Assembly: GCF_026914185.1 (NCBI RefSeq)
Contig: NC_070561.1
Span: forward strand, 1,550,001 to 1,614,000
Source of the DNA: Puccinia triticina
Lineage: Eukaryota; Basidiomycota; Pucciniomycetes; Pucciniales; Pucciniaceae
Direction: 5' to 3'
Length of the DNA stretch: 64,000 nt
This document shows positions 1-64,000 of this stretch, one piece after another. Under the pieces are notes generated by a model. The model did not search any database and had not been told where the DNA came from. It saw only the letters and a program-made list of their open reading frames with translations. The translations under genes were made by a program, and so were the position numbers. Position 1 is the stretch's first letter, and each line of letters begins with the position of its first letter.

Positions 1-366
1 GGCGCGCAAGGAGATGATGAAATGTATGTGACAGGTCGCCTCCCTGAGTCCAAGTTCGCCGAACTTGGAGGATGGGAGAGGCATGGCATTCTGATCCAAG
101 AAGTAAGGCCATCACTTTTTCCGAATCATCATCAAGAGTCCCTTCCAAGAGTCCACCGCCTCCCATCAAGAATCCTTTCCTAGATCCTTTCCCAGCAAAC
201 CAAACCGCCGCCGAGGATCCGAACCCCGGCGAAACGACTCGAAACCACTTCCCCCCCAGCTATCACCTCGAATCCCTACAACTCTTTTCCGGACCAATCC
301 GTGAGGGCAGTCACCCCGACACCTTTTCCCCTCCCAGCGCTGCCGCCGGCCTAGCACCGAGCGGAG

Positions 367-1720
367 CTCCATAGCGCAGCGTGGGATTTCTTCCATAATA
401 TTGGTATCAAAATGATCAAATTCCCTCAAATATTCATTGAGTACCTGGAATGACCACAAAACCCCCATATGAAGCAGCCACAATGTGATCAGTTACCAAA
501 TATCACCAATTTGGTAGTTTCTTGGTGTTTCTGCCACTATATCTCAGCGCAGCGTGGGAATTCTTCAATGATATTGGTACAAAAATGATTAAATGCCCTC
601 AAAGATGAATTGTGTACCTTGAATGACCACAAAACCCCCAAATGTAGCAGCTACAATGTGAATGGTTGCCAAATATCACTAATTTGGCAACTGATCACAG
701 TGTGGCTGCTACATTTGGGGGTATTGTGGTCATTCAAGGTACACAATGAATCTTCAGGGGAATTTGATCATTTTGGTACCAACATCATGGAAGAATTCCC
801 ATGCTGAGCTGAGATATAGTGGCAGAAACACCAAGAAACTACCAAATTAGTGATATTTGGCAACTGATCACATTGTGGCTGCTACATTTGGGGGTTTTGT
901 GGTCATCCAAGGTACACAATGAATCTTCAGGGCCATTTGATCATTTTGGTACCAATATCATGGAAGAACTCCCATGCTGGCCTGAGATATAGTGGCAGAA
1001 ACACCAAGAAACTACCAAATTAGTGATATTTGGCAACTGATCACATTGTGGCTGCTACATTTGGGGTTTTTGTGGTCATTCAAGGTACACAATGAATTTT
1101 TGAGGGCGTGTGATGATTATGGTACCAATATCATGGGAGAACTCCCATGCTGCACTGAGATATAGTGGCAGAAACACCAAGAAACTACCAAATTAGTGAT
1201 ATTTTGCAACTGATCACAGTGTGGCTGCTACATTTGGGGGTATTGTGGTCATTCAAGGTACACAATGAATCTTCAGGGGCATTTGATCATTTTGGTACCA
1301 ATATCATGGAAGAAATCCCATGCTGTGCTGAGATATAGTGGCGGAAACACCAAGAAACTACCAAATTAGTGATATTTGGCAACTGACCACATTGTGGCTG
1401 CTAAATTTGGGGGTTTTGTGGTCATTCAAGGTACCCAATGAATCTTCAGGGGTATTTGATCATTTTGGAACCAATATCATGGAAAAACCCCCATGCTGCG
1501 CTGAGATATAGTGGCAGAAACACCAAGAAACTACCAAATTAGTGATATTTGGCAACTGATCACATTGTGCCTGCTACAATTGGGGTTTTTGTGCTCATTG
1601 GAGGTAATCAATCAATCTTTGAGGGCATTTGACCATCTTGGTACCAATATCATGGAAGAACTCCCATGCTGCGCTGAGATATAGTGGCAGAAACACCAGG
1701 AACTGATCACATTGTTGCTG
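367..1720. repeat. 173-bp satellite array with orientation switch
   Basis: A unit of 173 bp is repeated. The landmark GAGATATAGTGGCAG recurs at 811, 984, 1157, 1330, 1503 and 1676, exactly 173 bp apart each time. The leftmost copies (about 367-670) are in the opposite orientation: AGCGCAGCGTGGG recurs at 373 and 546, also 173 bp apart. The two arms meet head to head near 665-690, where GTTGCCAA faces TTGGCAAC. Each unit holds a small dyad (CCAAAT to ATTTGG around a 7-nt loop). Copies differ by a few substitutions. The unit is close to nucleosome length, as in many satellites. No protein is encoded. Confidence 0.9.
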
Positions 1721-2359
1721 CTGCCTAATGGATGCGACCCCAAATAAATTATATTTTTCAAAATATTTCTGGGTTTTATATGCAGAAAAATCGTCCGATG
1801 AAATTTTATGTGGAAATATTCCTCATTAATCTGTGGTTGATAACAAAAGTAGATAAAAAAAAGAACCTGACAAAAATATGCTAAACCATGGTAAACTAAT
1901 TTCAAAAAGGCCTTCTATGCATGTAGCACTTCAAGTATGATATGCAATATCTTGAGCAAGTTCAACCAACCAAATTAAAAATGTGTGCAGGGTGGTATCA
2001 TGAGAGAGGTCAGGGGTCAATGTTTTTCCTCCTTTGAAAAAAAGTCGATTTGGAGACTTCTGATAACATCAATTGTTGAAGTAAAAAAAAAAAGAAAAAA
2101 AAATTGAGACCCCTCAGCTACCCTGGATTAATCCTAAAACTTGCAACGTATTTTTTTCAGGAAGAATTGAGTGGTGTATGTAGAAATTTATGAATGTTAT
2201 CAGGCAAAAGAAAAAAAAAAAATCCTGTGGCTTGAAGCTAACACAGGCAGAAGGAGAGAGATTATAGAATAGTATCAAGGAGACATGGAAAACAGACAAA
2301 GGTATCAAGAGGAATAATAAAAAAAAAAAAATTGATCAATATAAATTGATCAATATACG

Positions 2360-5300
2360 ACATCGCAAATTCATCCATCTTGGTAGTGAATTTTGGGAGC
2401 AGGGATTAGCAATTTCCCTTGAAAGTCAATGATCTCAGCACACTCTGAGTTTATGACCCTTTTGGTCGACGGGTTCCAAAAGAACCATCCACGCTCATTG
2501 TCCTGGTAGCCGACCAGGTACCCAAGCCATCCTCTTTGATCCAGCTTGCGTCGGCGTTCCTTGGGTATGTGTACGACCGCTTTGGTGCCAAACGGGTAAA
2601 AGGAAGTCCCCAGGGGCTCCTGATCCAACCAAAGTTTGAGAGGGGTTGTTTTGCAGCGTACGTTAGGTATGCGGTGTGGTAGACGGAAAAGTGGAAAAAT
2701 AAAAAGTTTTTGCTATGCCACATAATTACTCATACTAGGACTCAAGATACCATCAAATGGACCCCCAGAAATGGATTCTAAGGCCAATTTCACCCCTAGT
2801 CACCACTGGAAGCACCCCTTGACCCCCTCTAGTGTGGAAGTTACACCTCATGGACACCTATCACACGGCCAGCCCCAGTAACCCAGCTGTCACCTGCCCC
2901 AACCCAAGTTTCACAGTAGTACACATATACACATCACAGGATACAAACATACATCTCCCTGTCAGGCTACACTCATTAAATATTAACTACATACACTCCT
3001 TTATATACATAGTATGACATCATTTACACTGTTTCTGCAGCCTCAGACTTTGTGTATACACTAATTAACCCTGTATGACAGCTCATGCAGTCTACTGTCA
3101 CCTTATGCATGCGTTAGAATGTTCTTTTGTATATTCTGACATCATGTATGTACCCCTGGCATGTTTAGAATGTTCTGTTGCATATTCTGAAACCACTCAT
3201 GCGCCCCTGAGGGGTTATGACATCATTTGTATCTACTCCCACCAGCTAAAATCCCTCACCCTGTTGTCTAGATTAGCTAAAACCCTAACCCACAAGCCCC
3301 TTTGGGGCTCCACTTTTGTCTATAAAAGGAGCTCTCTCCACCCCCAGTGGTCTGCTCCCCAGTTCCTCACCCAGAACTCACAAGTCACTCAACACTCATC
3401 CACACTCAAATCCTAAAACCCTCATAACAATAACTCAACCCTTATAACAATAATTCAACCCTTATAACAAAGTAATTAAAACACTTACACGTTGCCAGTA
3501 AAACAGATTTCATCTGGAACAGACCAGACCTATCACTTAATAAAATTTGCCAAGCTGAGCTTGGTGGGTCTTGTTGACTGATAACAGAAGGGCAGAGCTT
3601 GCAACTTCATCATACCCTTCACCATTCAGCAAAAGGGTTTCATTACCACTTTTGAGTCTTACAGCGGTTAATCAGGTAGCACACACATTTGTATGCGTAT
3701 GACCAGAGAGATTCAGGAAGTTGAGAGTGTTTCAAGGCTGTACGGGCTACGTCTCCAAGAGTACAATTCAAGCGTTTGGCCTCGCCATTTTTTTCAGGTG
3801 TGTATGGAGAAGTGAAGATTATTGAGGTACCGACCAAAGAGAGATATGTCAAGAATGAATGTGTTGTGTACTCCTTTGCATTGTTGCATCTTATGTACCG
3901 TGGAGCTGATTTGAAATGGGATATGATCCGTTTGACAAGAGCTATAATGATGGAAGGTACTTTGGAGTGATTTTTCATGGGGAAAGCAAAAGAATAAGTG
4001 GTTGCATGATCTCGGACAGTGAGAAGGAATTGATTGCCGTTGATTTCCGGGTCCAGCGGCCCCAGTAAATCTTTTACAAGTAGGTCTAGCCTGTCATTCA
4101 AGGGAATTGCTTCTGGGAGGTGGTGATGGCGTCACTCGCTCTTAGATATCTTGCGCGATTAACAGAGGAATGGGGTCCAGGATTTCAGGTTGAAAGTTGG
4201 GACAAATCTTTTCAGAAATTGTTTGACAATGGTGTCTGAAACGTGTCTGAGTCGGCAATGCCAGTCAAAGGATGGATTAATAACAGGAGCATTGGAAGAT
4301 ATTGATTTGGTGGAAGAATAAGTGGGTTTAAAAGCCCCGGATGAGATAAACCATGAACGGTTACGATAAGTGGCCATGATAGATATGAACAAAGAGACCA
4401 GTCAAATGTTGTTGTTCAGAAGAAATGTGGGCAGGAAACCAGAATCAATGAATTGGCCAAGGCTAAGAAGTGTTCCCGTCATGTCCGGGCTGTACAGGAC
4501 CTTTGGCACCGCTAGTGTACCAGCCCCATTGGTTATCTTGAGGTGACCACTGTGCGTCACCATCATATAACCCATTGACAAAGTGAGATTCAGTCTCATG
4601 GGAGGCTTCAAAGCTATCATAAAAGAAAATTCATGGAAAGAGCCGCTCACGTGATGGGTCGCCCCAGAATCCAAAACCATGCCTGCGCCAGCGGCACTTG
4701 TTGCATCCGCACCCACTGCCAATTGAACCGCCGGAAATTCATCAGGCCAAGTGGGTGGGTTGTTTGGAAGTGCGGCTTGGCGGGCAAAACCAGAAACGGG
4801 GTGACCATTGACGGGGGTGTTGGGTTGTAGCAGAACGGCGTCTCTGCGGAGGATTGGACAAGTTGATCTCCAGTGACCCGTGCCCCCAAAGTAAACACAA
4901 GGTCTCCCTGCGAGGAGATTGGGATTGTTGGGTCCGGTGTTGCCCTTGCAAATGTTGTTGATTGCAGCTGCAATGTCGTCAATAGTGGGATTACCCGGGC
5001 GGCCAACGTTTTGATTGCGGGTGGTACTGTTGGGCAGTGGTGGTTGTTGGGAGGAAGAGTTTTGCTGTTGAGGGTTTGGATTGTTACATTGCTGTCGAGC
5101 TTGTTGTTTTTGCCCAGAGTTATGGTGTGGGGCACCCCATTGGTTGACCAAAGTTTGGCTTGGCCACGTCTGAAATACTGATGGAATTGCCGGGCCAGCC
5201 AAATCAAATCAAAGGGATTCACCATATGCCAATGTAATGATGGCTTGAATATCCCGTGCAGTGACATTGGCTATAACACCAAACTGTAATGAGATTTTTT

Positions 5301-5853
5301 GGAAGAGCTGCAATTGAGACATTGATGCCGGAGGTGGAACAATACTTTGTAGTACAAGGCTCTCCAAGAGTGGTGAGAGTGGGGCGCCAACCTTCTTTAG
5401 ATGGGAAAATATGTCAAATGTCTTATTAAACAAACCGGGTATTTGAGAAGGATTGGTTGAAGGACCAGAAACCCGCAATTCCAATAATTTGTTGACAAGC
5501 TTCATCTGGCGGAAACAAATGGTACCCTGAATATTGGACTGCACCGCTTTGTAGGCCTTGGTCCCAGTAGTGAATCGATTGACCAAGGATGACAGCTCGT
5601 CATGGACCGTGATTTGGATGAGGAAAAGTAGGCAAGTGTTCTCCTGAGCTGATAACTTGATGTAGTTCTCCACTTTGTCAAATAAATTAGTGTGGCCGAG
5701 TGTGAGAAGGATAACTCAAGTAAGGCCGCGCTTCCACTTGTTAAAACTGGACCCATCGGCCGATAACGGTTCAACATCTGATTTATAGATACTTGGTTGT
5801 TGCAAGAATTTGTTTTTTGGTGAGATCTTGGACACTGTGGTTTGCTGGGACAT
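2360..5853 (-). pseudogene. Decayed Ty1/copia retrotransposon (gag, protease, integrase)
   Basis: Read on the minus strand, this is the 5' two thirds of a copia polyprotein. Gag starts at 5853 (MSQQTT...) and is broken by a TGA and a frameshift near 5725. Around 4402-5202 come a Gln/Asn-rich linker, a damaged zinc knuckle (CVYFGGTGHWRSTC, with Phe where the second Cys should be) and an aspartic protease motif (LDSGATHH). At 4159-4392 there is a gag-pre-integrase HCRLRH segment. At 3643-4101 lies an integrase core, and after an inserted block the post-integrase region continues at 2371-2628 (GWLGYLVGYQ). Reverse transcriptase and RNase H are missing and no flanking LTRs were found. It is non-functional. 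Copia identity is firm from the domain order gag-PR-IN. Confidence 0.85.
2715..3640 (+). mobile_element. LTR-like insertion splitting the copia integrase region
   Basis: About 0.93 kb interrupts the copia reading on the minus strand between the integrase core and the segment at 2371-2628. The inserted DNA has features of a plus-strand LTR: a TATA box (TATAAAAGG, 3321-3329), downstream pyrimidine-rich sequence, three imperfect copies of a roughly 21-bp unit containing CCCTTATAAC (3417-3475), and an AATAAA near 3539. I could not find clean ends or a target duplication, so a solo LTR is an inference and the boundaries are approximate. Confidence 0.4.
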
Positions 5854-5859
5854 GGAGAA

Positions 5860-6440
5860 GTCGGTAAGCTGTCAAATTAACAAGTTGTCAAGGTCGTTGA
5901 GGTCAGTGTCAGTTGGACTGGGTCGGCTTGAATGATGCGAAAAACCGGGAGATTTGTTGGAAGGTGTCGATAGAGGTGAACCTCTTGTACGGTTGTCCTT
6001 GGGTCAATATTTGGGTGTTGGTAGCCGAATGCGCCTCAGTCTTGGTGCTTGGTAATGTCGAGTCAGATACTGGGAGAAGATGAACAATACTTCCGATAGG
6101 AAGGAAGATGGGGGTCAAATAGATTCAGGAATTCGTGTCGGTTCTTCAATTGGCAATGGTGGTAAGGGAGGAAGCGGCAATAACGCCTTGTACGCTTTGG
6201 TTTGTTTTGGTCGTTTAGCCCTTGTTGGCGGTGGAAGTAGTCCTGCAAGTTTAGGCTTGTCCCAACGGGTTTCTACCATGTGATGGTACGGGATGTGTTG
6301 ATAGGTTGGTTGAAATGAGGCTAGCTAATTGGAGAGAAATCAAGTCTTAATCTGTTGTAGGTGGAAAAACCCTTGATTGCCTGTAATCCTCCCCAACCTC
6401 CTCTTGACTCCCTGATACTCCAAATGTGGAGTTTGTCCAC
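5860..6440. other. Sequence upstream of the copia remnant, no gene recognised
   Basis: Short reading frames occur on both strands, but none shows a conserved motif or a plausible exon structure. It may be 5' leader or LTR remnant of the copia element at 2360-5853. Confidence 0.4.
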
Positions 6441-6446
6441 CCCACA

Positions 6447-6519
6447 CTCCAACATAGCTCAATGGTAGAGCAACCCAGCATGCATTGCGGAGATGCAGGT
6501 TCAATTCCCCCTTGTCTGC
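6447..6519 (+). tRNA. tRNA-like sequence, probably a pseudogene
   Basis: A strong A box (TAGCTCAATGGTAGAGC, forming a perfect D arm) is followed by a B box (GGTTCAATTCC) and, a few bases downstream, by TTTT, the usual Pol III stop. The acceptor strands do not pair (TCCAACA against TTGTCTG) and no normal anticodon arm with T33 forms, so it is more likely a decayed tRNA or tRNA-derived SINE head than a working gene. Confidence 0.4.
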
Positions 6520-6559
6520 ACTATTCCTTTTACTCGCTCTACAAAAAAATCTAAAGTGC

Positions 6560-9500
6560 AAGAATGATTTTGGCTTAGTTTGCAGAAGATTTTTTTTTCT
6601 CTGGCTGAGTATGATCAGTTTAACTCAGGTTGCACTTCTGCGACAGGTAGAGTAAATATTTTTATAGTTTTACCAATCCAAAAGATTAGATCACCTTTGG
6701 GCAATTCAATGAAAGCAGAGGTCACTAATGAGGCTAAAGTCTGACAGAGACAATATACAAAATTGACTGTATAAAGTTTTGAGATGGAAAGATGATGAAA
6801 GTGATATATGGATGTGGATTTGTTGGAGAAGTGTAAATTGGGAAGCAAAAAGGACAAGTCACAAGCATAAAAAAATAAGCTAATAGGCTTCCACTATTTG
6901 TATCCTCTGGCTGGAGTATAAATGTCATATCTAAATAAGAATAAAAGTATGACACAAATAATGGAAAGAGAAATCAAAGTGGCCGCAAGCAACTGCTTAT
7001 CTAAAGCTGAAAAAAACCGGTCACAGATTGTTTCTTGGGGAGGAACATAAATTGAGTTTCCACAGGAATTCATTTCATTTATTTTGGAGACCTGCTACAA
7101 ATTTTCAAAAAAAAAAGGAATTGCAAAATTCAGCTTGGTGATTCTTGTTACAAAACAACTCCACAATGTGACTTACTTGGGCCTCACTTGAAGAGGAGCT
7201 ACACAATATTTCAGAATCCAATTTTGGAATTTTGTGCTGATTATCTAAACATTCAACTTCTGGGATGGAAATAGAGGTGTGTTCAGGTTTGCTGTGTTTA
7301 AAATTGGTCTGTGACATGGAAGATGAAGTAGAAATCATGTCTATTCCTTCAAAATCTCCTTTGCCAGCTATAATTCCCAAGGTTCCAAAGATCTGTTTTT
7401 ATTTAAACCAAGAATTGACAATTAAAATCACATTTAAAATATAAATCAAAGAAGTGCTTAACCATAATAATAAATAATTTGGAAAGCATTGTGATTTTTC
7501 CAGCCAACACTCTCAAAAATCAAATATAGTAGTATTGAAAATGATAAAGCTTATTGAGAAGCTAATGTTTTTGATGTGTGTTTCTGATAAATATACAGGT
7601 TGATCTGAACAAGCCTTTCAGTCCTTAAAGTAAGTATGGTTATGAAGGAAATATGTAGGCCAATTTAATGTTTAGGAGTGATCAAGTTGCAATTGGGAAT
7701 ATAGGGGTGAAATTCCTCTTGTGGCAAGCCAGGTTCAATCTGCCAAGAATTTGATACTGAAATGGTTATTTTAAGATCTTTTCTTGGTAGAAAAACCAAT
7801 CTTGTGGAATCTCAACTAGCTACTGATTTTTGTTTAGTGTTGAGATGTATGTGAGAAGCGAGTGGTCGTAAGCTGCAGGGAAAATTGATGCAAGGAGAGC
7901 CACTTTATATAGACAAATGTGAAGAAGTTTGCATCCAGGTGAAAAATGGTTTCAGAGGAGTGAGTGAAATTCAATATTCAAGGTTGTTAATTTCAGACAA
8001 TGTCAGGTTACAGTGCAAAGTTGTGTCAAAAAATTACAGAATTGGGGTACAAAGCTAAAAGATCCCACCAAGCCCCTAATGTTTTGAACTTAATTTTATA
8101 AAGAAAAAAAAAATCAGATTTACAAACCTGTGAAATTGGTTTCATAAGGCAGCATAATATTTTTTTTGTGGCTTACCAATGTGAATGATTTCAATTGCTT
8201 TTGTTTTGGAAGGAAAAAAATGACATGCACTTCCTACAATGCTCAGGCTGCTCCTTGCCACTCCTCCACTCAAACACTGCCATCTTTGTACCTCTCTGAA
8301 ATCCATGCACATTCAACTGGAAATCTCTTGTCAAAGCCTGTCAACTATCCTGCCTTGAATCTGGGCTCTCAATACTGCTTCCACCTCTGCTCGCCTTCAT
8401 TATAATTTATACAGAGCCTGCTTCTTCCCATCAATTCCGGCAAACTCTGTGCTTCTGCCACTATTACACATTTCCTAATTCTACCTAAGCCATATCTTAT
8501 CCATCCATGTTTTAATTTCACCACTCTGTCTCTTTTGTCTCCCTTCCCTGTCACTCTTCTTCTTTCCCTCCAGAATGAATATACATTTCACCCTCTGTCC
8601 CACAGTTTGTCCCTCAGCTTTAATAGTATAAATATCCTTTTCTTAGATAGAAAGAAATTATCAGTGCTTCTGCAAAATTTGGGTTCTCTACAGGTAAAAC
8701 ACCCTTTTAGCATGAGTGCTTTTCTGCTATGCAAACTAGCATCCTACTTAGCTCTCTCAGAGGGCCTATTTTCTGTTTTCAGTCCCAGAGTTTTGCTTGA
8801 AGCTTTGTTGTAATTTCTCCCCTTTTTGGCCTTGAACTCTTTATTTCATCAATCCACACCCTATTCTACTTTACTCAGAATAATCAAATTGCATCATCTG
8901 GCTTCCATGCTTTTTGGTGGCTTCTCCTGTTTGGCCTGGCCCATGGATGATGGGTGGCCTGAGCCTGCCTGATTGCCATCCTTAGTCAAGACTAGAGAAG
9001 AGAAAGAAAGCGGCTGGGGATCTGGGGTTCTGAAAAGTTGGTAGATTGCAGAATGTGTAAGCTGTCTGGATCTCTAGCCTCTCAATCTATGAGTGTGTGG
9101 ACTGTAACATGTATGTGGCAGGCTAGATAGTAGGTACATAGAAAGTCCCCACTAGAGCTCATAACATAACTTGCACCCACACATGTGTTTGCAAGTGAAA
9201 TCCATGCAAGGTGCTATTGCCCTTGGCCAAAGTAAAAGTACTTTGATTTTCACAATTCTCTTTGAATTTCTGCCTGGTTGCCCTGCACCGTTGAAACCTG
9301 GCCCTTGCTTCTTGTTCAATTTTTGTTTCTTAAACTGGTCCCTTGGCCTCCCTTGGCATCAACAAACTCATTTTTTTTATTTGATTCTGAAGCTGGTTTC
9401 TTGAGTCCTTTAATACAATTGACATCTGAGGCTCTAATTGGGAATGCTGAAGGGGACCCACAGCAAATGCTTTTGATTTATCAGAAAACTTGCAAGCCTA

Positions 9501-9627
9501 ATGGGGGGTTTGTGAATTGTGAAAGAGTTCTTGTTTTTTTTTTGCGCAATTCATTGTAGTTACCCTGGAATAACAGCCACTCTTAGAAAATATTGTATCA
9601 GCTGAGAAGTGATTATTTAGACTTACC
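6560..9627. other. 3-kb stretch without a recognisable gene
   Basis: AT-rich in the first half and pyrimidine-rich around 8200-8900. A 91-codon minus-strand frame at 7105-7380, rich in Ser and Glu, and several plus-strand frames between 8166 and 9559 have no motif I recognise and no convincing splice pattern. I found no terminal repeats here. Confidence 0.5.
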
Positions 9628-9630
9628 TTA

Positions 9631-10502
9631 GTCCCCAATTATAAACGGAATTTTGAGATAATTTTGAGATTATTTTGAAATTGTTTTGAAATCAAAACCA
9701 ACTTTGTTTTGAGTTCTTTTCATTTCAAAATAATCCCAAATCTCTTCAAACGCACCCGGGAGGGGTGTTTGAGATTCCAGAATCTCAAAATCCAAGGAAT
9801 CAAAATTTTGAACAGGCAGTATGCCTGTATGGCTGTCAGGCCACTGGTGCCTCAGACCCCCCCCCCCCCCCATTTAATGGCTGTATTGGGTTGGCGGAGT
9901 TCACCGGGCGGGGGTCGGCTGGCACATGAAAAAAACTGCTGCAATATACCAGATTGCATGATTGCACCCACTGAGAAAAAAACAGATGGCCTACCCTTAC
10001 GAACACCTCCAGGCAGCCCGGGACCACCAGGGGCAATATGATCCTGCCCTTGGCGGCGGGACCACGGGACAAAACGCACATCAATACGGCTACGATCTTG
10101 CCGCAGATGATCCAAACACGTTATTCTGCTTGTTCCAAAGCCAAGTGGTGAGGAGCTGATTTGTTGAGTCGATCATTGGGAGGGGGATCATTGTGTGCGT
10201 GTTGGCCTGGCAAGGTGTGGCGAGGTGTGCGGGTTCTTTTTTGGTTCAGACAGCCAAGGCTGAACAGGCAAGCTGTATTCTATCCAGCTTGCCCGTGTCA
10301 CAGACATATCGCCCCTGCCTGCCCACTCCGGCAGGCTACTTGCTCAGGGATGCACAATTGTTTATATGTGCACCCTGTTGTTTGAAGTTTTTCCGAGAGG
10401 ATTTTGAAATCAAAAATCTTTCATTTTGATTTCATTTCCGTTTCGAAATTCTCTTTGAATACTTTCAAAATATAACTCGAAATTTCGTTTATAATTGGGG
10501 CC
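9631..10502. mobile_element. PIF/Harbinger-like MITE (872 bp)
   Basis: The ends form inverted repeats of about 26 bp. The left end reads CCCCAATTATAAACG and the right end CGTTTATAATTGGGG, and similarity continues inward (GAATTTTGAG against CTCGAAATTTC). A 3-bp duplication TTA flanks the element (9628-9630 and 10503-10505); TWA duplications are typical of PIF/Harbinger. Subterminal TTTTGAAATC-type repeats lie near both ends. A run of 13 C lies near 9859. No transposase is encoded, so it must be non-autonomous. Confidence 0.8.
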
Positions 10503-10582
10503 TTATACCACTGAATTTGGCGGTGTAATTGATCTGGCACAAGTGGATCGCACAAGTTCGCCACCAATATACCGGGTACGAG

Positions 10583-10699
10583 CGAACTTAACAAAGTCCC
10601 TCGAGACTTCGGGGGACTCGCGAAGCGAGCCTCCGTCACCTCGGAGGCTCGCTTCGCGAGACACACGCCCGCAGCAGCGAGGGCCTTGGGTTAAGTTTG
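10583..10699. mobile_element. Hairpin-ended 9-bp-TSD element, 117 bp
   Basis: The smallest member of a family recurring at 12486, 26954 and 55945. The left end CGAACTTAACAAAGTCCC mirrors the right end (reverse complement CAAACTTAACCCAAGGCCC). The interior is a GC-rich foldback (GCGAAGCGAGCCTCC against GGAGGCTCGCTTCGC). Flanking 9-mers are GGGTACGAG (10574-10582) and GGGTGCGAG (10700-10708), 8 of 9 identical. The element ends 103 bp before the start codon of the ceramidase at 10802. A further GAGGGACTTGGTCAAGTTC follows the right duplication and may be the remnant of another copy. Confidence 0.75.
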
Positions 10700-10801
10700 G
10701 GGTGCGAGGGACTTGGTCAAGTTCAGCACCTGACACGCGGCGCGGCCCATCTCCGTACATAAACAGGAATCCCTCCAGGAAGCTCATTCAAAAGTTCCAC
10801 A

Positions 10802-12339
10802 ATGGGTCTCTCCCCTCCCGAGGTTAATGTTACTCGCTGGTGGTCCAAGCAACCACCAGTAGACGGCTACTGGGGTCCCTCGTAAGCACAGCACCTAAAA
10901 ACCACTTGGAGGTGTACACTCAAACTAAAATGGTTGATCGATAACTCGGTCAATTCAGAACATCTTCTATCGATTGGTGGTCAGTCCGCGCCTACTTCAT
11001 CCATCTCTAGCAATCACTCACTGCTTTTTTCCGAGTACAGTGAAGCAAACTATGCCATCACCAGATTCATTGCCGAATTTGCGAACACGCTCTCGAATTT
11101 GGCCTTTTGTCAGTCATTCAAGATCATCAAGCATCATATCACGGCTCCATGAAAACCAAAACTGATCTTGTTTTGCAACTCGGATTATGTGCTAGTCGCT
11201 TGGGCTTTCTAGTGAGTGGATCCATGTTTCACGATAATCGGTCTATCATTATGGCACTCTCCTAACGTATTGAATTGGATGGCAATGTAGCGGAGTGAAA
11301 AAATGCAGAGACGAAAAACTGCCACTTCCACTTGCGCTTTGTCAGGTAGGAATCGCATTGGTAGGCATCGGAAGTTTCATGTACGTTATTGGCAAGCTTC
11401 GACCCACGAGAAAAAGCTAAGAGCTGATAGTCTGCCGCCAAACCCAGGTTTCATGCCACATTACATTACGAATGGCAACTAGCAGACGAGCTGCCGATGA
11501 TCTTCAGTTCCGCATTCACCACCTACGTTGTATTTGATACCGGTCGCGCAAGTCTACCCCGGAGCCGATTTGTTCGCAGCCTACCTTTCCTCCTCTTCCT
11601 CTACTGCTCCGGCTTCACCGCCATTTACCTCCGCCACCCCAATCCGGTCTTCCTGCAAGTCGCATTTGCTGCCATCCAACTGTCAGTCCCTCTTTGCTTC
11701 TCATTGGCATGCCCTCTATACCCTTGCTCATTTTGTTCCTCTTCCTGCTTTTCCAAACACACCCAAACAGAACTGCTAATTTTCGCGCAGCTTATACCAT
11801 CTGCACAGCTCCGGTCAAAACTTGCAAAGAGCAGAAGAACAAGGCTCAGATCATACGCTACCTGTCCGCCGGATTTTTCACCACCCTCATTGGGTTCTTG
11901 ATCTGGAATGTTGACAATATGTAGGTATCCTTCCGTCTAGCTCAAAGCTGGTTCCTTCTTTTCTCACCTCCGCGCTTATCAACTGCTTGTTTTCTGGCAG
12001 ATTTTGCGATCGCATCTCGCACCTCAAACAACATCTGGGTATACCCTGGTCATTCGCTGTGGAAGGGCACGCCTGGTGGCATCTAGCCACGGGCACTGGT
12101 GCATATCTGGTAAGCCGCCCCTAAGTATACCTATGAGGGTATCAATAATAAACAACCGCCAACCACAACCCGTTTTTCTTGTGGGATCTTTGTAATACCA
12201 GAGTACGGTCGGATTGCAATTGATGTCAGTGAGCTTCAAAGAAGGCGCAGACGGCTTCGAGATCAAGCGCGGCGGGATCCTCGCTCTCTGCCCATACGTC
12301 GCCCGAACTCTCACCAACATGCACTCCAAGCTTGATTAA
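10802..12339 (+). CDS. Alkaline ceramidase, copy A
   Basis: Hydrolyses (dihydro)ceramide to sphingoid base and fatty acid; family members are multi-pass proteins of the ER/Golgi. Model: join(10802..10881, 10959..10979, 11041..11108, 11196..11211, 11291..11380, 11448..11681, 11771..11920, 12001..12109, 12202..12339), 301 aa, all phases consistent. Family motifs are in order: SIDWCEANYA near residues 30-40, FIAEFANTLSN, LFHxTL-like FHATLHYEWQLADELPM (acidic/His metal-site region), and VEGHAWWHLATGTGAYL near the C-terminus, which carries the family's C-terminal His residues. Exons of 21 and 16 nt are needed to restore conserved residues. Copy B at 53998 has the same exon plan. Hairpin-family elements sit 103 bp before the start and 146 bp after the stop. 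Confidence 0.88.
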
Positions 12340-12485
12340 TTTCTCCCCTTCGCCACCATCCTTCTCCGCAATCGATTAGCATAACATCTTGCTCTGTGCC
12401 ATCGCATTCTCTCATTTCATCTTTTTGTTCTTCTTGCCTTTATTCTTTTCTAGCTTCTGTGTCGATCATCATCCTCGGAAAAATC

Positions 12486-12526
12486 CGAACTTAGCGAAGT
12501 CCCTCGATTGGAGGCGCGGGAGCGCT

Positions 12527-12559
<33 letters not shown>

Positions 12560-13044
12560 GCCCTACCTCGCAAAACAATAGGCAGCAGACGTCTGTTTTC
12601 AGTGTTTTTCGCTTGTCCCTCCGTTGTAGCTACGCCAGGACAGCTGGGGCCAAGTCAGCTGCTTCAAGAGATAGCCAAGAAGCATGGCTCTCTGCTGGTA
12701 TCTTTCTTTTATCTGTAACAGTTGAACTGGATTTTTTTTAAAAAAATAAGAGCTGCTAAGTTTTGACAGGCGTCAAAAGTATGGCTTTGACCGAGGCCTG
12801 TTTGAACAATGCCCTCCCAAAACCCATGAACTCCTTTTTGTTTCATTTGGGATTCAAGAGATTTTTTGGAGGGATCCAACCTCAGGAAGGTGGCAGGTGC
12901 AAGTGCTGATGTAGGCAGACAAAACTGTCTACTCAGAATTTTGATAGTCTATAGCTGAGTCAAGATATAAAGAGTTGAAAATTTTGAAAGTTTTTCCCAG
13001 CCAAATGGGATTTCTGCTGCCTACTCTTTTGCGAGGTAGGGCGC

Positions 13045-13075
<31 letters not shown>

Positions 13076-13115
13076 AGCGCTCCCGCGCCTCCGATCGAGG
13101 GACTTCGCAAGTTCG
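12486..13115. mobile_element. Hairpin-ended 9-bp-TSD element, 630 bp
   Basis: Inverted ends of about 105 bp: left CGAACTTAGCGAAGTCCC, right (reverse complement) CGAACTTGCGAAGTCCC, followed by matching GC-rich sequence. Each end itself folds (AAGTCCCTC against GAGGGACTT, with GTCGCGAAGCGAC inside). A perfect 9-bp duplication GGAAAAATC flanks it (12477-12485 and 13116-13124). The interior has no coding capacity that I recognise. Long inverted ends plus 9-bp duplications suggest a Mutator-like (MULE) non-autonomous element; the superfamily is inferred. Confidence 0.9.
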
Positions 13116-13124
13116 GGAAAAATC

Positions 13125-13655
13125 ACATTGCCAGGATGAGAAAATGTTTGTCTATACGTATCTACTCTTTTTTTTTCTCATCCCCCCCACACACACACTC
13201 ACATTTCTTGACATAGAACCCATTTCCTACCTGTTGTGAGAAATACCTCAATTATTTCCTGCCTGTTGTGCAAGTATGTTGGTGAATTATTGAGGTCAAT
13301 ATACATAAACACATCTGCATATAACTAAAGAAATAGCCTCTGGGGGCCAAACAAACCTGTGCATTAATCTGTCATGCAAGTAACGCCGGCGTCGATATGC
13401 GTGTAATGCTGGCGTCAATGCTCTGCTTTTGTATTAACCACATCTTACTCCACATCAACAGAACCTTCAAGGGTTCAATCCTTCAGGGTCTGTCCCCGAG
13501 TCTGTTTGAGCAGACTCAACAGATTTATTCTTTCACACCCCCTGGAACCCCAAATTTGGGGGCTATTGCCTCATACATACATACACACATACATATATAC
13601 AATGCAATGTAAACTTACTGCATCCCATTTTTCTTTTGGTGATTTATTGAGCGTC
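13125..13655. other. Intergenic, ceramidase A to twinfilin
   Basis: AT-rich with a CATA/CACA microsatellite near 13570-13605. It probably holds the 3' UTR of twinfilin, which lies on the minus strand and ends at 13656. No gene seen. Confidence 0.5.
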
Positions 13656-15167
13656 TCATCTCCGTCGGCCAGGTCGGGCAGGTTTGGCAAAGCCCGTTGA
13701 TGGTTTGAGATTTGAAGCATCAGAGTTCGTCGAAGGTGAAGACAATCCGAGCTCAGACTTGATGTAATCAATGTCGACTTCCTCAGGACTTGATGTTTCA
13801 ATCTGCAAACGTGTCAGGTGTCGTAAATGAACATGCTGTTAAAAATAAAAGCCAGTAGATGATAACGCTGTCGGAGAACTCTGGACTCTCTTGAGTGCAC
13901 TAACCTTCTTGTCAAGTGTGAATCCATAGTCGGGCCCTTTCGATGAGACCGAGGAAGAATTACAAGAGTAAATTAACCTGGATTTTATCGGAGATTTTGA
14001 TGGGCACGAATAGATGAAAACTAGTCATGTTCGACAGCGGAAGATGAAGTGTTGTTTTTTTTAGCACTGAGCTCTAATTGGACGGGGAGTGACGAAATGA
14101 AACTAGAATTTAATTACCTCGACGCTCAGAATCTCCATCGTGAAGAAACTTGTAAAACGTGTATGTTGGTTGGTCGTCAGGAAATTGTAATTGACCCGAG
14201 TGGTCATGAGGAGATACAACGATCGTTTCGGTGGGAATGTTGATAATCTGAGCGGATGTGTTGATTTTATTCCAAATCAGACGTTTTTGCAATAATTGAA
14301 TATTTCGCCGGAAGCAATCAATCAAGATTACTGACGAATTGGACCATCGTAACACTGTTTTCGGCTGACCAAGAGGACAGGGCCTTTTGAGCATCCTCGT
14401 CCCATTTCAATCCCAGATTGGCATTGACAGTATTATCACCCGAGCCCCATACGTTCGAGCTTCGCAGTGTTGTGCCCATCGATGATGAATCAGCTCCTTC
14501 GGCGGCCTTGATGTCAGCTAATTCTCGTTCTCGCAAAGTCATAGGTGCTTGTGCTTTTTGTGATGCCAAGTGAGCCAAATACCCTCGTGGAGTCAAGTCA
14601 TCCTTCGTAGTTGCAAACATCGATTTCTTGAAATTGGAGTCGCCAAGCTATTCAAAAAGTAACAATGACAATTTAGCCAGGTCCACCCGTCAGAAGTTGA
14701 AAAATGCAAGGGAGCAATGCGTGCCTGTCGCGAAATTGTTGCCCGAGTAGAAGCGTACAGCATTTTATCCCGTACTTTAGCTTGATCGGGTACGTATGAT
14801 ATAAACAGCCAGTCCTCGTCCGCGTTATCTCCAAGCCGAAACAGAACATAGGCCGGTTTGTCATCATAGAGAATGTCCGCTAGGAGTTCAAAATCTTCGA
14901 CTTCAGTTTTTGATTCTGTTGGTGGTCTTACCAGACTTGGGACGAGTGTTTCTAGCGATTTTACGGATACAGAAACAAAAAGAAAACCCAATCAGTTGAT
15001 CAGATCAGTATGTCGCTGGATGATACTATATGTAAATTGAAGAATCAGATGGCTCAACCATTTTCAATGTGGACCAATATCAACCTGAGAGAGCCCTTGT
15101 TCGAGACCGCGTCGACAAAGGTAGTAGAAAGTGCTTCACTGACGCCAATGCCACTCTGAGAAGCCAT
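13656..15167 (-). CDS. Twinfilin (actin monomer-binding protein)
   Basis: Twinfilins bind ADP-actin monomers and filament ends through two ADF-homology domains. Model: complement(join(13656..13802, 13905..14020, 14118..14247, 14336..14647, 14725..14951, 15059..15167)), 346 aa, near the usual fungal length. The N-terminus [17 protein letters not shown] starts the first ADF-H domain, which continues through [20 protein letters not shown] linker with [19 protein letters not shown] precedes the second domain (SPSYTFF-like QPTYTFYKF, then [19 protein letters not shown]). The C-terminus [12 protein letters not shown] is the basic tail typical of twinfilins. Intron 2 starts with GC (CAG|GCACGC) and ends TAG, a GC-AG intron. 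The gene is head-to-head with the chimera at 15505. Confidence 0.92.
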
Positions 15168-15504
15168 CCTTGCGACCTTGCCCGTTCGATTCGAAGCTGG
15201 GGAGACGAAGGCCGATGACGTCAGCCGGAACTTGGAAGGCTAACATGTCCACAACCCGACACCCGAACCACACCCGAACCACACCCGACTGCTGGGCAGT
15301 GGGCCGCAGCCGGCAACACTACATAAATACATAAGTATGTAACTTCTCTTCGCGTGCAAGTCCCCAATTAAATAAATATCAGCCATCACAGATTATTGCG
15401 GGTTCGTTGAAGCTCCGAAGAAACTTAAGAAACGCTCGCCATCCCGCCAGTAAACCAACCTTCGTGATTCAATCGAGCCATAATTTCTGAATCGGAGCAA
15501 AGAG
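15168..15504. promoter_or_regulatory. Shared upstream region of two divergent genes
   Basis: The 337 bp between the start codons of twinfilin (minus) and the USP7-Gag chimera (plus) must hold both promoters. It contains three close copies of CACCCGAAC-type sequence (15261-15292) on the plus strand and a run of ATAAATA near 15323. No experimental support; role inferred from position. Confidence 0.4.
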
Positions 15505-18141
15505 ATGTCTTATTACTATTCCAATGGGCCCATAACCACTAAGGTGCGCTCAACGAGTCATCGGTGACTGACCGATGGGAAATGACTGACGGGTACTTCG
15601 CGTCTCCTTTTCGTACAAATTTGGGTAGATTATCACAGATGAAACCTTTAGAGTACATCAAGGGTTTGACATGGCGTTGCTAGATGACATGACGATGCCT
15701 CCCTCGAATCTTCTGACTTTCGAAGTTGCGGGGCGCGAACCTTTCTTAGATTTCAAATCCACACTTGCTCGAAAGCTTGGGTACCCGCTTAACCATTTTC
15801 GTGTTTGGGTGTTGTCTGCATCGAGGCTGAGTCAAGGCTATCGTGAAGAAGTAAAGATCATCCGGGTAAGCCGAGTGGTGCCAGAGGATGACCCTGAACT
15901 AAGTGAGTCACAGAGTATAGAACAGTCATTACTGTTTAAAAGCCAGATTGAAGTTGTTGATCTTGGTACCACCTACTACAGCAATGGACAAGATTCGCAA
16001 GATGGGTTCAAATACTCCAGGTCTCATATTATATGTTGAAGTGCTCGACCCGGAACGTGAGGCACTACCTGCTGGCCCTAAGGAAAACCAACGGATGGTT
16101 TTCGTTAAGTATTTTGATGCAATAAACCAAAAATTAGACGGAGTTGGTCACTTCTATGTCAATCGGCGTGGATCAGACTTGAAAGAATTCGTCAGAACCC
16201 GCAATAACCTTCACCCAAATGCGCGCATAGATTTTTACAAGGTGTGTGTATCAACATCGTGATCTATCCAGCCGGTCACAGTCGGCTCCTACAAACTCAC
16301 TTCCCATCGACCGAGGAAAACATGTGGCCCAAAACTTTGACTCTTTTTGTTCCCTTTTTCTGAGAAAAAGAAAAAAAAAAAAGAAAAAAGTTCATGGCGA
16401 ATTTCCTTGGGAGTCGACTGTAATCGACATTATCTATTGCTGCACATCATATTTTTATATATTTCTTGATCCTTCGACTCGTAGGAAATAGGGCCTGGAG
16501 AGACCAATATTCGGAAGGATTTCACATCTGGCTACTCTGAGGAAGTACGCAATGGGGATATATTTTGCTTTCAAGTCGAACTTCCCGACCAAGCGTCAGT
16601 CCCGTCAATTCAATCTCCGCAATGATCTTGAATTTGATAAACATCTTTCCTCTTTTTTTGGGGCATTTTGAATCGAAGCATTGCCGAGTTGCGAAGACAG
16701 AAACTATGTGTTGATCTCGAGGAATTTTACAAATTTTTGCAAAACCGCGTGTTGATTACTTTCAAACCTCGCCATGATGCCATGGCTACGACTATCCAGT
16801 TCTCCTTAGTTTTGAGCGAGACTTTCACCTACGATCAGATGGCCCAACTAGTATCAGCAAAACTGCATCATGAACCAGAAAAACTTCGATTTACTAGCAG
16901 TCACGAAGGCAATCCCCAGACCGTAATCCTTCGGACGTCCCCCCGGAGTAACTCCTGGCGATGTTCCCCGGAAACCATAACTGTGGATAAAATGATTAGG
17001 CCACCAGGCGCCGATACGTCGAGCTACTCCAAGAGTAAACCGAATAACGTCTTGTTTTATGAACTGCTGGACCTGCCTACTGGCGAGGTTCATCGTAAGC
17101 GTATGGTGACAGTAACGTGGACTGGTGCTCAAAACCGGGAAGAGGTGGGTTTCAAGTACTCTCAATCTTCATTTGGCTAGAAACGGCGTTCCACCTTACA
17201 AACCCGATTCCTGGGAATCTGATGGCTTCATGTAAATCGGTCTACTTCAGGGGAAATATTCGATGTTGATGCCGACGACTTGTTCGATGCATGAAGTAGC
17301 CAATAAACTTTCGACAATGGTCCAATTTTCAAAAAACTCTTCCCGAAAGATCAGGCTCTTCACGATTCAAGATGGCAAGGTTCAAACACCGTTTACAGGT
17401 GAAGAGCTTCTGTGGACCGTACTCGATGTCGAGAACATTTATGCTGCAGAAGCCAGTACGATGACGATGAAACAGTACGACCCCTCAGCGATGCTCAAGA
17501 TGCTTCAATTTGTTGTCAAGCTAAAAGTGGATGGAAGCAACTACCAACAGTGGCTAAAGGCGTTGGAGAGTGTTTTAGGAATGGCTACGGGGAAGGCAGG
17601 AATTCTGACTTTGCCGGGACACACGCTAAGCCCTTCAGAAGACCTCATGATCAAACAAGCGATCATGGCTTCAGTGGACGATGCACTCGTGTTAACAGTT
17701 CTTGAAGCTGAATCTGGAATGGTGGCTTTCGCTGAGATTCAGAAGCGCTACACATTAAAGAGTCGAAGTGGCCACATCAGGCTAATGAAAGAGATCTTGA
17801 AGACGAAATTTGACTTGCACGACCGAACGGCGGAGGTTGACGCCCATTTCCGCAAGATCGATCATCTGGCCGAGACGCTTTTTGATTCCGGTTTCCAGCT
17901 CACCCGGGAATCTTTCAAAGGTCTCCTCTTCCACCTTTCCTTGCCCGAACTTGATATGCCACCTTTTCTGAACATCTGCAAAAGGATCGACGCCCAGCCC
18001 GGAGGTGCGACCACAGTTTCAAATAAACAATTGGTCAAAATCGCACAGACCGAGCTAGCTCAATTTCGTCAGCGTCGCCAGAATACTTCGATCGGACCGA
18101 GTAAAAAATGTGCGGTTCGAGCGCGGCGAAATTCAATGTAA
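15505..18141 (+). CDS. Chimeric gene: USP7-type ubiquitin-like domains fused to copia Gag
   Basis: Model: join(15505..15543, 15629..15902, 15982..16241, 16485..16603, 16679..17144, 17251..18141), 682 aa, no stop and all splice phases agreeing. After a 13-residue leader (MSYYYSNGPITTK) comes the C-terminal tail of the deubiquitinase USP7/Ubp15: FRVHQGFDMALLDD and FLDFKSTLARKLGYP (HUBL1), LILYVEVLDPERE (HUBL2), YDQMAQLVSAKLH with LFYELLDLP (HUBL3) and MHEVANKLSTMVQF to VENIYAAE (HUBL4). At about 17455 the frame passes directly into a copia-type Gag/UBN2 domain (VDGSNYQQWLKALE ... RSGHIRLMKEILKTKFDL) that runs to the stop. The TRAF and catalytic (Cys/His box) domains are absent, so it cannot be an active protease. 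It could be an expressed novel fusion or a pseudogene with an intact frame. Confidence 0.75.
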
Positions 18142-18440
18142 CGACCAATGATTTTGCAAGGGATCGATTAAAGCTCCGAACGAACAGAGTCAGACCCAAA
18201 AGGAAAATCCACCTGGGCCCAGGGCTGCGATCTGGCTAGAAACGCTACGAAGGAGGATGTTCATAAGACTTTGATGAGTTGATCCAAATTGGTCTGCTAC
18301 CTTCCAAATTTATTTCCAATTCTAATTGTATGAACTCAAGATGAACATTTGTAAAATCTGTCAAGTGCACCTTCTCAATGCCTGCAATGAGATACCCAGC
18401 TGGCACTGACATATTCTGATGTGAGCTTGCGGTTAGAGAT
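18142..18440. other. 3' flank of the chimeric gene
   Basis: The first 100 bp may be decayed Gag or zinc-knuckle sequence from the same copia source (reading CAVRAR at the stop, then out-of-frame remnants). No LTR and no other gene seen. Confidence 0.35.
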
Positions 18441-18442
18441 GG

Positions 18443-18600
18443 CTCCGTCACACCCGGGTACCCGCGCGGGTGCGGGTACCCGCGGCCTGTTTTGACTGGA
18501 TCCTGACATCGTACCCGCATCCGCACTCGTTGGCGGGTACCCGCCGGCCTGGGCGGGTACCCGCGCGGATACCCGCGGATACCCGCTCTTTGAAACTCAT
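18443..18600 (-). repeat. GC-rich palindrome repeat built on GCGGGTACCCGC
   Basis: Dense copies of the 12-bp palindrome GCGGGTACCCGC and variants. Read on the minus strand the order is: GGCGGGTACCCGCC, a G-rich run, then AAAACAGGC and another GCGGGTACCCGC. The same order is seen at 19165-19362 (minus), 37641-37770 (plus) and 41360-41516 (plus), so these are copies of one dispersed element. Ends and duplications were not resolved. Confidence 0.7.
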
Positions 18601-18602
18601 CT

Positions 18603-19160
18603 CGGCGACCGGAAGGGGCCCCTTTCGGTCGAAGAGGGATGACCTCGGCGACCAAAAGGAAGCCGTTCTGGTTGCAATAAGACCTCTGCGACCAGGAGGT
18701 TTTCTTCTGTTCGCCGAGGTAACTTTGACGACCAGGAGGTTTCCTTCTGGTCGCCGAGGTAACTTCAGCGATCAGGAGGTTGTCTTCTGGTCGCCGAGGT
18801 AACCTCAGCGACCAAGAGGTTGCCTTCTGGTCGGCGAGGTAACCTCTGCGACCAGGAGGTTACCTGCTGGTCGCGCGCTAAGGTTATTTAACCTCTGCGA
18901 CCAGGACTATTTCCTCTTGGTCGCCGAGGTTTTACAAACTTCGTGACCAAGATAGTATCCTCCTGGTCGCCGAGGTTTTGTAACCTCTGCGACCGGGAGG
19001 ATTTTTTCCTTCTGGTCGCCGAGATACAGCCCCGGTGACCGGAAGGAATCCCTCCTGGTAGATGAGGTTGTGTGTCCTCGGCGACCAGGTGGGTTTTCTG
19101 GCTGCCAAGGCTGTAAAACCTTGGCAACCGGAAGTGATCAGGCCTTCCGGTTGAAGGGAT
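18603..19160. repeat. Tandem array of about 40-bp units with internal dyad
   Basis: Units of about 40 bp such as GCGACCAGGAGGTTNCCTTCTGGTCGCCGAGG repeat more than ten times with drift; the clearest copies lie at 18660-18870. Each unit is an imperfect inverted repeat (CGACCAG against CTGGTCG), so either strand could form a row of small hairpins. It sits between two copies of the GGGTACCC palindrome repeat. Confidence 0.75.
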
Positions 19161-19164
19161 CAGG

Positions 19165-19362
19165 CCTTCCGGTTGAAGCGGTGGGCGGGTGCGGGCGGGT
19201 GTGGGTTGAATTATCCGGGTACCCGCCCACTTTTTCCCGGAATCTCGCACCCGCACCCGCACCCGCTGGCGGGTACCCGCCGGCCGTGGCGGGTACCCGC
19301 CAGCGGATAGCAGGTACCCGCAACGGGTTCGCCGGCGGTTGTGTGACAAGTTTCTTGCAGTG
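19165..19362 (-). repeat. GC-rich palindrome repeat, second copy
   Basis: Same organisation as at 18443-18600: GCGGGTACCCGC palindromes, a (GCACCC)n-like stretch and a short A/T-rich spacer. The outer end on the minus strand reads CACTGCAAGAAAC, sharing CACTGCAA with the repeat at 41360 and the TIR element at 49094. Confidence 0.65.
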
Positions 19363-19380
19363 GCAAAGAATTGTAGTTTA

Positions 19381-19745
19381 GCCCCGTTTGGATGCATCAT
19401 AATTGTAGGTGTTATGTTGCACAAATCATTAAAGAAATGAAAAAATATTCAAAATTTGGTACCCAACTTTGTCAGGCAAGGCGAACAACTGCTCTACTCA
19501 ATATTTCCATCAGATTCAAAAATTTAGCCTATCTTCAGTGCCACAATAGCAATATTGCACTCTTGACCAATATAAAGTGTACTGTTGCTTTGATGATGCT
19601 GAAGATGGTCAAATTATTTCAATCTGATAAAAATATTGAGTGGATCAGGTCTGACAGATCACATTTCTAATAGTTTGTTTTGTTTTGTATTTAATGATTT
19701 GTTATAACACCTACAGTTATGAATCATGATGTGTCCAAATGGGGC
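19381..19745. mobile_element. Tourist-like MITE (365 bp)
   Basis: Inverted ends of about 55 bp: left GCCCCGTTTGGATGCATCAT, right (reverse complement) GCCCCATTTGGACACATCAT, both continuing to TGTAGGTGTTAT and AATCATTAAA. The AT-rich interior has no coding capacity. GCCCCGTTTGG resembles Tourist/PIF-type termini. The flanking TTA and ATA differ at one base, so the target duplication has decayed. It ends 261 bp before the GSTK start codon. Confidence 0.8.
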
Positions 19746-20006
19746 ATAAAATATGTAAATATTTATTCTTACTTGCTATGTGCCCCAGGAGACTATTGGC
19801 TTCTTCTCTGCCTCTCCAGAACCCTGGTGTTTGGAAGCGTATCTTGTTTGTTTAACACGAAGAAGGAAACTATCAGGTTTGGGGTTTGCGGTCTGCCTGT
19901 GCCAGGGTGTGCTTGGTGGTATGACGTACATCCAAACTTTAACGGGACGCAGCAGCTGCCGATTCCATTGTTTCTCTCGACTCCACCCTCGACGAATTTC
20001 CCGACA

Positions 20007-21719
20007 ATGTCCAAGCGCCTCACGATTCGATTGAGCTACGATATCGTAAGGTTAGTCACCATCCCCCCAGACTTTACCCGAGTGGAAATAACAGACGGTG
20101 GAAGTCTTAAGGGCGTGTGCTGAAACTTCTCGCGCTGTTTGATTCTGCTTTTTGGCCCAGTCCCTGGGTAAGTTATTCCTCATCACTGTAATGTCCCTAT
20201 CTCGATTCCCAGCATCTGGTTTACCTTCTTTCATCATCCTTTTGATTTTTTCCAACCGGAAAACAGAGTTACTTTGCCTATGTCGTCTTGAAGCGTTATC
20301 GGCCAATATGGGATTTCGATCTCATTCTTAATCCAGTTTACCTGGGCGGTACGGTTTTCCCATCTCTTCGAACCCACTAGCTTCTCACTGACCTTCGTTT
20401 TCGCTAAACTTGTGCACATGTATGCATTCACAGGCGTCATGAAAGGCAGCAAAAATACGCCCCCATTCGCCGCACCCAATAAACGTGAACATTATTAGAT
20501 GCGTATAACATCCTACATGTTAAGACGAATCCTCAGGGAGAAATTAATAATTTGGGCTCCAAACCTCTCCTTTAGTTAAGAAAATGGTACACACTCGAAT
20601 CTACTTCTTTTTTTCTTCGACTCAAAAGTTCTGGAACCAGTCCAAGTCAATGAACTGTGGTCATCAACAAGCAAAGAACTAATATGCCATCTTTCCCATA
20701 TTTCTAATCTTGATCATCATTTATTTCCCGAAAAAACGCCGATCATAGAATGAAGAGATTCCATTAGTAAGTAATCCCCCATCCCTGTCGCTACAATGTC
20801 CGATCAGACATAAGATGTAAACTGACCAAGCTCATTGGACTCGGAAAAAGATGTCCAAATTTCTTGGAGGTATGCAGGCCCAACACTCTCGGATAGACAT
20901 CCAAGCTTGACCATCAAAAGTCGCATTGAATCTGAAGATAGTTTTCGTTTTTGATCGGGAAAACCCGTAGTTAAATGCGCTGTTCCTCGTGGTCCTTTTC
21001 CATTCAATACTCTACCGATCATGCGCTTCTTGAAGGTCGTTCAAGAGAAAGCTCCGGATCGATTGGAGGCTTCTACGGATAAACTATATGTCAGTTACCC
21101 CCCTTCTCTTCCTTCCTTCCGTCATTACTGTCTTGGTTTTGGATCCCATTAGAGGCATTGTTGAGAAGAATACGACAATGGATCCTCATGAATGTTCATC
21201 TCTAATCAACAAAATCATCAGGAAGTGGTTTTCGAGAATAAAGTCGAAGTCTCTGACAATATCGCCGGAGTCCTGGGATCTTTATCGCCGGCGCCGTTCG
21301 AGGCATCAGCGCTGGAAGAGTATGTGCGCCTATCGAGCAGCACAGAGACGAAGGAGAGGGTGAAGCAGGACGCCGAGCGCCTGGTGGCTGAGGGCGCTTT
21401 CGGATTCCCGTGGCTTGAAGTCTGCAAGCCCGACGGCCAACGACTGACCATATTTGGCTCGGACAGATTCGAGTTCTTGGCGGATTGGTGGGCCACTTCG
21501 TTTCCCTTTTTCCAACAACTATCGTGTCTTGTCCATCTGGAGATCACTGATAGTAATTGGCAACCCTTCTACCTTAATCATCCATCCGCCGGCTCACCAA
21601 AATATTCATTGGTTCAACTGATCAAGGCTTGGTCAAGAATGGAAAGGGCCCAATCCATCTGTGGTGCCTCCAAAAAGCCGTCTCTAGTGTATTTGTCTCA
21701 TTCATGGCCGGCGATATAG
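20007..21719 (+). CDS. Kappa-class glutathione S-transferase (DsbA-fold)
   Basis: Glutathione-dependent enzyme of the GSTK/2-hydroxychromene-2-carboxylate isomerase family, often mitochondrial or peroxisomal. Firm exons: 20007..20050, 20161..20167, 20267..20348, 20434..20484, then 20971..21089 and 21222..21719. They give IRLSYDIV + SPW + SYFAYVVLKRYRPIW, LNPVYLGG + VMKGSKNTPPFAAPNK, GPFPFNTLPIMRFLK and GAFGFPWLEV...IFGSDRFE, the classic family order. The second exon is only 7 nt (TCCCTGG) and restores the SPW active-site turn. Tentative small exons 20576..20586, 20629..20659 and 20756..20766 would encode LKKM-FWNQSKSMNC-EIPL, matching the family's MANDL...QIPI segment; one more 3n+1 piece before 20971 is unresolved. 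The last 60 residues beyond DRFE are unlike the family and may hold an unseen intron. Confidence 0.8.
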
Positions 21720-22161
21720 CTCGCAGGATGTGCTTCATTGTATCAATAAGAATATGTGTAGACCAACATGCAGAGCCACGTATCTTCTTGATCTCTGCCC
21801 AACTTGTATTTCCATGGATTTGCTTATAGAGAATGAACCTGCTAAATTTGGCATGCCCTTTGACCTACATCATCACATCTTCAGCACTCTACTTCCTAAG
21901 CGCAAAAACTCATGCGCATACAAACTGGCATTTCCTGCTGTTGGTAAAATAGCCATTTTGCTGGCTGTATGAAGAAGCATTTGAATCTGATGGTTTGATG
22001 GCAATGACATTAACGCGTCCTTCAGCACATCTGTCTTTTGGCAAACCTATCTACAACTCTACTTGGTTAATACAACAATTGAACAAAGCAGGAGTAATAC
22101 AGCAAAACAATCGAATTACATCTACCTCTCTTGAGTATTGTTTCTCTTTGGGTGCGAATTT

Positions 22162-23312
22162 TCACTGCATAGCGATGCCCAAGGCAAGATGCATGAGTCG
22201 AGCATCCACCACGTAGCCCTTTTTCTGGTTGTACTGTTGCAAAGTTTTATAGAGATCTTTGAGAGCTACGAGTTCGACTTTGATATGTTCGCCTTGTGTG
22301 TTGGAACAGTTTTGAATTATGGTCAGTCAATGGTATCGATCATGGATTCTATGCTCACAGTCACTTACCTTGTTCTTGTTGAGGCTCCGGCACCAAATCG
22401 GCTCGGTCTAAGGAGACAGACACTTTGGCTAAGACCATGTTGGCCGAGCTCATCCCGGGGTCATTCTGTGCACAAAAGGAAAGAAGAAAAGACACACCAA
22501 GACGTCGGTCCCAGAATTAAATTACCCGGTCTACTGAATGTTTAGAGTATTTCTAGGGAGAAGATGGAAGGGCCAGATCGACTGACCACAAGAATCTCGC
22601 TGATCTCTTCGACTTTAGCCTGGCCGCCATTAGGCCCGTTGCCGTATCCGGTTTCCTCAAGCAATCTACCCATAGGGATTCTTGACTAGATGAGCGGTTT
22701 TAAAAAGAAGCGGGAAAGTTGCTATTTTTGATTGGAAGATGATGGGACCCACTCTCGTAAAGCAGCTGTCTCGGCATTCTCACCCTCGTCGATTAACCCG
22801 GCCGGCAGCTCGACTACGATCTTGTTAACCGGTGGTCTGAACTGGAAAACGAGGATGGTCGAGGGCGGCTGTTGGGGCCTGGATACGACGGCGAAGATTG
22901 CCACCGCTTCAATCCGAACACCATACCCATCGTCAATCGCTTATCACGCGTTGATGCACGCTCTGCCGTCTTTTGTCATCATGGCTCGGCCTATACTAGG
23001 ACAGAGATAATGATTCATGCAACCTACCATCTGGCTTGTCGCTCGATGATTCTCCGGCCGTCTTGCGATAAGAACTGTCCCAGGGGATCGAGGATTTGTC
23101 TTTAGACGATGACTGGGATGGATGGAATGAAGCGAGTGCAGAGCGGGAACATACGCTTCCCACTTGCGTTCCTTGCCCGTCTCGTCGACCCAATCGATCG
23201 ATGTAAGTCCAAGCCATTTAGCCTGGGAGCTTTCCAAGGGCTGTGAGGTCTTGACCGTAGCCGAGCCGAGCTCGAAGGAAGGCCGCTTCTTGTTGTGAGT
23301 CGAGTCAGACAT
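22162..23312 (-). CDS. ADP-ribose pyrophosphatase (NUDIX, NUDT5/YSA1 type)
   Basis: Cleaves ADP-ribose to AMP and ribose 5-phosphate. Model: complement(join(22162..22292, 22369..22465, 22587..22665, 22753..22939, 23028..23074, 23155..23312)), 232 aa, close to the usual 210-230. The NUDIX box is assembled over two exons: GLIDEGENAETAALRE + LLEETGY, matching GX5EX7REUXEEXGU. Before it comes AVAIFAVVSRP...VFQFRPPVNKIVVELPA, and after it DPGMSSANMVLAKVSV, both typical of this subfamily. The C-terminus ends GYVVDARLMHLALGIAMQ. It converges with the GSTK gene (443 bp between stops). No targeting signal seen, so cytosolic or nuclear. Confidence 0.93.
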
Positions 23313-23645
23313 GTTCTTGAGCCGGGAGGGTGTGTTTCTCGGAATCCAGCTGCGACTGAACGTCGGTCGACGACCGCCCGGGCGCAGGCCGGAGACAACC
23401 GGCGAGATGATCGATCGCATCATGGCCGTTCATTCATCAGCTACATAATGCCCACCAAACATCACATGGATCTTAGACCAGGAAGCACGCTGGGGCCAGA
23501 TAGGTGTTGTTGGACGAACCTCAGCCAAATGACACTGTTGTGCTCTTGCACAGGATGCTCTGAAAGAGGAAATTATAAAACAAAGCATGTTACAGCAGTA
23601 GATTAGAATTGGGATATAACTCGCTAGGCGGGCGAGTTGACAGGC

Positions 23646-23683
<38 letters not shown>

Positions 23684-23690
23684 TCTCACA

Positions 23691-23728
<38 letters not shown>
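23646..23728 (+). tRNA. tRNA-His (GTG) with a short intron
   Basis: A perfect 7-bp acceptor (GTGGGCG with CGCCCAC), discriminator A, T arm GTCGG-TTCGATT-CCGGC and a B box GGTTCGATTCC. The anticodon arm reads TCTCG-TTGTGG, then an 11-nt intron, then C and CGTGA (one mismatch). TTGTG pairs with CACAA in the intron, the anticodon-intron helix expected for spliced tRNAs. Six T residues at 23761 can end Pol III transcription. It lies 186 bp beyond the PGS1 stop codon. Confidence 0.82.
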
Positions 23729-23731
<3 letters not shown>

Positions 23732-23913
23732 ACTGACTGTTGCACACTACCTTGTGCCAACTTTTTTCTCCTGCCATTCTTGATTCACTGGAAGGTCCAG
23801 TTACCCATCTGCCTCGTCATCTTTTGGCATGATTCTTCATTCATCAACTGGATCATGGGTAAATAAATGAGAGGCCAAAAATGTATTGCGCGAGAGGGAG
23901 AGAACAGTATGTA

Positions 23914-26101
23914 TCACAACATGTTGCGAATCAAACGAGTGAAGAACTTGACGAAGATACCGACATGAGCCTCTTTCTGATCATTAGGCTGGACATGGCC
24001 TTTGAGAAGGCTCAATTCGTCGACGAGCTGACTGGAAAGCGAGCCGTCTTCGGGCTTGCTCTTGTCGTCTTCGGGCTGCCCAGGAATGGCACGAGGGAGG
24101 TCCCTGTCGAGCATGATGAATAGGTTGCATTCGAGGTCTCTTTCCGCCGACCGGCGGCCAAAGTTCGATGACCCGATACTTGTCACTAAACACCGCTCCT
24201 CTTCTCCTTCCCTGCTGACATTTCTAACAAATCGGTTGATCCATAGCCCTATTCATTTATCCCACAACAGTTAAATAAAAACCAACGTAAATATGCATGT
24301 CCCCATATATTTCTATGTTCTTTCTCTTCTTCTGTCAAGTGAAGAGGGTACTGACCCTTGGCATGATATGTCCATCCAGCTCGATTCCATTGTCGAATTA
24401 TGATCTGATTTTGTTTGGCAGATTTACGGACCTCGTTTCGAAACAGGTTTTCTAAATAGCTATATGCCGAAGGGATATACTTCGAAACCCCGTTGGATTG
24501 ATAAAATCCATTTGCCTTGTCGTTTGTTAAAACAAAAAAGGGGGTTTTCTCATCAATGTGTTTTATTGTTTGATTGAGTTTTGCGACACAAAAAAAAATA
24601 GGATGAGAGATGACTCACTTGGGGCGATGCGGTAATGATCTCTACATGGGCATTCGAAGATAACATCTGACTTTTGTATTCTCTCAAAAGACTAAAATAA
24701 CCACTAGTCCAATTCAAGACGGTTTTCTCGTGGACAAGTGAATGATGCTCGGGAGTCGAAGACAGCTGGTCGACAAAGTCGATTAGTTTGGGGATCATCA
24801 GGGCGGTTTCGTGGCGGATCTTGAAAGGGCTCATTTGGAGGGTAGGGAAGATGGAGACGTGGGGCTGTGTGTGGTCAGCCTGCTCGGTGCTCTGAGCTAT
24901 TAGTAACAACTTCTGCCGCCATCGGTCGGTGAATCCAGAGTACATCTGATGGGCGATCTTCTTGAACTCTCGGGACGCTCGTCTAGAGTCGATCGGCGGC
25001 CGACTCGCGTTCGTCTCCGGCCACACGATCCTCAAGCCGTCTGGCCGCCCATCTTCCGCCAGTTCATCCGCCTCCAATCGGTAGGAGATCGAGCTCGTCA
25101 GCTCGATCAATTCGGAGAGATATTCGCTCAGCTCGTCTTGCTCGCTCAGCTTAACATATCGGTCCTGTCGATTCGTAAAATAATCGGAACTCAGGTTGGC
25201 CCTGGAGATAGAAAATGAAAGATGTATGTCAGCTACCGAGCAGAAATCGTCAACGGCATCTTATACTTTTTCATCTCTATGGTACATGGTATCAAACCAG
25301 GCAGAGGGAAAAAAAATGTTTGAATAGAAGGAGCGTGTGATGTTGTGGGTGATAATGTCTCCCTACCCACTCATGATTATGTCTCGATCAGCGCCATAGA
25401 TCTTCATATGCTGGAGCCCAAAGCCCTCGTCGAATCTCCGGGGCACGATTTGTTTGAGGATTCCACAGAGTTCGGAAGTGTGGAATAAACGGATATCCAC
25501 TTGGTTTGGGAAGCGTGCCTTCAGCGTCCGTAATAGACTCGCTGAACACTCTTGCCTCCGAGCGTATTCCCGCGTCGAGCGCAAATAATCCACCAGGATC
25601 GTCAGTTTCAAGTCTTTGCTGCTTTCTAATGCATTTCCTAAGGCTTTGATCTTAATTTATGAACACTTTGGTCAATCTCATCTCTATTCTCTTCTGGAAT
25701 TATTCAGTCGGCGACTTACCAAGTTCGTCTCTTCCTTTCCAAAGTACAGACTAGCGATAAATATCCTCTTTTGAGCCCTGCCGATGAGATTCTAGAGGAG
25801 GTCCAAGCGCCAAAGTTAGCTCGACTTGTCCTACATCAGCTCAGAAGAGAAAGAATAGTATATATACCAATAGTTCGAGGTAGAAATGCGAAGGTTCTTT
25901 GAGGACTTTGATTGACTTTCCAGGGGATCTGAAGTGAGGCAGATGAGCCGACAAGTCGTTGACGAGACGGTCGAGGGCCCGGTGCTGGGTCTCTGGGAGA
26001 TGAGTGTTGTAGTTTCGTTTCTTGGGGCTCAGACTGGTCTTCCTCGGCAGTATTCGGTTGAGTCGGGTCGGATTGGTGGGTTTGAGTTGATGCAGCCTCA
26101 T
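23914..26101 (-). CDS. Phosphatidylglycerophosphate synthase (PGS1)
   Basis: CDP-diacylglycerol + glycerol 3-phosphate to PGP, the committed step to cardiolipin at the inner mitochondrial membrane. Model: complement(join(23914..24248, 24356..24515, 24619..25201, 25367..25650, 25720..25791, 25868..26101)), 555 aa. It belongs to the phospholipase D superfamily: the first HKD motif is HMKIYGADRD (with SGANLSSDYFTNRQDRY after it), the second starts TYHAKGLW and ends SIGSSNFGRRSAERD. IGRAQKRIFIASLYFGKEE opens the first PLD domain. The N-terminus is rich in Arg/Lys with few acids (RLNRILPRKTSLSPKKR), as for a mitochondrial presequence. An in-frame stop lies 12 codons upstream of the chosen ATG, with no ATG between. 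Confidence 0.93.
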
Positions 26102-26274
26102 TTCCTCGATGGCTCGTGGTGGTTCGTCTCAGCTTCTCCAGCCTCGGCCTCTGCGCCGGTCGGCAGGCCCGGCGACTCCGGAATGCTGCACTCGGAAGAA
26201 ATCCTCAAGGGACTCACGCTGCCTTCAATCGGCCAAGCAAGCAGACTTTCCTCATCCTCATTCTAGCACCAAAG

Positions 26275-26944
26275 ATGCTTGAAGAGCCGTGAAGTTGGAA
26301 AGCAAGCGTGTCCGTTTTTATCTCTGCCACATCTGATTCCTCTCTGCATCGACAATTTCTACCACACCTGAAAAAAGAAACAAAAAAATCGGAGGGGAAG
26401 GCCTATTGAAGCATCAGCACTCCAAAACAGATGAGCCGTCGGAGGGGCCGAGCTATCATTCCACCTCTACGCTTGAGAAAGTGTTTTGACCCTAAATCCG
26501 CTCATCATTTGACAAATCCATTCTAGCAAAATCAGACCTGCACACTACATTTCACAGGTAGATAACACAACTTTGATGCAAGAGCTCTATGTAGCTTGGC
26601 AGGTTCATCCCCGGCCTCCGGCCTGACAGAAAGTTCATCCACGGCATCTGGCCTGGAACAAAGTTCATCCAAGGGGCCTCTGGCCTGGATGAACCGGGCA
26701 ACACGTCCATACAACTGGCGCGGTAAGGGAGTTCGGCATCCGCACAACATTTATGCTCATCTCCCTTCCGCCGGCGAGACTACCACCGAGGTTCATGTTT
26801 AGTAACTTATAGCCCTAGGCGGAAAAGCGGGTCAACATTCATAGGTCACTGGTTCGTCCTAGTAAGCACGTCGACGTGGCCGTTGCCCAACCTGTCAAGG
26901 ATGCCGGGAGTCTGAATTGTGCTATCGAGGGGGGCCTTGGGAGG
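26275..26944. other. Intergenic with short tandem repeat
   Basis: No gene seen. Three copies of a 30-33-bp unit containing GTTCATCC and GGCCT(C/G)GGCCTG-like sequence occupy 26602-26695. The rest is mixed-composition spacer upstream of PGS1. Confidence 0.5.
26602..26695. repeat. Three-copy minisatellite
   Basis: Units start AGGTTCATCC, AAGTTCATCC and AAGTTCATCC, each followed by a variant of CGGCATCTGGCCTG. The unit is about 30-33 bp and the copies are imperfect. Confidence 0.7.
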
Positions 26945-26953
26945 CCTTTTTAC

Positions 26954-28157
26954 CGAACTTAACAAAGTCCCTCGCTGCTGCGGGCTTGGGACTCGCGAAG
27001 CGAGCCTCCGACAGCCCTCGGCAGGAGGCGAGTCCCAAGCCCGCAGCAGCGAGGGACTTTGTCGAAGCGAGCCTCCGACAGCCCTCGGCAGGAGGGACTT
27101 ATACCGTACCTCCCCTTTCTGGCGCACGGAGAATGCAATTTTCACCCCACTTTTCACTTTTCCTCTTGTACCTCCCTCATTCCATGATAGACTTGTTTTT
27201 TTTTTTGCTCCAGATCAGCTCAACATGCTACTGCTGAGGCTTCTATTTTTTTTTCTTTATGTACTGATACATGTATGTCCTGAGAAATTACACAAGACAA
27301 ATAAACCTCAAGTCTGTTACCGAGTCTGCAACCCAGAATTGCAGAAATTAATCACAGAATGAGAGCACGGACTCTCTGTTTAATACATAGCGTGTTTCAC
27401 ACGCAACTAGCTTGAGGATGGTGCTCCCTAGTGACTAGGTAGCTCAGTGGCGCGTTCGGCTGATAGTAAACCACCAAATCGGCCTTCGGGGGATACCCAC
27501 AGCGCTCGGCGAGTTTTGACGTCCGCATCATCGTTGTTGAGAAATGCACTCAAAAATTTCTTCGGTGTTAGATTGAGTGAATTCATAATTTTGATTATGT
27601 GAAGAACTTTCTGATGTTCAAAATGTAGCTCGGTAGGAATACGGTCGGGATTGGGCGCTGGTTCAGTCATGGCTGGGAGTTGGTATACTTCGGAAATTGG
27701 TGTTGCCGGATTGTTGAGAGTGATCGGTTGGATGAAATTTTTGAGTGTGTATACACGGGCTTTGTCATTCATGCGGCCGTGAAAATGAACTGTAAGTCGA
27801 AAAAAAAAGTGTATGTATATCCGTGTGAGCACAGACCTTCTCTGTTACTCGACTTCAGTAAACTCCAAGGTTTGCTCGACTTTGATAATTTTTTTAACCT
27901 TCAAGAAAGGGTGCAACTTAGCTTAGATTGTGTGGGATGATGCGCAAGATGCAAGGCTTTGTGCCAAGCCAATTTTTAAGTTCTAATGTTGTGAGTGCAA
28001 GAAACTGTGTTGGTTTGAAGAAACCACCCAGCCAAACTCAGATTCTAGGCTCTGCGAAAGGGGGTGATAGCGCGCAAGTCCCTCCTGCCGAGGGCTATCG
28101 GAGGCTTGCTTCGCAAGACCAGACGCCCGCAGCAGCGAGGGACTTGGGTTAAGTTCG
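26954..28157. mobile_element. Hairpin-ended 9-bp-TSD element, 1204 bp, carrying an ORF
   Basis: Left end CGAACTTAACAAAGTCCC and right end (reverse complement) CGAACTTAACCCAAGTCCC, both followed by TCGCTGCTGCGGGC. A perfect 9-bp duplication CCTTTTTAC flanks it (26945-26953 and 28158-28166). The left arm holds a duplicated GCCTCCGACAGCCCTCGG block. It is the largest member of the family in this window and the only one with an internal reading frame (27428-27832). Confidence 0.9.
27428..27832 (-). pseudogene. ORF fragment inside the 1.2-kb element
   Basis: 134 codons on the minus strand. The first half reads like intron or random sequence; the second half (HQKVLHIIKIMNSLNLTPKKF, then DVKTRRALWVSPEGRFGG) resembles the N-terminal part of large repeated proteins in rust fungi and other basidiomycetes that often start with a TPK-F...RRR-W pattern. 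I recall this only as a DUF6589-like type and cannot verify it. It may be a captured host fragment or the remains of the element's own gene. Confidence 0.4.
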
Positions 28158-28847
28158 CCTTTTTACTTACGACTACTGCGGCCACCGAATCTATCCCTGT
28201 TTGGCGTCCCGAGGAGGCCACGATCGCGACAGGCCCCGCAAATATTGGTACCCTGGACAAGAGGGGTCTCAGCAATGAATGACTGCACGTTCGCAGTGCG
28301 CAATCGAGCCCTTCAAATTCTTACTGAAACTGGACCCAGAAACAATAAATTCAACTGGCAGCGCTTTCAGTCGTGGCTACGGTCTTCACTCGCCCAAAAA
28401 GCAGTATGCATGTCGCGTAGTATTGCTTCAGCAATTCTAGCGCGTACTCATGTAGGGCTGTGTCGGTATAAGCTCAAAGCTGTTTAAGTATACCTCATCG
28501 GTTGTACCATAGGTTTACTCGCTGCCTGCAGTGGCAGTGCTGACTGATTGCAGTCGTCGAGGCAAGAACTGTTGTCCTTTACCCGGATTATGTATGATTC
28601 GGAAACACACAATGCTGCTGTTGTTGTATCTGACCCCGCAAAGTGCCTTCGTTGTTGCGATAAAACCCTCGGTGTGAACACGGTCTTGCAGTGATGGATG
28701 AGCCGGGATTGCAATGTATCCAGCCGATGGACGAGTTTTCAACATGTTTCGACAGCATACGACTACTGTTTGCCTGCATCCAGCAGGGGATATCCTCAGT
28801 CACGCTGAGAAGTTCTTCTCTGCACGCTCATACTCGCCATGAACGAC

Positions 28848-28856
28848 TATATAAGC
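28848..28856 (+). promoter_or_regulatory. TATA box of the secreted protein gene
   Basis: TATATAAGC lies about 80-88 bp before the ATG at 28936, a normal TATA-to-start distance for a short leader. Confidence 0.6.
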
Positions 28857-28935
28857 ACTGATCCAAATCGAGTTTGTTTCCCAGCACCACACTCATAGGA
28901 ATCTTGAGACCAAAACCTACTGCCTTTACTTCACC

Positions 28936-29337
28936 ATGCAAGCCCCAATGGTCTTCTTGTGCTTCGCCTTCCTGGCCCTCACTCAACAAGGTGTCCTCTC
29001 ATCTTATGATCGCTCCGCCTACTCCAATGCCGCAGCTGCCAGACGCGCGAAAGCGGCTGGTACGACTAGAGGGTCTGGTAAGCTGCAATTCAAACCATAT
29101 TGTATATTTCCCCCAAAAAAGGAACTAAATATTTAAATCTTCTTTTTTGCTTCGTTTGTTTTTTGATGCTGTATTTAAGTGGCGCGAGGCGCGCGGGGCG
29201 GCGGCGACAGCAGCGGCGGCGACACGTGGGGTTATGCCGCGTGGGATAGCGGGTACACGGACACCGGCAGCTCAGACACATCAGGCGGCGGGGGTTCTAC
29301 TGATTGTAGCGGTGGCGGTGGCGGCGGCGGAGATTGA
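28936..29337 (+). CDS. Small secreted glycine-rich protein
   Basis: Model: join(28936..29077, 29180..29337), 99 aa, phases consistent. The first 22 residues (MQAPMVFLCFAFLALTQQG start) form a signal peptide with likely cleavage after VLSS. A basic stretch (ARRAKAAGTTRG) follows, then GGGDSSGGDTWGYAAWD and a tail of Gly with one Cys (STDCSGGGGGGGD). No known enzyme domain. Size, secretion signal and low complexity fit a candidate secreted effector or wall protein; function unknown. The exon 2 frame is chosen because it alone gives a splice-compatible acidic Gly/Ser-rich tail; the other frames give Arg- or Ala-rich reading. Confidence 0.65.
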
Positions 29338-29339
29338 TC

Positions 29340-30198
29340 ACCTTGATGATAAATGCTCCACCTTCAACAGCTATATCAGACTCAGAGATGTATCCATCCG
29401 CAAAAAGCAAAAGCTCCAGGCAGAGTGCCTGAAGCCTCTCGATAGTAGACTTGCGCTTCCAAGGTAGCAGGCGCCGCGGGGGAGGGGGTCCGTCATTGTT
29501 GCCTGAGAGAGGGGCCGGAGCCTCATTGCGGCGAGGCTGCGATTGGGCCTGAGCCGGGTGGTGCGAGCCATCAGTGCATGGCCCAAATGGATATCAATAT
29601 CAGGGCAAAGATGGGAGGGAGTTAACTTCCGTTTTGGGAGAGACCACTCTGGTTTTCTCCTCCTCCGTCGTTGTGGTGTGAGCTAGGTTCCCGGTTTTCC
29701 ATAATGTGCAAGGTTGGTCGGAGGCAAGCTGGGAGGGCGAGTTTGCGATGCGGAGACGAATCACAATGGGGGAGATATCCATGTTGGATGCTTTACTTGA
29801 GTTCATATACTGCTGGCGATGATTGATTTTTGAACAAATATTTCTGGTGATGTTTGAATTCTGTTTGATTGTTGGTGGCTGAGGATGATAGTCAAAGTGG
29901 AATTGAAATGACCTCGAAAGCGGTTCGGAGCAACGCTGGGCCGGTACAGTACTGTACAGTAACCGGCCATTTTGCGTACTGTACAGGAGTTCCTGCCCGT
30001 CTGCTTTACCGTAGCGGTACTAGTACCACCCTATTCTGGGCTGGGGCCGTACCGTACTGGTTGCTTTTTTTTATTGCCCTGATTACTGTTATTGTAACAT
30101 GTTTCAGTGTCACCCCTGGTTACCGCAATACCAGGGGTGAAAAACCCCAATCTGATGAGAAATTTTTTCTGGGAGTACATATCAGATCATTCCTATCC
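29340..30198. other. Spacer and remnant repeat left of the gypsy element
   Basis: No gene seen. From 29940 the DNA is rich in GTACTGTAC and CCGGTA palindromes, and related sequence reappears at 37000-37210 beyond the gypsy element. The gypsy element may therefore have landed inside an older repeat. Confidence 0.4.
30110..30140. repeat. 11-bp perfect stem-loop
   Basis: TCACCCCTGGT and ACCAGGGGTGA pair perfectly around a 9-nt loop, about 60 bp left of the gypsy insertion point. It could be the terminus or a fold of the older repeat at 29940-30198. Confidence 0.6.
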
Positions 30199-30203
30199 CC
30201 CTG

Positions 30204-30649
30204 TGTAACAAATATCTTGTTAATTATGGATTAACACGTGCTTTATTTGTTATCCGTTGAAGCTGACTAACAGGATGATCGGCGTTGGATCTCCTTGGCT
30301 TTTGTAATCGGGTAACATCGCGCATGATTCATGACGTCTTTCATTAACATTTATGTCGTCATCGTATGCTTCTGTGAGCTTGTCTTTATCTCTTTTTCTT
30401 CGTATCCGGTTGTTCCTCCTTTCCTCTCTTTCTCCATTGGAATATTCTTTATCATCATTTCCTCAGAAATCTAAATTATCATTATCAACAAAATCAATTA
30501 CAAACAATCTGAGTTATCCTTATAAGGTTTCTATTTGCACATTGCTTAGAACCTTACATCTAGTTACTATCCAAGCATTGGCGAGTTGTCCTCTTGGATT
30601 AAACTTCATAGCCAATATATAGCGAATTGGTAGTAGCCTGATCCTCACA
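30204..30649 (+). repeat. 5' LTR of the gypsy element
   Basis: 446 bp, starts TGTAACAAATATC and ends GATCCTCACA. It aligns without gaps to the 3' LTR at 36018-36463. Confidence 0.95.
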
Positions 30650-30718
30650 TTTATATTCCGATCTTTCAAAAACATACTATTATAACTTTATATTTCCAAA
30701 TTTTTTACCTTCCAAACA

Positions 30719-32092
30719 ATGTCTGAAGTCTCCGATATGGCACCCATTACTCCTCTCCGAAACTCTCCTGCTGTTACTCCTTCCCCTCCTCTGGTTGCCG
30801 ATCTTCCAATCTCTGATACGGCGCATCAATTTTTTTCGGTCAACACCCCATCTCCTTTCAATCACAATTCCCCTTTGTTCATGTTGTTTTCCCCTCAATA
30901 CATTCCAACAACCTCTCCACAGCCACAAGATCAACAGCGAATTCAGCAAGGACCCTCAACAAGCCGTCCTCTTCCTTCGGGTTCCGGTAAACAACGAGAA
31001 GCTTTGGACGACGACATGTCGGCTCTCCTGTCCAACTTACGGGTCGACAATTCGACTCAATCTACTTTGATTCAAGAACAGGCTGCTTCGATTGCGCTTT
31101 TGAATGCGCAGGCTCGACAAGACAAGACTGCGATCTCTAATCTTCAAGCCAAGACCAAGAACATCAAGGACATTTTTCATTCCGAATTGATGAAAACTCA
31201 GGCTACCCATGATCAATCTATCGCTCATCTTCGAGGTCTTTTCAAGGGTTCCACGAATTCGTTGGGAAGACGGTTGGGTCGATTGGAGGTTGCTAGCTCT
31301 CAACCGGCGGTTTCCCGCATATTCGTAGAGCCCCCTCATCAATCCCGTATTTTTTTTACCGGGGCGCCTCGCGAAACTAACAACTTTTGTTTCACGATGA
31401 GAAACTCTTTCGAGCGAATAGGGGAACAGTTCAATACTGAGAAGCAGAAGATTTTGTGGATCTCCGGGTACTTTCGCGCGGGTCCAGGCCGTATGGATGG
31501 CGAGGTGCCGTCTTACACATGGTGGCGAGGTTTACTTTCCAACAATGCGGCGGCTCTTAATTTACCGGCCTTGAAGGCGTCTTCTAGGATGGAATACGTA
31601 ATCCCTGAGCTCCATGACGTTGACTCATTCATCAATTCCATTGAGCGCACGTTTGCTAACCACCATGAGTTGGAGGAAGCGGAAGCGGCGTTTTATTCGG
31701 CTCGTCAAGGCAACAAGACGATCGAAGAGTTTAACATTTTATTCAACTCCCTTTTGAGGCCTTTGGTCCTTGATGATCAATCAAAATGTAAAGCGTATGA
31801 TAAGGCGATTGACAACAATCTTGTCAAGCTGGCGCTCATCAGAGGTCCATGGAACGATGTAGTGGATTTGAGTGAAAAACAGGAAATAGCAGTTTCGGTT
31901 TCCAGAAATTTGGCTGGGGTAACCAAGATTCTTGACCCGAAGTTCAACCCATCTCGACCTGCTAATCCTCCTCAGCGACTTCCCGCGCCGGCTCATCATC
32001 CGCCGCCTAAGGTCCCTGACGGAGATGCCATGGATTTGGATGAGGTGGCCGCCGCGATGAAGGATGCAAACTTCTCTTATGCCGACTTTTGA
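30719..32092 (+). CDS. Gag of the gypsy element
   Basis: 457 codons. A Pro/Ser-rich start, a coiled-coil-like stretch (TLIQEQAASIALLNAQARQD, near 115-160) and a capsid region with WWRGLLSNN and the EAEAAFYSARQG...EEFNILFNSLLRPL segment near 325-355. The frame stops at a TGA (32090-32092). The next in-frame codons encode ECVDRNICIRCGG and HYQKRGC, a degenerate zinc-knuckle-like Cys/His cluster, so the nucleocapsid part lies beyond the stop. Confidence 0.9.
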   Translation: MSEVSDMAPITPLRNSPAVTPSPPLVADLPISDTAHQFFSVNTPSPFNHNSPLFMLFSPQYIPTTSPQPQDQQRIQQGPSTSRPLPSGSGKQREALDDDMSALLSNLRVDNSTQSTLIQEQAASIALLNAQARQDKTAISNLQAKTKNIKDIFHSELMKTQATHDQSIAHLRGLFKGSTNSLGRRLGRLEVASSQPAVSRIFVEPPHQSRIFFTGAPRETNNFCFTMRNSFERIGEQFNTEKQKILWISGYFRAGPGRMDGEVPSYTWWRGLLSNNAAALNLPALKASSRMEYVIPELHDVDSFINSIERTFANHHELEEAEAAFYSARQGNKTIEEFNILFNSLLRPLVLDDQSKCKAYDKAIDNNLVKLALIRGPWNDVVDLSEKQEIAVSVSRNLAGVTKILDPKFNPSRPANPPQRLPAPAHHPPPKVPDGDAMDLDEVAAAMKDANFSYADF

Positions 32093-35000
32093 CAAGAATG
32101 TGTCGATCGAAATATCTGTATCCGTTGCGGGGGCGCCTTCGACGATTCTCATTATCAAAAACGGGGTTGTACGTTGGGGCCAGAAATGAAAATGGATATG
32201 TCGGATATGCTACAGTTGTGGAAGGAATGGGGAGGTTCGGTTCGGAAGAAGAAGTCGGGAAGGCGAAGCGATTCAAAGTGGGCTCCAGAAAATCTCGCTC
32301 GACAACCTCAATCAGGTTATCGCCGCGAGAAGCAACGGGCTCAGGTGGACGACTCTTGCTCATCTACTCCGGTCGAGCGCCCTGATAAAGGGAAGAAGAG
32401 GCAGTCTTTGGCGGAGGTCGATGGATTGCCTTTCAAGAAGCGATCTTCCGACAATTCTAGTCATGATAAACTGGACAACCCTGCCTTATTGGCTGATGTT
32501 ATCAATATGGAGGATATGTCGGCGGGGGAAGTTTTCTTCAACTCTTGTATGTCGCAAAAGATGAGTGCGACGGACTGTAAGCAAGCTCATTTCGTTAAGA
32601 AAGCCGCTCGGGCTGATAACCGGCCCTTCTTTAATGGGTCTTTACTAACTCGCGATAATATTAAAACTGATGTTTATGTTTTGGTTGATTCTGGTGCTTT
32701 GGCTTCTTTTATTGACATTACCTTTGCTAAAGAATCAAAATTAAAGACATTCGACATGCCAATCAAGGTTCAATGTAAATCCTTCGATGGATCGGCGGCG
32801 ACTTCTGGCGAGATAGTATCTTATGCAAAAGGAGATATTTTAATCCCCACCGTTTGCGGTTCCTTTCTTTCTTCTCAAGTGACTCTTTATTTAACTACGC
32901 TGGCCTCGGCTAATGTTATATTAGGAAATTCCTGGTTAACAGATTCAGGCACGTTTGTTGGAGGGTCTGACAGCGATGTTGTAATGTATGATAGCGTACA
33001 AGAGATTTGTGATTCCTCATGTAATGAAGCTAAGCTGCTTACCCACGATTTTGCCAATGTTTTTGTCACAGAGAGTTTGGCTTGTTTGCCTCCGCACCGA
33101 GGGCAGTTTGATTGTAAGGTTAATCTGAAGGAGGGAGCCATCCCTCCGTTTGGTAAAATGTATAACTTGAGCAAATCGGAAAGGGACGAGTTAAAAACTT
33201 ACGTTGACAAGAATTTAGCCAAGGGTTTTATTAGGTTGTCTTCTTCGTCGGCCGCGGCTCCTATCTTTTACGTGAAAGTGGAGGGTAAAGCCAATCGACC
33301 TTGTGTAGATTATCGAATCCTCAACAACATGACAGTCCGGGATTCTTATCCTCTGCCCGTTATTGCTCACCTCCTCAACAATCTACAAGGGTGTAAATTT
33401 CTTTCGAAGATCGATCTCAAGGCGGCTTTCAACTTACTAAGAGTGGCGGAGGGACACGAATGGAAGACAGCGTTCAGGACCCCATGGGGGTTGTATGAAT
33501 ATCAAGTCATGCCGTTTGGTTTGGCTAATGCTCCCGCAACGTTTCAGCGTTTCATTCAGCACGTGTTGCGTGAGTATCTCGATGTCTGTTGTTTTGTGTA
33601 TATTGATGATATTCTTATTTATTCGAAGACGAAGGAACAGCATTTGTTGGACTTGCGACGAGTCTTGCGGAAGCTGCGGGAGTTTTCTTTGAAGGCTTCT
33701 TTGCGGAAATGTGAGTTCTTTTGTTTGCAAGTAACGTTCCTGGGTTTTGATATTACTGACAAGGGATTAAAGATGAACAATTGTAAGCTTAATACTATAA
33801 ATGACTGGCCTTTGCCGACAACGGTTCGAGGTCTTAGGAAGTTCCTGGGTTTTACTAATTTTTATAGGCGCTTTATACCGAGGTTCTCTTCGGTGGCGGG
33901 TCCTTTGACCACTTTAACTCAGGATAAGTACAGCGATTCGACTTTGCTCAATTCTAAGAGTGCCGTGGTTGCTTTTGAAGCGCTGAAATCTCTCTTTATA
34001 AAAGAGCCTTTACTGCTCCATTTTGACTTCGAAAAAGACAGGGTGGTGCATGTGGACAGCTCCGGATACGCGATCGCGGCGGTTCTCAGTCAGCCAAATC
34101 TCAAGGGTGATTATCTCCCTGTGAGCTACTATTCTCGTAAATTGTCGGACAGGGAGCGCTCGTGGAAGATTTTCGACTTGGAGTTATTGGCGATTGTTTC
34201 GGCTTGCCAGGAATGGCGTGCTTGGTTGATGGGAACGGTTAATCCGGTTACCATGTACTCTGATCACTCCAACCTCTTATATTTTAAAACTGCTAAGTAC
34301 TTGTCTCCAAAGCAGGCTCGCTGGGCTTTATTTTTGGATAATTTTAATATGCTAATCTATCACATTAATGGTTCTAAAAATCCAGCGGATGGGCCTAGCC
34401 GGCGCAATGACTACTGCGAAGGGAGGATTGTAAGTGGAGACGCTAATTTGATTACTAAACAAATGGTTTCGTGTGATGCAATCAGTGGCGGATCGGCTGG
34501 ATCCCCCATAACCTCTCACGATTTATTCTTTCAACGGCCAACGGAGGCGCTTTTGTCTTATTTTTCTCCATTCTATACTCCCGAAGAATTGGCTAACAAA
34601 CATGTTTCATTGATTGACGGTATCTATTGGCATAACAGTAGAGTTTGCGTGCCAATCTCTTTGCAGGCTAGAATTTTAGCGATGTATCATGATACGCCCA
34701 CGATGGGCCATCCGGGCATCGCCAAGACTTTGTCAACTTTGACCAGAACGTTTTCCTGGCCGGGGGTGCGCTCATCGGTTATCCAATATGTCAATAGTTG
34801 CGATTCTTGTCAGCGGGTGAAGGCAAGACGAAGGGCCCCGGATGGCAAGCTGGTTTCCATCGTGGCAAATCCTAAACCCTGGAGCGTGATCGGAATGGAT
34901 ATGATTGTAAAGTTACCTCTGTCTGGGGGATTTGACTCGATCTTGGTTGTGATTGATTTACTTAGCAAGCTGACGCATTTTATACCATGCAAGGAGGCTT

Positions 35001-36001
35001 CTTCTTCGGCGGTTTTGGCTTCTTTGTTTAAGAAGCATATTTTCCGTCTGCACGGCCTTCCAGACAAGATTGTTTCTGACAGGGGTTCTACCTTTGTTAG
35101 CGACTTCTGGAGAGAGCTGATGAAATCTCTAAGTATCAGGTCGGCTCTTTCCACGGCTTATCACCCACAAACCAATGGGCAAACTGAGCGAATGAATCAA
35201 GTGGTCGAGGATTATCTACGCCATTTTTGTTCATACTATCAAGATAATTGGGACAAATTTCTGGACATGGCGGAGTTCTCCATAAATAATACGGATTCGG
35301 CGAGTTTGAAAATTTCTCCTTTCTTCTTTTCCTATGGTTTTCACCCCCGATTTAATATTATGACTGAGAATACGGGCCGCAAGACTTTAGATGACTTCAT
35401 GGTTGATTTGCAAGTGACTCAGGAAACTGCGACTGAATGTCTGCGACAAGCGCGGATTAAACAAGCAGAATATTATAATAAGGGTAAACGAGATGCTCCA
35501 GTATACCGCAAAGGCGAGCAGGTTTTGTTGTTGCAAAAGTTCATTCAATCACGGCGTATTAACTCAAAATTAGATTACAGATACATCGGACCTTTCAAAG
35601 TAGTTAAGATGGTAGGCCCCAACGCAGTAGAATTAGATTTAGCTGCTGATTATCCTAAACTTCATCCTGTATTTAACGTTTCCTTGCTGACTCTTTATGT
35701 TACTCCCTCAAGTGTTCCAGGTCGATTGTCAAATTTGGGTATTAAGGATAAGTATTACACTGATGAACAAATTGTAGACTGGACTAGAATTAAAGCCGTT
35801 CTCGATGTCAGGGTTGTTTCTAAAGGTAAGCTGGATTATTTAATTGCATGGCACAATTCAACGCCGGGGGAAGACACTTGGGTGTCTCAGAATCATATTC
35901 CGGTGGCCGCTAATAAATTTTTGGACGAGTTTCGACGTTTGTCGGAGATGAAGAAGAAAAAGAATAACAAGAAGAGTAAGGTGAATGTTAATAAGGAGTA
36001 G
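32093..36001 (+). CDS. Pol of the gypsy element (PR, RT, RNase H, IN, chromodomain)
   Basis: Open in the gag frame from just after the TGA; the first ATG is at 32174 (1275 codons from there). Counting from that Met: protease VDSGA near 170, RT with VDYRILNNM and the catalytic YIDDIL near 475, RNase H from VHVDSSG near 625, an integrase HHCC finger (H...H near 838-842, CDSC near 875), catalytic Asp in GMDMIV near 907, Asp in VSDRGS near 968, Glu in QTERMN near 1003, and a C-terminal chromodomain (LDVRVVSKGKLDYLIAWHN) near 1210-1260. All catalytic residues are present. A chromodomain normally directs integration toward modified histones. Confidence 0.93.
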   Translation, partial: QECVDRNICIRCGGAFDDSHYQKRGCTLGPEMKMDMSDMLQLWKEWGGSVRKKKSGRRSDSKWAPENLARQPQSGYRREKQRAQVDDSCSSTPVERPDKGKKRQSLAEVDGLPFKKRSSDNSSHDKLDNPALLADVINMEDMSAGEVFFNSCMSQKMSATDCKQAHFVKKAARADNRPFFNGSLLTRDNIKTDVYVLVDSGALASFIDITFAKESKLKTFDMPIKVQCKSFDGSAATSGEIVSYAKGDILIPTVCGSFLSSQVTLYLTTLASANVILGNSWLTDSGTFVGGSDSDVVMYDSVQEICDSSCNEAKLLTHDFANVFVTESLACLPPHRGQFDCKVNLKEGAIPPFGKMYNLSKSERDELKTYVDKNLAKGFIRLSSSSAAAPIFYVKVEGKANRPCVDYRILNNMTVRDSYPLPVIAHLLNNLQGCKFLSKIDLKAAFNLLRVAEGHEWKTAFRTPWGLYEYQVMPFGLANAPATFQRFIQHVLREYLDVCCFVYIDDILIYSKTKEQHLLDLRRVLRKLREFSLKASLRKCEFFCLQVTFLGFDITDKGLKMNNCKLNTINDWPLPTTVRGLRKFLGFTNFYRRFIPRFSSVAGPLTTLTQDKYSDSTLLNSKSAVVAFEALKSLFIKEPLLLHFDFEKDRVVHVDSSGYAIAAVLSQPNLKGDYLPVSYYSRKLSDRERSWKIFDLELLAIVSACQEWRAWLMGTVNPVTMYSDHSNLLYFKTAKYLSPKQARWALFLDNFNMLIYHINGSKNPADGPSRRNDYCEGRIVSGDANLITKQMVSCDAISGGSAGSPITSHDLFFQRPTEALLSYFSPFYTPEELANKHVSLIDGIYWHNSRVCVPISLQARILAMYHDTPTMGHPGIAKTLSTLTRTFSWPGVRSSVIQYVNSCDSCQRVKARRRAPDGKLVSIVANPKPWSVIGMDMIVKLPLSGGFDSILVVIDLLSKLTHFIPCKEASSSAVLASLFKKHIFRLHGLPDKIVSDRGSTFVSDFWRELMKSLSIRSALSTAYHPQTNGQTERMNQVVEDYLRHFCSYYQDNWDKFLDMAEFSINNTDSASLKISPFFFSYGFHPRFNIMTENTGRKTLDDFMVDLQVTQETATECLRQARIKQAEYYNKGKRDAPVYRKGEQVLLLQKFIQSRRINSKLDYRYIGPFKVVKMVGPNAVELDLAADYPKLHPVFNVSLLTLYVTPSSVPGRLSNLGIKDKYYTDEQIVDWTRIKAVLDVRVVSKGKLDYLIAWHNSTPGEDTWVSQNHIPVAANKFLDEFRRLSEMKKKKNNKKSKVNVNKE

Positions 36002-36017
36002 TAGGCGAGGCTTATTT

Positions 36018-36463
36018 TGTAACGAATATCTTGTTAATTATGGATTAACACGTGCTTTATTTGTTATCCGTTGAAGCTGACTAACAGGATGATCGGCGTT
36101 GGATCTCCTTGGCTTTTGTAATCGGGTAACATCGCGCATGATTCATGACGTCTTTCATTAACATTTATGTCGTCATCGTATGCTTCTGCAAGCTTGTCTT
36201 TATCTCTTTTTCTTCGTATCCGGTTGTTCCTCCTTTCCTCTCTTTCTCCATTGGAATATTCTTTATCATCATTTCCTCAGAAATCTAAATTATCATTATC
36301 AACAAAATCAATTACAAACGATCTGAGTTATCCTTATAAGGTTTCTATTTGCACATCGCTTAGAACCTTACATCTAGTTACTATCCAAGCATCGGCGAGT
36401 TGTCCTCTTGGATTAAACTTCATAGCCAATATATAGCGAATTGGTAGTAGCCTGATCCTCACA
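36018..36463 (+). repeat. 3' LTR of the gypsy element
   Basis: 446 bp, starts TGTAACGAATATC. It is preceded by AAGGAGTAGTAGGCGAGG, a weak purine-rich tract. Confidence 0.95.
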
Positions 36464-36468
36464 CCCTG

Positions 36469-37640
36469 CCCACGCACTCGCAACCCCATCAGAGCCTCTT
36501 CAATCCACTACAATCACAAATGGTCTCGCAAGCGCCACAGTTGAATCCAAACAACCCCTCCGGCACCAATAATAACCCTGGGTATGAAACTGACCAGTCG
36601 AAAGGTTTCATGATGATAGTTTGAGCTGATACTCCCCAGATCAAGCAAGCTGGGCCTGTAGATGTCGCAGAGCCTAAATTATGGAAGCCGAACTTGTCTG
36701 GGCCCTTCCGGCTCCGGGGCGCTTTGCAGGACGGGAGACCCGCCATGCTGTAAAGAATTCTAGTCTACCGACCGGGCTCAATTGCCTGTCCCAACGGCCA
36801 AAGTCACCTTGAGCAAAACATCCGATTCTTGAATAGCTCTGCCAGTCATCTGGCGTTCCTGCTATGCAGGTTTTCTCTCGTTGCCCGCCGATGTGCTGAG
36901 AAGGTTCTGATGTAAGTCAAGCAACCAGCGAGGGGATTCTGTGATCCCTCCAAATCTGCTGTCCGGCGCCAATGGCAAAACCTTTACTAGTTCCGGTATC
37001 ACCGGTAACAAGCCCAATCTGCTGTTACCGCTTTTTTAATTCTGATATTCCCCATTCTGGGATACCGTAATGCACTCTCAAAAGAACATGTAAGAAAAAA
37101 CCCCATACTGTAACGAAATAACCGGTACGAGAATTGCAAAATCATGTACCGTAAAGTACAAAAAAAATCTATGGTACCTGTACGTTACCCGGTAACCGTA
37201 ACGTACATGTCCAGCGTTGTTTGGAGGGCAATCAAATGAGATTCAAATGGCATTTGAATAAGGTTTTCACCGGAGTTTCTCCGGCAACTCCGGCGGATAT
37301 CCCGGATATTTGCCGGATTGAGTTTCCACTTGATTATTCCTTGAATTATTTCCCAAAAATTGGGAAAAAAATTGAGGAGTATTCAAAATCCCAACGAGTG
37401 GGGTCACTTCGAATTTCTTTTGATAATTTTCCGTCACTTTGAACGGCGTTCGGAAAAGACGCAACAAAGTGCGTCCGTGGTGTAGACTTCAAGCCCCATT
37501 ACACCCATATTGGTCCTGCTGTTTCGTCTAATCTTGCTACTTGATAATTATCTGCTTGCTAGATAATGCAGCTTCATCTTCATCACATTATTTCCTAGTT
37601 TGTAATCACAACATCAAGACAGTTCCCCTTGAAGAAGGCA
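36469..37640. other. Spacer right of the gypsy element
   Basis: No certain gene. A short Met-starting frame (36520-36581) and a frame ending PAML (36613-36753) are not joined in phase by the visible splice sites. The block at 37000-37210 repeats the GTAACCGGTA-type palindromic sequence seen at 29940-30060. Confidence 0.4.
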
Positions 37641-37770
37641 CCAAGTACCCGTTGGCGGGTACTCGCCAGCATTTGGCAAGTACCCGTTGGCGGGTGCGGG
37701 TGTCCAGATTTGAGTGTGAAAAACAGGCGGGTACCCGCACCAAATACCCGCCAGAATACAGTTGTACTGG
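37641..37770 (+). repeat. GC-rich palindrome repeat, third copy
   Basis: GGCGGGTACTCGCCAGC, GGCGGGTGCGGGTG, a short A-rich spacer (GAAAAACAGG) and GCGGGTACCCGC, in the same order as at 41360. A second inverted repeat, GTACTGGCGGATT against AATCCGCCAGTAC, follows at 37766-37794. Confidence 0.65.
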
Positions 37771-37902
37771 CGGATTGCACGTAATCCGCCAGTACAACAG
37801 TCAACTGCGGTGCTGCAAGTTAAGTTCACACCCGCGTGAGGCCACATGCTGCCAGGGCGATCTCAACTCCAACCGGACCCAAACAATATCCATTGGCCGG
37901 CT

Positions 37903-39543
37903 CAATGGCACATAATTACCAGAAAAGCAGGAAGCGCCGTCAAGCACCTGGATCCCCTAGCTCCTCCATCCCCAGTAGTACCCCAGCCGAATCAACCCGA
38001 CATCCTCGACGGAGAATAGTGAATGTCATTGACGACTCCGATGTAGGAGAACCCAAGACTCAAGAAAGCACTCAAACTCCTAGGTCCCAGGAGCTGACCG
38101 ATGAGCAAGAGCTTTGTAAGTGACTCAGCTATTAATTTCATAATTGATCTAAAATGTCATGCCAACCATCCTGTTTTTATTTCCTGTAGGAAAGGCAATC
38201 CAGGTGCACAAAAATCAGCTCAGCGCTTGCTATGCCGCCTATCACCCTCCAAAACTCTCCGATCAGTTGGATAAACACGGCCGCAAGATGATAGCTTACT
38301 TGTGTTGAACGTGAGTAATTTTCTGGTGTATGTAGTTTCCTTCCAGTCCTCGCTGGGTTGCCTGACTTTCCCCTTTTTTATTTCAGATGCGGCAGTAGTA
38401 TCAACCGACCAACATACAACACTTCCCCTAGCAATCTCTCCAAGCACGTGGCTAGTTGCACTAAGAGAACCCACAACTCCAAAGCTCAAACATTAACATC
38501 TATGGGGATATCTGGCAGTAATAATGTTGATGCTCGGGATGTGAGTGCCTTATCTTTGATTCCCAAGAGAAATGTAGGACTGACCTCTAGAATGTACCAG
38601 GTACCTCAGCTGGGTGCAGTTTGGTGTGCTGAAGGTGCCCGACCTTTCTCAGCTCTTGGGGAGCAGGCGCACCAAGGCATCTTGCACCCAACTGTTGTGC
38701 GACATTTACCCAGCAAAAAGGCTGTATTGAACAACATTGCCCGCTTATATACGGCCGTGCAGGACTCCATTATTCAATCCCTTAAGGTTTGATTTCCCTC
38801 TTTTTCAATTAATGAACAATCAGCTGATTTGTCTTTCTAGGCTCACACTGGGGCAATGTACTTGGGTCTTGATGCTTGGCAGTCCCTGAATGGATTTGAC
38901 GTATTGGGGACGGTGATATACTGCATGGTAGAAGATGAAGCAATTGGATTCCACTTGGAGGCCATGCCACTCAATTTTGTCAGGTTAAAACAAAGCCATA
39001 CGGGTGTTTATCTGGCCAAAACGGTCCAGCTAATTGTTGATAAGTTTGGCTTGAGGGACAAAGCAAGCACCTTTTCTGAGTTTTCCCGTGCAATATTTCT
39101 CCATTTTGCTAATTCCTCACTATCTTATCCCATAGATATGTGGTATTGTTACTGACAACGCATCAAACAACCAAACAATGATTGAGGAGATTGCAAGATT
39201 CAGATGGCCTTGCTTCAAGGGTGAACCACAATGGATCCAATGCTTCGCACACATTCTCAATTTAATCGTTCAGGTGATATTGCGGCCATTTGGAAGCCAA
39301 AAGAAAAAAACATATTAGCTCAGCTCACAAAGATGAAGACAATTCTGGCGACAATCTTTTGGATCCAGACGACCCGGAGGATCCAGATGACCAGACTCAG
39401 CTGTATGTTTCTTTTTTCCTGTCTTGTCGCCTCCCTCGATTGGTTGATCACTGAATATTATTGTTAAAACTAACAATGCATTTTGCAGACGCTTAGCAGA
39501 AAATGATTGACTTGGGCAGGATTTGAACCAGCGACCTTAGCTT

Positions 39544-39596
<53 letters not shown>

Positions 39597-41284
39597 CCAT
39601 GCCTGATGTGTTGATTTTGACCACTGAGGATTACAACATTTCAACAATTATCTAAATTTACCCAGTATGGTCAAAGACACAGGCAATACTGAAGACAAAG
39701 AGGAGGCTGAAGAAACAGATCTTCTGGCAGCCAAGGTCATCAACAATGAAGAGATCGAACTTGAAAGCAATGATTTTAATGAGTTAAGTGACGAGGATGA
39801 TGACAATTGATATACATCTGATGCTTGCAAACAGAGACTGGCTAGGGTAAGCCAAGCTCATCACCCTTGGTATCAACAATCATGTCATATTTACTGAATT
39901 CATTTCCATACTGAAAATAGTTCCGAGCAATCTCCCGCAAGCTTAATAAGTTGCCGAACTCAAAGGCACTGTTTGTTGAGCTATGCAGGGATCACAATTG
40001 TGGAACACCACACAATATCAAACAAGATGTCAGAACCAGATGGAACTTGACTTTGGCCCAGTTGGCCAGTATCTTGAGATGCTTGGCAGCAGTGTGAGTC
40101 CATTCTCTTACTAAAACCATTAGTCAGGAATACAACTGATATATTCTTTCTATTGCAGTCTTGAGTGGCAAACCAATTGATGACACGGCCTCTCCCGAGA
40201 ACATCAGATCAACCAGGACGATCTTGATATGGCAAGCGACCTCGTTGAAGTTCTTCAACCCTTCTCTGAAATGACGCTACAAGTCTCGATTCCCGGTGGT
40301 GCTCGAATAGCAGACATAGTTGTGTTTATCAACCAGATCACAAGCCACCTTTCAACAGCCATTTCCGAAAAGAAAGTGCAGTATCCCCCGGCTTTGAGAA
40401 ATGCCTGTCGTGCAGGACTCCAGCTCACAAAAAAGTACTATACTCTTACGGACTGCTCACCATTGTACCGAGTTGCCATGGGTGGGTTTTAACTTCTTGT
40501 CTCTAATCCCTTTTATTTCATACATACTCAGCTGACTGAAAAGATTTGAATTATTCAGTTCTTCATCCATCCTTCAAGGATGAGTATTTCAAACTCGCTA
40601 ACTGGCAACCTGAATGGATTCAAGAAGCAATCAGACTCACCCGCGAGATGTGGGAAAGCAAGTACAAACCTCCACCTCACCCAACCACCACCCAGCGACC
40701 AAATACTGGCCCAAAAGTGAGTAAATGTCTGACAAAGATTGCCGCATCCATCATCATCCATACTAATCTGCTACACAAAAGCCTCAGGCAGGTATCCTGG
40801 CAGGTTTAATGGGTGCTTCAGAGGCACGCGGAGCAAGTACCACCACAGATCCACTGACCATGTGGCCTTCGGGAGGATTGGTGCTGAACAAAGATGGACA
40901 GCCGGTCGACCCCCTCAAATGGTGGATGCAGCAACGACGTGCTGGCAATTCTCATGGGGGCCTTCTCCAGATGGCATTAGATGTGCTAAGTTGTCCGGGT
41001 GGGCACTCTTAATTGACCGTTTTTTATGCTTTTTGAGCTAACACCGCATTTCATACAGCAACAACCGTGGACGTTGAGTGATCTTTCAGTTTTGGCTGAG
41101 ACTATGTTTCCTTACAAAGGCATCGCCTCAGCGCATCATTGGTTACTCAAGGGATGGCGGTGGCATTCTACTCCAAGAATGGTAAGATTCAACCAGGGGT
41201 ATTGCGTAAATGGAAACTAAAGAAGAGGAACAAAGCTAAGATGAAGGGAAATGAGAGAGCAGGGGTGGGGAAACCATGATGCTT
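37903..41284 (+). pseudogene. hAT-family transposase, degenerate, several exons
   Basis: Exon-like blocks: 37903-38116, a BED-type zinc finger around 38392-38470 (INRPTYNTSPSNLSKHV with flanking Cys), 38520-38790, 38850-39050 (MYLGLDAWQSLNGF), 39137-39270 (GIVTDNASNNQTM, then WIQCFAHILNLIVQ, the classic hAT core), 40220-40480, 40550-40715 and the C-terminal dimerisation region at 40860-41240 (DPLKWWMQQRR, TTVDVE-SFSFG-DYVSLQRHRLS). In-frame TGA codons sit where Arg is expected (after YLC, in VE-SF and in G-D), each explained by CGA to TGA. It is not functional. Clear hAT ends and an 8-bp duplication were not found. Confidence 0.85.
39509..39597 (-). tRNA. tRNA-like gene of class II size, isotype unresolved
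   Basis: A perfect acceptor (GACTTGG with CCAAGTC), A box TAGCCTAGTTGG and B box GGTTCAAATCC both match consensus, discriminator A, and TTTT a few bases downstream. At 89 nt it fits a class II tRNA with a long variable arm (CTTAG-CTTCAAG-CTAAG), but the anticodon arm would then be GCACT-(8 nt)-AGTGT with an abnormal loop. Read as class I with an extra hairpin, the arm CTTAG-CTTCAAG-CTAAG has T33 and anticodon TCA. The T stem has one mismatch. It lies inside the hAT pseudogene. Confidence 0.6.
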
Positions 41285-41359
41285 AAGGGGGCTATCATAT
41301 ACGTTGTATGCTACTTAAAAAGTGAAATCAATAGCTACTTATCTGTGAGAGGCCTTTGG

Positions 41360-41516
41360 CACTGCAAAAAGTGGTACACACCCGCGGGTACCCGCCACAA
41401 GTACGCGGGTACTCGCCAGCTTCTGCCTTGGCGGGTGCCGGGTGCGGGTGCGGGTGCCCAAAATCTGAAGTTTTTCAGCCAAGTACCTGGACTTGTGGCG
41501 GGTACCCGGGTGCGAT
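41360..41516 (+). repeat. GC-rich palindrome repeat, fourth copy
   Basis: Starts CACTGCAAAAAGTGG, then CACCCGCGGGTACCCGCC and G-rich runs, and ends GGCGGGTACCCGGG. It has the same order and strand as 37641-37770. The two copies lie on either side of the hAT pseudogene in direct orientation. Confidence 0.65.
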
Positions 41517-43589
41517 GGGCATTCTTTAGTTCCCCTATTATGTATCTAAAAAATTCTCATTTCATCTTCAAGTATTCATTGAAATAGCAGATATCAATCT
41601 GCATTTAGGTGCAATTGAGGTAGTTCTGTTTGATAAACAGTTTTTATGATCTACACAATTCTGCAGCGCTCTAACACAAGCAATCAGTACTTGAGTCTAT
41701 AAAGGATATATTAAATTTTATCTGAAGCACATGATCTAGTTTGAACACTAAAAAATTTGTAGCTGATCATAACAATGGTGAAACAAATTTAGTACATGTA
41801 TTTGTATATGCCATGATTGCGTTGTTTTGTATTACATATACAGTGTATTTGTAATGGGTTTTTCACCCAATGAAATACACTGTATTTTTTCATTATGCAT
41901 TACACTCCCCATATGAAATATATTGAGGATTGGCTGAGTCAATAGATTTTATTTGTATTGTATTTGGTTGTATTTGGTTCCAACAAAATACAAATACACC
42001 AAGCCTTTTTGTATCCCCAGAAAAATACAGACTATTCATATGCATATACAATACATGTACTGTATGTTTTTCACTGTTGGTCATATGTCATACTGGCTGA
42101 AATAGCTACAACATCTCTATGGATCATGTAACTAGCAGCCTACACAACAGAGCTCCCTCATATCATGAGTTGTAGAGGAACTTCTTGGCTTCCCAAAACA
42201 TCCTGCATCTTCAGTTTTGTAATTAGAACTCCTGTCCATGCCCCAAGGATGGCCTACCTCTTTCCTCTTTCCATTCTCTTCTCTTCTGTTCCTGATCAAC
42301 CTTGTTAGCTCTCCCAATGCAGGCCCCCTTTTGAGCTGTATCTCAGTTGCTTCTTGCCAGATTTGGCCTCATCCCATAGACCCATACCTTCTAGACTGGC
42401 TCTTTCTTGGAGACTTCTCAGCAGTTGAACTGCAACCTTGAGCATGCATACCCCGCCTGAATTCATCAGCTTGGTTAGCATTTCTTATTGGCCAATCTAT
42501 CTTTCACATTTAGATGGTTTGAGGCCCAGTGATTACCAATTGAAAAGGGTGTCACAAAAACTCTGAAGCCACCAAAAGGATCTGATTGCTCCATAAGTTG
42601 GACCTGTGGGCAATGCCAGCACTCAAAACTTAAAACCAAGGAGCAACTTAAGCAAGTTCACACTAGCATGTATCAATAGATATATTTAGTTGCATTGAGA
42701 TCTAAATAAACAAAAGTAGGAAAGCAAAATTATACCTCCCAAAAGAGATATCTACATATACTGTGGTGTTCAAGTGTGATAAAAGACTAAAGCACTAAAC
42801 AAATATTATTTACATACCATAAATTATGTTTCTGCTGTATATATCCATACAGTTTATTGATAGTGTTTCAAAAAATGTGTATGCATAGCAACACAGGGTG
42901 ATGTTGATTAGAAGAAAAGGACTGTCACCATAACTTGGCAACAAAAGCCAAAAATTCTCTGGTTGGTTTCTTTGGCCACTGACTTGAGTCTTTCCAGTGC
43001 CTGTCCCAAGTAAAGGCACACATCAGAGGATGCAGTGGCAGTATGCTGAGGCCAATTGAAGGACATAAGGGAAAGAAATGGGTGGTTAATGTGGGAAAAG
43101 GACCCTTCATGTTTTCACTATGTATATATGTGGATGTCTTGGAAAAAAAAAGAATCAGACATAAGAAAAAGATGAAGGAACAGCAGTCGCATATGGGAAG
43201 GAAGCAGCGGGAAAACACACAAAAGAAACCAGACACTCTTTGTAGATCGAGGAGGAAGGGAAAAAGAGAATAAACCAAATCATCAACAGCAAAAGAAAAT
43301 AACCCGAATGCACATCACTCGTAGGTCTTCTCACCACAAACGCCACTTTCAATGAACTACCAAAAAATTGAATAGTGAATTTGGTAAAAGAAAGTTACTG
43401 GTCTTTTTCTATATATATAAAAATAAGTGGCGAATGAAACCCCATATTGCTTGCGAAATCGAATTCCTTTTGTGTTTGGTGATTCAAGAAGAGCTTGATC
43501 ACGTTCTGGATTGGTTGGTACAGTTCATTTTGTGACAGAGTTGCATGTTGGGCGTGCATGGGATGACGAGCGAGAAGAAGCGAAGTGGA
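41517..43589. other. 2-kb AT-rich spacer without a gene
   Basis: One 12-bp stem-loop (TACAGTGTATTT with AAATACACTGTA, 41839-41884) lies in TGTATTT-rich DNA. ORFs on both strands are short and unconserved. The last few hundred bases probably include the 3' UTR of the RNA-binding protein gene. Confidence 0.5.
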
Positions 43590-46145
43590 TCAGGCCTCGG
43601 GTGGTGGCATTTCGGGACTAGCGTGGGCACTTCCACCCTCGGCAGTCACCACAATGTTCGAGAAGTCCTCTACTCCCGGGTTCGGGTTGAATCCGGCGCT
43701 GTGAAACCCAGAAGAGGGGTTACCCATCATCGACTGACTAAAGCCGGTCATCTGGGCAGGCGCACTGCGGGGGCCGGAGTTGGGGCCAGTCGAAAGAGTC
43801 GGCGAAAAGAGTTGGGCCCATGGTGCATTACGAGGGGCATTGGCGCAACGGTCCTTCCCATATGCAATTCTGCAATACAAGATTGGTGTGATTAGCATGC
43901 GAGGAGGGATCTCGAAACTGCTGAGTGGGGCCTACTTGAATTTGGAGTATTCTTCATTTTGTTTAATGCCTTCGATGGCCTTGATCGAGTTGGCGATGTT
44001 GGTGAAACTGTGGCAAAAAAAATCATTAGTTCGCTGAGCTTGGAGAGTGCAGTACTGACTCAAAAAACGACTCACTTGACGAAAGCGCAGTTCTTCTCCT
44101 TGAGCAAATTGACCAGCTCGATTTCACCATATTGGGAGAAATCTTGTCGGATTCGCGCCTGCAAGTGAGAGCTTAGTCAGATTGAGACTGCCTTGATCAT
44201 CTGAGGGTAACAAGGCTGACCTCATCGAAAGTCTCCATGTCTTCAATTTGTCCAATGTAAACGTTACGGGAGCCTCCGGCTTGAACGACCATAGCAATAC
44301 CGGGCGAGGGGGGTCCCGAGTGCTTGCCCCACCCAACCTTCAAGCGACGATTGTGCAAGGCAATGCCTTGGAACGTGGCGGTGTGATAGAAGGCGACAGC
44401 CGCACTGGAGCAAACATAGCACACGGTTAGCCTCGGGCAACTAGTGACCACCAATCGGCGAGCTATGGCGGGCGTACTTTGAATCAACAAATGTCACAAA
44501 GGCTATGTGCTTGTCCTGAATATAACGAATTTGCTGTAAGATGCCGCCACGGATAGTGTTACAGATCTCTTCCAAAGTGGTCTCCGGGTGAATGTTACCT
44601 AGATAAACGGTACGATTGCCAGGTTGGACTTGGGTCGGATCCATGCTGATCCCAGCCAGGGTGTTGCTAAAGCCAACGTAGCCAGCAGCAGTGGCAGCCA
44701 TGGCAGCTGCCGCCATGTTGTGTTGCTGCTGTTGATGTTGGTTCTTGGGCACGTAGGCGCATCGATCTTTGCCTGGAAAGGTGAAATGTTTAAGCCACGC
44801 ATTTGGAAATCAACGACTGTAGCAGACGGGGGATCTTACCATAGTGAACTCTTCGACCAGCCCAAGCAGGCTCAGTAGCGAGAGTTTGGACGACCTTGAT
44901 CGCAGTCGCAATCGACAAGAAATGAACGAACCCGATGTTTTTGTCACGGACGATTTTGACTTGGTCGATAGGTCCGTATCGGCTGAGGTCATCCCTCAAG
45001 CTCTGCTCAGTAACGGTTTCCTCCAGGTTGCCGAGATAGACATTCCGAGTGGCCCCGTTTTGCTGAACGGCCATGATGACGTTGATCGGAACGGCGCTAG
45101 GCTTGCCCCATCCGATCTTCAATTCTTGCCCATGGAGCTGGATTTTGCGCATCAGGGCATCCGAATGGAATGCGGCAGCCGTAGTCGGATCTAAGAAAGA
45201 GATGAAGGCGCAGTTTTTCTCGGGAAGCACCTTGACCGTGTCGATGGGACCAAAGCGAACTTGGCTGAGGAGTTCATCAACGGCAGCATCCGCTGGGAGA
45301 TTGCCGACGTAGACCGTCCGGCCAGTTTGAGCGGTACCGCCACCACTAACTTGAGCCATACCGTTGGCGAGACCTTATAAATCGTTCGCATGTTAGCCAA
45401 ACAGGTTACACGTAGTGACAAGACCGATACTTACCAGGGCTAAATGCGCCAGTCTGGGCGGAGGACATAGCAGCATAACTTCCTTGACTGAGTCCGGGAG
45501 AAGGAAAGTTAGCATATCCAGCCGAGTTGGGCGATGGAAAGGCACCTAGTAATGGAGAGGTAAAAGCAGCCTGTGGAATGATCGATCGATCGTCGCAAGA
45601 AAACAAATTAATCAGAATCCGCGCATTCAAGTGGTCCAAGACTATAGGAAGCGTTCGGTCAAGCGAGGCCGCAGAGAGAAATGAAAAAACAACTCAACAT
45701 GTTGACCGTAACCGTTGACTCCAGCTGCCAGAGCAGTATTGATCCCAACGCCACTGATGCCCGCTTGGTTCATGAGTTGGTTATATCCAGCCGATTGACC
45801 TGCTTGCTGTTGTTGTTGTTGCTGCATCTGGCCCAGCATGGCAGCCATCGCCACCATATTGTTTTGGTTTTGCTGATGTTGCTGTTGCTGTTGAGCTCCT
45901 GGGAAGCCGTTGTTGCCGTTGTAGATGGCCGCGTGATTGAAGGATTGTTGATGTGCCGGAGAGGTCGCGGGGCCGGTGGCAAATCGGGTCTTCTTGTCCG
46001 GGTTGGTCTTGAGCATATCCATCTCGTCGTTCTGACCGCTCGACATGGGCTGGTTGGTAGTGTTGGAGGCGGGGCCAAAGTTGCCGGCGGAGTGGTCGGT
46101 GCCGGGATAGTGGTAGTGGGCTGGATAGACTTCGGTCATGATCAT
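43590..46145 (-). CDS. Four-RRM RNA-binding protein (Mrn1-like)
   Basis: A post-transcriptional regulator related to yeast Mrn1; binds mRNA. Model: complement(join(43590..43869, 43936..44007, 44076..44158, 44221..44404, 44478..44772, 44840..45373, 45435..45570, 45699..46145)), 676 aa, all phases consistent. The N-terminus is Gln-rich (runs of Q near 82-115). Four RRMs follow with RNP2/RNP1 pairs: [48 protein letters not shown] and [20 protein letters not shown] follows RRM1 and RRM3 and YGK follows RRM2 and RRM4, as in Mrn1. The C-terminus is Ser/Pro-rich and ends PPPEA. The ATG at 46145 precedes an in-frame Met at 46139. Confidence 0.92.
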
Positions 46146-47280
46146 GAATGAATGATTGAAAGCTGTGGAGAAGGCTCAAATTACAAACAAACAAACGAAC
46201 AAACGAACAAAAGAAGTGGGTGGATAGGAAAGCACGAAGGGGAGGGGGGCGAGCAGGGGTGGGGAGGAGAGGGGGCTAGGATGAGGAAGGAAAGGAAAGA
46301 TCCTCTGTTTGGGATTTTTGATTAAACGGTTCGCGAAACGGGTAGGAGAACGAGTTGACGGTTGGAGTACAACAATGGAGACATAAAATAATGAAGAAAA
46401 TAACCAAGGCGGGAAGCGTTGATGACCAACCAACTGCAGAGGACGGAGTGGTGGAGGGGAGGTGGGGTGATCGGGTCGGAGGAAGCGCAAGGACAAGGGG
46501 AGGGAGAGGAGCAGGCGAGGATGACGAGGGGGGTTGAGAGGGGGGTTAACCAGTCAAGGGTGGATGGAGGGGGGCCACGGGGGAAAAAAAAGGAATGCAA
46601 GTCAGTCAAGGCGATCACCTGGGGTCAAAGCGAGGGTACACGACACAGACAGAAGCAACGGTCAAGGGAAGGAGATCGGTCGGAAGGAGATGGTTGGAGG
46701 CTCACGAGTTGTGAGACTGGGTGGAGACCAGAGAAACAAAACAAACCAATCGAGACGAAATCGAAGGAGAAAGGAGAAAGGGAGGAGGAGCGGCGGTGAA
46801 GTTGAGCTGAGCAGGCCGAGTTGGTGGTGGGTTGGTGGGGATGGGGAAGTCGGAGGAGGAACGGAAAGGGGAGGGGACGAGTTTGAGGGCAGCGAAGAGC
46901 AGAGAAGATACCAACTGCTCAAGCGAGGCTCGGACGCTCACGCAGCCACAGCGTGTTGACAGAGCGTACAGGCTATCTTACAGCACAGAAAGCTGTATGT
47001 GTAGATGTAACTTAACGCAAAAAAAGAGGAGAGCTGAAGAAAACACAAGCGAAACAGGTGACGAACTCTGCAGACCGATCAAGGAAGACGCACGAGAGAA
47101 CGAGCGAGCGAAAACTCTCCCAAGACCCGATTACGACTTGCACTTTGCAAGAAGGCCCGAGGCGAAAGGTTGAGGCCCGGAGAAAGTGACTGTAGCAGGG
47201 TCAGGGTGATCTTCAACTGGGGAGTATCTGCACGGATGTTGTTGAGCTGAAGGTTTTATATAAACTCTGCGGATATCATT
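46146..47280 (-). promoter_or_regulatory. Long 5' leader and promoter region of the RNA-binding protein gene
   Basis: On the minus strand, more than 900 bp upstream of the start codon is strongly pyrimidine-rich (CT/TC runs) with several short upstream frames. An acceptor-like CTTCTCCACAG at about 46161 suggests a 5'-UTR intron. A long, C/T-rich leader is common for regulated fungal RNA-binding protein genes; this is inference. Confidence 0.45.
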
Positions 47281-47490
47281 TGCAATTACACATGCTGCCA
47301 AGTTCCAACTGAGAAAAACGCTCTGAGCTCGAAGCTGGGAACACGGCTCACTCGGAAGGAGACGGCCAGGCCGGGGAGGTCAGATCGATGATGTCCCCAG
47401 ACTGAAATGAAGCGAAATGAAACCAGATGAAACCCCTCCCAAAAGCTCCCAAACCAACGAATCTTCATTCGAAATGACGCGAGGCAGTCC

Positions 47491-47538
47491 GGGGGAGGTG
47501 TCTGTTGGGGGAGGTGTCTGTTGGGGGAGGTGTCTGTT
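47491..47538. repeat. Three-copy 16-bp repeat
   Basis: GGGGGAGGTGTCTGTT occurs three times in a row with almost no change. Confidence 0.85.
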
Positions 47539-47539
47539 A

Positions 47540-49090
47540 ATCTGACAACTCTCGGACCAGAATCAATTGAACATTTCAATTTGATGAAGGGTTTAATCAG
47601 CCCCAAAAACTGTCTACAATCAGCACCGTCCCCAGGATACCAACTTTCCAGGATCAAGCCTTTGGCACAGGGCAGCAGATCACAGAGAAAAAAGTGACAC
47701 ATCGTGGATTGCCACCTAACAAAGGCAAGGTCTTGTCAACTTGAAAAGCTATGTTACATATTCTATACACCCTCTTAACTGGTTGTTAGCGATTCCTGTG
47801 GAGGCCAGAAAAAGTTTGGAAAACTTATGTGCCTACATCAAGCTATGGGGGTGTTCAAAGTTGAATTGCATCACCATAGAATCATAGAATTTTAAGCTGA
47901 AAATATATGTACCACCCAAAAACTCAAAATAGAGCAATAAATCTAATATGGTACATAAATCTTGGCACAGACTTCCCTTTGGCTAAAATGTATAATCTAC
48001 AGGGAAAGGCTAAACTTTACTGGCTGGTGAAAGTTGATTGAGATCAAGTTTTCACCACTAAGCAAGGTTTAGCAGACCCCTCTAAATCAAGCCATTTAGG
48101 CAATGGGAAGTACTCCATTGGAGGACTTCCTGTTAGCATTTAGAGAACTCTAGATGCCCCTATAGCTCCTAAATTAAGACATCTACTAAATCAACAATCA
48201 GTGCACATGAAAGTCATGGGCTGTGGGGTTAGGAAAACATTTTCCCTTCTACCAAAAATTAAGAGTATGGGTGTGTAAATTGAGATCTGGGAGGCTCCCA
48301 GACTCGATGGGAAGTCCTCCATTGGATGACTTCCTGTTGAGATCTGTGGGGCTCCCAGAAGTGATCTATGTAGAGCCCAAAAAGCCAGATTTCCCTGCAA
48401 AAATCTAGACTCTTTGGGTCTAAATCAACATCTGTGTGGGTCCCAGATTGCACAGGAAGTCCTCCATTGTCTTTACAAAAAATCTTGGTCCCATTTTGTA
48501 TGGACTCTGTTTTGGCATAACACACATCAATATTTTTTCATTGGGTTTTCTCCTGACAATTGTCAGATAAGGCCCAGACCCAAAACTGCCCCTGGAAGCA
48601 CCATTCTCCAGTAGATGGTGTTAAAGAAGGGCTAGTGCAAATCTGAGCTCATAGTTGGAATCAGGACAGCCTGTCCCACTCCTCAGGCTACAAGGCTGCT
48701 GCCCTTTGCTCCAACAGAAGGGCCAAGCAAGAACCTGGCCACTGCAAGGCCTGAGAAGCAATATGGCAGTTGTGAGATATCCAAGGCAGAAACATGATTT
48801 CAAATCATTAAATCATAACTCTATGATCCACAAAAAGAGGTAATGGGGAAAAAGATTCACAGGAAAGAAAATGAACAATTGTCACTCAAAAGTGTTATGA
48901 CCTTATGATTTTATGATTTGAAACTTTTGGTCCCAGGGACAGGGTACACATGCTCTTGATGACCAGTCAATTCCAGTCATTATGGGGGTAGAGAGTATGT
49001 ACATACACTACCCAATAAGCCCTGACAGCCGGCACAGACCAGCCATCAAGGGGCTGACAATGACAGGTACCTGTCTGGGACACAGGTACC
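47540..49090. other. Spacer with dyad-bearing degenerate repeats
   Basis: No gene seen. GGAAGTCCTCC-type sequence recurs near 48104, 48309 and 48451, twice as a dyad (GGAAGTCCTCCA with TGGATGACTTCC or TGGAGGACTTCC), each near CTCCCAG and GATCTG. These look like decayed copies of a small foldback element. Confidence 0.5.
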
Positions 49091-49093
49091 CAG

Positions 49094-49340
49094 CACTGCA
49101 AAAAAAACTTGGTCAACTGCTTGCAGTTGACATGCAGGATACTCAAGCCAAGCTGCCATTGTAACTCCACCTGAATGCACAAGTGTCTTTGTTGGCACAG
49201 TCACTGTGCAAGGTGCACAGTGACTGTGCATTAAAGCTTGGGTTGAATCAAACCTTGAGTAAGGCTGGTGTAACACCACAAGCTTCCTCAGAGTTACCGC
49301 ATGTCAACTGCTCACAGTTGACACAGTTTTTTTTGCAGTG
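49094..49340. mobile_element. Small TIR element (247 bp)
   Basis: Inverted ends of about 45 bp: left CACTGCAAAAAAAACTTGG, right (reverse complement) CACTGCAAAAAAAACTGTG; both continue with GTCAACTG and CAGTTGACATGC, so each end also contains a dyad. CAG flanks both sides (49091-49093 and 49341-49343), a possible 3-bp duplication. The CACTGCAA terminus recurs at 41360 and 19362. No coding capacity. Confidence 0.7.
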
Positions 49341-50265
49341 CAGTGTTTTTTCAGCCCAACTCACATATCCGGACCCGTAAACAGCACATGTGGACGGGTA
49401 CCTGAGGCTGAGGGCAGTGCTGGGTACTGCCAAATGGGTACCCACTGGCCACCTCTATTTTAAAAGATGCTGCAGGTTCTGTTTCAGGAAACCACAATCC
49501 AGAAAATCAGCACACCTGCAAAATAACCTGCAGGCTGGAGCCCAATTTTACCCAAAAAATATGCCAACCTAAATGGATAATTCTTGTTGCAGGAACTTTG
49601 TTTTCCTGAACTGTGACCTGAATCATGTTTGAAACCCCTAATTGCTGTAAAGATCCAAGATTGATTATCCTATCTACATAAAAATTCACCAATTGAGTGG
49701 CTACAGGTTTAGGATCTGCAGATATCTGTGGTTTTTTTGAATCCAAGATCCACAAGGCATGAAGGTTATACATCTACATTTCTTCACTTTTTTATTACCT
49801 TTAAAGAATTAATACAAGGAGAGAAGCTTGGATTGAAAAAATGTGACCAGCACCAAATGAAAGCTGAGGTCAAGAAGTATCACATGGCACCGGGGAAGAT
49901 CCACACTGCACAGGGTCTGAGGGGGAGGCTTAATATTTTCCCTCCAGACATTTGTGATTTCTTTCTCAGCCAAAATTTTACCTTGTGCAAAAGTCTCTCC
50001 CTGCAGGAGGGGCAGCTTGTCACCGGCCACAGCAAACACCAGGGGTGACTTGCGTTAAGTTAGACACTAGTGCAAACCAAGCTTGATAGTAGGCTGGATA
50101 ACTTCCAACAGTTCACGGCCTACACGCGGGGACTGCTCGTTTGGACTGTCACTAGCTTTCATGTGTGATATGTTCAGATGAAATATGTGGTGCTATGAGC
50201 TCGCCCAGCTGTGCCCCCACACTGCCATGGCCTTGCCTTGTCGGTCGTGGACAGATTCCTTGAGA

Positions 50266-51790
50266 ATGGAAAAGGACATCACGGCTGCTCGAGCGGTCGG
50301 AGAGGTACGCCTGCACCTATCAGCTTGAACGCTTGGGGTTTTCTTGAAACTTTGGTTGGATGACTTATGTTTCTGTTTCCATTGCAGTTATTTAAATCAC
50401 CAGATGACCTGGTTAAGTTGGCCCAGATCCGCAAGCGTCTGCAGCGAGAACAAGCGGATATTGATGCCAAACTCAAGCAAGGTGCTAATGAACAACTTGA
50501 TGCCACCAAAGAAGCTATGTCAAAACTCCGAGAGTCCAAAAACCAAATCGAAGCCATCAAAGAGGATATCATCGCCGTCGAAAAAGCCTGCGAGGACCCC
50601 AGAGTGCATGTGGTAGGTTTCGGTAGTTGAGTCTCACCGCATTCCCTATTCTGCAATAGACCTTTTATAGTGGATAATTTCTACGTCCGCTGACTGGGGA
50701 ACTTGGCAGAGATCGCGTCGGTCTCAAAGATTCATCGCAATTTTGTCGCTACAGCAAAGATGGTCGAACAGCTGAGAGATATGGAGTACAAAATCGACAG
50801 AATGGACAAGATTTTGGCTAAAGACCGTGCGTCACCCTTGGGCGACGCTCCAAACCTGCTGGCCATCCATTATACACTCAGTGAGATGGAAACGTTTAGG
50901 TATGTATTAATGGTGTTCATTTAAGACAACCCAATTTAGGCTAACGAGTGTGTTTGACCGCAAAAAAAAAAAAAAATCTTTCCAGGAATGAAACTGTCCT
51001 TCAGGCTAACCGAGCGGAGAACTCTGAGACGATTCGGACATTGGCAGGCTATTCCGAGCGTCTTGCTGGCACAATCGAGGTGGGCTATTTGTTTCTGGAA
51101 AATTTGGACGAAGCTGACGAAAGTTGCAATGCTCCTTGAATTTTCCCCTTCAAACTTATCACCTATCCACTGTCAGGCTTTCGAGTCGCATTATCTCCAT
51201 CTCGCGAGCAATCTGCTGGATGTTGTGCGGAAGGGACATGCCACCGTAGCCATCAAAATCGCCAAAATCGCTGAAATTGAAGGACAGCGAGAAGAATGCC
51301 ATTCGATTAGTTAAACGTCAAAACGTATATCGATATTTTTACCTTGAAGTGTGTCGGATCGCTACCCCTCGCTGACATAGTGGCCGGGGTTCATTGCACG
51401 CTTCAATGTAGAAATATATTGGTGCACGGTTTCAGTCAGTGCGCGCGGAGGCAAGGGTCATAAAACACTACCGCGCCAAGGTTATGGATGCAATCAGGAC
51501 TAGTGCAAAAGCTCAGATCGAAAATCAGTTCGCCAAGAGCGAGGCCGTACTCTTTTGCAAATGAGTGCCAATCGAGAAAGAACATGGTTCGGCTGGCGCT
51601 CAACACGCCTAATAAAAGCCCGCGAAGATTTGGATAAAACAGCTGTCAATGAGACAATGGAGACTATCAAAAAGAAAATGGCTGAATTGGTGGAACCCGA
51701 ATTAACTACGATTTTCAGTCGGCTAGGAAAATGGAAGCTACGAGGACTGAGTGGAAAGGCAAGCAGAATAACCCCATGCTCCCAATGACT
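50266..51790 (+). pseudogene. sec6 (exocyst subunit) copy, truncated and frameshifted
   Basis: Exons 50266..50304, 50388..50612, 50712..50899, 50981ff and 51178ff encode the N-terminal coiled-coil part of Sec6: LFKSPDDLVKLAQIRKRLQ, IHRNFVATAKMVEQLRDME, RNETVLQANRAENSETIR and AFESHYLHLASNLLDVVRKG. Near 51290 the reading frame shifts by one base (EKNAIRLVKR continues in another frame) and hits a stop. Further pieces are recognisable at 51435-51560 (RAEARVIKHYRAKVMDAIR) before another break. Sec6 is normally about 750 residues; only about the first 300 are represented. Full Sec6 tethers secretory vesicles at the plasma membrane; this copy cannot. Confidence 0.8.
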
Positions 51791-52217
51791 CGACAAGAAA
51801 TCACTTTAAATTATTTGTTCAGAATTGCTACACGATGAATGAAAAGAAGACAATCAAGCTTAGATAATGTATGTATATCTAGTATAATAAAACTGTGAAT
51901 TATCTATGTAGCTTGCAAGAAAAGTAAATAAGCCCGACTCGAAGAAAGAATATTTGAACCCAAGAAGTTCGAAAGAAAGGAAACTAAATAAATGTGCGAG
52001 AAATAATTTTCAACACCCGAGAACACATAGAAAACCGAAGGAAATACATATTTATGTCCATATATACAGAACTAGACACTTAATGCTTGACTTGTGGCCT
52101 CCTTAGGACGCGCATGTAGACTAATGTAGTGATAGAAAGCGAAAGAAATGACGATATATAGGCTCCGTCGGGAAACCCCGGGTCGGCAAGTAGAAGAGAG
52201 TCTCGGTCAATGGAGTC
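51791..52217. other. Spacer after the sec6 remnant
   Basis: AT-rich, no gene. It likely includes the 3' UTR of the Cys-rich protein gene, which ends at 52218 on the minus strand. Confidence 0.45.
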
Positions 52218-52881
52218 TCAAACACAGCTGGTGATAGTAGATCCAGTGATAGGGTCGAGTTTGTCGTATGCTGAATGTCCAGGCTTGCACGTGACTACAT
52301 CAAAAGATATGAATAGGTCAGGTTTTTTCTGGGGGTTGTATTCAAGAGAGCGGCTTGATTGCGTACAGATTTTGCATCTGCCACTCTCACATCCAACGTT
52401 CTCCACGTTTGGCAGCTTCATGCACTGTATGATTTAACGAAAGAAATTCAGATAAAGGAAGAAAAAGCAAGGTTAACTTCAGGATGAAAACAGCCAAGAC
52501 CGTGGCCGCCGTCCAATGAGAAATCGCACGTACATCGTTATCACACCTGCCGCAAGCAGTCAGTTCTTGCGCAAGATCCAAGCATTCCCAGGCGATTTTC
52601 TTCTTCTTGTGACCGGCAGGCCTCGAATGATGAGATCGTGAGGAAGGATTAACCGGCGAGAAGAGGGGACAGGAAGTCAAGGGTTCTGGACACTTGGCAA
52701 GCTTGAGATCGCTGCTGAGCTTCTCGGCCAGGATGCGATTGGCTCGGGCTCGTGCTGAGGCCGAGGGCTGAGACGGCGCTGGGTTCCGTTCTTCGTTTAT
52801 CGCCGCGGTAGACCTAGTGAGAGTCACGAGGAGGAGGAGGACGCAAATCAGACTCTTCATCGAGAGCGCCATGAGTCCCAT
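52218..52881 (-). CDS. Secreted cysteine-rich protein, CPL1-like
   Basis: Model: complement(join(52218..52424, 52534..52881)), 184 aa. The start MALSMKSLICVLLLLVTL (second Met at 52872) gives a clear signal peptide cut near STAA; the upstream Met at 52881 is also possible. The mature protein has the Cys pattern of the basidiomycete CPL1-like domain: KCPEPLTSCPLF, WECLDLAQELTACGRCDND | CMKLPNVENVGCESGRC, then VTCKPG. The intron falls exactly between GRCDND and the next Cys. In Cryptococcus, Cpl1 is a secreted virulence-related protein; here the role is unknown but it is a reasonable effector or wall candidate. Confidence 0.75.
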
Positions 52882-52889
52882 ATTCTTGC

Positions 52890-53990
52890 TGGGGTGGGCA
52901 GTGGTGGCGTGCGGAGGTGTTTAAACAAAAGATTGTTTTTTCAGAGAATGTATTGAGTGGGCGGGTAGGGTAGTGGGGTAACAGTCGATGAAGAAAAAAG
53001 TAAAGTGATGAACTTTCTAAGCGTGTTTTTTGGGTGGAGGGAAGGGAAACAAGGTCGAGCTTAAATAGATTTCTTCGCGGCCTTGAAGCTGGTCCTATTC
53101 ATGAAGTGCATGGACTGCTCGTGTTGAGCCAGGTTAAGGGCAACAGCTGGGGCAGCTCAAGACCTAGTTTATTGGCCAGGGGCAGGCCTCCCGGGCCGCC
53201 AGTTATTCAACGAGTTCATGAAGGATTCTCGGCTGTCGAAATTGAGGCGTGTCAGGCCTTGCTCGATGAGTTTTTTCTGAGCTGGTAGAACCGGAATGCG
53301 GCGTTGGGTTTGTAACGTGTTAAATATTTCGAAATAGGCATAGATGAACACATGCCCTCCGATGTTCTGACTCCCATAATAATCGTTGCATGGTGTTTTG
53401 TACGCCCAGAAACCGGGCCTGGATGAGAGCACAGTTAGCCGCACTGGAGCAGTTCCTGAAGCGAGTGGTGATCCCGCCTGGAACTCTTGCTTGACTGCCA
53501 ATGTTCTTGTGTCCAGTGGCAGCATCGCCTTGGTTGGGCCGGTTCAGCCGCGACCTCGTTGGCCCAGAGATCCCTGCCGGACAACGACTATGCCCGGAGA
53601 GTCACCAGGTGGGGGAGGGGGAGTGTGGCGGAAAAGAACGGGCGCCCTGTGGTGCCGGAGATCGGAAAGACCGGCCCCGAGAGGCCACCGCCACATGAAA
53701 CATATTCGGCGGCCGATGCGCCCCACGCCAGTCTCGCCCGAGTTTGCCAGCCCGGTCACTCCGTGTTAGAGTGTTAGACAAGATTATGCGTTTCATATAC
53801 TTATCATGTATATAGCTGCACTAGACCTAACCTTGTGATACCGGTACACATAACCCTATCTATTGTGTACCGGTATAGATAGCCACGCGCCCCGGCTCCC
53901 TTCTCTTCCCTCATCGAGATTGGAGACGGTTACGCGCGTGGTTAGCTTACTCAAAGACTGTCATTGTACAGATCACCTGAGCTTTCTATA
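52890..53990. other. Region upstream of ceramidase B
   Basis: A 118-codon minus-strand frame (53169-53525) reads plausibly like protein (SRPGFWAYKTPCNDYYGSQ, then AQKKLIEQGLTRLNFDSRE), but I recognise no family, start context or introns. GC-rich overlapping plus-strand frames (53386-53777) look like composition effects. The last 150 bp is the ceramidase B promoter. Confidence 0.35.
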
Positions 53991-53997
53991 CTCCGCA

Positions 53998-55544
53998 ATG
54001 GGTCTCTCCCCTCCCGAGGTTACTACTGTTACTCGCTGGTGGTCCACGCAACCCCCAGCTGACGGCTACTGGGGCCCCTCGTAAGCACAGCACCCCAGCT
54101 GGACACGGTGTGCCCGAAGAAACATTGCCAACTGACCTCTCGAATCCTGCAGCACATCTTCGATCGATTGGTGGTCAGCCCCCGCCTGCTTCTCGACCCC
54201 TCGCTCTGGGGCGCATGTACTCACTCTTCTTTCCCCGGAGCCAGTGAAGCCAACTATGCCGTCACCAGATACATTGCTGAATTCACCAACACGCTCTCGA
54301 ATGTGGTCTTCGGTAAGTCTGCCTCCAAGCCCACCGAGCACCACGTATCCACGAACACAGAAAACTGATCTGGTCTTGCGGCTCCGGCCCTCGGATCAGT
54401 TTCCTTGGCCCTGTAGTCCGTACATTCTCGCGTCCAGATGAGCACGCGGCGCGGTTCTGATTGCTTGACTTGCAGCGGATTGAGGAAATGCAGGGACGAG
54501 AACCTTCCGCTTCCCCTAGCGCTTTGCCAAGTCGGAATCGCATCGATAGGCCTCGGAAGCTTCCTGTCAGTGGACATAGACCCGACCGACGAGAAGAGGA
54601 ACGAGCAAGCGCTGATGTGCCCGACCCCTGCAGGTTCCATGCCACATTGCGATACGAATGGCAGCTAGGCGACGAGCTGCCGATGATCTTCAGCTCCGCA
54701 CTCTCTGCCTACGTGGTCTTTGATACCGGGCGGGCAAGCCAGCCCCGGACGTGGCTCGTTCGCTGCGTGCCCTTCCTCCTCTGCCTCTACTCCTTCGCCG
54801 TCGCCGCTGTTTACCTGCGCTACCCCAACCCGGTCTTCCATCAAGTCGCATTCGGCACCCTCCAACTGTAGGTCCCCCGTTCAATCCTCACAATCGTGCC
54901 CTCTGCTCCCTTGCTCATCGCTCTTCTTCCTGCTCCGCCAAACACAAAAAACAACAACAACAGAATTTCCACTTTCCGCTCGGTTTATACCATCCGAACA
55001 GCTCCGGAAGCAACGTACAGAGAGAAGAAGAACAAGGCTGATATCATACGCTTCCAGACCGCCGCATTTTTCATCTCTCTCACTGGGTTCTTGATCTGGA
55101 ATATCGACAACTTGTAGGTGTCCCTCCGTCTAGTTCAGTTCAGTTCTGGCACCGGTTCTCCTGACCCGCGCGCTTTCGACTGCGTATTTTGTGGTAGATT
55201 CTGTGACCAACTCTCGCTCCTGAAACAGTATCTGGGTGTCCCCTACTCATTCGTCGTGGAAGGACATGCCTGGTGGCATCTCGCCATGGGCGCCGGTGCA
55301 TATCTGGTCAGCCGACCCTTCCCAAAGCATCCGGATCAGGCTAGCAATCAGAAGCAAGCGCTAACCATCCCCCCCGTTTTCCCTTGTGGGATCTTTGTTA
55401 TGCCAGGGCACGGTCGCATTGCAATTGATGTCATTGAGCTTGAAAGAAGGCGCAGACGGCGTCGAGATCAAACACGGCGGGATCTTTGGTCTCTGCCCTT
55501 ACGTCGCCCGGATTCCTACCAAGATGCAGCCCAAGCTTGATTAA
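53998..55544 (+). CDS. Alkaline ceramidase, copy B
   Basis: Same enzyme as copy A. Model: join(53998..54080, 54153..54173, 54245..54312, 54400..54415, 54476..54565, 54634..54867, 54964..55113, 55198..55306, 55407..55544), 302 aa. Every internal exon has exactly the length of its counterpart in copy A, including microexons of 21 and 16 nt; only exon 1 is one codon longer (VTTVTRWW against VNVTRWW). Motifs: SIDWCEANYAVTRYIAEFTNTLSNVV, LALYGLRKCRDENLP (across the 16-nt exon), LFHATLRYEWQLGDELPM and VEGHAWWHLAMGAGAYL. At least five hydrophobic helices are visible, fitting a membrane enzyme. A hairpin-family element lies 400 bp after the stop. Confidence 0.9.
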
Positions 55545-55944
55545 TTTCCCCCCTTCACCACTGCCCTTCTCCGTACCTGATCAGCATTTCTTCTCCTTGC
55601 TCTTTTGCGAGAGTTCTATCCTTGCGTGTGGCTGGAAGCATACTCCACAATGCTTATGTGTCGCAGTCCTGGCTGTAGTCGCTCCTTCATGACTTCTGAG
55701 GGTGGGTACCTCCAGGATGACTCCATACGAGGATACTCAAAAGCCTGGAGAAGCGACCAGTGGCAATCTTTTTACGCAGGAAGAACGGCGATTGGCAAGG
55801 GCGGGCCGACGGGCAGTTCGGGAAGTCGGAGGAGGGGCGGCTGCCGACAGGGGCTTGCTTGGTGCCCAAGCCGGAGCTTTTTTAACATGAGCAGAAAGGG
55901 CAACTTCCCGCGTGTTGGAAGGTCCAGCTCACGAGAGGGTCTCT
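55545..55944. other. 3' flank of ceramidase B
   Basis: No gene seen; the short frames lack motifs. Confidence 0.5.
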
Positions 55945-56136
55945 CGAGCTTAACTAAGCCTCTCCGAGCAGGCGCGAAGCGTCTCCGAAGGAGAGGCTTA
56001 GGACTAATGTCCCATATTTGGCCTGAGGCTGACGGGGTTTTTCGATGAAAATGTATGATTTTTGGTACAAGTCCCTCCCGCAAGCGGGAGGGTGCTCGCG
56101 CCCCGCGAGTACAGGGAGGGACTTGTGTTAAGTTCG
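55945..56136. mobile_element. Hairpin-ended 9-bp-TSD element, 192 bp
   Basis: Left end CGAGCTTAACTAAGCCTC, right end (reverse complement) CGAACTTAACACAAGTCCC. Two foldbacks lie inside: CCTCTCCGAGC...GGAGAGG at the left and CCCTCCCG...CGGGAGGG at the right. A perfect 9-bp duplication AGGGTCTCT flanks it (55936-55944 and 56137-56145). Confidence 0.85.
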
Positions 56137-56533
56137 AGGGTCTCTCCTCTTTCTCCAGGGCAGAGAAAGGTTCTCTGCCCTCTTTTGGGCGCCAAGGCCC
56201 AGAGCCGCATTCCACCATCCTCCCATAATCGCGTTGCAGCCACATGCACACACCGCAGCAGGATCCGAGTGATCAGGCCACTCAGGCCCGCCGAGAGGCC
56301 ACGCGAGCAGATAAGCAGGGTTTTCGCAACAATGAAGAACACATATACAATGACCAGTAAAAGAAAACAAATAAATAGAAGTCGTACATTTTTTTGTTGG
56401 TTCTGTTTGGTGGACAAGTCAAGTATTGCAGGCTGAAAACGAATCCGGACTATAACGTAGAGCACATCAAATCTATTTAGAGCCGACGCTTTCGTGTGGG
56501 GTAGGGCAAATGATGTTATTTGAAGAGGGGGGG
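56137..56533. other. Spacer, probably 3' UTR of the hexosaminidase gene
   Basis: No gene. It lies between the hairpin element and the stop of the GH20 gene on the minus strand. Confidence 0.45.
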
Positions 56534-59074
56534 TTAATTTTCTTGCGTGCCAGCGGGGAGGTCGCATAGCCCGGGTCTGACGGCGCACCAATGGGGCTGG
56601 AGAGGGGCGGCGCGTACGCCGCGCTGGACGATGCGGTACCTGGTGGGATCCAACCCCAAAGGAGGGAGATGTGAGCGAGAGAGAGGCGGCGACAAAGCAC
56701 CGGGGGAGATGGCCGACGACTGACCTCATGTCGTGCATCCGCGGAAGCGCCTCGGTCACGGACCGGGCCCGGCCGGTGTTGCCTGTCCAATAGACCTCTG
56801 CGGTCGCCAACGCCCGCGGCCTACAAAAAAAAAAAAAACCCACCCGCCGCTTCAGCACTTGACACTCTTACCCATAGGGGGGAGACGGACCAGATGATCG
56901 CGTCCATGTTCTGTTCGTCGGTCTGTTCCGACCATAGCAGCGCTTGACCTACACAGCGCGTCCACTCACGGGGCATCAGTCAGCTGTGGGCCGCCATGGG
57001 CAGAAGCCGGGCCGGACTTACCGCCTAGGACTTGGTGGTGCTGGGCCGGCGCGACGTTCTTGTACGGATCAAAGGAGTATATCTGCCACAACCACGAAGA
57101 AAAAGACGGGGATCAGACGGGCGTTCGGGAGTGCAGGAACTCATGCTCTTGGGTACCTTTTGCCAGGTCTGAAGATTGTATAGGATCAGAAACAGTCAGT
57201 GTGGTAGCAAGGGCATCGGTTGGAGGGGAGGGGCTTACTTTGTATGGGTCGCACCACGAGGTGCCGTTGACTGAGTTCCCGAGCCATCCGCCGAGACCAC
57301 TGTTCACTCCACCAAGAGAAAAAAAACCCCAAGAAAATAAACCAGAGAGCCAGCAGGGCCAGAGCAAAGAGAGAGAGAGAGAGAGAGAGAAGGGTTCGTA
57401 CCAATCGAGGTAGGAGTAATCGCTGGCGCCATGGATGATCGAGTATCCCTTCTGGACGACTTTCTCGACCATCGACGAGTTCCGCCAGACGGCGACGAGG
57501 GTGTGGTCGACCGGTAACGGGATGGCTTCGTCGAGGACCAGTTCCTCCCAGACGACTGGCACCTTTCCCGCCCGCCTGATCGTCGCATGGGTCGCTTGGA
57601 CAAAGCTCGCTAATGCTTGCGACAGCGTCTGGTTCTGTTGGCGGAGCCTGGTCTGCGTCGGCCCGTCTTCCTCGTAGCAGCGCTTGTTCTGTCCATCCCA
57701 GCCACCGACCCGGTCAGTACATAGACATGTGGGGAAGCTTTTGGAGGGAGGGGGGTCGGGAGTCCCGCGCTCACCACTTCGTCCCCCCCGCTCGAGAACA
57801 GCGTGCCCGGCACTTGGGTGGTCAGCGTCGCGAAGATCTCGTTGACCAAGGCGAGCGCGCGCTCGTCGGCGATCCGGAGCTGGCCGGCGGCTATACATGA
57901 TGAGCGCAAGGAAGATGATGATGAGCAAGATCGGTGAGAGGAAGAGGAGGAGGGGAGGGGGGGGGGGGGGGGGACACGGACGGGGCTCGGCGGCGTAGTT
58001 CGACCAGGGCGTCTTGTCCTTGCAGGCGACCAGGTCGGGATACGCTTCGCCGACGACAGCGGTATGTCCGGGGGTGTCGACCTCGAGCAAGATCTCGACG
58101 CCTCTGGCGTTGGCGAACCGGGCGAGTTCCTTGAGGTCCTCGAGCGAGTAGGTCTGGTGGGCGGCGTACGCGCCGTGCCGGCTCAGCTGGGGATGGGCGG
58201 GGAGGTGGAGGGGCCAGGACTGGGCGTCGACGATGTGCCAGTGGAGGAGGTTGAGCTTGGCCCAGCTCATCGTCTCGATCGTCTTCCTGATGCTTGCCAG
58301 GGAGTAGAAGTTCCGACTGGTGTCCAGGAGCAGGCCCCTGTAGGGGAACGCAGGCCGGTCCTTGATGAGCAGCGGGCCGTAGAGGAAGCGGATCGGCGCT
58401 CCTCCTGCTGGCTGTCCAGGGGCCCCCCCTCCGAGAGGCTGCTGCTTGCGCGGGGCGCTCGGGTCGTGGGGGTGGGGCGGGGTGAGGGTGTAGACGAGTT
58501 GGGCGAAGGTCTGCAGGCCGCGGAGGACGCCGAGGGCGGAGGAGGCGGAGAGCACGGCGGCGTACTCCTCCTGGGCGTGCTGGCCGGGCCTGTGGATGGT
58601 GAGCTCGTAGGCCTCGGAGCGCGTCTGGAGCGGCTGCTGCATCTCGGCGAGGATGCTGGGGGCGGCATGGGCGGGTGGCGGGTAGCTCGCGTTGGTGAAT
58701 GGGTGGGCACAGAGCAGGTCTGCGGCGGCGGCTGGCTGTTGCTGGGGACAGGCGGTGGGCAGTGCGGGTGGTGGGGCGAGGTGGATGGTCAGCAGGCTGA
58801 GCTGGTGGGCGTGGGTGGGCTGGGCGAGTGCGTGGTAGAGTGCGTCCCCCCTGTCGACGGCCATCGGCTGGTGGCGGTCATTGCGGATGAGGGCGAGGGT
58901 GGCGGCGATGGCCTGGTGGATGTCGGGTGGGGCTGGGTGGTCTCCTGGGAGGTGGATGGAGAGGTTGGCGGCCAGGCGGACGGCGGTGTGCTGCTGCTCG
59001 AGGTGCTGGGGGAGGGGCCAGAGGGCGCTGGCCGGGCGGAGCAGGGCGAGGAGCACTAGCAGGAGGCGCATCAT
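56534..59074 (-). CDS. GH20 beta-N-acetylhexosaminidase
   Basis: Secreted exo-enzyme that removes terminal GlcNAc from chitin oligomers. Model: complement(join(56534..56639, 56725..56820, 56891..56948, 57022..57082, 57147..57158, 57239..57299, 57402..57688, 57775..57890, 57982..59074)), 629 aa. Signal peptide MMRLLLVLLALLRPASA; the GTTTTTTGCAG just upstream looks like an acceptor, so the doublet ATG in the exon is chosen. GH20b domain, then the (beta/alpha)8 barrel: RGLLLDTSRNFYSL, LNLLHWHIVDAQSWP, the catalytic pair in SSGGDEV, WEELVLD and YLDCGLGGW. The 12-nt exon encodes TWQK. The C-terminus RYRIVQRGVRAAPLQPHWC is typical. Exon 1 is very GC-rich and makes a long antisense frame. Confidence 0.92.
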
Positions 59075-59099
59075 CACTGCAAAAAACAAAAAAAACAAA

Positions 59100-59553
59100 A
59101 AACACAGCAGCCAGACTGAGAGCGCTGGGCTTGTGCTATGTCTCGAACTTAAGGGGTTTGGTGTTTTGAAGAATCCTTGCCAAGGCTCATGGATGCTTGA
59201 TTCATAGTTTTACCATGATAGCCTACAACAGCTGTTAGTCTAGGGCGCCTGGGCCGCAGCACAATAGCACTAGGCATGGCTATTGGGGTAGCACCCTGCT
59301 TCTTGAGGGGGATTTTGGCCACTTTCTTCCTTCGGCTATTAGCCAAAGAAAATAATGTATTTTTCTTTGGCTAAAAGCTGAAGGACACCGGAGCTGGCGC
59401 TGGAAAAGGAGCGGGGTAAGCTGTAAAAAACCACCCATCCCAGCAATACACCTCACATACATAGCAGAATCCAAAACTTTGGGGGGAAAATAATCCTCAC
59501 CCCGCCGAGCCGCCAAGTCGCTCCTGTGACAGGTCTAGGCAACTCAACACAAA
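59100..59553. other. Spacer upstream of the hexosaminidase gene
   Basis: Contains a dyad around 59330-59375 (TTTCTTTGGCTA-type against TAGCCAAAGAAA). No gene seen; it probably holds the GH20 promoter and 5'-UTR intron. Confidence 0.45.
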
Positions 59554-60131
59554 TTGCCACTAGCCCACCCTACTGCGTTGGACTTTAAGCAAATTCTAGA
59601 AGCTGAAAATAAACATGCTGCCAAGTGTGTCCAAGAGGCAGCTGAGTACAGCAAGATGCACTGGTACAAAAGTCATAAAGAACCAGAATTCCGTGTAGGA
59701 AAAAATGTACTACTTTCTATGGTAAATTCTAATAATCTGGGAGTTTGTAGGAAACTTAAACCTGCCTTTGTAGGTCCCTTTGTAATGAAAATCTACACGG
59801 AAAAAATGTGGTAGAAGTAATCCTGACAGAAAAATTCAGTGGAAAATACCCTGTGTTTCCAGTAAGTCTGATAAAAAGATGGGTTCAGAGAGAGAATGAA
59901 GCAGCCCCCAAACCATTACCCGTAACAATAGAAGAGCCTTCTACAAAGGAACAGCTTAAAGTACATAAAATCCTCAAAGATAAAAAAGAGAGGGTTTCAG
60001 GAAAACACACCAGGTTGTACCTTGTAAGATATAGAAACCAATCAGCAGACAAGGATGAATTGTTACCAGAGAATAATATCCCTGATGGAGCAACTCACCT
60101 ATGCAATTACAGGGTTTCTAAGCATAAATAG
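59554..60131 (+). pseudogene. Ty3/gypsy chromovirus fragment: integrase C-terminus and chromodomain
   Basis: First frame: DFKQILEAENKHAAKCVQ...FRVGKNVLLSMVNSNNLGVCRKLKPAFVGPFVM, the GPF/Y-type end of an integrase. A one-base shift in an A-run near 59800 leads to KYPVFPVSLIKRWVQ and then a chromodomain (VHKILKDKKERVSGKHTRLYLVRYRN ... ENNI). Everything upstream is missing. The sequence differs clearly from the element at 30204, so it is another family. Confidence 0.8.
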
Positions 60132-60301
60132 CCAAGTTAAGGGTGGCTTATCTTGGTGGTAGGGAATTCCAGCCGGTCTACTACAATAATATAGAGTCCA
60201 GCTAAATAAGATTTAATTTATATGTAAATTAAATAAGATGCGGGACAAAAGTGCCGCTGAAGAAAAAGATAAAATAATAATACAGATTGTTTTGAAAAAA
60301 A

Positions 60302-61137
60302 TGTAATATTACATATGAGCCGTGGCGCGGGAGCGCCCCCCATAATAAAGAAGAATAGAAAGGGCTCCCTCTATCTTAGGCCCCTCAAAATCATGACCTG
60401 GCTAAGGGGCCAAGAGATAGATGAAGAGCTGGCCCCTTGAAACCATGTACTAGGCCTGAGAAAAGGCCCCCAGAGACTCTCATCCCACTTTAACTGAGAG
60501 AACTCCAGCAGCAGGACTGAGTAGAATTTACCAGAGACTTTTAGCTATGTACACTTTAACTACAAGGCCTCCTCCGGTCAAGGAAGATCACCTAATGTCA
60601 CCAAGGACGTAGAAAGAAGCAACATGAGTAGTAGAACTCAAAAGTGATCCTATCAGACAGCTCTTCCCCCCGGCCAAGAGGCCAAGATAACAGCCTATGA
60701 GCTGCAACACTCCCTGTTTCAGTGCAAATATAAATAGGGAGGCCTTTGAGCAAGTAAAGGCCTCCCCAGAATTGTCAAACCTATCATAGCATCACCAGCC
60801 TTCCCCTTGTCATTCCAAGTTTGCCAGCCTGCCTTTCACCCTGATTCCTTTCATTTGATTCCTTGCCTTGGCCATGGACCCCTCTTGAAATTAAGTCCGT
60901 ATTTTCTTTATTTCTATTGGAACCATATTCCACAACCTTCCTTGGAAGTTTTTAAGTTCAAAACACCCCCTTATACAGGTCCCCAGCGTACCACAGGCAC
61001 TTAAAAACCTCTGCTCTGCAGACCCTGTAAGAACCATGGAGGGCACTTAAATACCCCACGCGCTTGTGGCCCCTCCGCTAAACTAATCTACAAAAAATGA
61101 TTATATTATTTTTTGACTTAAAACGCACTACATATCA
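60302..61137 (+). repeat. Probable 3' LTR of the chromovirus fragment
   Basis: Starts TGTAATATTACA and ends CACTACATATCA, consistent with TG...CA LTR ends, 170 bp after the chromodomain stop. A TATA box (ATATAAATAGGG, near 60729) lies where an LTR promoter should. The partner LTR is outside the window or lost, so the limits are provisional. Confidence 0.55.
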
Positions 61138-62796
61138 CCCTCCCTGGTGTAGCTAGAATAGAATCCTCTTGGCACCCCCAAGCCTGACAACTTCTGTATC
61201 TAATTTCTGACTAGCACATCTGTACTGGGTTTCCATTGGTAAAAATTTGACACTGTTGCTCAATCAATCAGTATCAGTGCAACAGCTAATAGCTTTGTTG
61301 GGTTGGTTGGATTTAGGGCTTATAATTGATTCTATTGGATCTAGTTTGGAGCCATCTTCACTCTTGCTGTGTGTTTCCTCCTTTATAGAATTCTTTATGT
61401 ATGCATTGTAGTTGAATATGAGATCAATATGTTTATTATTCTCCAGATGGGTTATGAAAGAAATTTGGTCACCAACACCTGATGTCTTTGTACCCAATTT
61501 AGCATAGGGAAAGTGTTCAGGAGCAAAGGCACCAAATTTACGGAGGTCTTGACCAATAAATGTTTGATGCTGTTGATCAAGGAGGATTTGGCGCCACCAT
61601 GGCTAGTTTTGCGTGAGCTGTCCTTTTTGGCATGATCTCACCATACTTTTTGATTTTTCCGGAATGGTGGTTCAGGGCCTCCATACTTACCAGTTGGATG
61701 AACTTTTTGGGCAAGATCCAGCTGGCTGGTTGGGCTGGAATCTATATATTATCTGACACTTGTGACCAAGCAATCATATTCACCTGATTCACGTGACTGT
61801 TGAAAACGTGCCTCCCGGTCAAGACCCCCATGCAGGGCTAACAGCCTTAACACCAGCCATGAACCGTACCGTCCCTCGGCCCACTGTACTGCACCCGCTT
61901 GCATGCAGGCCAGGCCCCCAAGCCCCACAGTGCAAGCCCACCTGTATGCCACACCCAGAGCAACCTGCAGCGGCCTGAGAGCCGTGTGGCATGTGCCTAT
62001 TGGGGCATCGCTAGCCACCCGGTCCCCAAGCAGCTGTTGCCGGCTCGGCAAGAAACGGTTTCTTGATTGATTTGATCGATCTCGCGACTTACAAGATCGA
62101 ATAAACAATCATTTTTGCTTGGAAGAACAATCAATATCTGCGCATGCATTCAGCCTCACGCCGGGAGATGCCTTCAGCCTTGCCCGGGATGCGAGGCACT
62201 GATTGTTCCACCGGCGCTTCCTTTTCCGCGCTTGGGACACCGGGATGGGGGCTCCAGGAACCCCCCAAACAACCGACCCGATGAAGACCAATGGGCGACC
62301 TACCTGCCCTCCATGACCCCGCGGGGAGGCTGACCTGGACCCGTCAGCAAGGTCTCCTCTGGGCCACCCGGTGAGCGCCCATGGGACCCGCTAGAAGCGG
62401 GTGCGACCCAACATTAGTGACCTAACAACGCCGGCCGGCTTGGAATGCCAGTGGCGAGCCGGTCAGGCGCCCCCATGTGGTCGCGGGTCGCCCTTGGGGT
62501 GGCCAGGTCGGCGGCCCCGAGGCATGGCGTCGATTTCCGACCAGGGGTCGTCTCTTGCAGGGGCGCGCGGACGCCCCACTTACGGTCACCGGGGCGCCTC
62601 AATTGCCCCAAACGGGGCCTGGAGAGGTCCGGAAAGACTCCGCACATTTCAAAAAAGGATAGGAAACATAAAAAGAAAAATCAAGAGATACTGAATACAT
62701 AGGATTGAAGACGATATGCCAGCACTCAGCTGGGATTGTAGCGGAAGAAAGATGGAATAATCTGTAATTCAAAAGGAGGAAACACTACGGGTAATT
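61138..62796. other. Spacer, no gene recognised
   Basis: AT-rich to about 61750, GC-rich from 61800 to 62650 with many short overlapping frames on both strands caused by composition. No motif, tRNA or terminal repeat was found. Confidence 0.45.
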
Positions 62797-64000
62797 TCAA
62801 GATTCTCTCACTCGATTGTTAGGCCTACGCCCCGCTTTCACCTTACGGCTCCGCGCGGTTTTTGCTAGACTCGAAGAGATTGCTGGGTAAGCCTCGGGAG
62901 AACTGACTTTCACGTATTTTACCTTGAGAGGATCAGAATCAAATGTTGATATGTCTGGATTGACATCTACTAGATTTTTTAAAGCTGTAACTATGTCTGG
63001 AGTGAGACAGCTGATTTTACCAAAGCCATGAAAGAACAGAGACGCGCGGCGTGGATCTGGGGGAAGTTGCTGTTCCTTCTCTTTTGTTCTGAAACTGAAG
63101 ACAATTACGAGATAAGGGTGGGGAGCCTTGAGCTTGATCGATGCGTTTTCCGGTGTCCAATTGCGAGCTTCTTCCTCAAGCTTTATATGTTGGGCCCGGT
63201 TCTTGGCTTGTATGCCGCAAAAAGTGATGTTCTCTTCGTCCAGGTGAGATTCCGCATCCGATTTGAGATAAATGGGGATGATTTGATCAAAGCCCGTCTG
63301 GTTGCGTTTACATTGCACCGCCATGCCTCGGTACATAAATCTCAACAAATTCAACGACCCTGGTGTATATGTGATCTTGACGAAATGATTCCAGAAGATT
63401 CGACCGTCTTTCAACAGCCGTGCTTTGTGGTCATCGCCGATCGAGCCTAGTGGTAATTCGTTTTCCTCCTTGCCAGTCAAAACCTTCAAGAAGTCAACCA
63501 ATCGAACCGAACATCCGTGTGGTATGACAGGCCCCCGGTTATAAATCTTCCTAGTCTCCTGTATAGCCCGCAGCAAGACTAACCTGCTGACAAGCTCGCC
63601 AGCTTCTGCAGTGGAGATGAGTCCTTGACGAAAGGTATGAGTTAGAGCTTCGATGCAGGCAATTAAGTTTGCGTCATTGGAGGCAAGGAACCCGCTTGCT
63701 GCCGTGGAATAAATGAATTGAGAAGGGTATTGACTGATGATTCTGTCGCGGTCCGGACTTATGTACAGGCACGTAGCGGCATGGCTCGAGATTAACTGGG
63801 AATTCAGAGCGGCTGTTTCGATCAATTTTGGTTGGAGGGTAGAGCCCAGTAATGCGAACTTTTGTGCATTGCTTAGCTGCGTTGAGTCAGGAATGATTGA
63901 GCAGCAAAGAAGCTTTTTTAGAGCTATTGTGGTAAGATCGCTTGTAAACCTCGACTCAGGGATCTTATGTTTATGTGAGCTTCGAACCCATTGGCCAAAA
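62797..64000 (-). CDS. Repeated-family protein with a possible D...QxK nuclease signature, 5' end outside window
   Basis: The minus-strand frame is open from the stop at 62797 to the window edge without an obvious start (reading back: IPESRFTSDLTTIALKK, QKFALLGSTLQPKLIETAAL). It contains VIPHGCSVRLVDFLKVLTG, LNLLRFMYRGMAVQCKRNQ, FDQIIPIYL and ITFCGIQAKNR and ends in a basic tail (RSRKVKAGRRPNNRVRES). Similar proteins are, from memory, numerous in rust fungi and some mushrooms. The Asp in FDQIIP and the QxK in IQAKN could be the active site of a PD-(D/E)XK-type fold; this is inference. At least 400 residues are present. Confidence 0.6.
   Translation of the reverse strand, partial: FGQWVRSSHKHKIPESRFTSDLTTIALKKLLCCSIIPDSTQLSNAQKFALLGSTLQPKLIETAALNSQLISSHAATCLYISPDRDRIISQYPSQFIYSTAASGFLASNDANLIACIEALTHTFRQGLISTAEAGELVSRLVLLRAIQETRKIYNRGPVIPHGCSVRLVDFLKVLTGKEENELPLGSIGDDHKARLLKDGRIFWNHFVKITYTPGSLNLLRFMYRGMAVQCKRNQTGFDQIIPIYLKSDAESHLDEENITFCGIQAKNRAQHIKLEEEARNWTPENASIKLKAPHPYLVIVFSFRTKEKEQQLPPDPRRASLFFHGFGKISCLTPDIVTALKNLVDVNPDISTFDSDPLKVKYVKVSSPEAYPAISSSLAKTARSRKVKAGRRPNNRVRES

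Follow-up and report, generated by a model that had tools for sequence, protein, structure and literature searches.

The window analysed here is a 64-kb stretch of Puccinia triticina DNA (C4:1550001-1614000 of an 18-contig, 122.8-Mb assembly, which was the genome searched). It holds four insertions of a hairpin-ended element, at the places where the sequence-only reading had put them, and each lies between 9-bp target duplications which agree at 9/9 letters in three cases and at 8/9 in one. A decayed end of a related member is also present.

10583..10699, unstranded: element 1, 117 bp; duplications GGGTACGAG (10574-10582) and GGGTGCGAG (10700-10708), 8/9
12486..13115, unstranded: element 2, 630 bp; GGAAAAATC duplicated at 12477-12485 and 13116-13124, 9/9
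12497..12557, plus strand: left arm hairpin of element 2; DNA fold -19.8 kcal/mol, z -4.6
13045..13105, minus strand: right arm hairpin of element 2; DNA fold -23.1 kcal/mol, z -5.0
26954..28157, unstranded: element 3, 1204 bp; CCTTTTTAC duplicated at 26945-26953 and 28158-28166, 9/9
26962..27062, plus strand: left arm of element 3, with its start repeated in inverted orientation
28076..28145, minus strand: right arm hairpin of element 3, with a CTTGC-GAA-GCAAG mini-hairpin; DNA fold -20.5 kcal/mol, z -3.8
49991..50063, minus strand: decayed single end of a related member, CTAACTTAACGCAAGTCACCC
55945..56136, unstranded: element 4, 192 bp; AGGGTCTCT duplicated at 55936-55944 and 56137-56145, 9/9
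55956..55999, plus strand: left arm hairpin of element 4, whose outer stem AAGCCTCTCC/GGAGAGGCTT is compensated; z -2.4, 6 of 200 shuffles fold equally well
56069..56124, minus strand: right arm hairpin of element 4, AAGTCCCTCC/GGAGGGACTT; z -3.2, 2 of 200 shuffles fold equally well

The outer stem of the arms is formed by AAGTCCCTC and GAGGGACTT, and the window contains AAGTCCCTC 13 times, against a mean of 0.58 in shuffled sequence. It had been claimed that all four copies share one form of terminus; common family ends are indeed present, but the termini in the window are more variable than this, since the end at 12486 has CGAACTTAGC, that at 13115 CGAACTTGC, that at 10699 CAAACTTAACCCAAGGCCCTC, and that at 55945 CGAGCTTAACTAAGCCTCTC with the hairpin partner GAGAGGCTT. 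Self-folding had likewise been ascribed to every arm. This was observed for the arms of most copies but not for the 117-bp one, where the left and right arms do not fold separately because they are fused into a single long hairpin (10594-10691, DNA fold -39.3 kcal/mol, z -8.6 against shuffles). The left arm of element 2 consists of a 9-bp outer stem, an inner stem and two mini-hairpins, one of them GTCGC-GAA-GCGAC. In the left arm of element 3 the stretches 26962-26996 and 27028-27062 form a perfect 35-bp inverted repeat, and 26996-27028 is repeated at 27063-27095 as a 33-bp direct repeat. The outer stem of the right arm of element 4 is present in the centroid fold and absent from the lowest-energy fold. 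A partner was searched for the decayed minus-strand end at 49991-50063 and none was found.

Two end types were recognized in the genome, in which a spacer of 1 or 2 nt separates CTTAAC from AAG. With at most two mismatches there are 939+863 = 1802 ends of the 1-nt type and 599+604 = 1203 of the 2-nt type genome-wide, while the reversed patterns used as a control gave 6+2 = 8 and 1+1 = 2, respectively. Elements 1, 3 and 4 each have one end of either type. The pairing analyses were carried out on 217 distinct ends, those listed, of the approximately 3000, and 26 facing pairs (a left end facing a right end within 15 kb) were obtained among them. The genome-wide search for 9-bp duplications proposed earlier was borne out in these pairs: 22 of the 26 are flanked by duplications at 8/9 or better (21 at 9/9 and one at 8/9). 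The other four are without one, namely the pairs at C14:1687701, C18:1780615 and C6:4043283 and the pair C2:3705702-3713963, whose right end is that of a 1255-bp copy (L055) flanked by its own 9/9 duplication and which for this reason was not compared as a pair. Extending the compared flanks of duplicated pairs to 10 letters, or trimming them to 8, left no more than 5 matching letters in either case, therefore the stagger is 9 bp; in two further copies (L002 and L008) an 8-bp duplication fits better. Copies with duplications range from 69 to 9599 bp, and the comparison of 33 typed duplications revealed no strong target motif. Element 3 is among the 26 facing pairs; elements 1, 2 and 4 are not.

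An empty site, expected to hold exactly one 9-mer, was found for another member of the family. The 578-bp copy L045 is inserted in the middle of another repeat, with CTGCAGTCC on either side. When its flanks were joined around a single 9-mer, matches were obtained in 40 further copies of the host repeat (of 181 candidates, 40 were scored), all of them spanning the junction. Seventeen of the 40 align 300 letters to 300 and 20 show no net length change, the remaining ones having length differences of 1 to 16 letters somewhere; 41 additional match rows are the same places on the opposite strand, or a short piece, because the host repeat is palindromic. Junctions were read at six of the 40 empty copies, and all six hold one 9-mer, CTACAGTCC, one base off the filled copy. 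For elements 1-4 themselves no spanning match was found within the window and the other loci examined. With termini shared genome-wide, 9-bp duplications and an empty site, the view that these sequences are one family of transposon insertions is upheld.

The window copies, 117-1204 bp in length, carry no DUF6589 match among the matches listed for the window. Long members bounded by the same ends do carry coding sequence: three such members have 9/9 duplications, and what they enclose is DUF6589 and a helicase rather than a MULE transposase. The 7115-bp L082 contains DUF6589 in two stretches (E 3e-35 and 1e-35) with the helicase on the opposite strand, both genes being interrupted by stops or introns, and inside C8:4705256-4711759 and C13:623447-629753 there are likewise matches to DUF6589 and to the helicase. 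All three have 1-nt ends at both sides; among the listed ends, those of the 2-nt type face DUF6589 loci as single ends only (C4:5081590 and C7:1644926). The window copies are short, lack a transposase and have termini common to these three coding elements, as is expected of MITEs.

The 104 genome matches to DUF6589, among the matches listed, were merged into 83 loci, and the helicase lies downstream in convergent orientation within 9 kb at 76 of them, is absent at 7 and was never found in another orientation. A listed end faces 9 of the 83 loci within 6 kb, against about 0.9 expected for 217 ends; the other 74 have no facing end among the 217 listed of about 3000. At L090 an unbroken DUF6589 match starts 2.0 kb inside the terminus CGAACACACAAGTCCCTC, a variant without TTAAC whose partner is GAGGGACTT. 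Six DUF6589 flank stretches were read, of which L112 had been picked for its listed end; of the five read blind to ends, L110 shows a partial arm with the CGAACACACAAGTCCCTC terminus and four show none. A Ty3 retrotransposon lies inside the 9377-bp copy L081, whose arms are like those of element 3 and which gave no match to DUF6589.

The helicase matches the profile PF00271 (E 6e-6), and its matches to RecQ and WRN in the PDB are weak (best E 0.0086); several of its relatives carry RecQ as their source-given name. In two protein searches the closest named entries came from Puccinia, with P. triticina ranking first each time. The predicted structure of DUF6589 (pLDDT 83.6) has a DDE-transposase (RNase H) fold with conserved acidic residues present, and its best structural matches are Hermes (hAT), the P element, ISCth4, Transib and RAG1, at 6-13% identity. 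In these enzymes the RNase H fold has a helical segment inserted ahead of its final acidic residue; they are not known to encode a helicase, and their duplications are of other lengths. DUF6589 thus gains a likely function as a transposase, and we infer that it is the enzyme cutting these ends.

The sequence-only reading had assigned the family to the Mutator-like elements, of which 9-bp duplications and long inverted ends are typical. The duplications of about 9 bp speak for mobilization of these ends by a MULE transposase, and PF10551 is frequent in the genome (150 matches), but none of the 145 MULE loci is faced by any of the 217 listed ends within 6 kb, no end lies in any of the 30 examined MULE loci with a length of about 3.3 kb, and the long bounded members enclose DUF6589 and the RecQ-type helicase instead. 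A MULE origin was rejected on these counts and is hardly credible. KDZ, hAT and Kolobok were set aside on their duplication lengths.

Academ transposases possess a DDE, RNase H fold, as does the DUF6589 model. Mutator-like, Foldback and Rehavkus elements have 9-bp duplications and long or folded ends, and the Puccinia family resembles them in both respects; it differs in that its listed ends face no MULE locus and in having a RecQ-type helicase. IS200/IS605 and REP elements also have subterminal hairpins, yet theirs are handled by HUH enzymes on single strands and are not known to give a duplication, while the Puccinia family has a DDE-type fold and a 9-bp duplication. AcademH elements, reportedly defined by Kojima in 2020 (Mob DNA 11:15), are described, in an excerpt of PMC10045372, as having duplications of 9 or 10 bp and a helicase in place of the nuclease of AcademX, and excerpts of the same source and of PMC10799480 record them from fungi including Basidiomycota; in the latter they are low-copy in fungi. 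The Puccinia triticina family is alike in being a helicase-encoding DNA transposon of a fungal host with 9-bp duplications (found at 22 of 26 facing pairs) and an SF2 helicase (PF00271, with RecQ-named relatives, at 76 of 83 DUF6589 loci); it differs in its thousands of ends, its many tiny derivatives and perhaps its hairpin arms. The family therefore fits an AcademH-like assignment, based on the helicase and the duplication length. Taken as a whole, including the roles proposed below, we consider with a probability of roughly 0.86 that the four insertions represent short, non-autonomous members of an AcademH-type transposon whose two genes are DUF6589 and a RecQ-type helicase. A limited collection of literature, in which absence proves little, gave nothing pertinent on AcademH termini, DUF6589 or hairpin-ended or 9-bp Puccinia elements, and the excerpts of PMC12730594, PMC10977897 and PMC3579696 held nothing pertinent either.

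In order to describe the arms, 81 with a self-complementary outer stem were collected; three were dropped as unlike the stem, and the 78 kept fall into 22 clusters, a few arm bodies being poorly bounded (the 10583 arm extends beyond its element). By sequence, energy and inner-stem covariation, most arms are palindromes able to fold as a hairpin or cruciform. Such arms might equally be read as inverted pairs of transposase-binding sites, with AAGTCCCTC in both orientations and the hairpin a by-product never formed in the reaction. The sequence of the outer stem itself is kept, TCCCTC being present in 75 of 111 relaxed arms, and changes such as ACCCTC, ACCCTT, TACCTC and GCCCTC leave the partner unchanged and are uncompensated, as binding sites would have it. 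Only four of the 36 deviant outer stems match their own partner perfectly, all of them in the subfamily AAGCCTCTC/GAGAGGCTT, where two base pairs are swapped on both sides; deviants such as ACCCTC and TACCTC look like simple decay, and some of the 36 are probably not true ends. The outer-stem changes in single copies thus speak mostly against structure, but the matched changes of the AAGCCTCTC/GAGAGGCTT subfamily are not predicted by paired binding sites.

The inner region gave a similarly divided result. After removal of the outer stem, which frees the test from the bias of arm choice, folding at z -2 or below was found in only 9 of 22 clusters (median -1.3), again as paired binding sites would allow. 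Fold prediction gives 9 of the 22 clusters a C-GNA-G triloop, where 0.27 would be expected; the clusters are related, and the nine are therefore not independent events. Covariation was analysed in 20 distinct windows from 37 places, which had been picked for GC[GA]AAGC, and for this reason only pairs 3-8 are informative. Pairs 3, 4 and 5 from the loop are paired in 0.75, 0.75 and 0.95 of these, against 0.41, 0.52 and 0.50 with the 3' letters shuffled, and 1, 2 and 0 of 2000 shuffles were as good, numbers which are not probabilities because shuffling ignores relatedness. Pairs 6 to 8 in the same 20 are paired no more often than in shuffles, and the mini-hairpin is accordingly 5 bp long, its loop being GAA or sometimes AAA. 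Pair 3 includes C-G, T-A and G-C, and the stem covaries between subfamilies. An inner mini-hairpin with a conserved loop and a covarying stem is not predicted by paired binding sites; that explanation, somewhat short of even odds, nevertheless has a probability no lower than that of a role for structure.

The GCGAAGC hairpin is exceptionally stable as DNA, melting at about 78 C according to an excerpt of PMC4686876. In our set it lies on the strand with the 5' terminus of the element end in 29 of 78 arms, against 4 of 78 for the reverse, and within the window the combined count of GCGAAGC and its complement is 7 for the 2143 bp of the elements versus 5 for the remaining 61857 bp. From the L082 subfamily, whose 26 arms make it the largest cluster, it is absent, and GCCTGAGGC stands in its place. 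That the hairpins act in RNA, as silencing triggers or targets or as terminators, is quite improbable: element 1 and other long perfect hairpins would yield double-stranded RNA if transcribed, but the recurrent loop is the turn noted for its stability in DNA (PMC4686876, excerpt), and the arms are located at the very ends of the elements.

A further origin might be suggested by the smallest copies. Five of them (69, 78, 78, 119 and 132 bp) have 9/9 duplications with left and right arms joined almost directly, and the junction differs in each; if they moved as such, rather than shrinking by deletion after insertion, little beyond the arms would be needed for movement. Snap-back (templated) repair of ends that had broken or stalled might have produced the palindromes, with drift retaining them, an explanation consistent with these individual junctions and with the perfect 35-bp inverted copy and 33-bp direct repeat in the left arm of element 3. 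It accounts for lone odd arms, however, and not for a common outer stem with differing inner stems across clusters, and it leaves the C-GNA-G loop unexplained, thus it is unlikely. The inverted copy in element 3 would also be the scar expected of a folded single strand serving as a template.

For the two-gene AcademH-type transposon, the following course can be proposed. A DDE-type DUF6589 transposase, encoded together with a convergent RecQ-type SF2 helicase, would act on termini of the form CGAACTTAAC-N(1-2)-AAGTCCCTC, and insertion occurs with the 9-bp stagger seen in the duplications and the empty site. The transpososome most likely recognizes the arms, either as sequence or as folded structure, and the helicase most likely aids the opening of the ends or the processing of excised or gapped DNA; the fold would then matter to the reaction. 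Since the ends are able to fold into hairpins, the element may open and recognize its own ends in this form. On a tentative and rather doubtful reading, the ends of this eukaryotic DDE transposon would be recognized or processed as folded single strands: the termini would be opened by the element's own RecQ-type helicase, the 5'-ended strand of each arm would fold into a hairpin, which in many subfamilies would be capped by the stable GCGAAGC turn, and the transposase would read this hairpin before the 9-bp staggered insertion.

The present results connect the thousands of small repeat termini of this rust genome with a transposon of two genes, and the hairpin ends make its need for a helicase a testable question. 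RecQ-type helicases in rusts are counted as an enriched effector-family class in an excerpt of PMC9370660; the helicase genes adjoining 76 of 83 DUF6589 loci offer a concrete reason for their abundance.

Two copies of the hairpin-ended family adjoin at one locus elsewhere in the genome (L040, 903-2481): they measure 589 and 972 bp, only a single 9-mer lies in between, and it seems that the target duplication of the first copy was reused by the second. The 578-bp copy of another locus (L045) is inserted in a repeat which is itself an inverted-repeat element present in many copies, and the left edge of this host repeat has 77-81% similarity to stretches of the MULE loci L009-L012 and L031-L034. 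On contig C11 of the same assembly, exact ends of the family in the same direction were found, among the matches listed, at 5035040, 5044773 and 5054508, that is, in steps of 9733 and 9735 bp; this trio is probably a tandem repeat with an element inside.

The 9377-bp element of locus L081 contains a Ty3 element plus two further frames, which are possibly captured or nested genes. The frame at 1277-1714, judged by eye, resembles a Tc1-type DNA-binding piece, and a search of it for a Pfam match found none; the sole match of the 275-aa frame at 7964-8791 was Dynamitin, below threshold.

The following features were annotated in the window:

23646-23728, tRNA gene
30204-36317, LTR retrotransposon, Ty3-type, recognized by direct repeats and domains
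39508-39597, tRNA gene

The retrotransposon, probably a recent insertion, carries reverse transcriptase, RNase H and integrase domains together with a weak chromo domain, and its direct repeats, 300 bp long or more, are 99% identical.

Paralogous genes, which by eye we take to be putative alkaline ceramidases, occupy 10825-12389 and 54024-55594 of the window, at a distance of 43 kb, with pieces that are 80-92% alike; the former copy is bracketed by elements 1 and 2 (10583-10699 and 12486-13115). Tandem arrays were also observed: 173-bp units at 373-1717 (90-94% identity), adjoined by inverted copies, and 40-bp units at 18642-18881 with the pattern GACCAGGAGG/CTTCTGGTCGCC.
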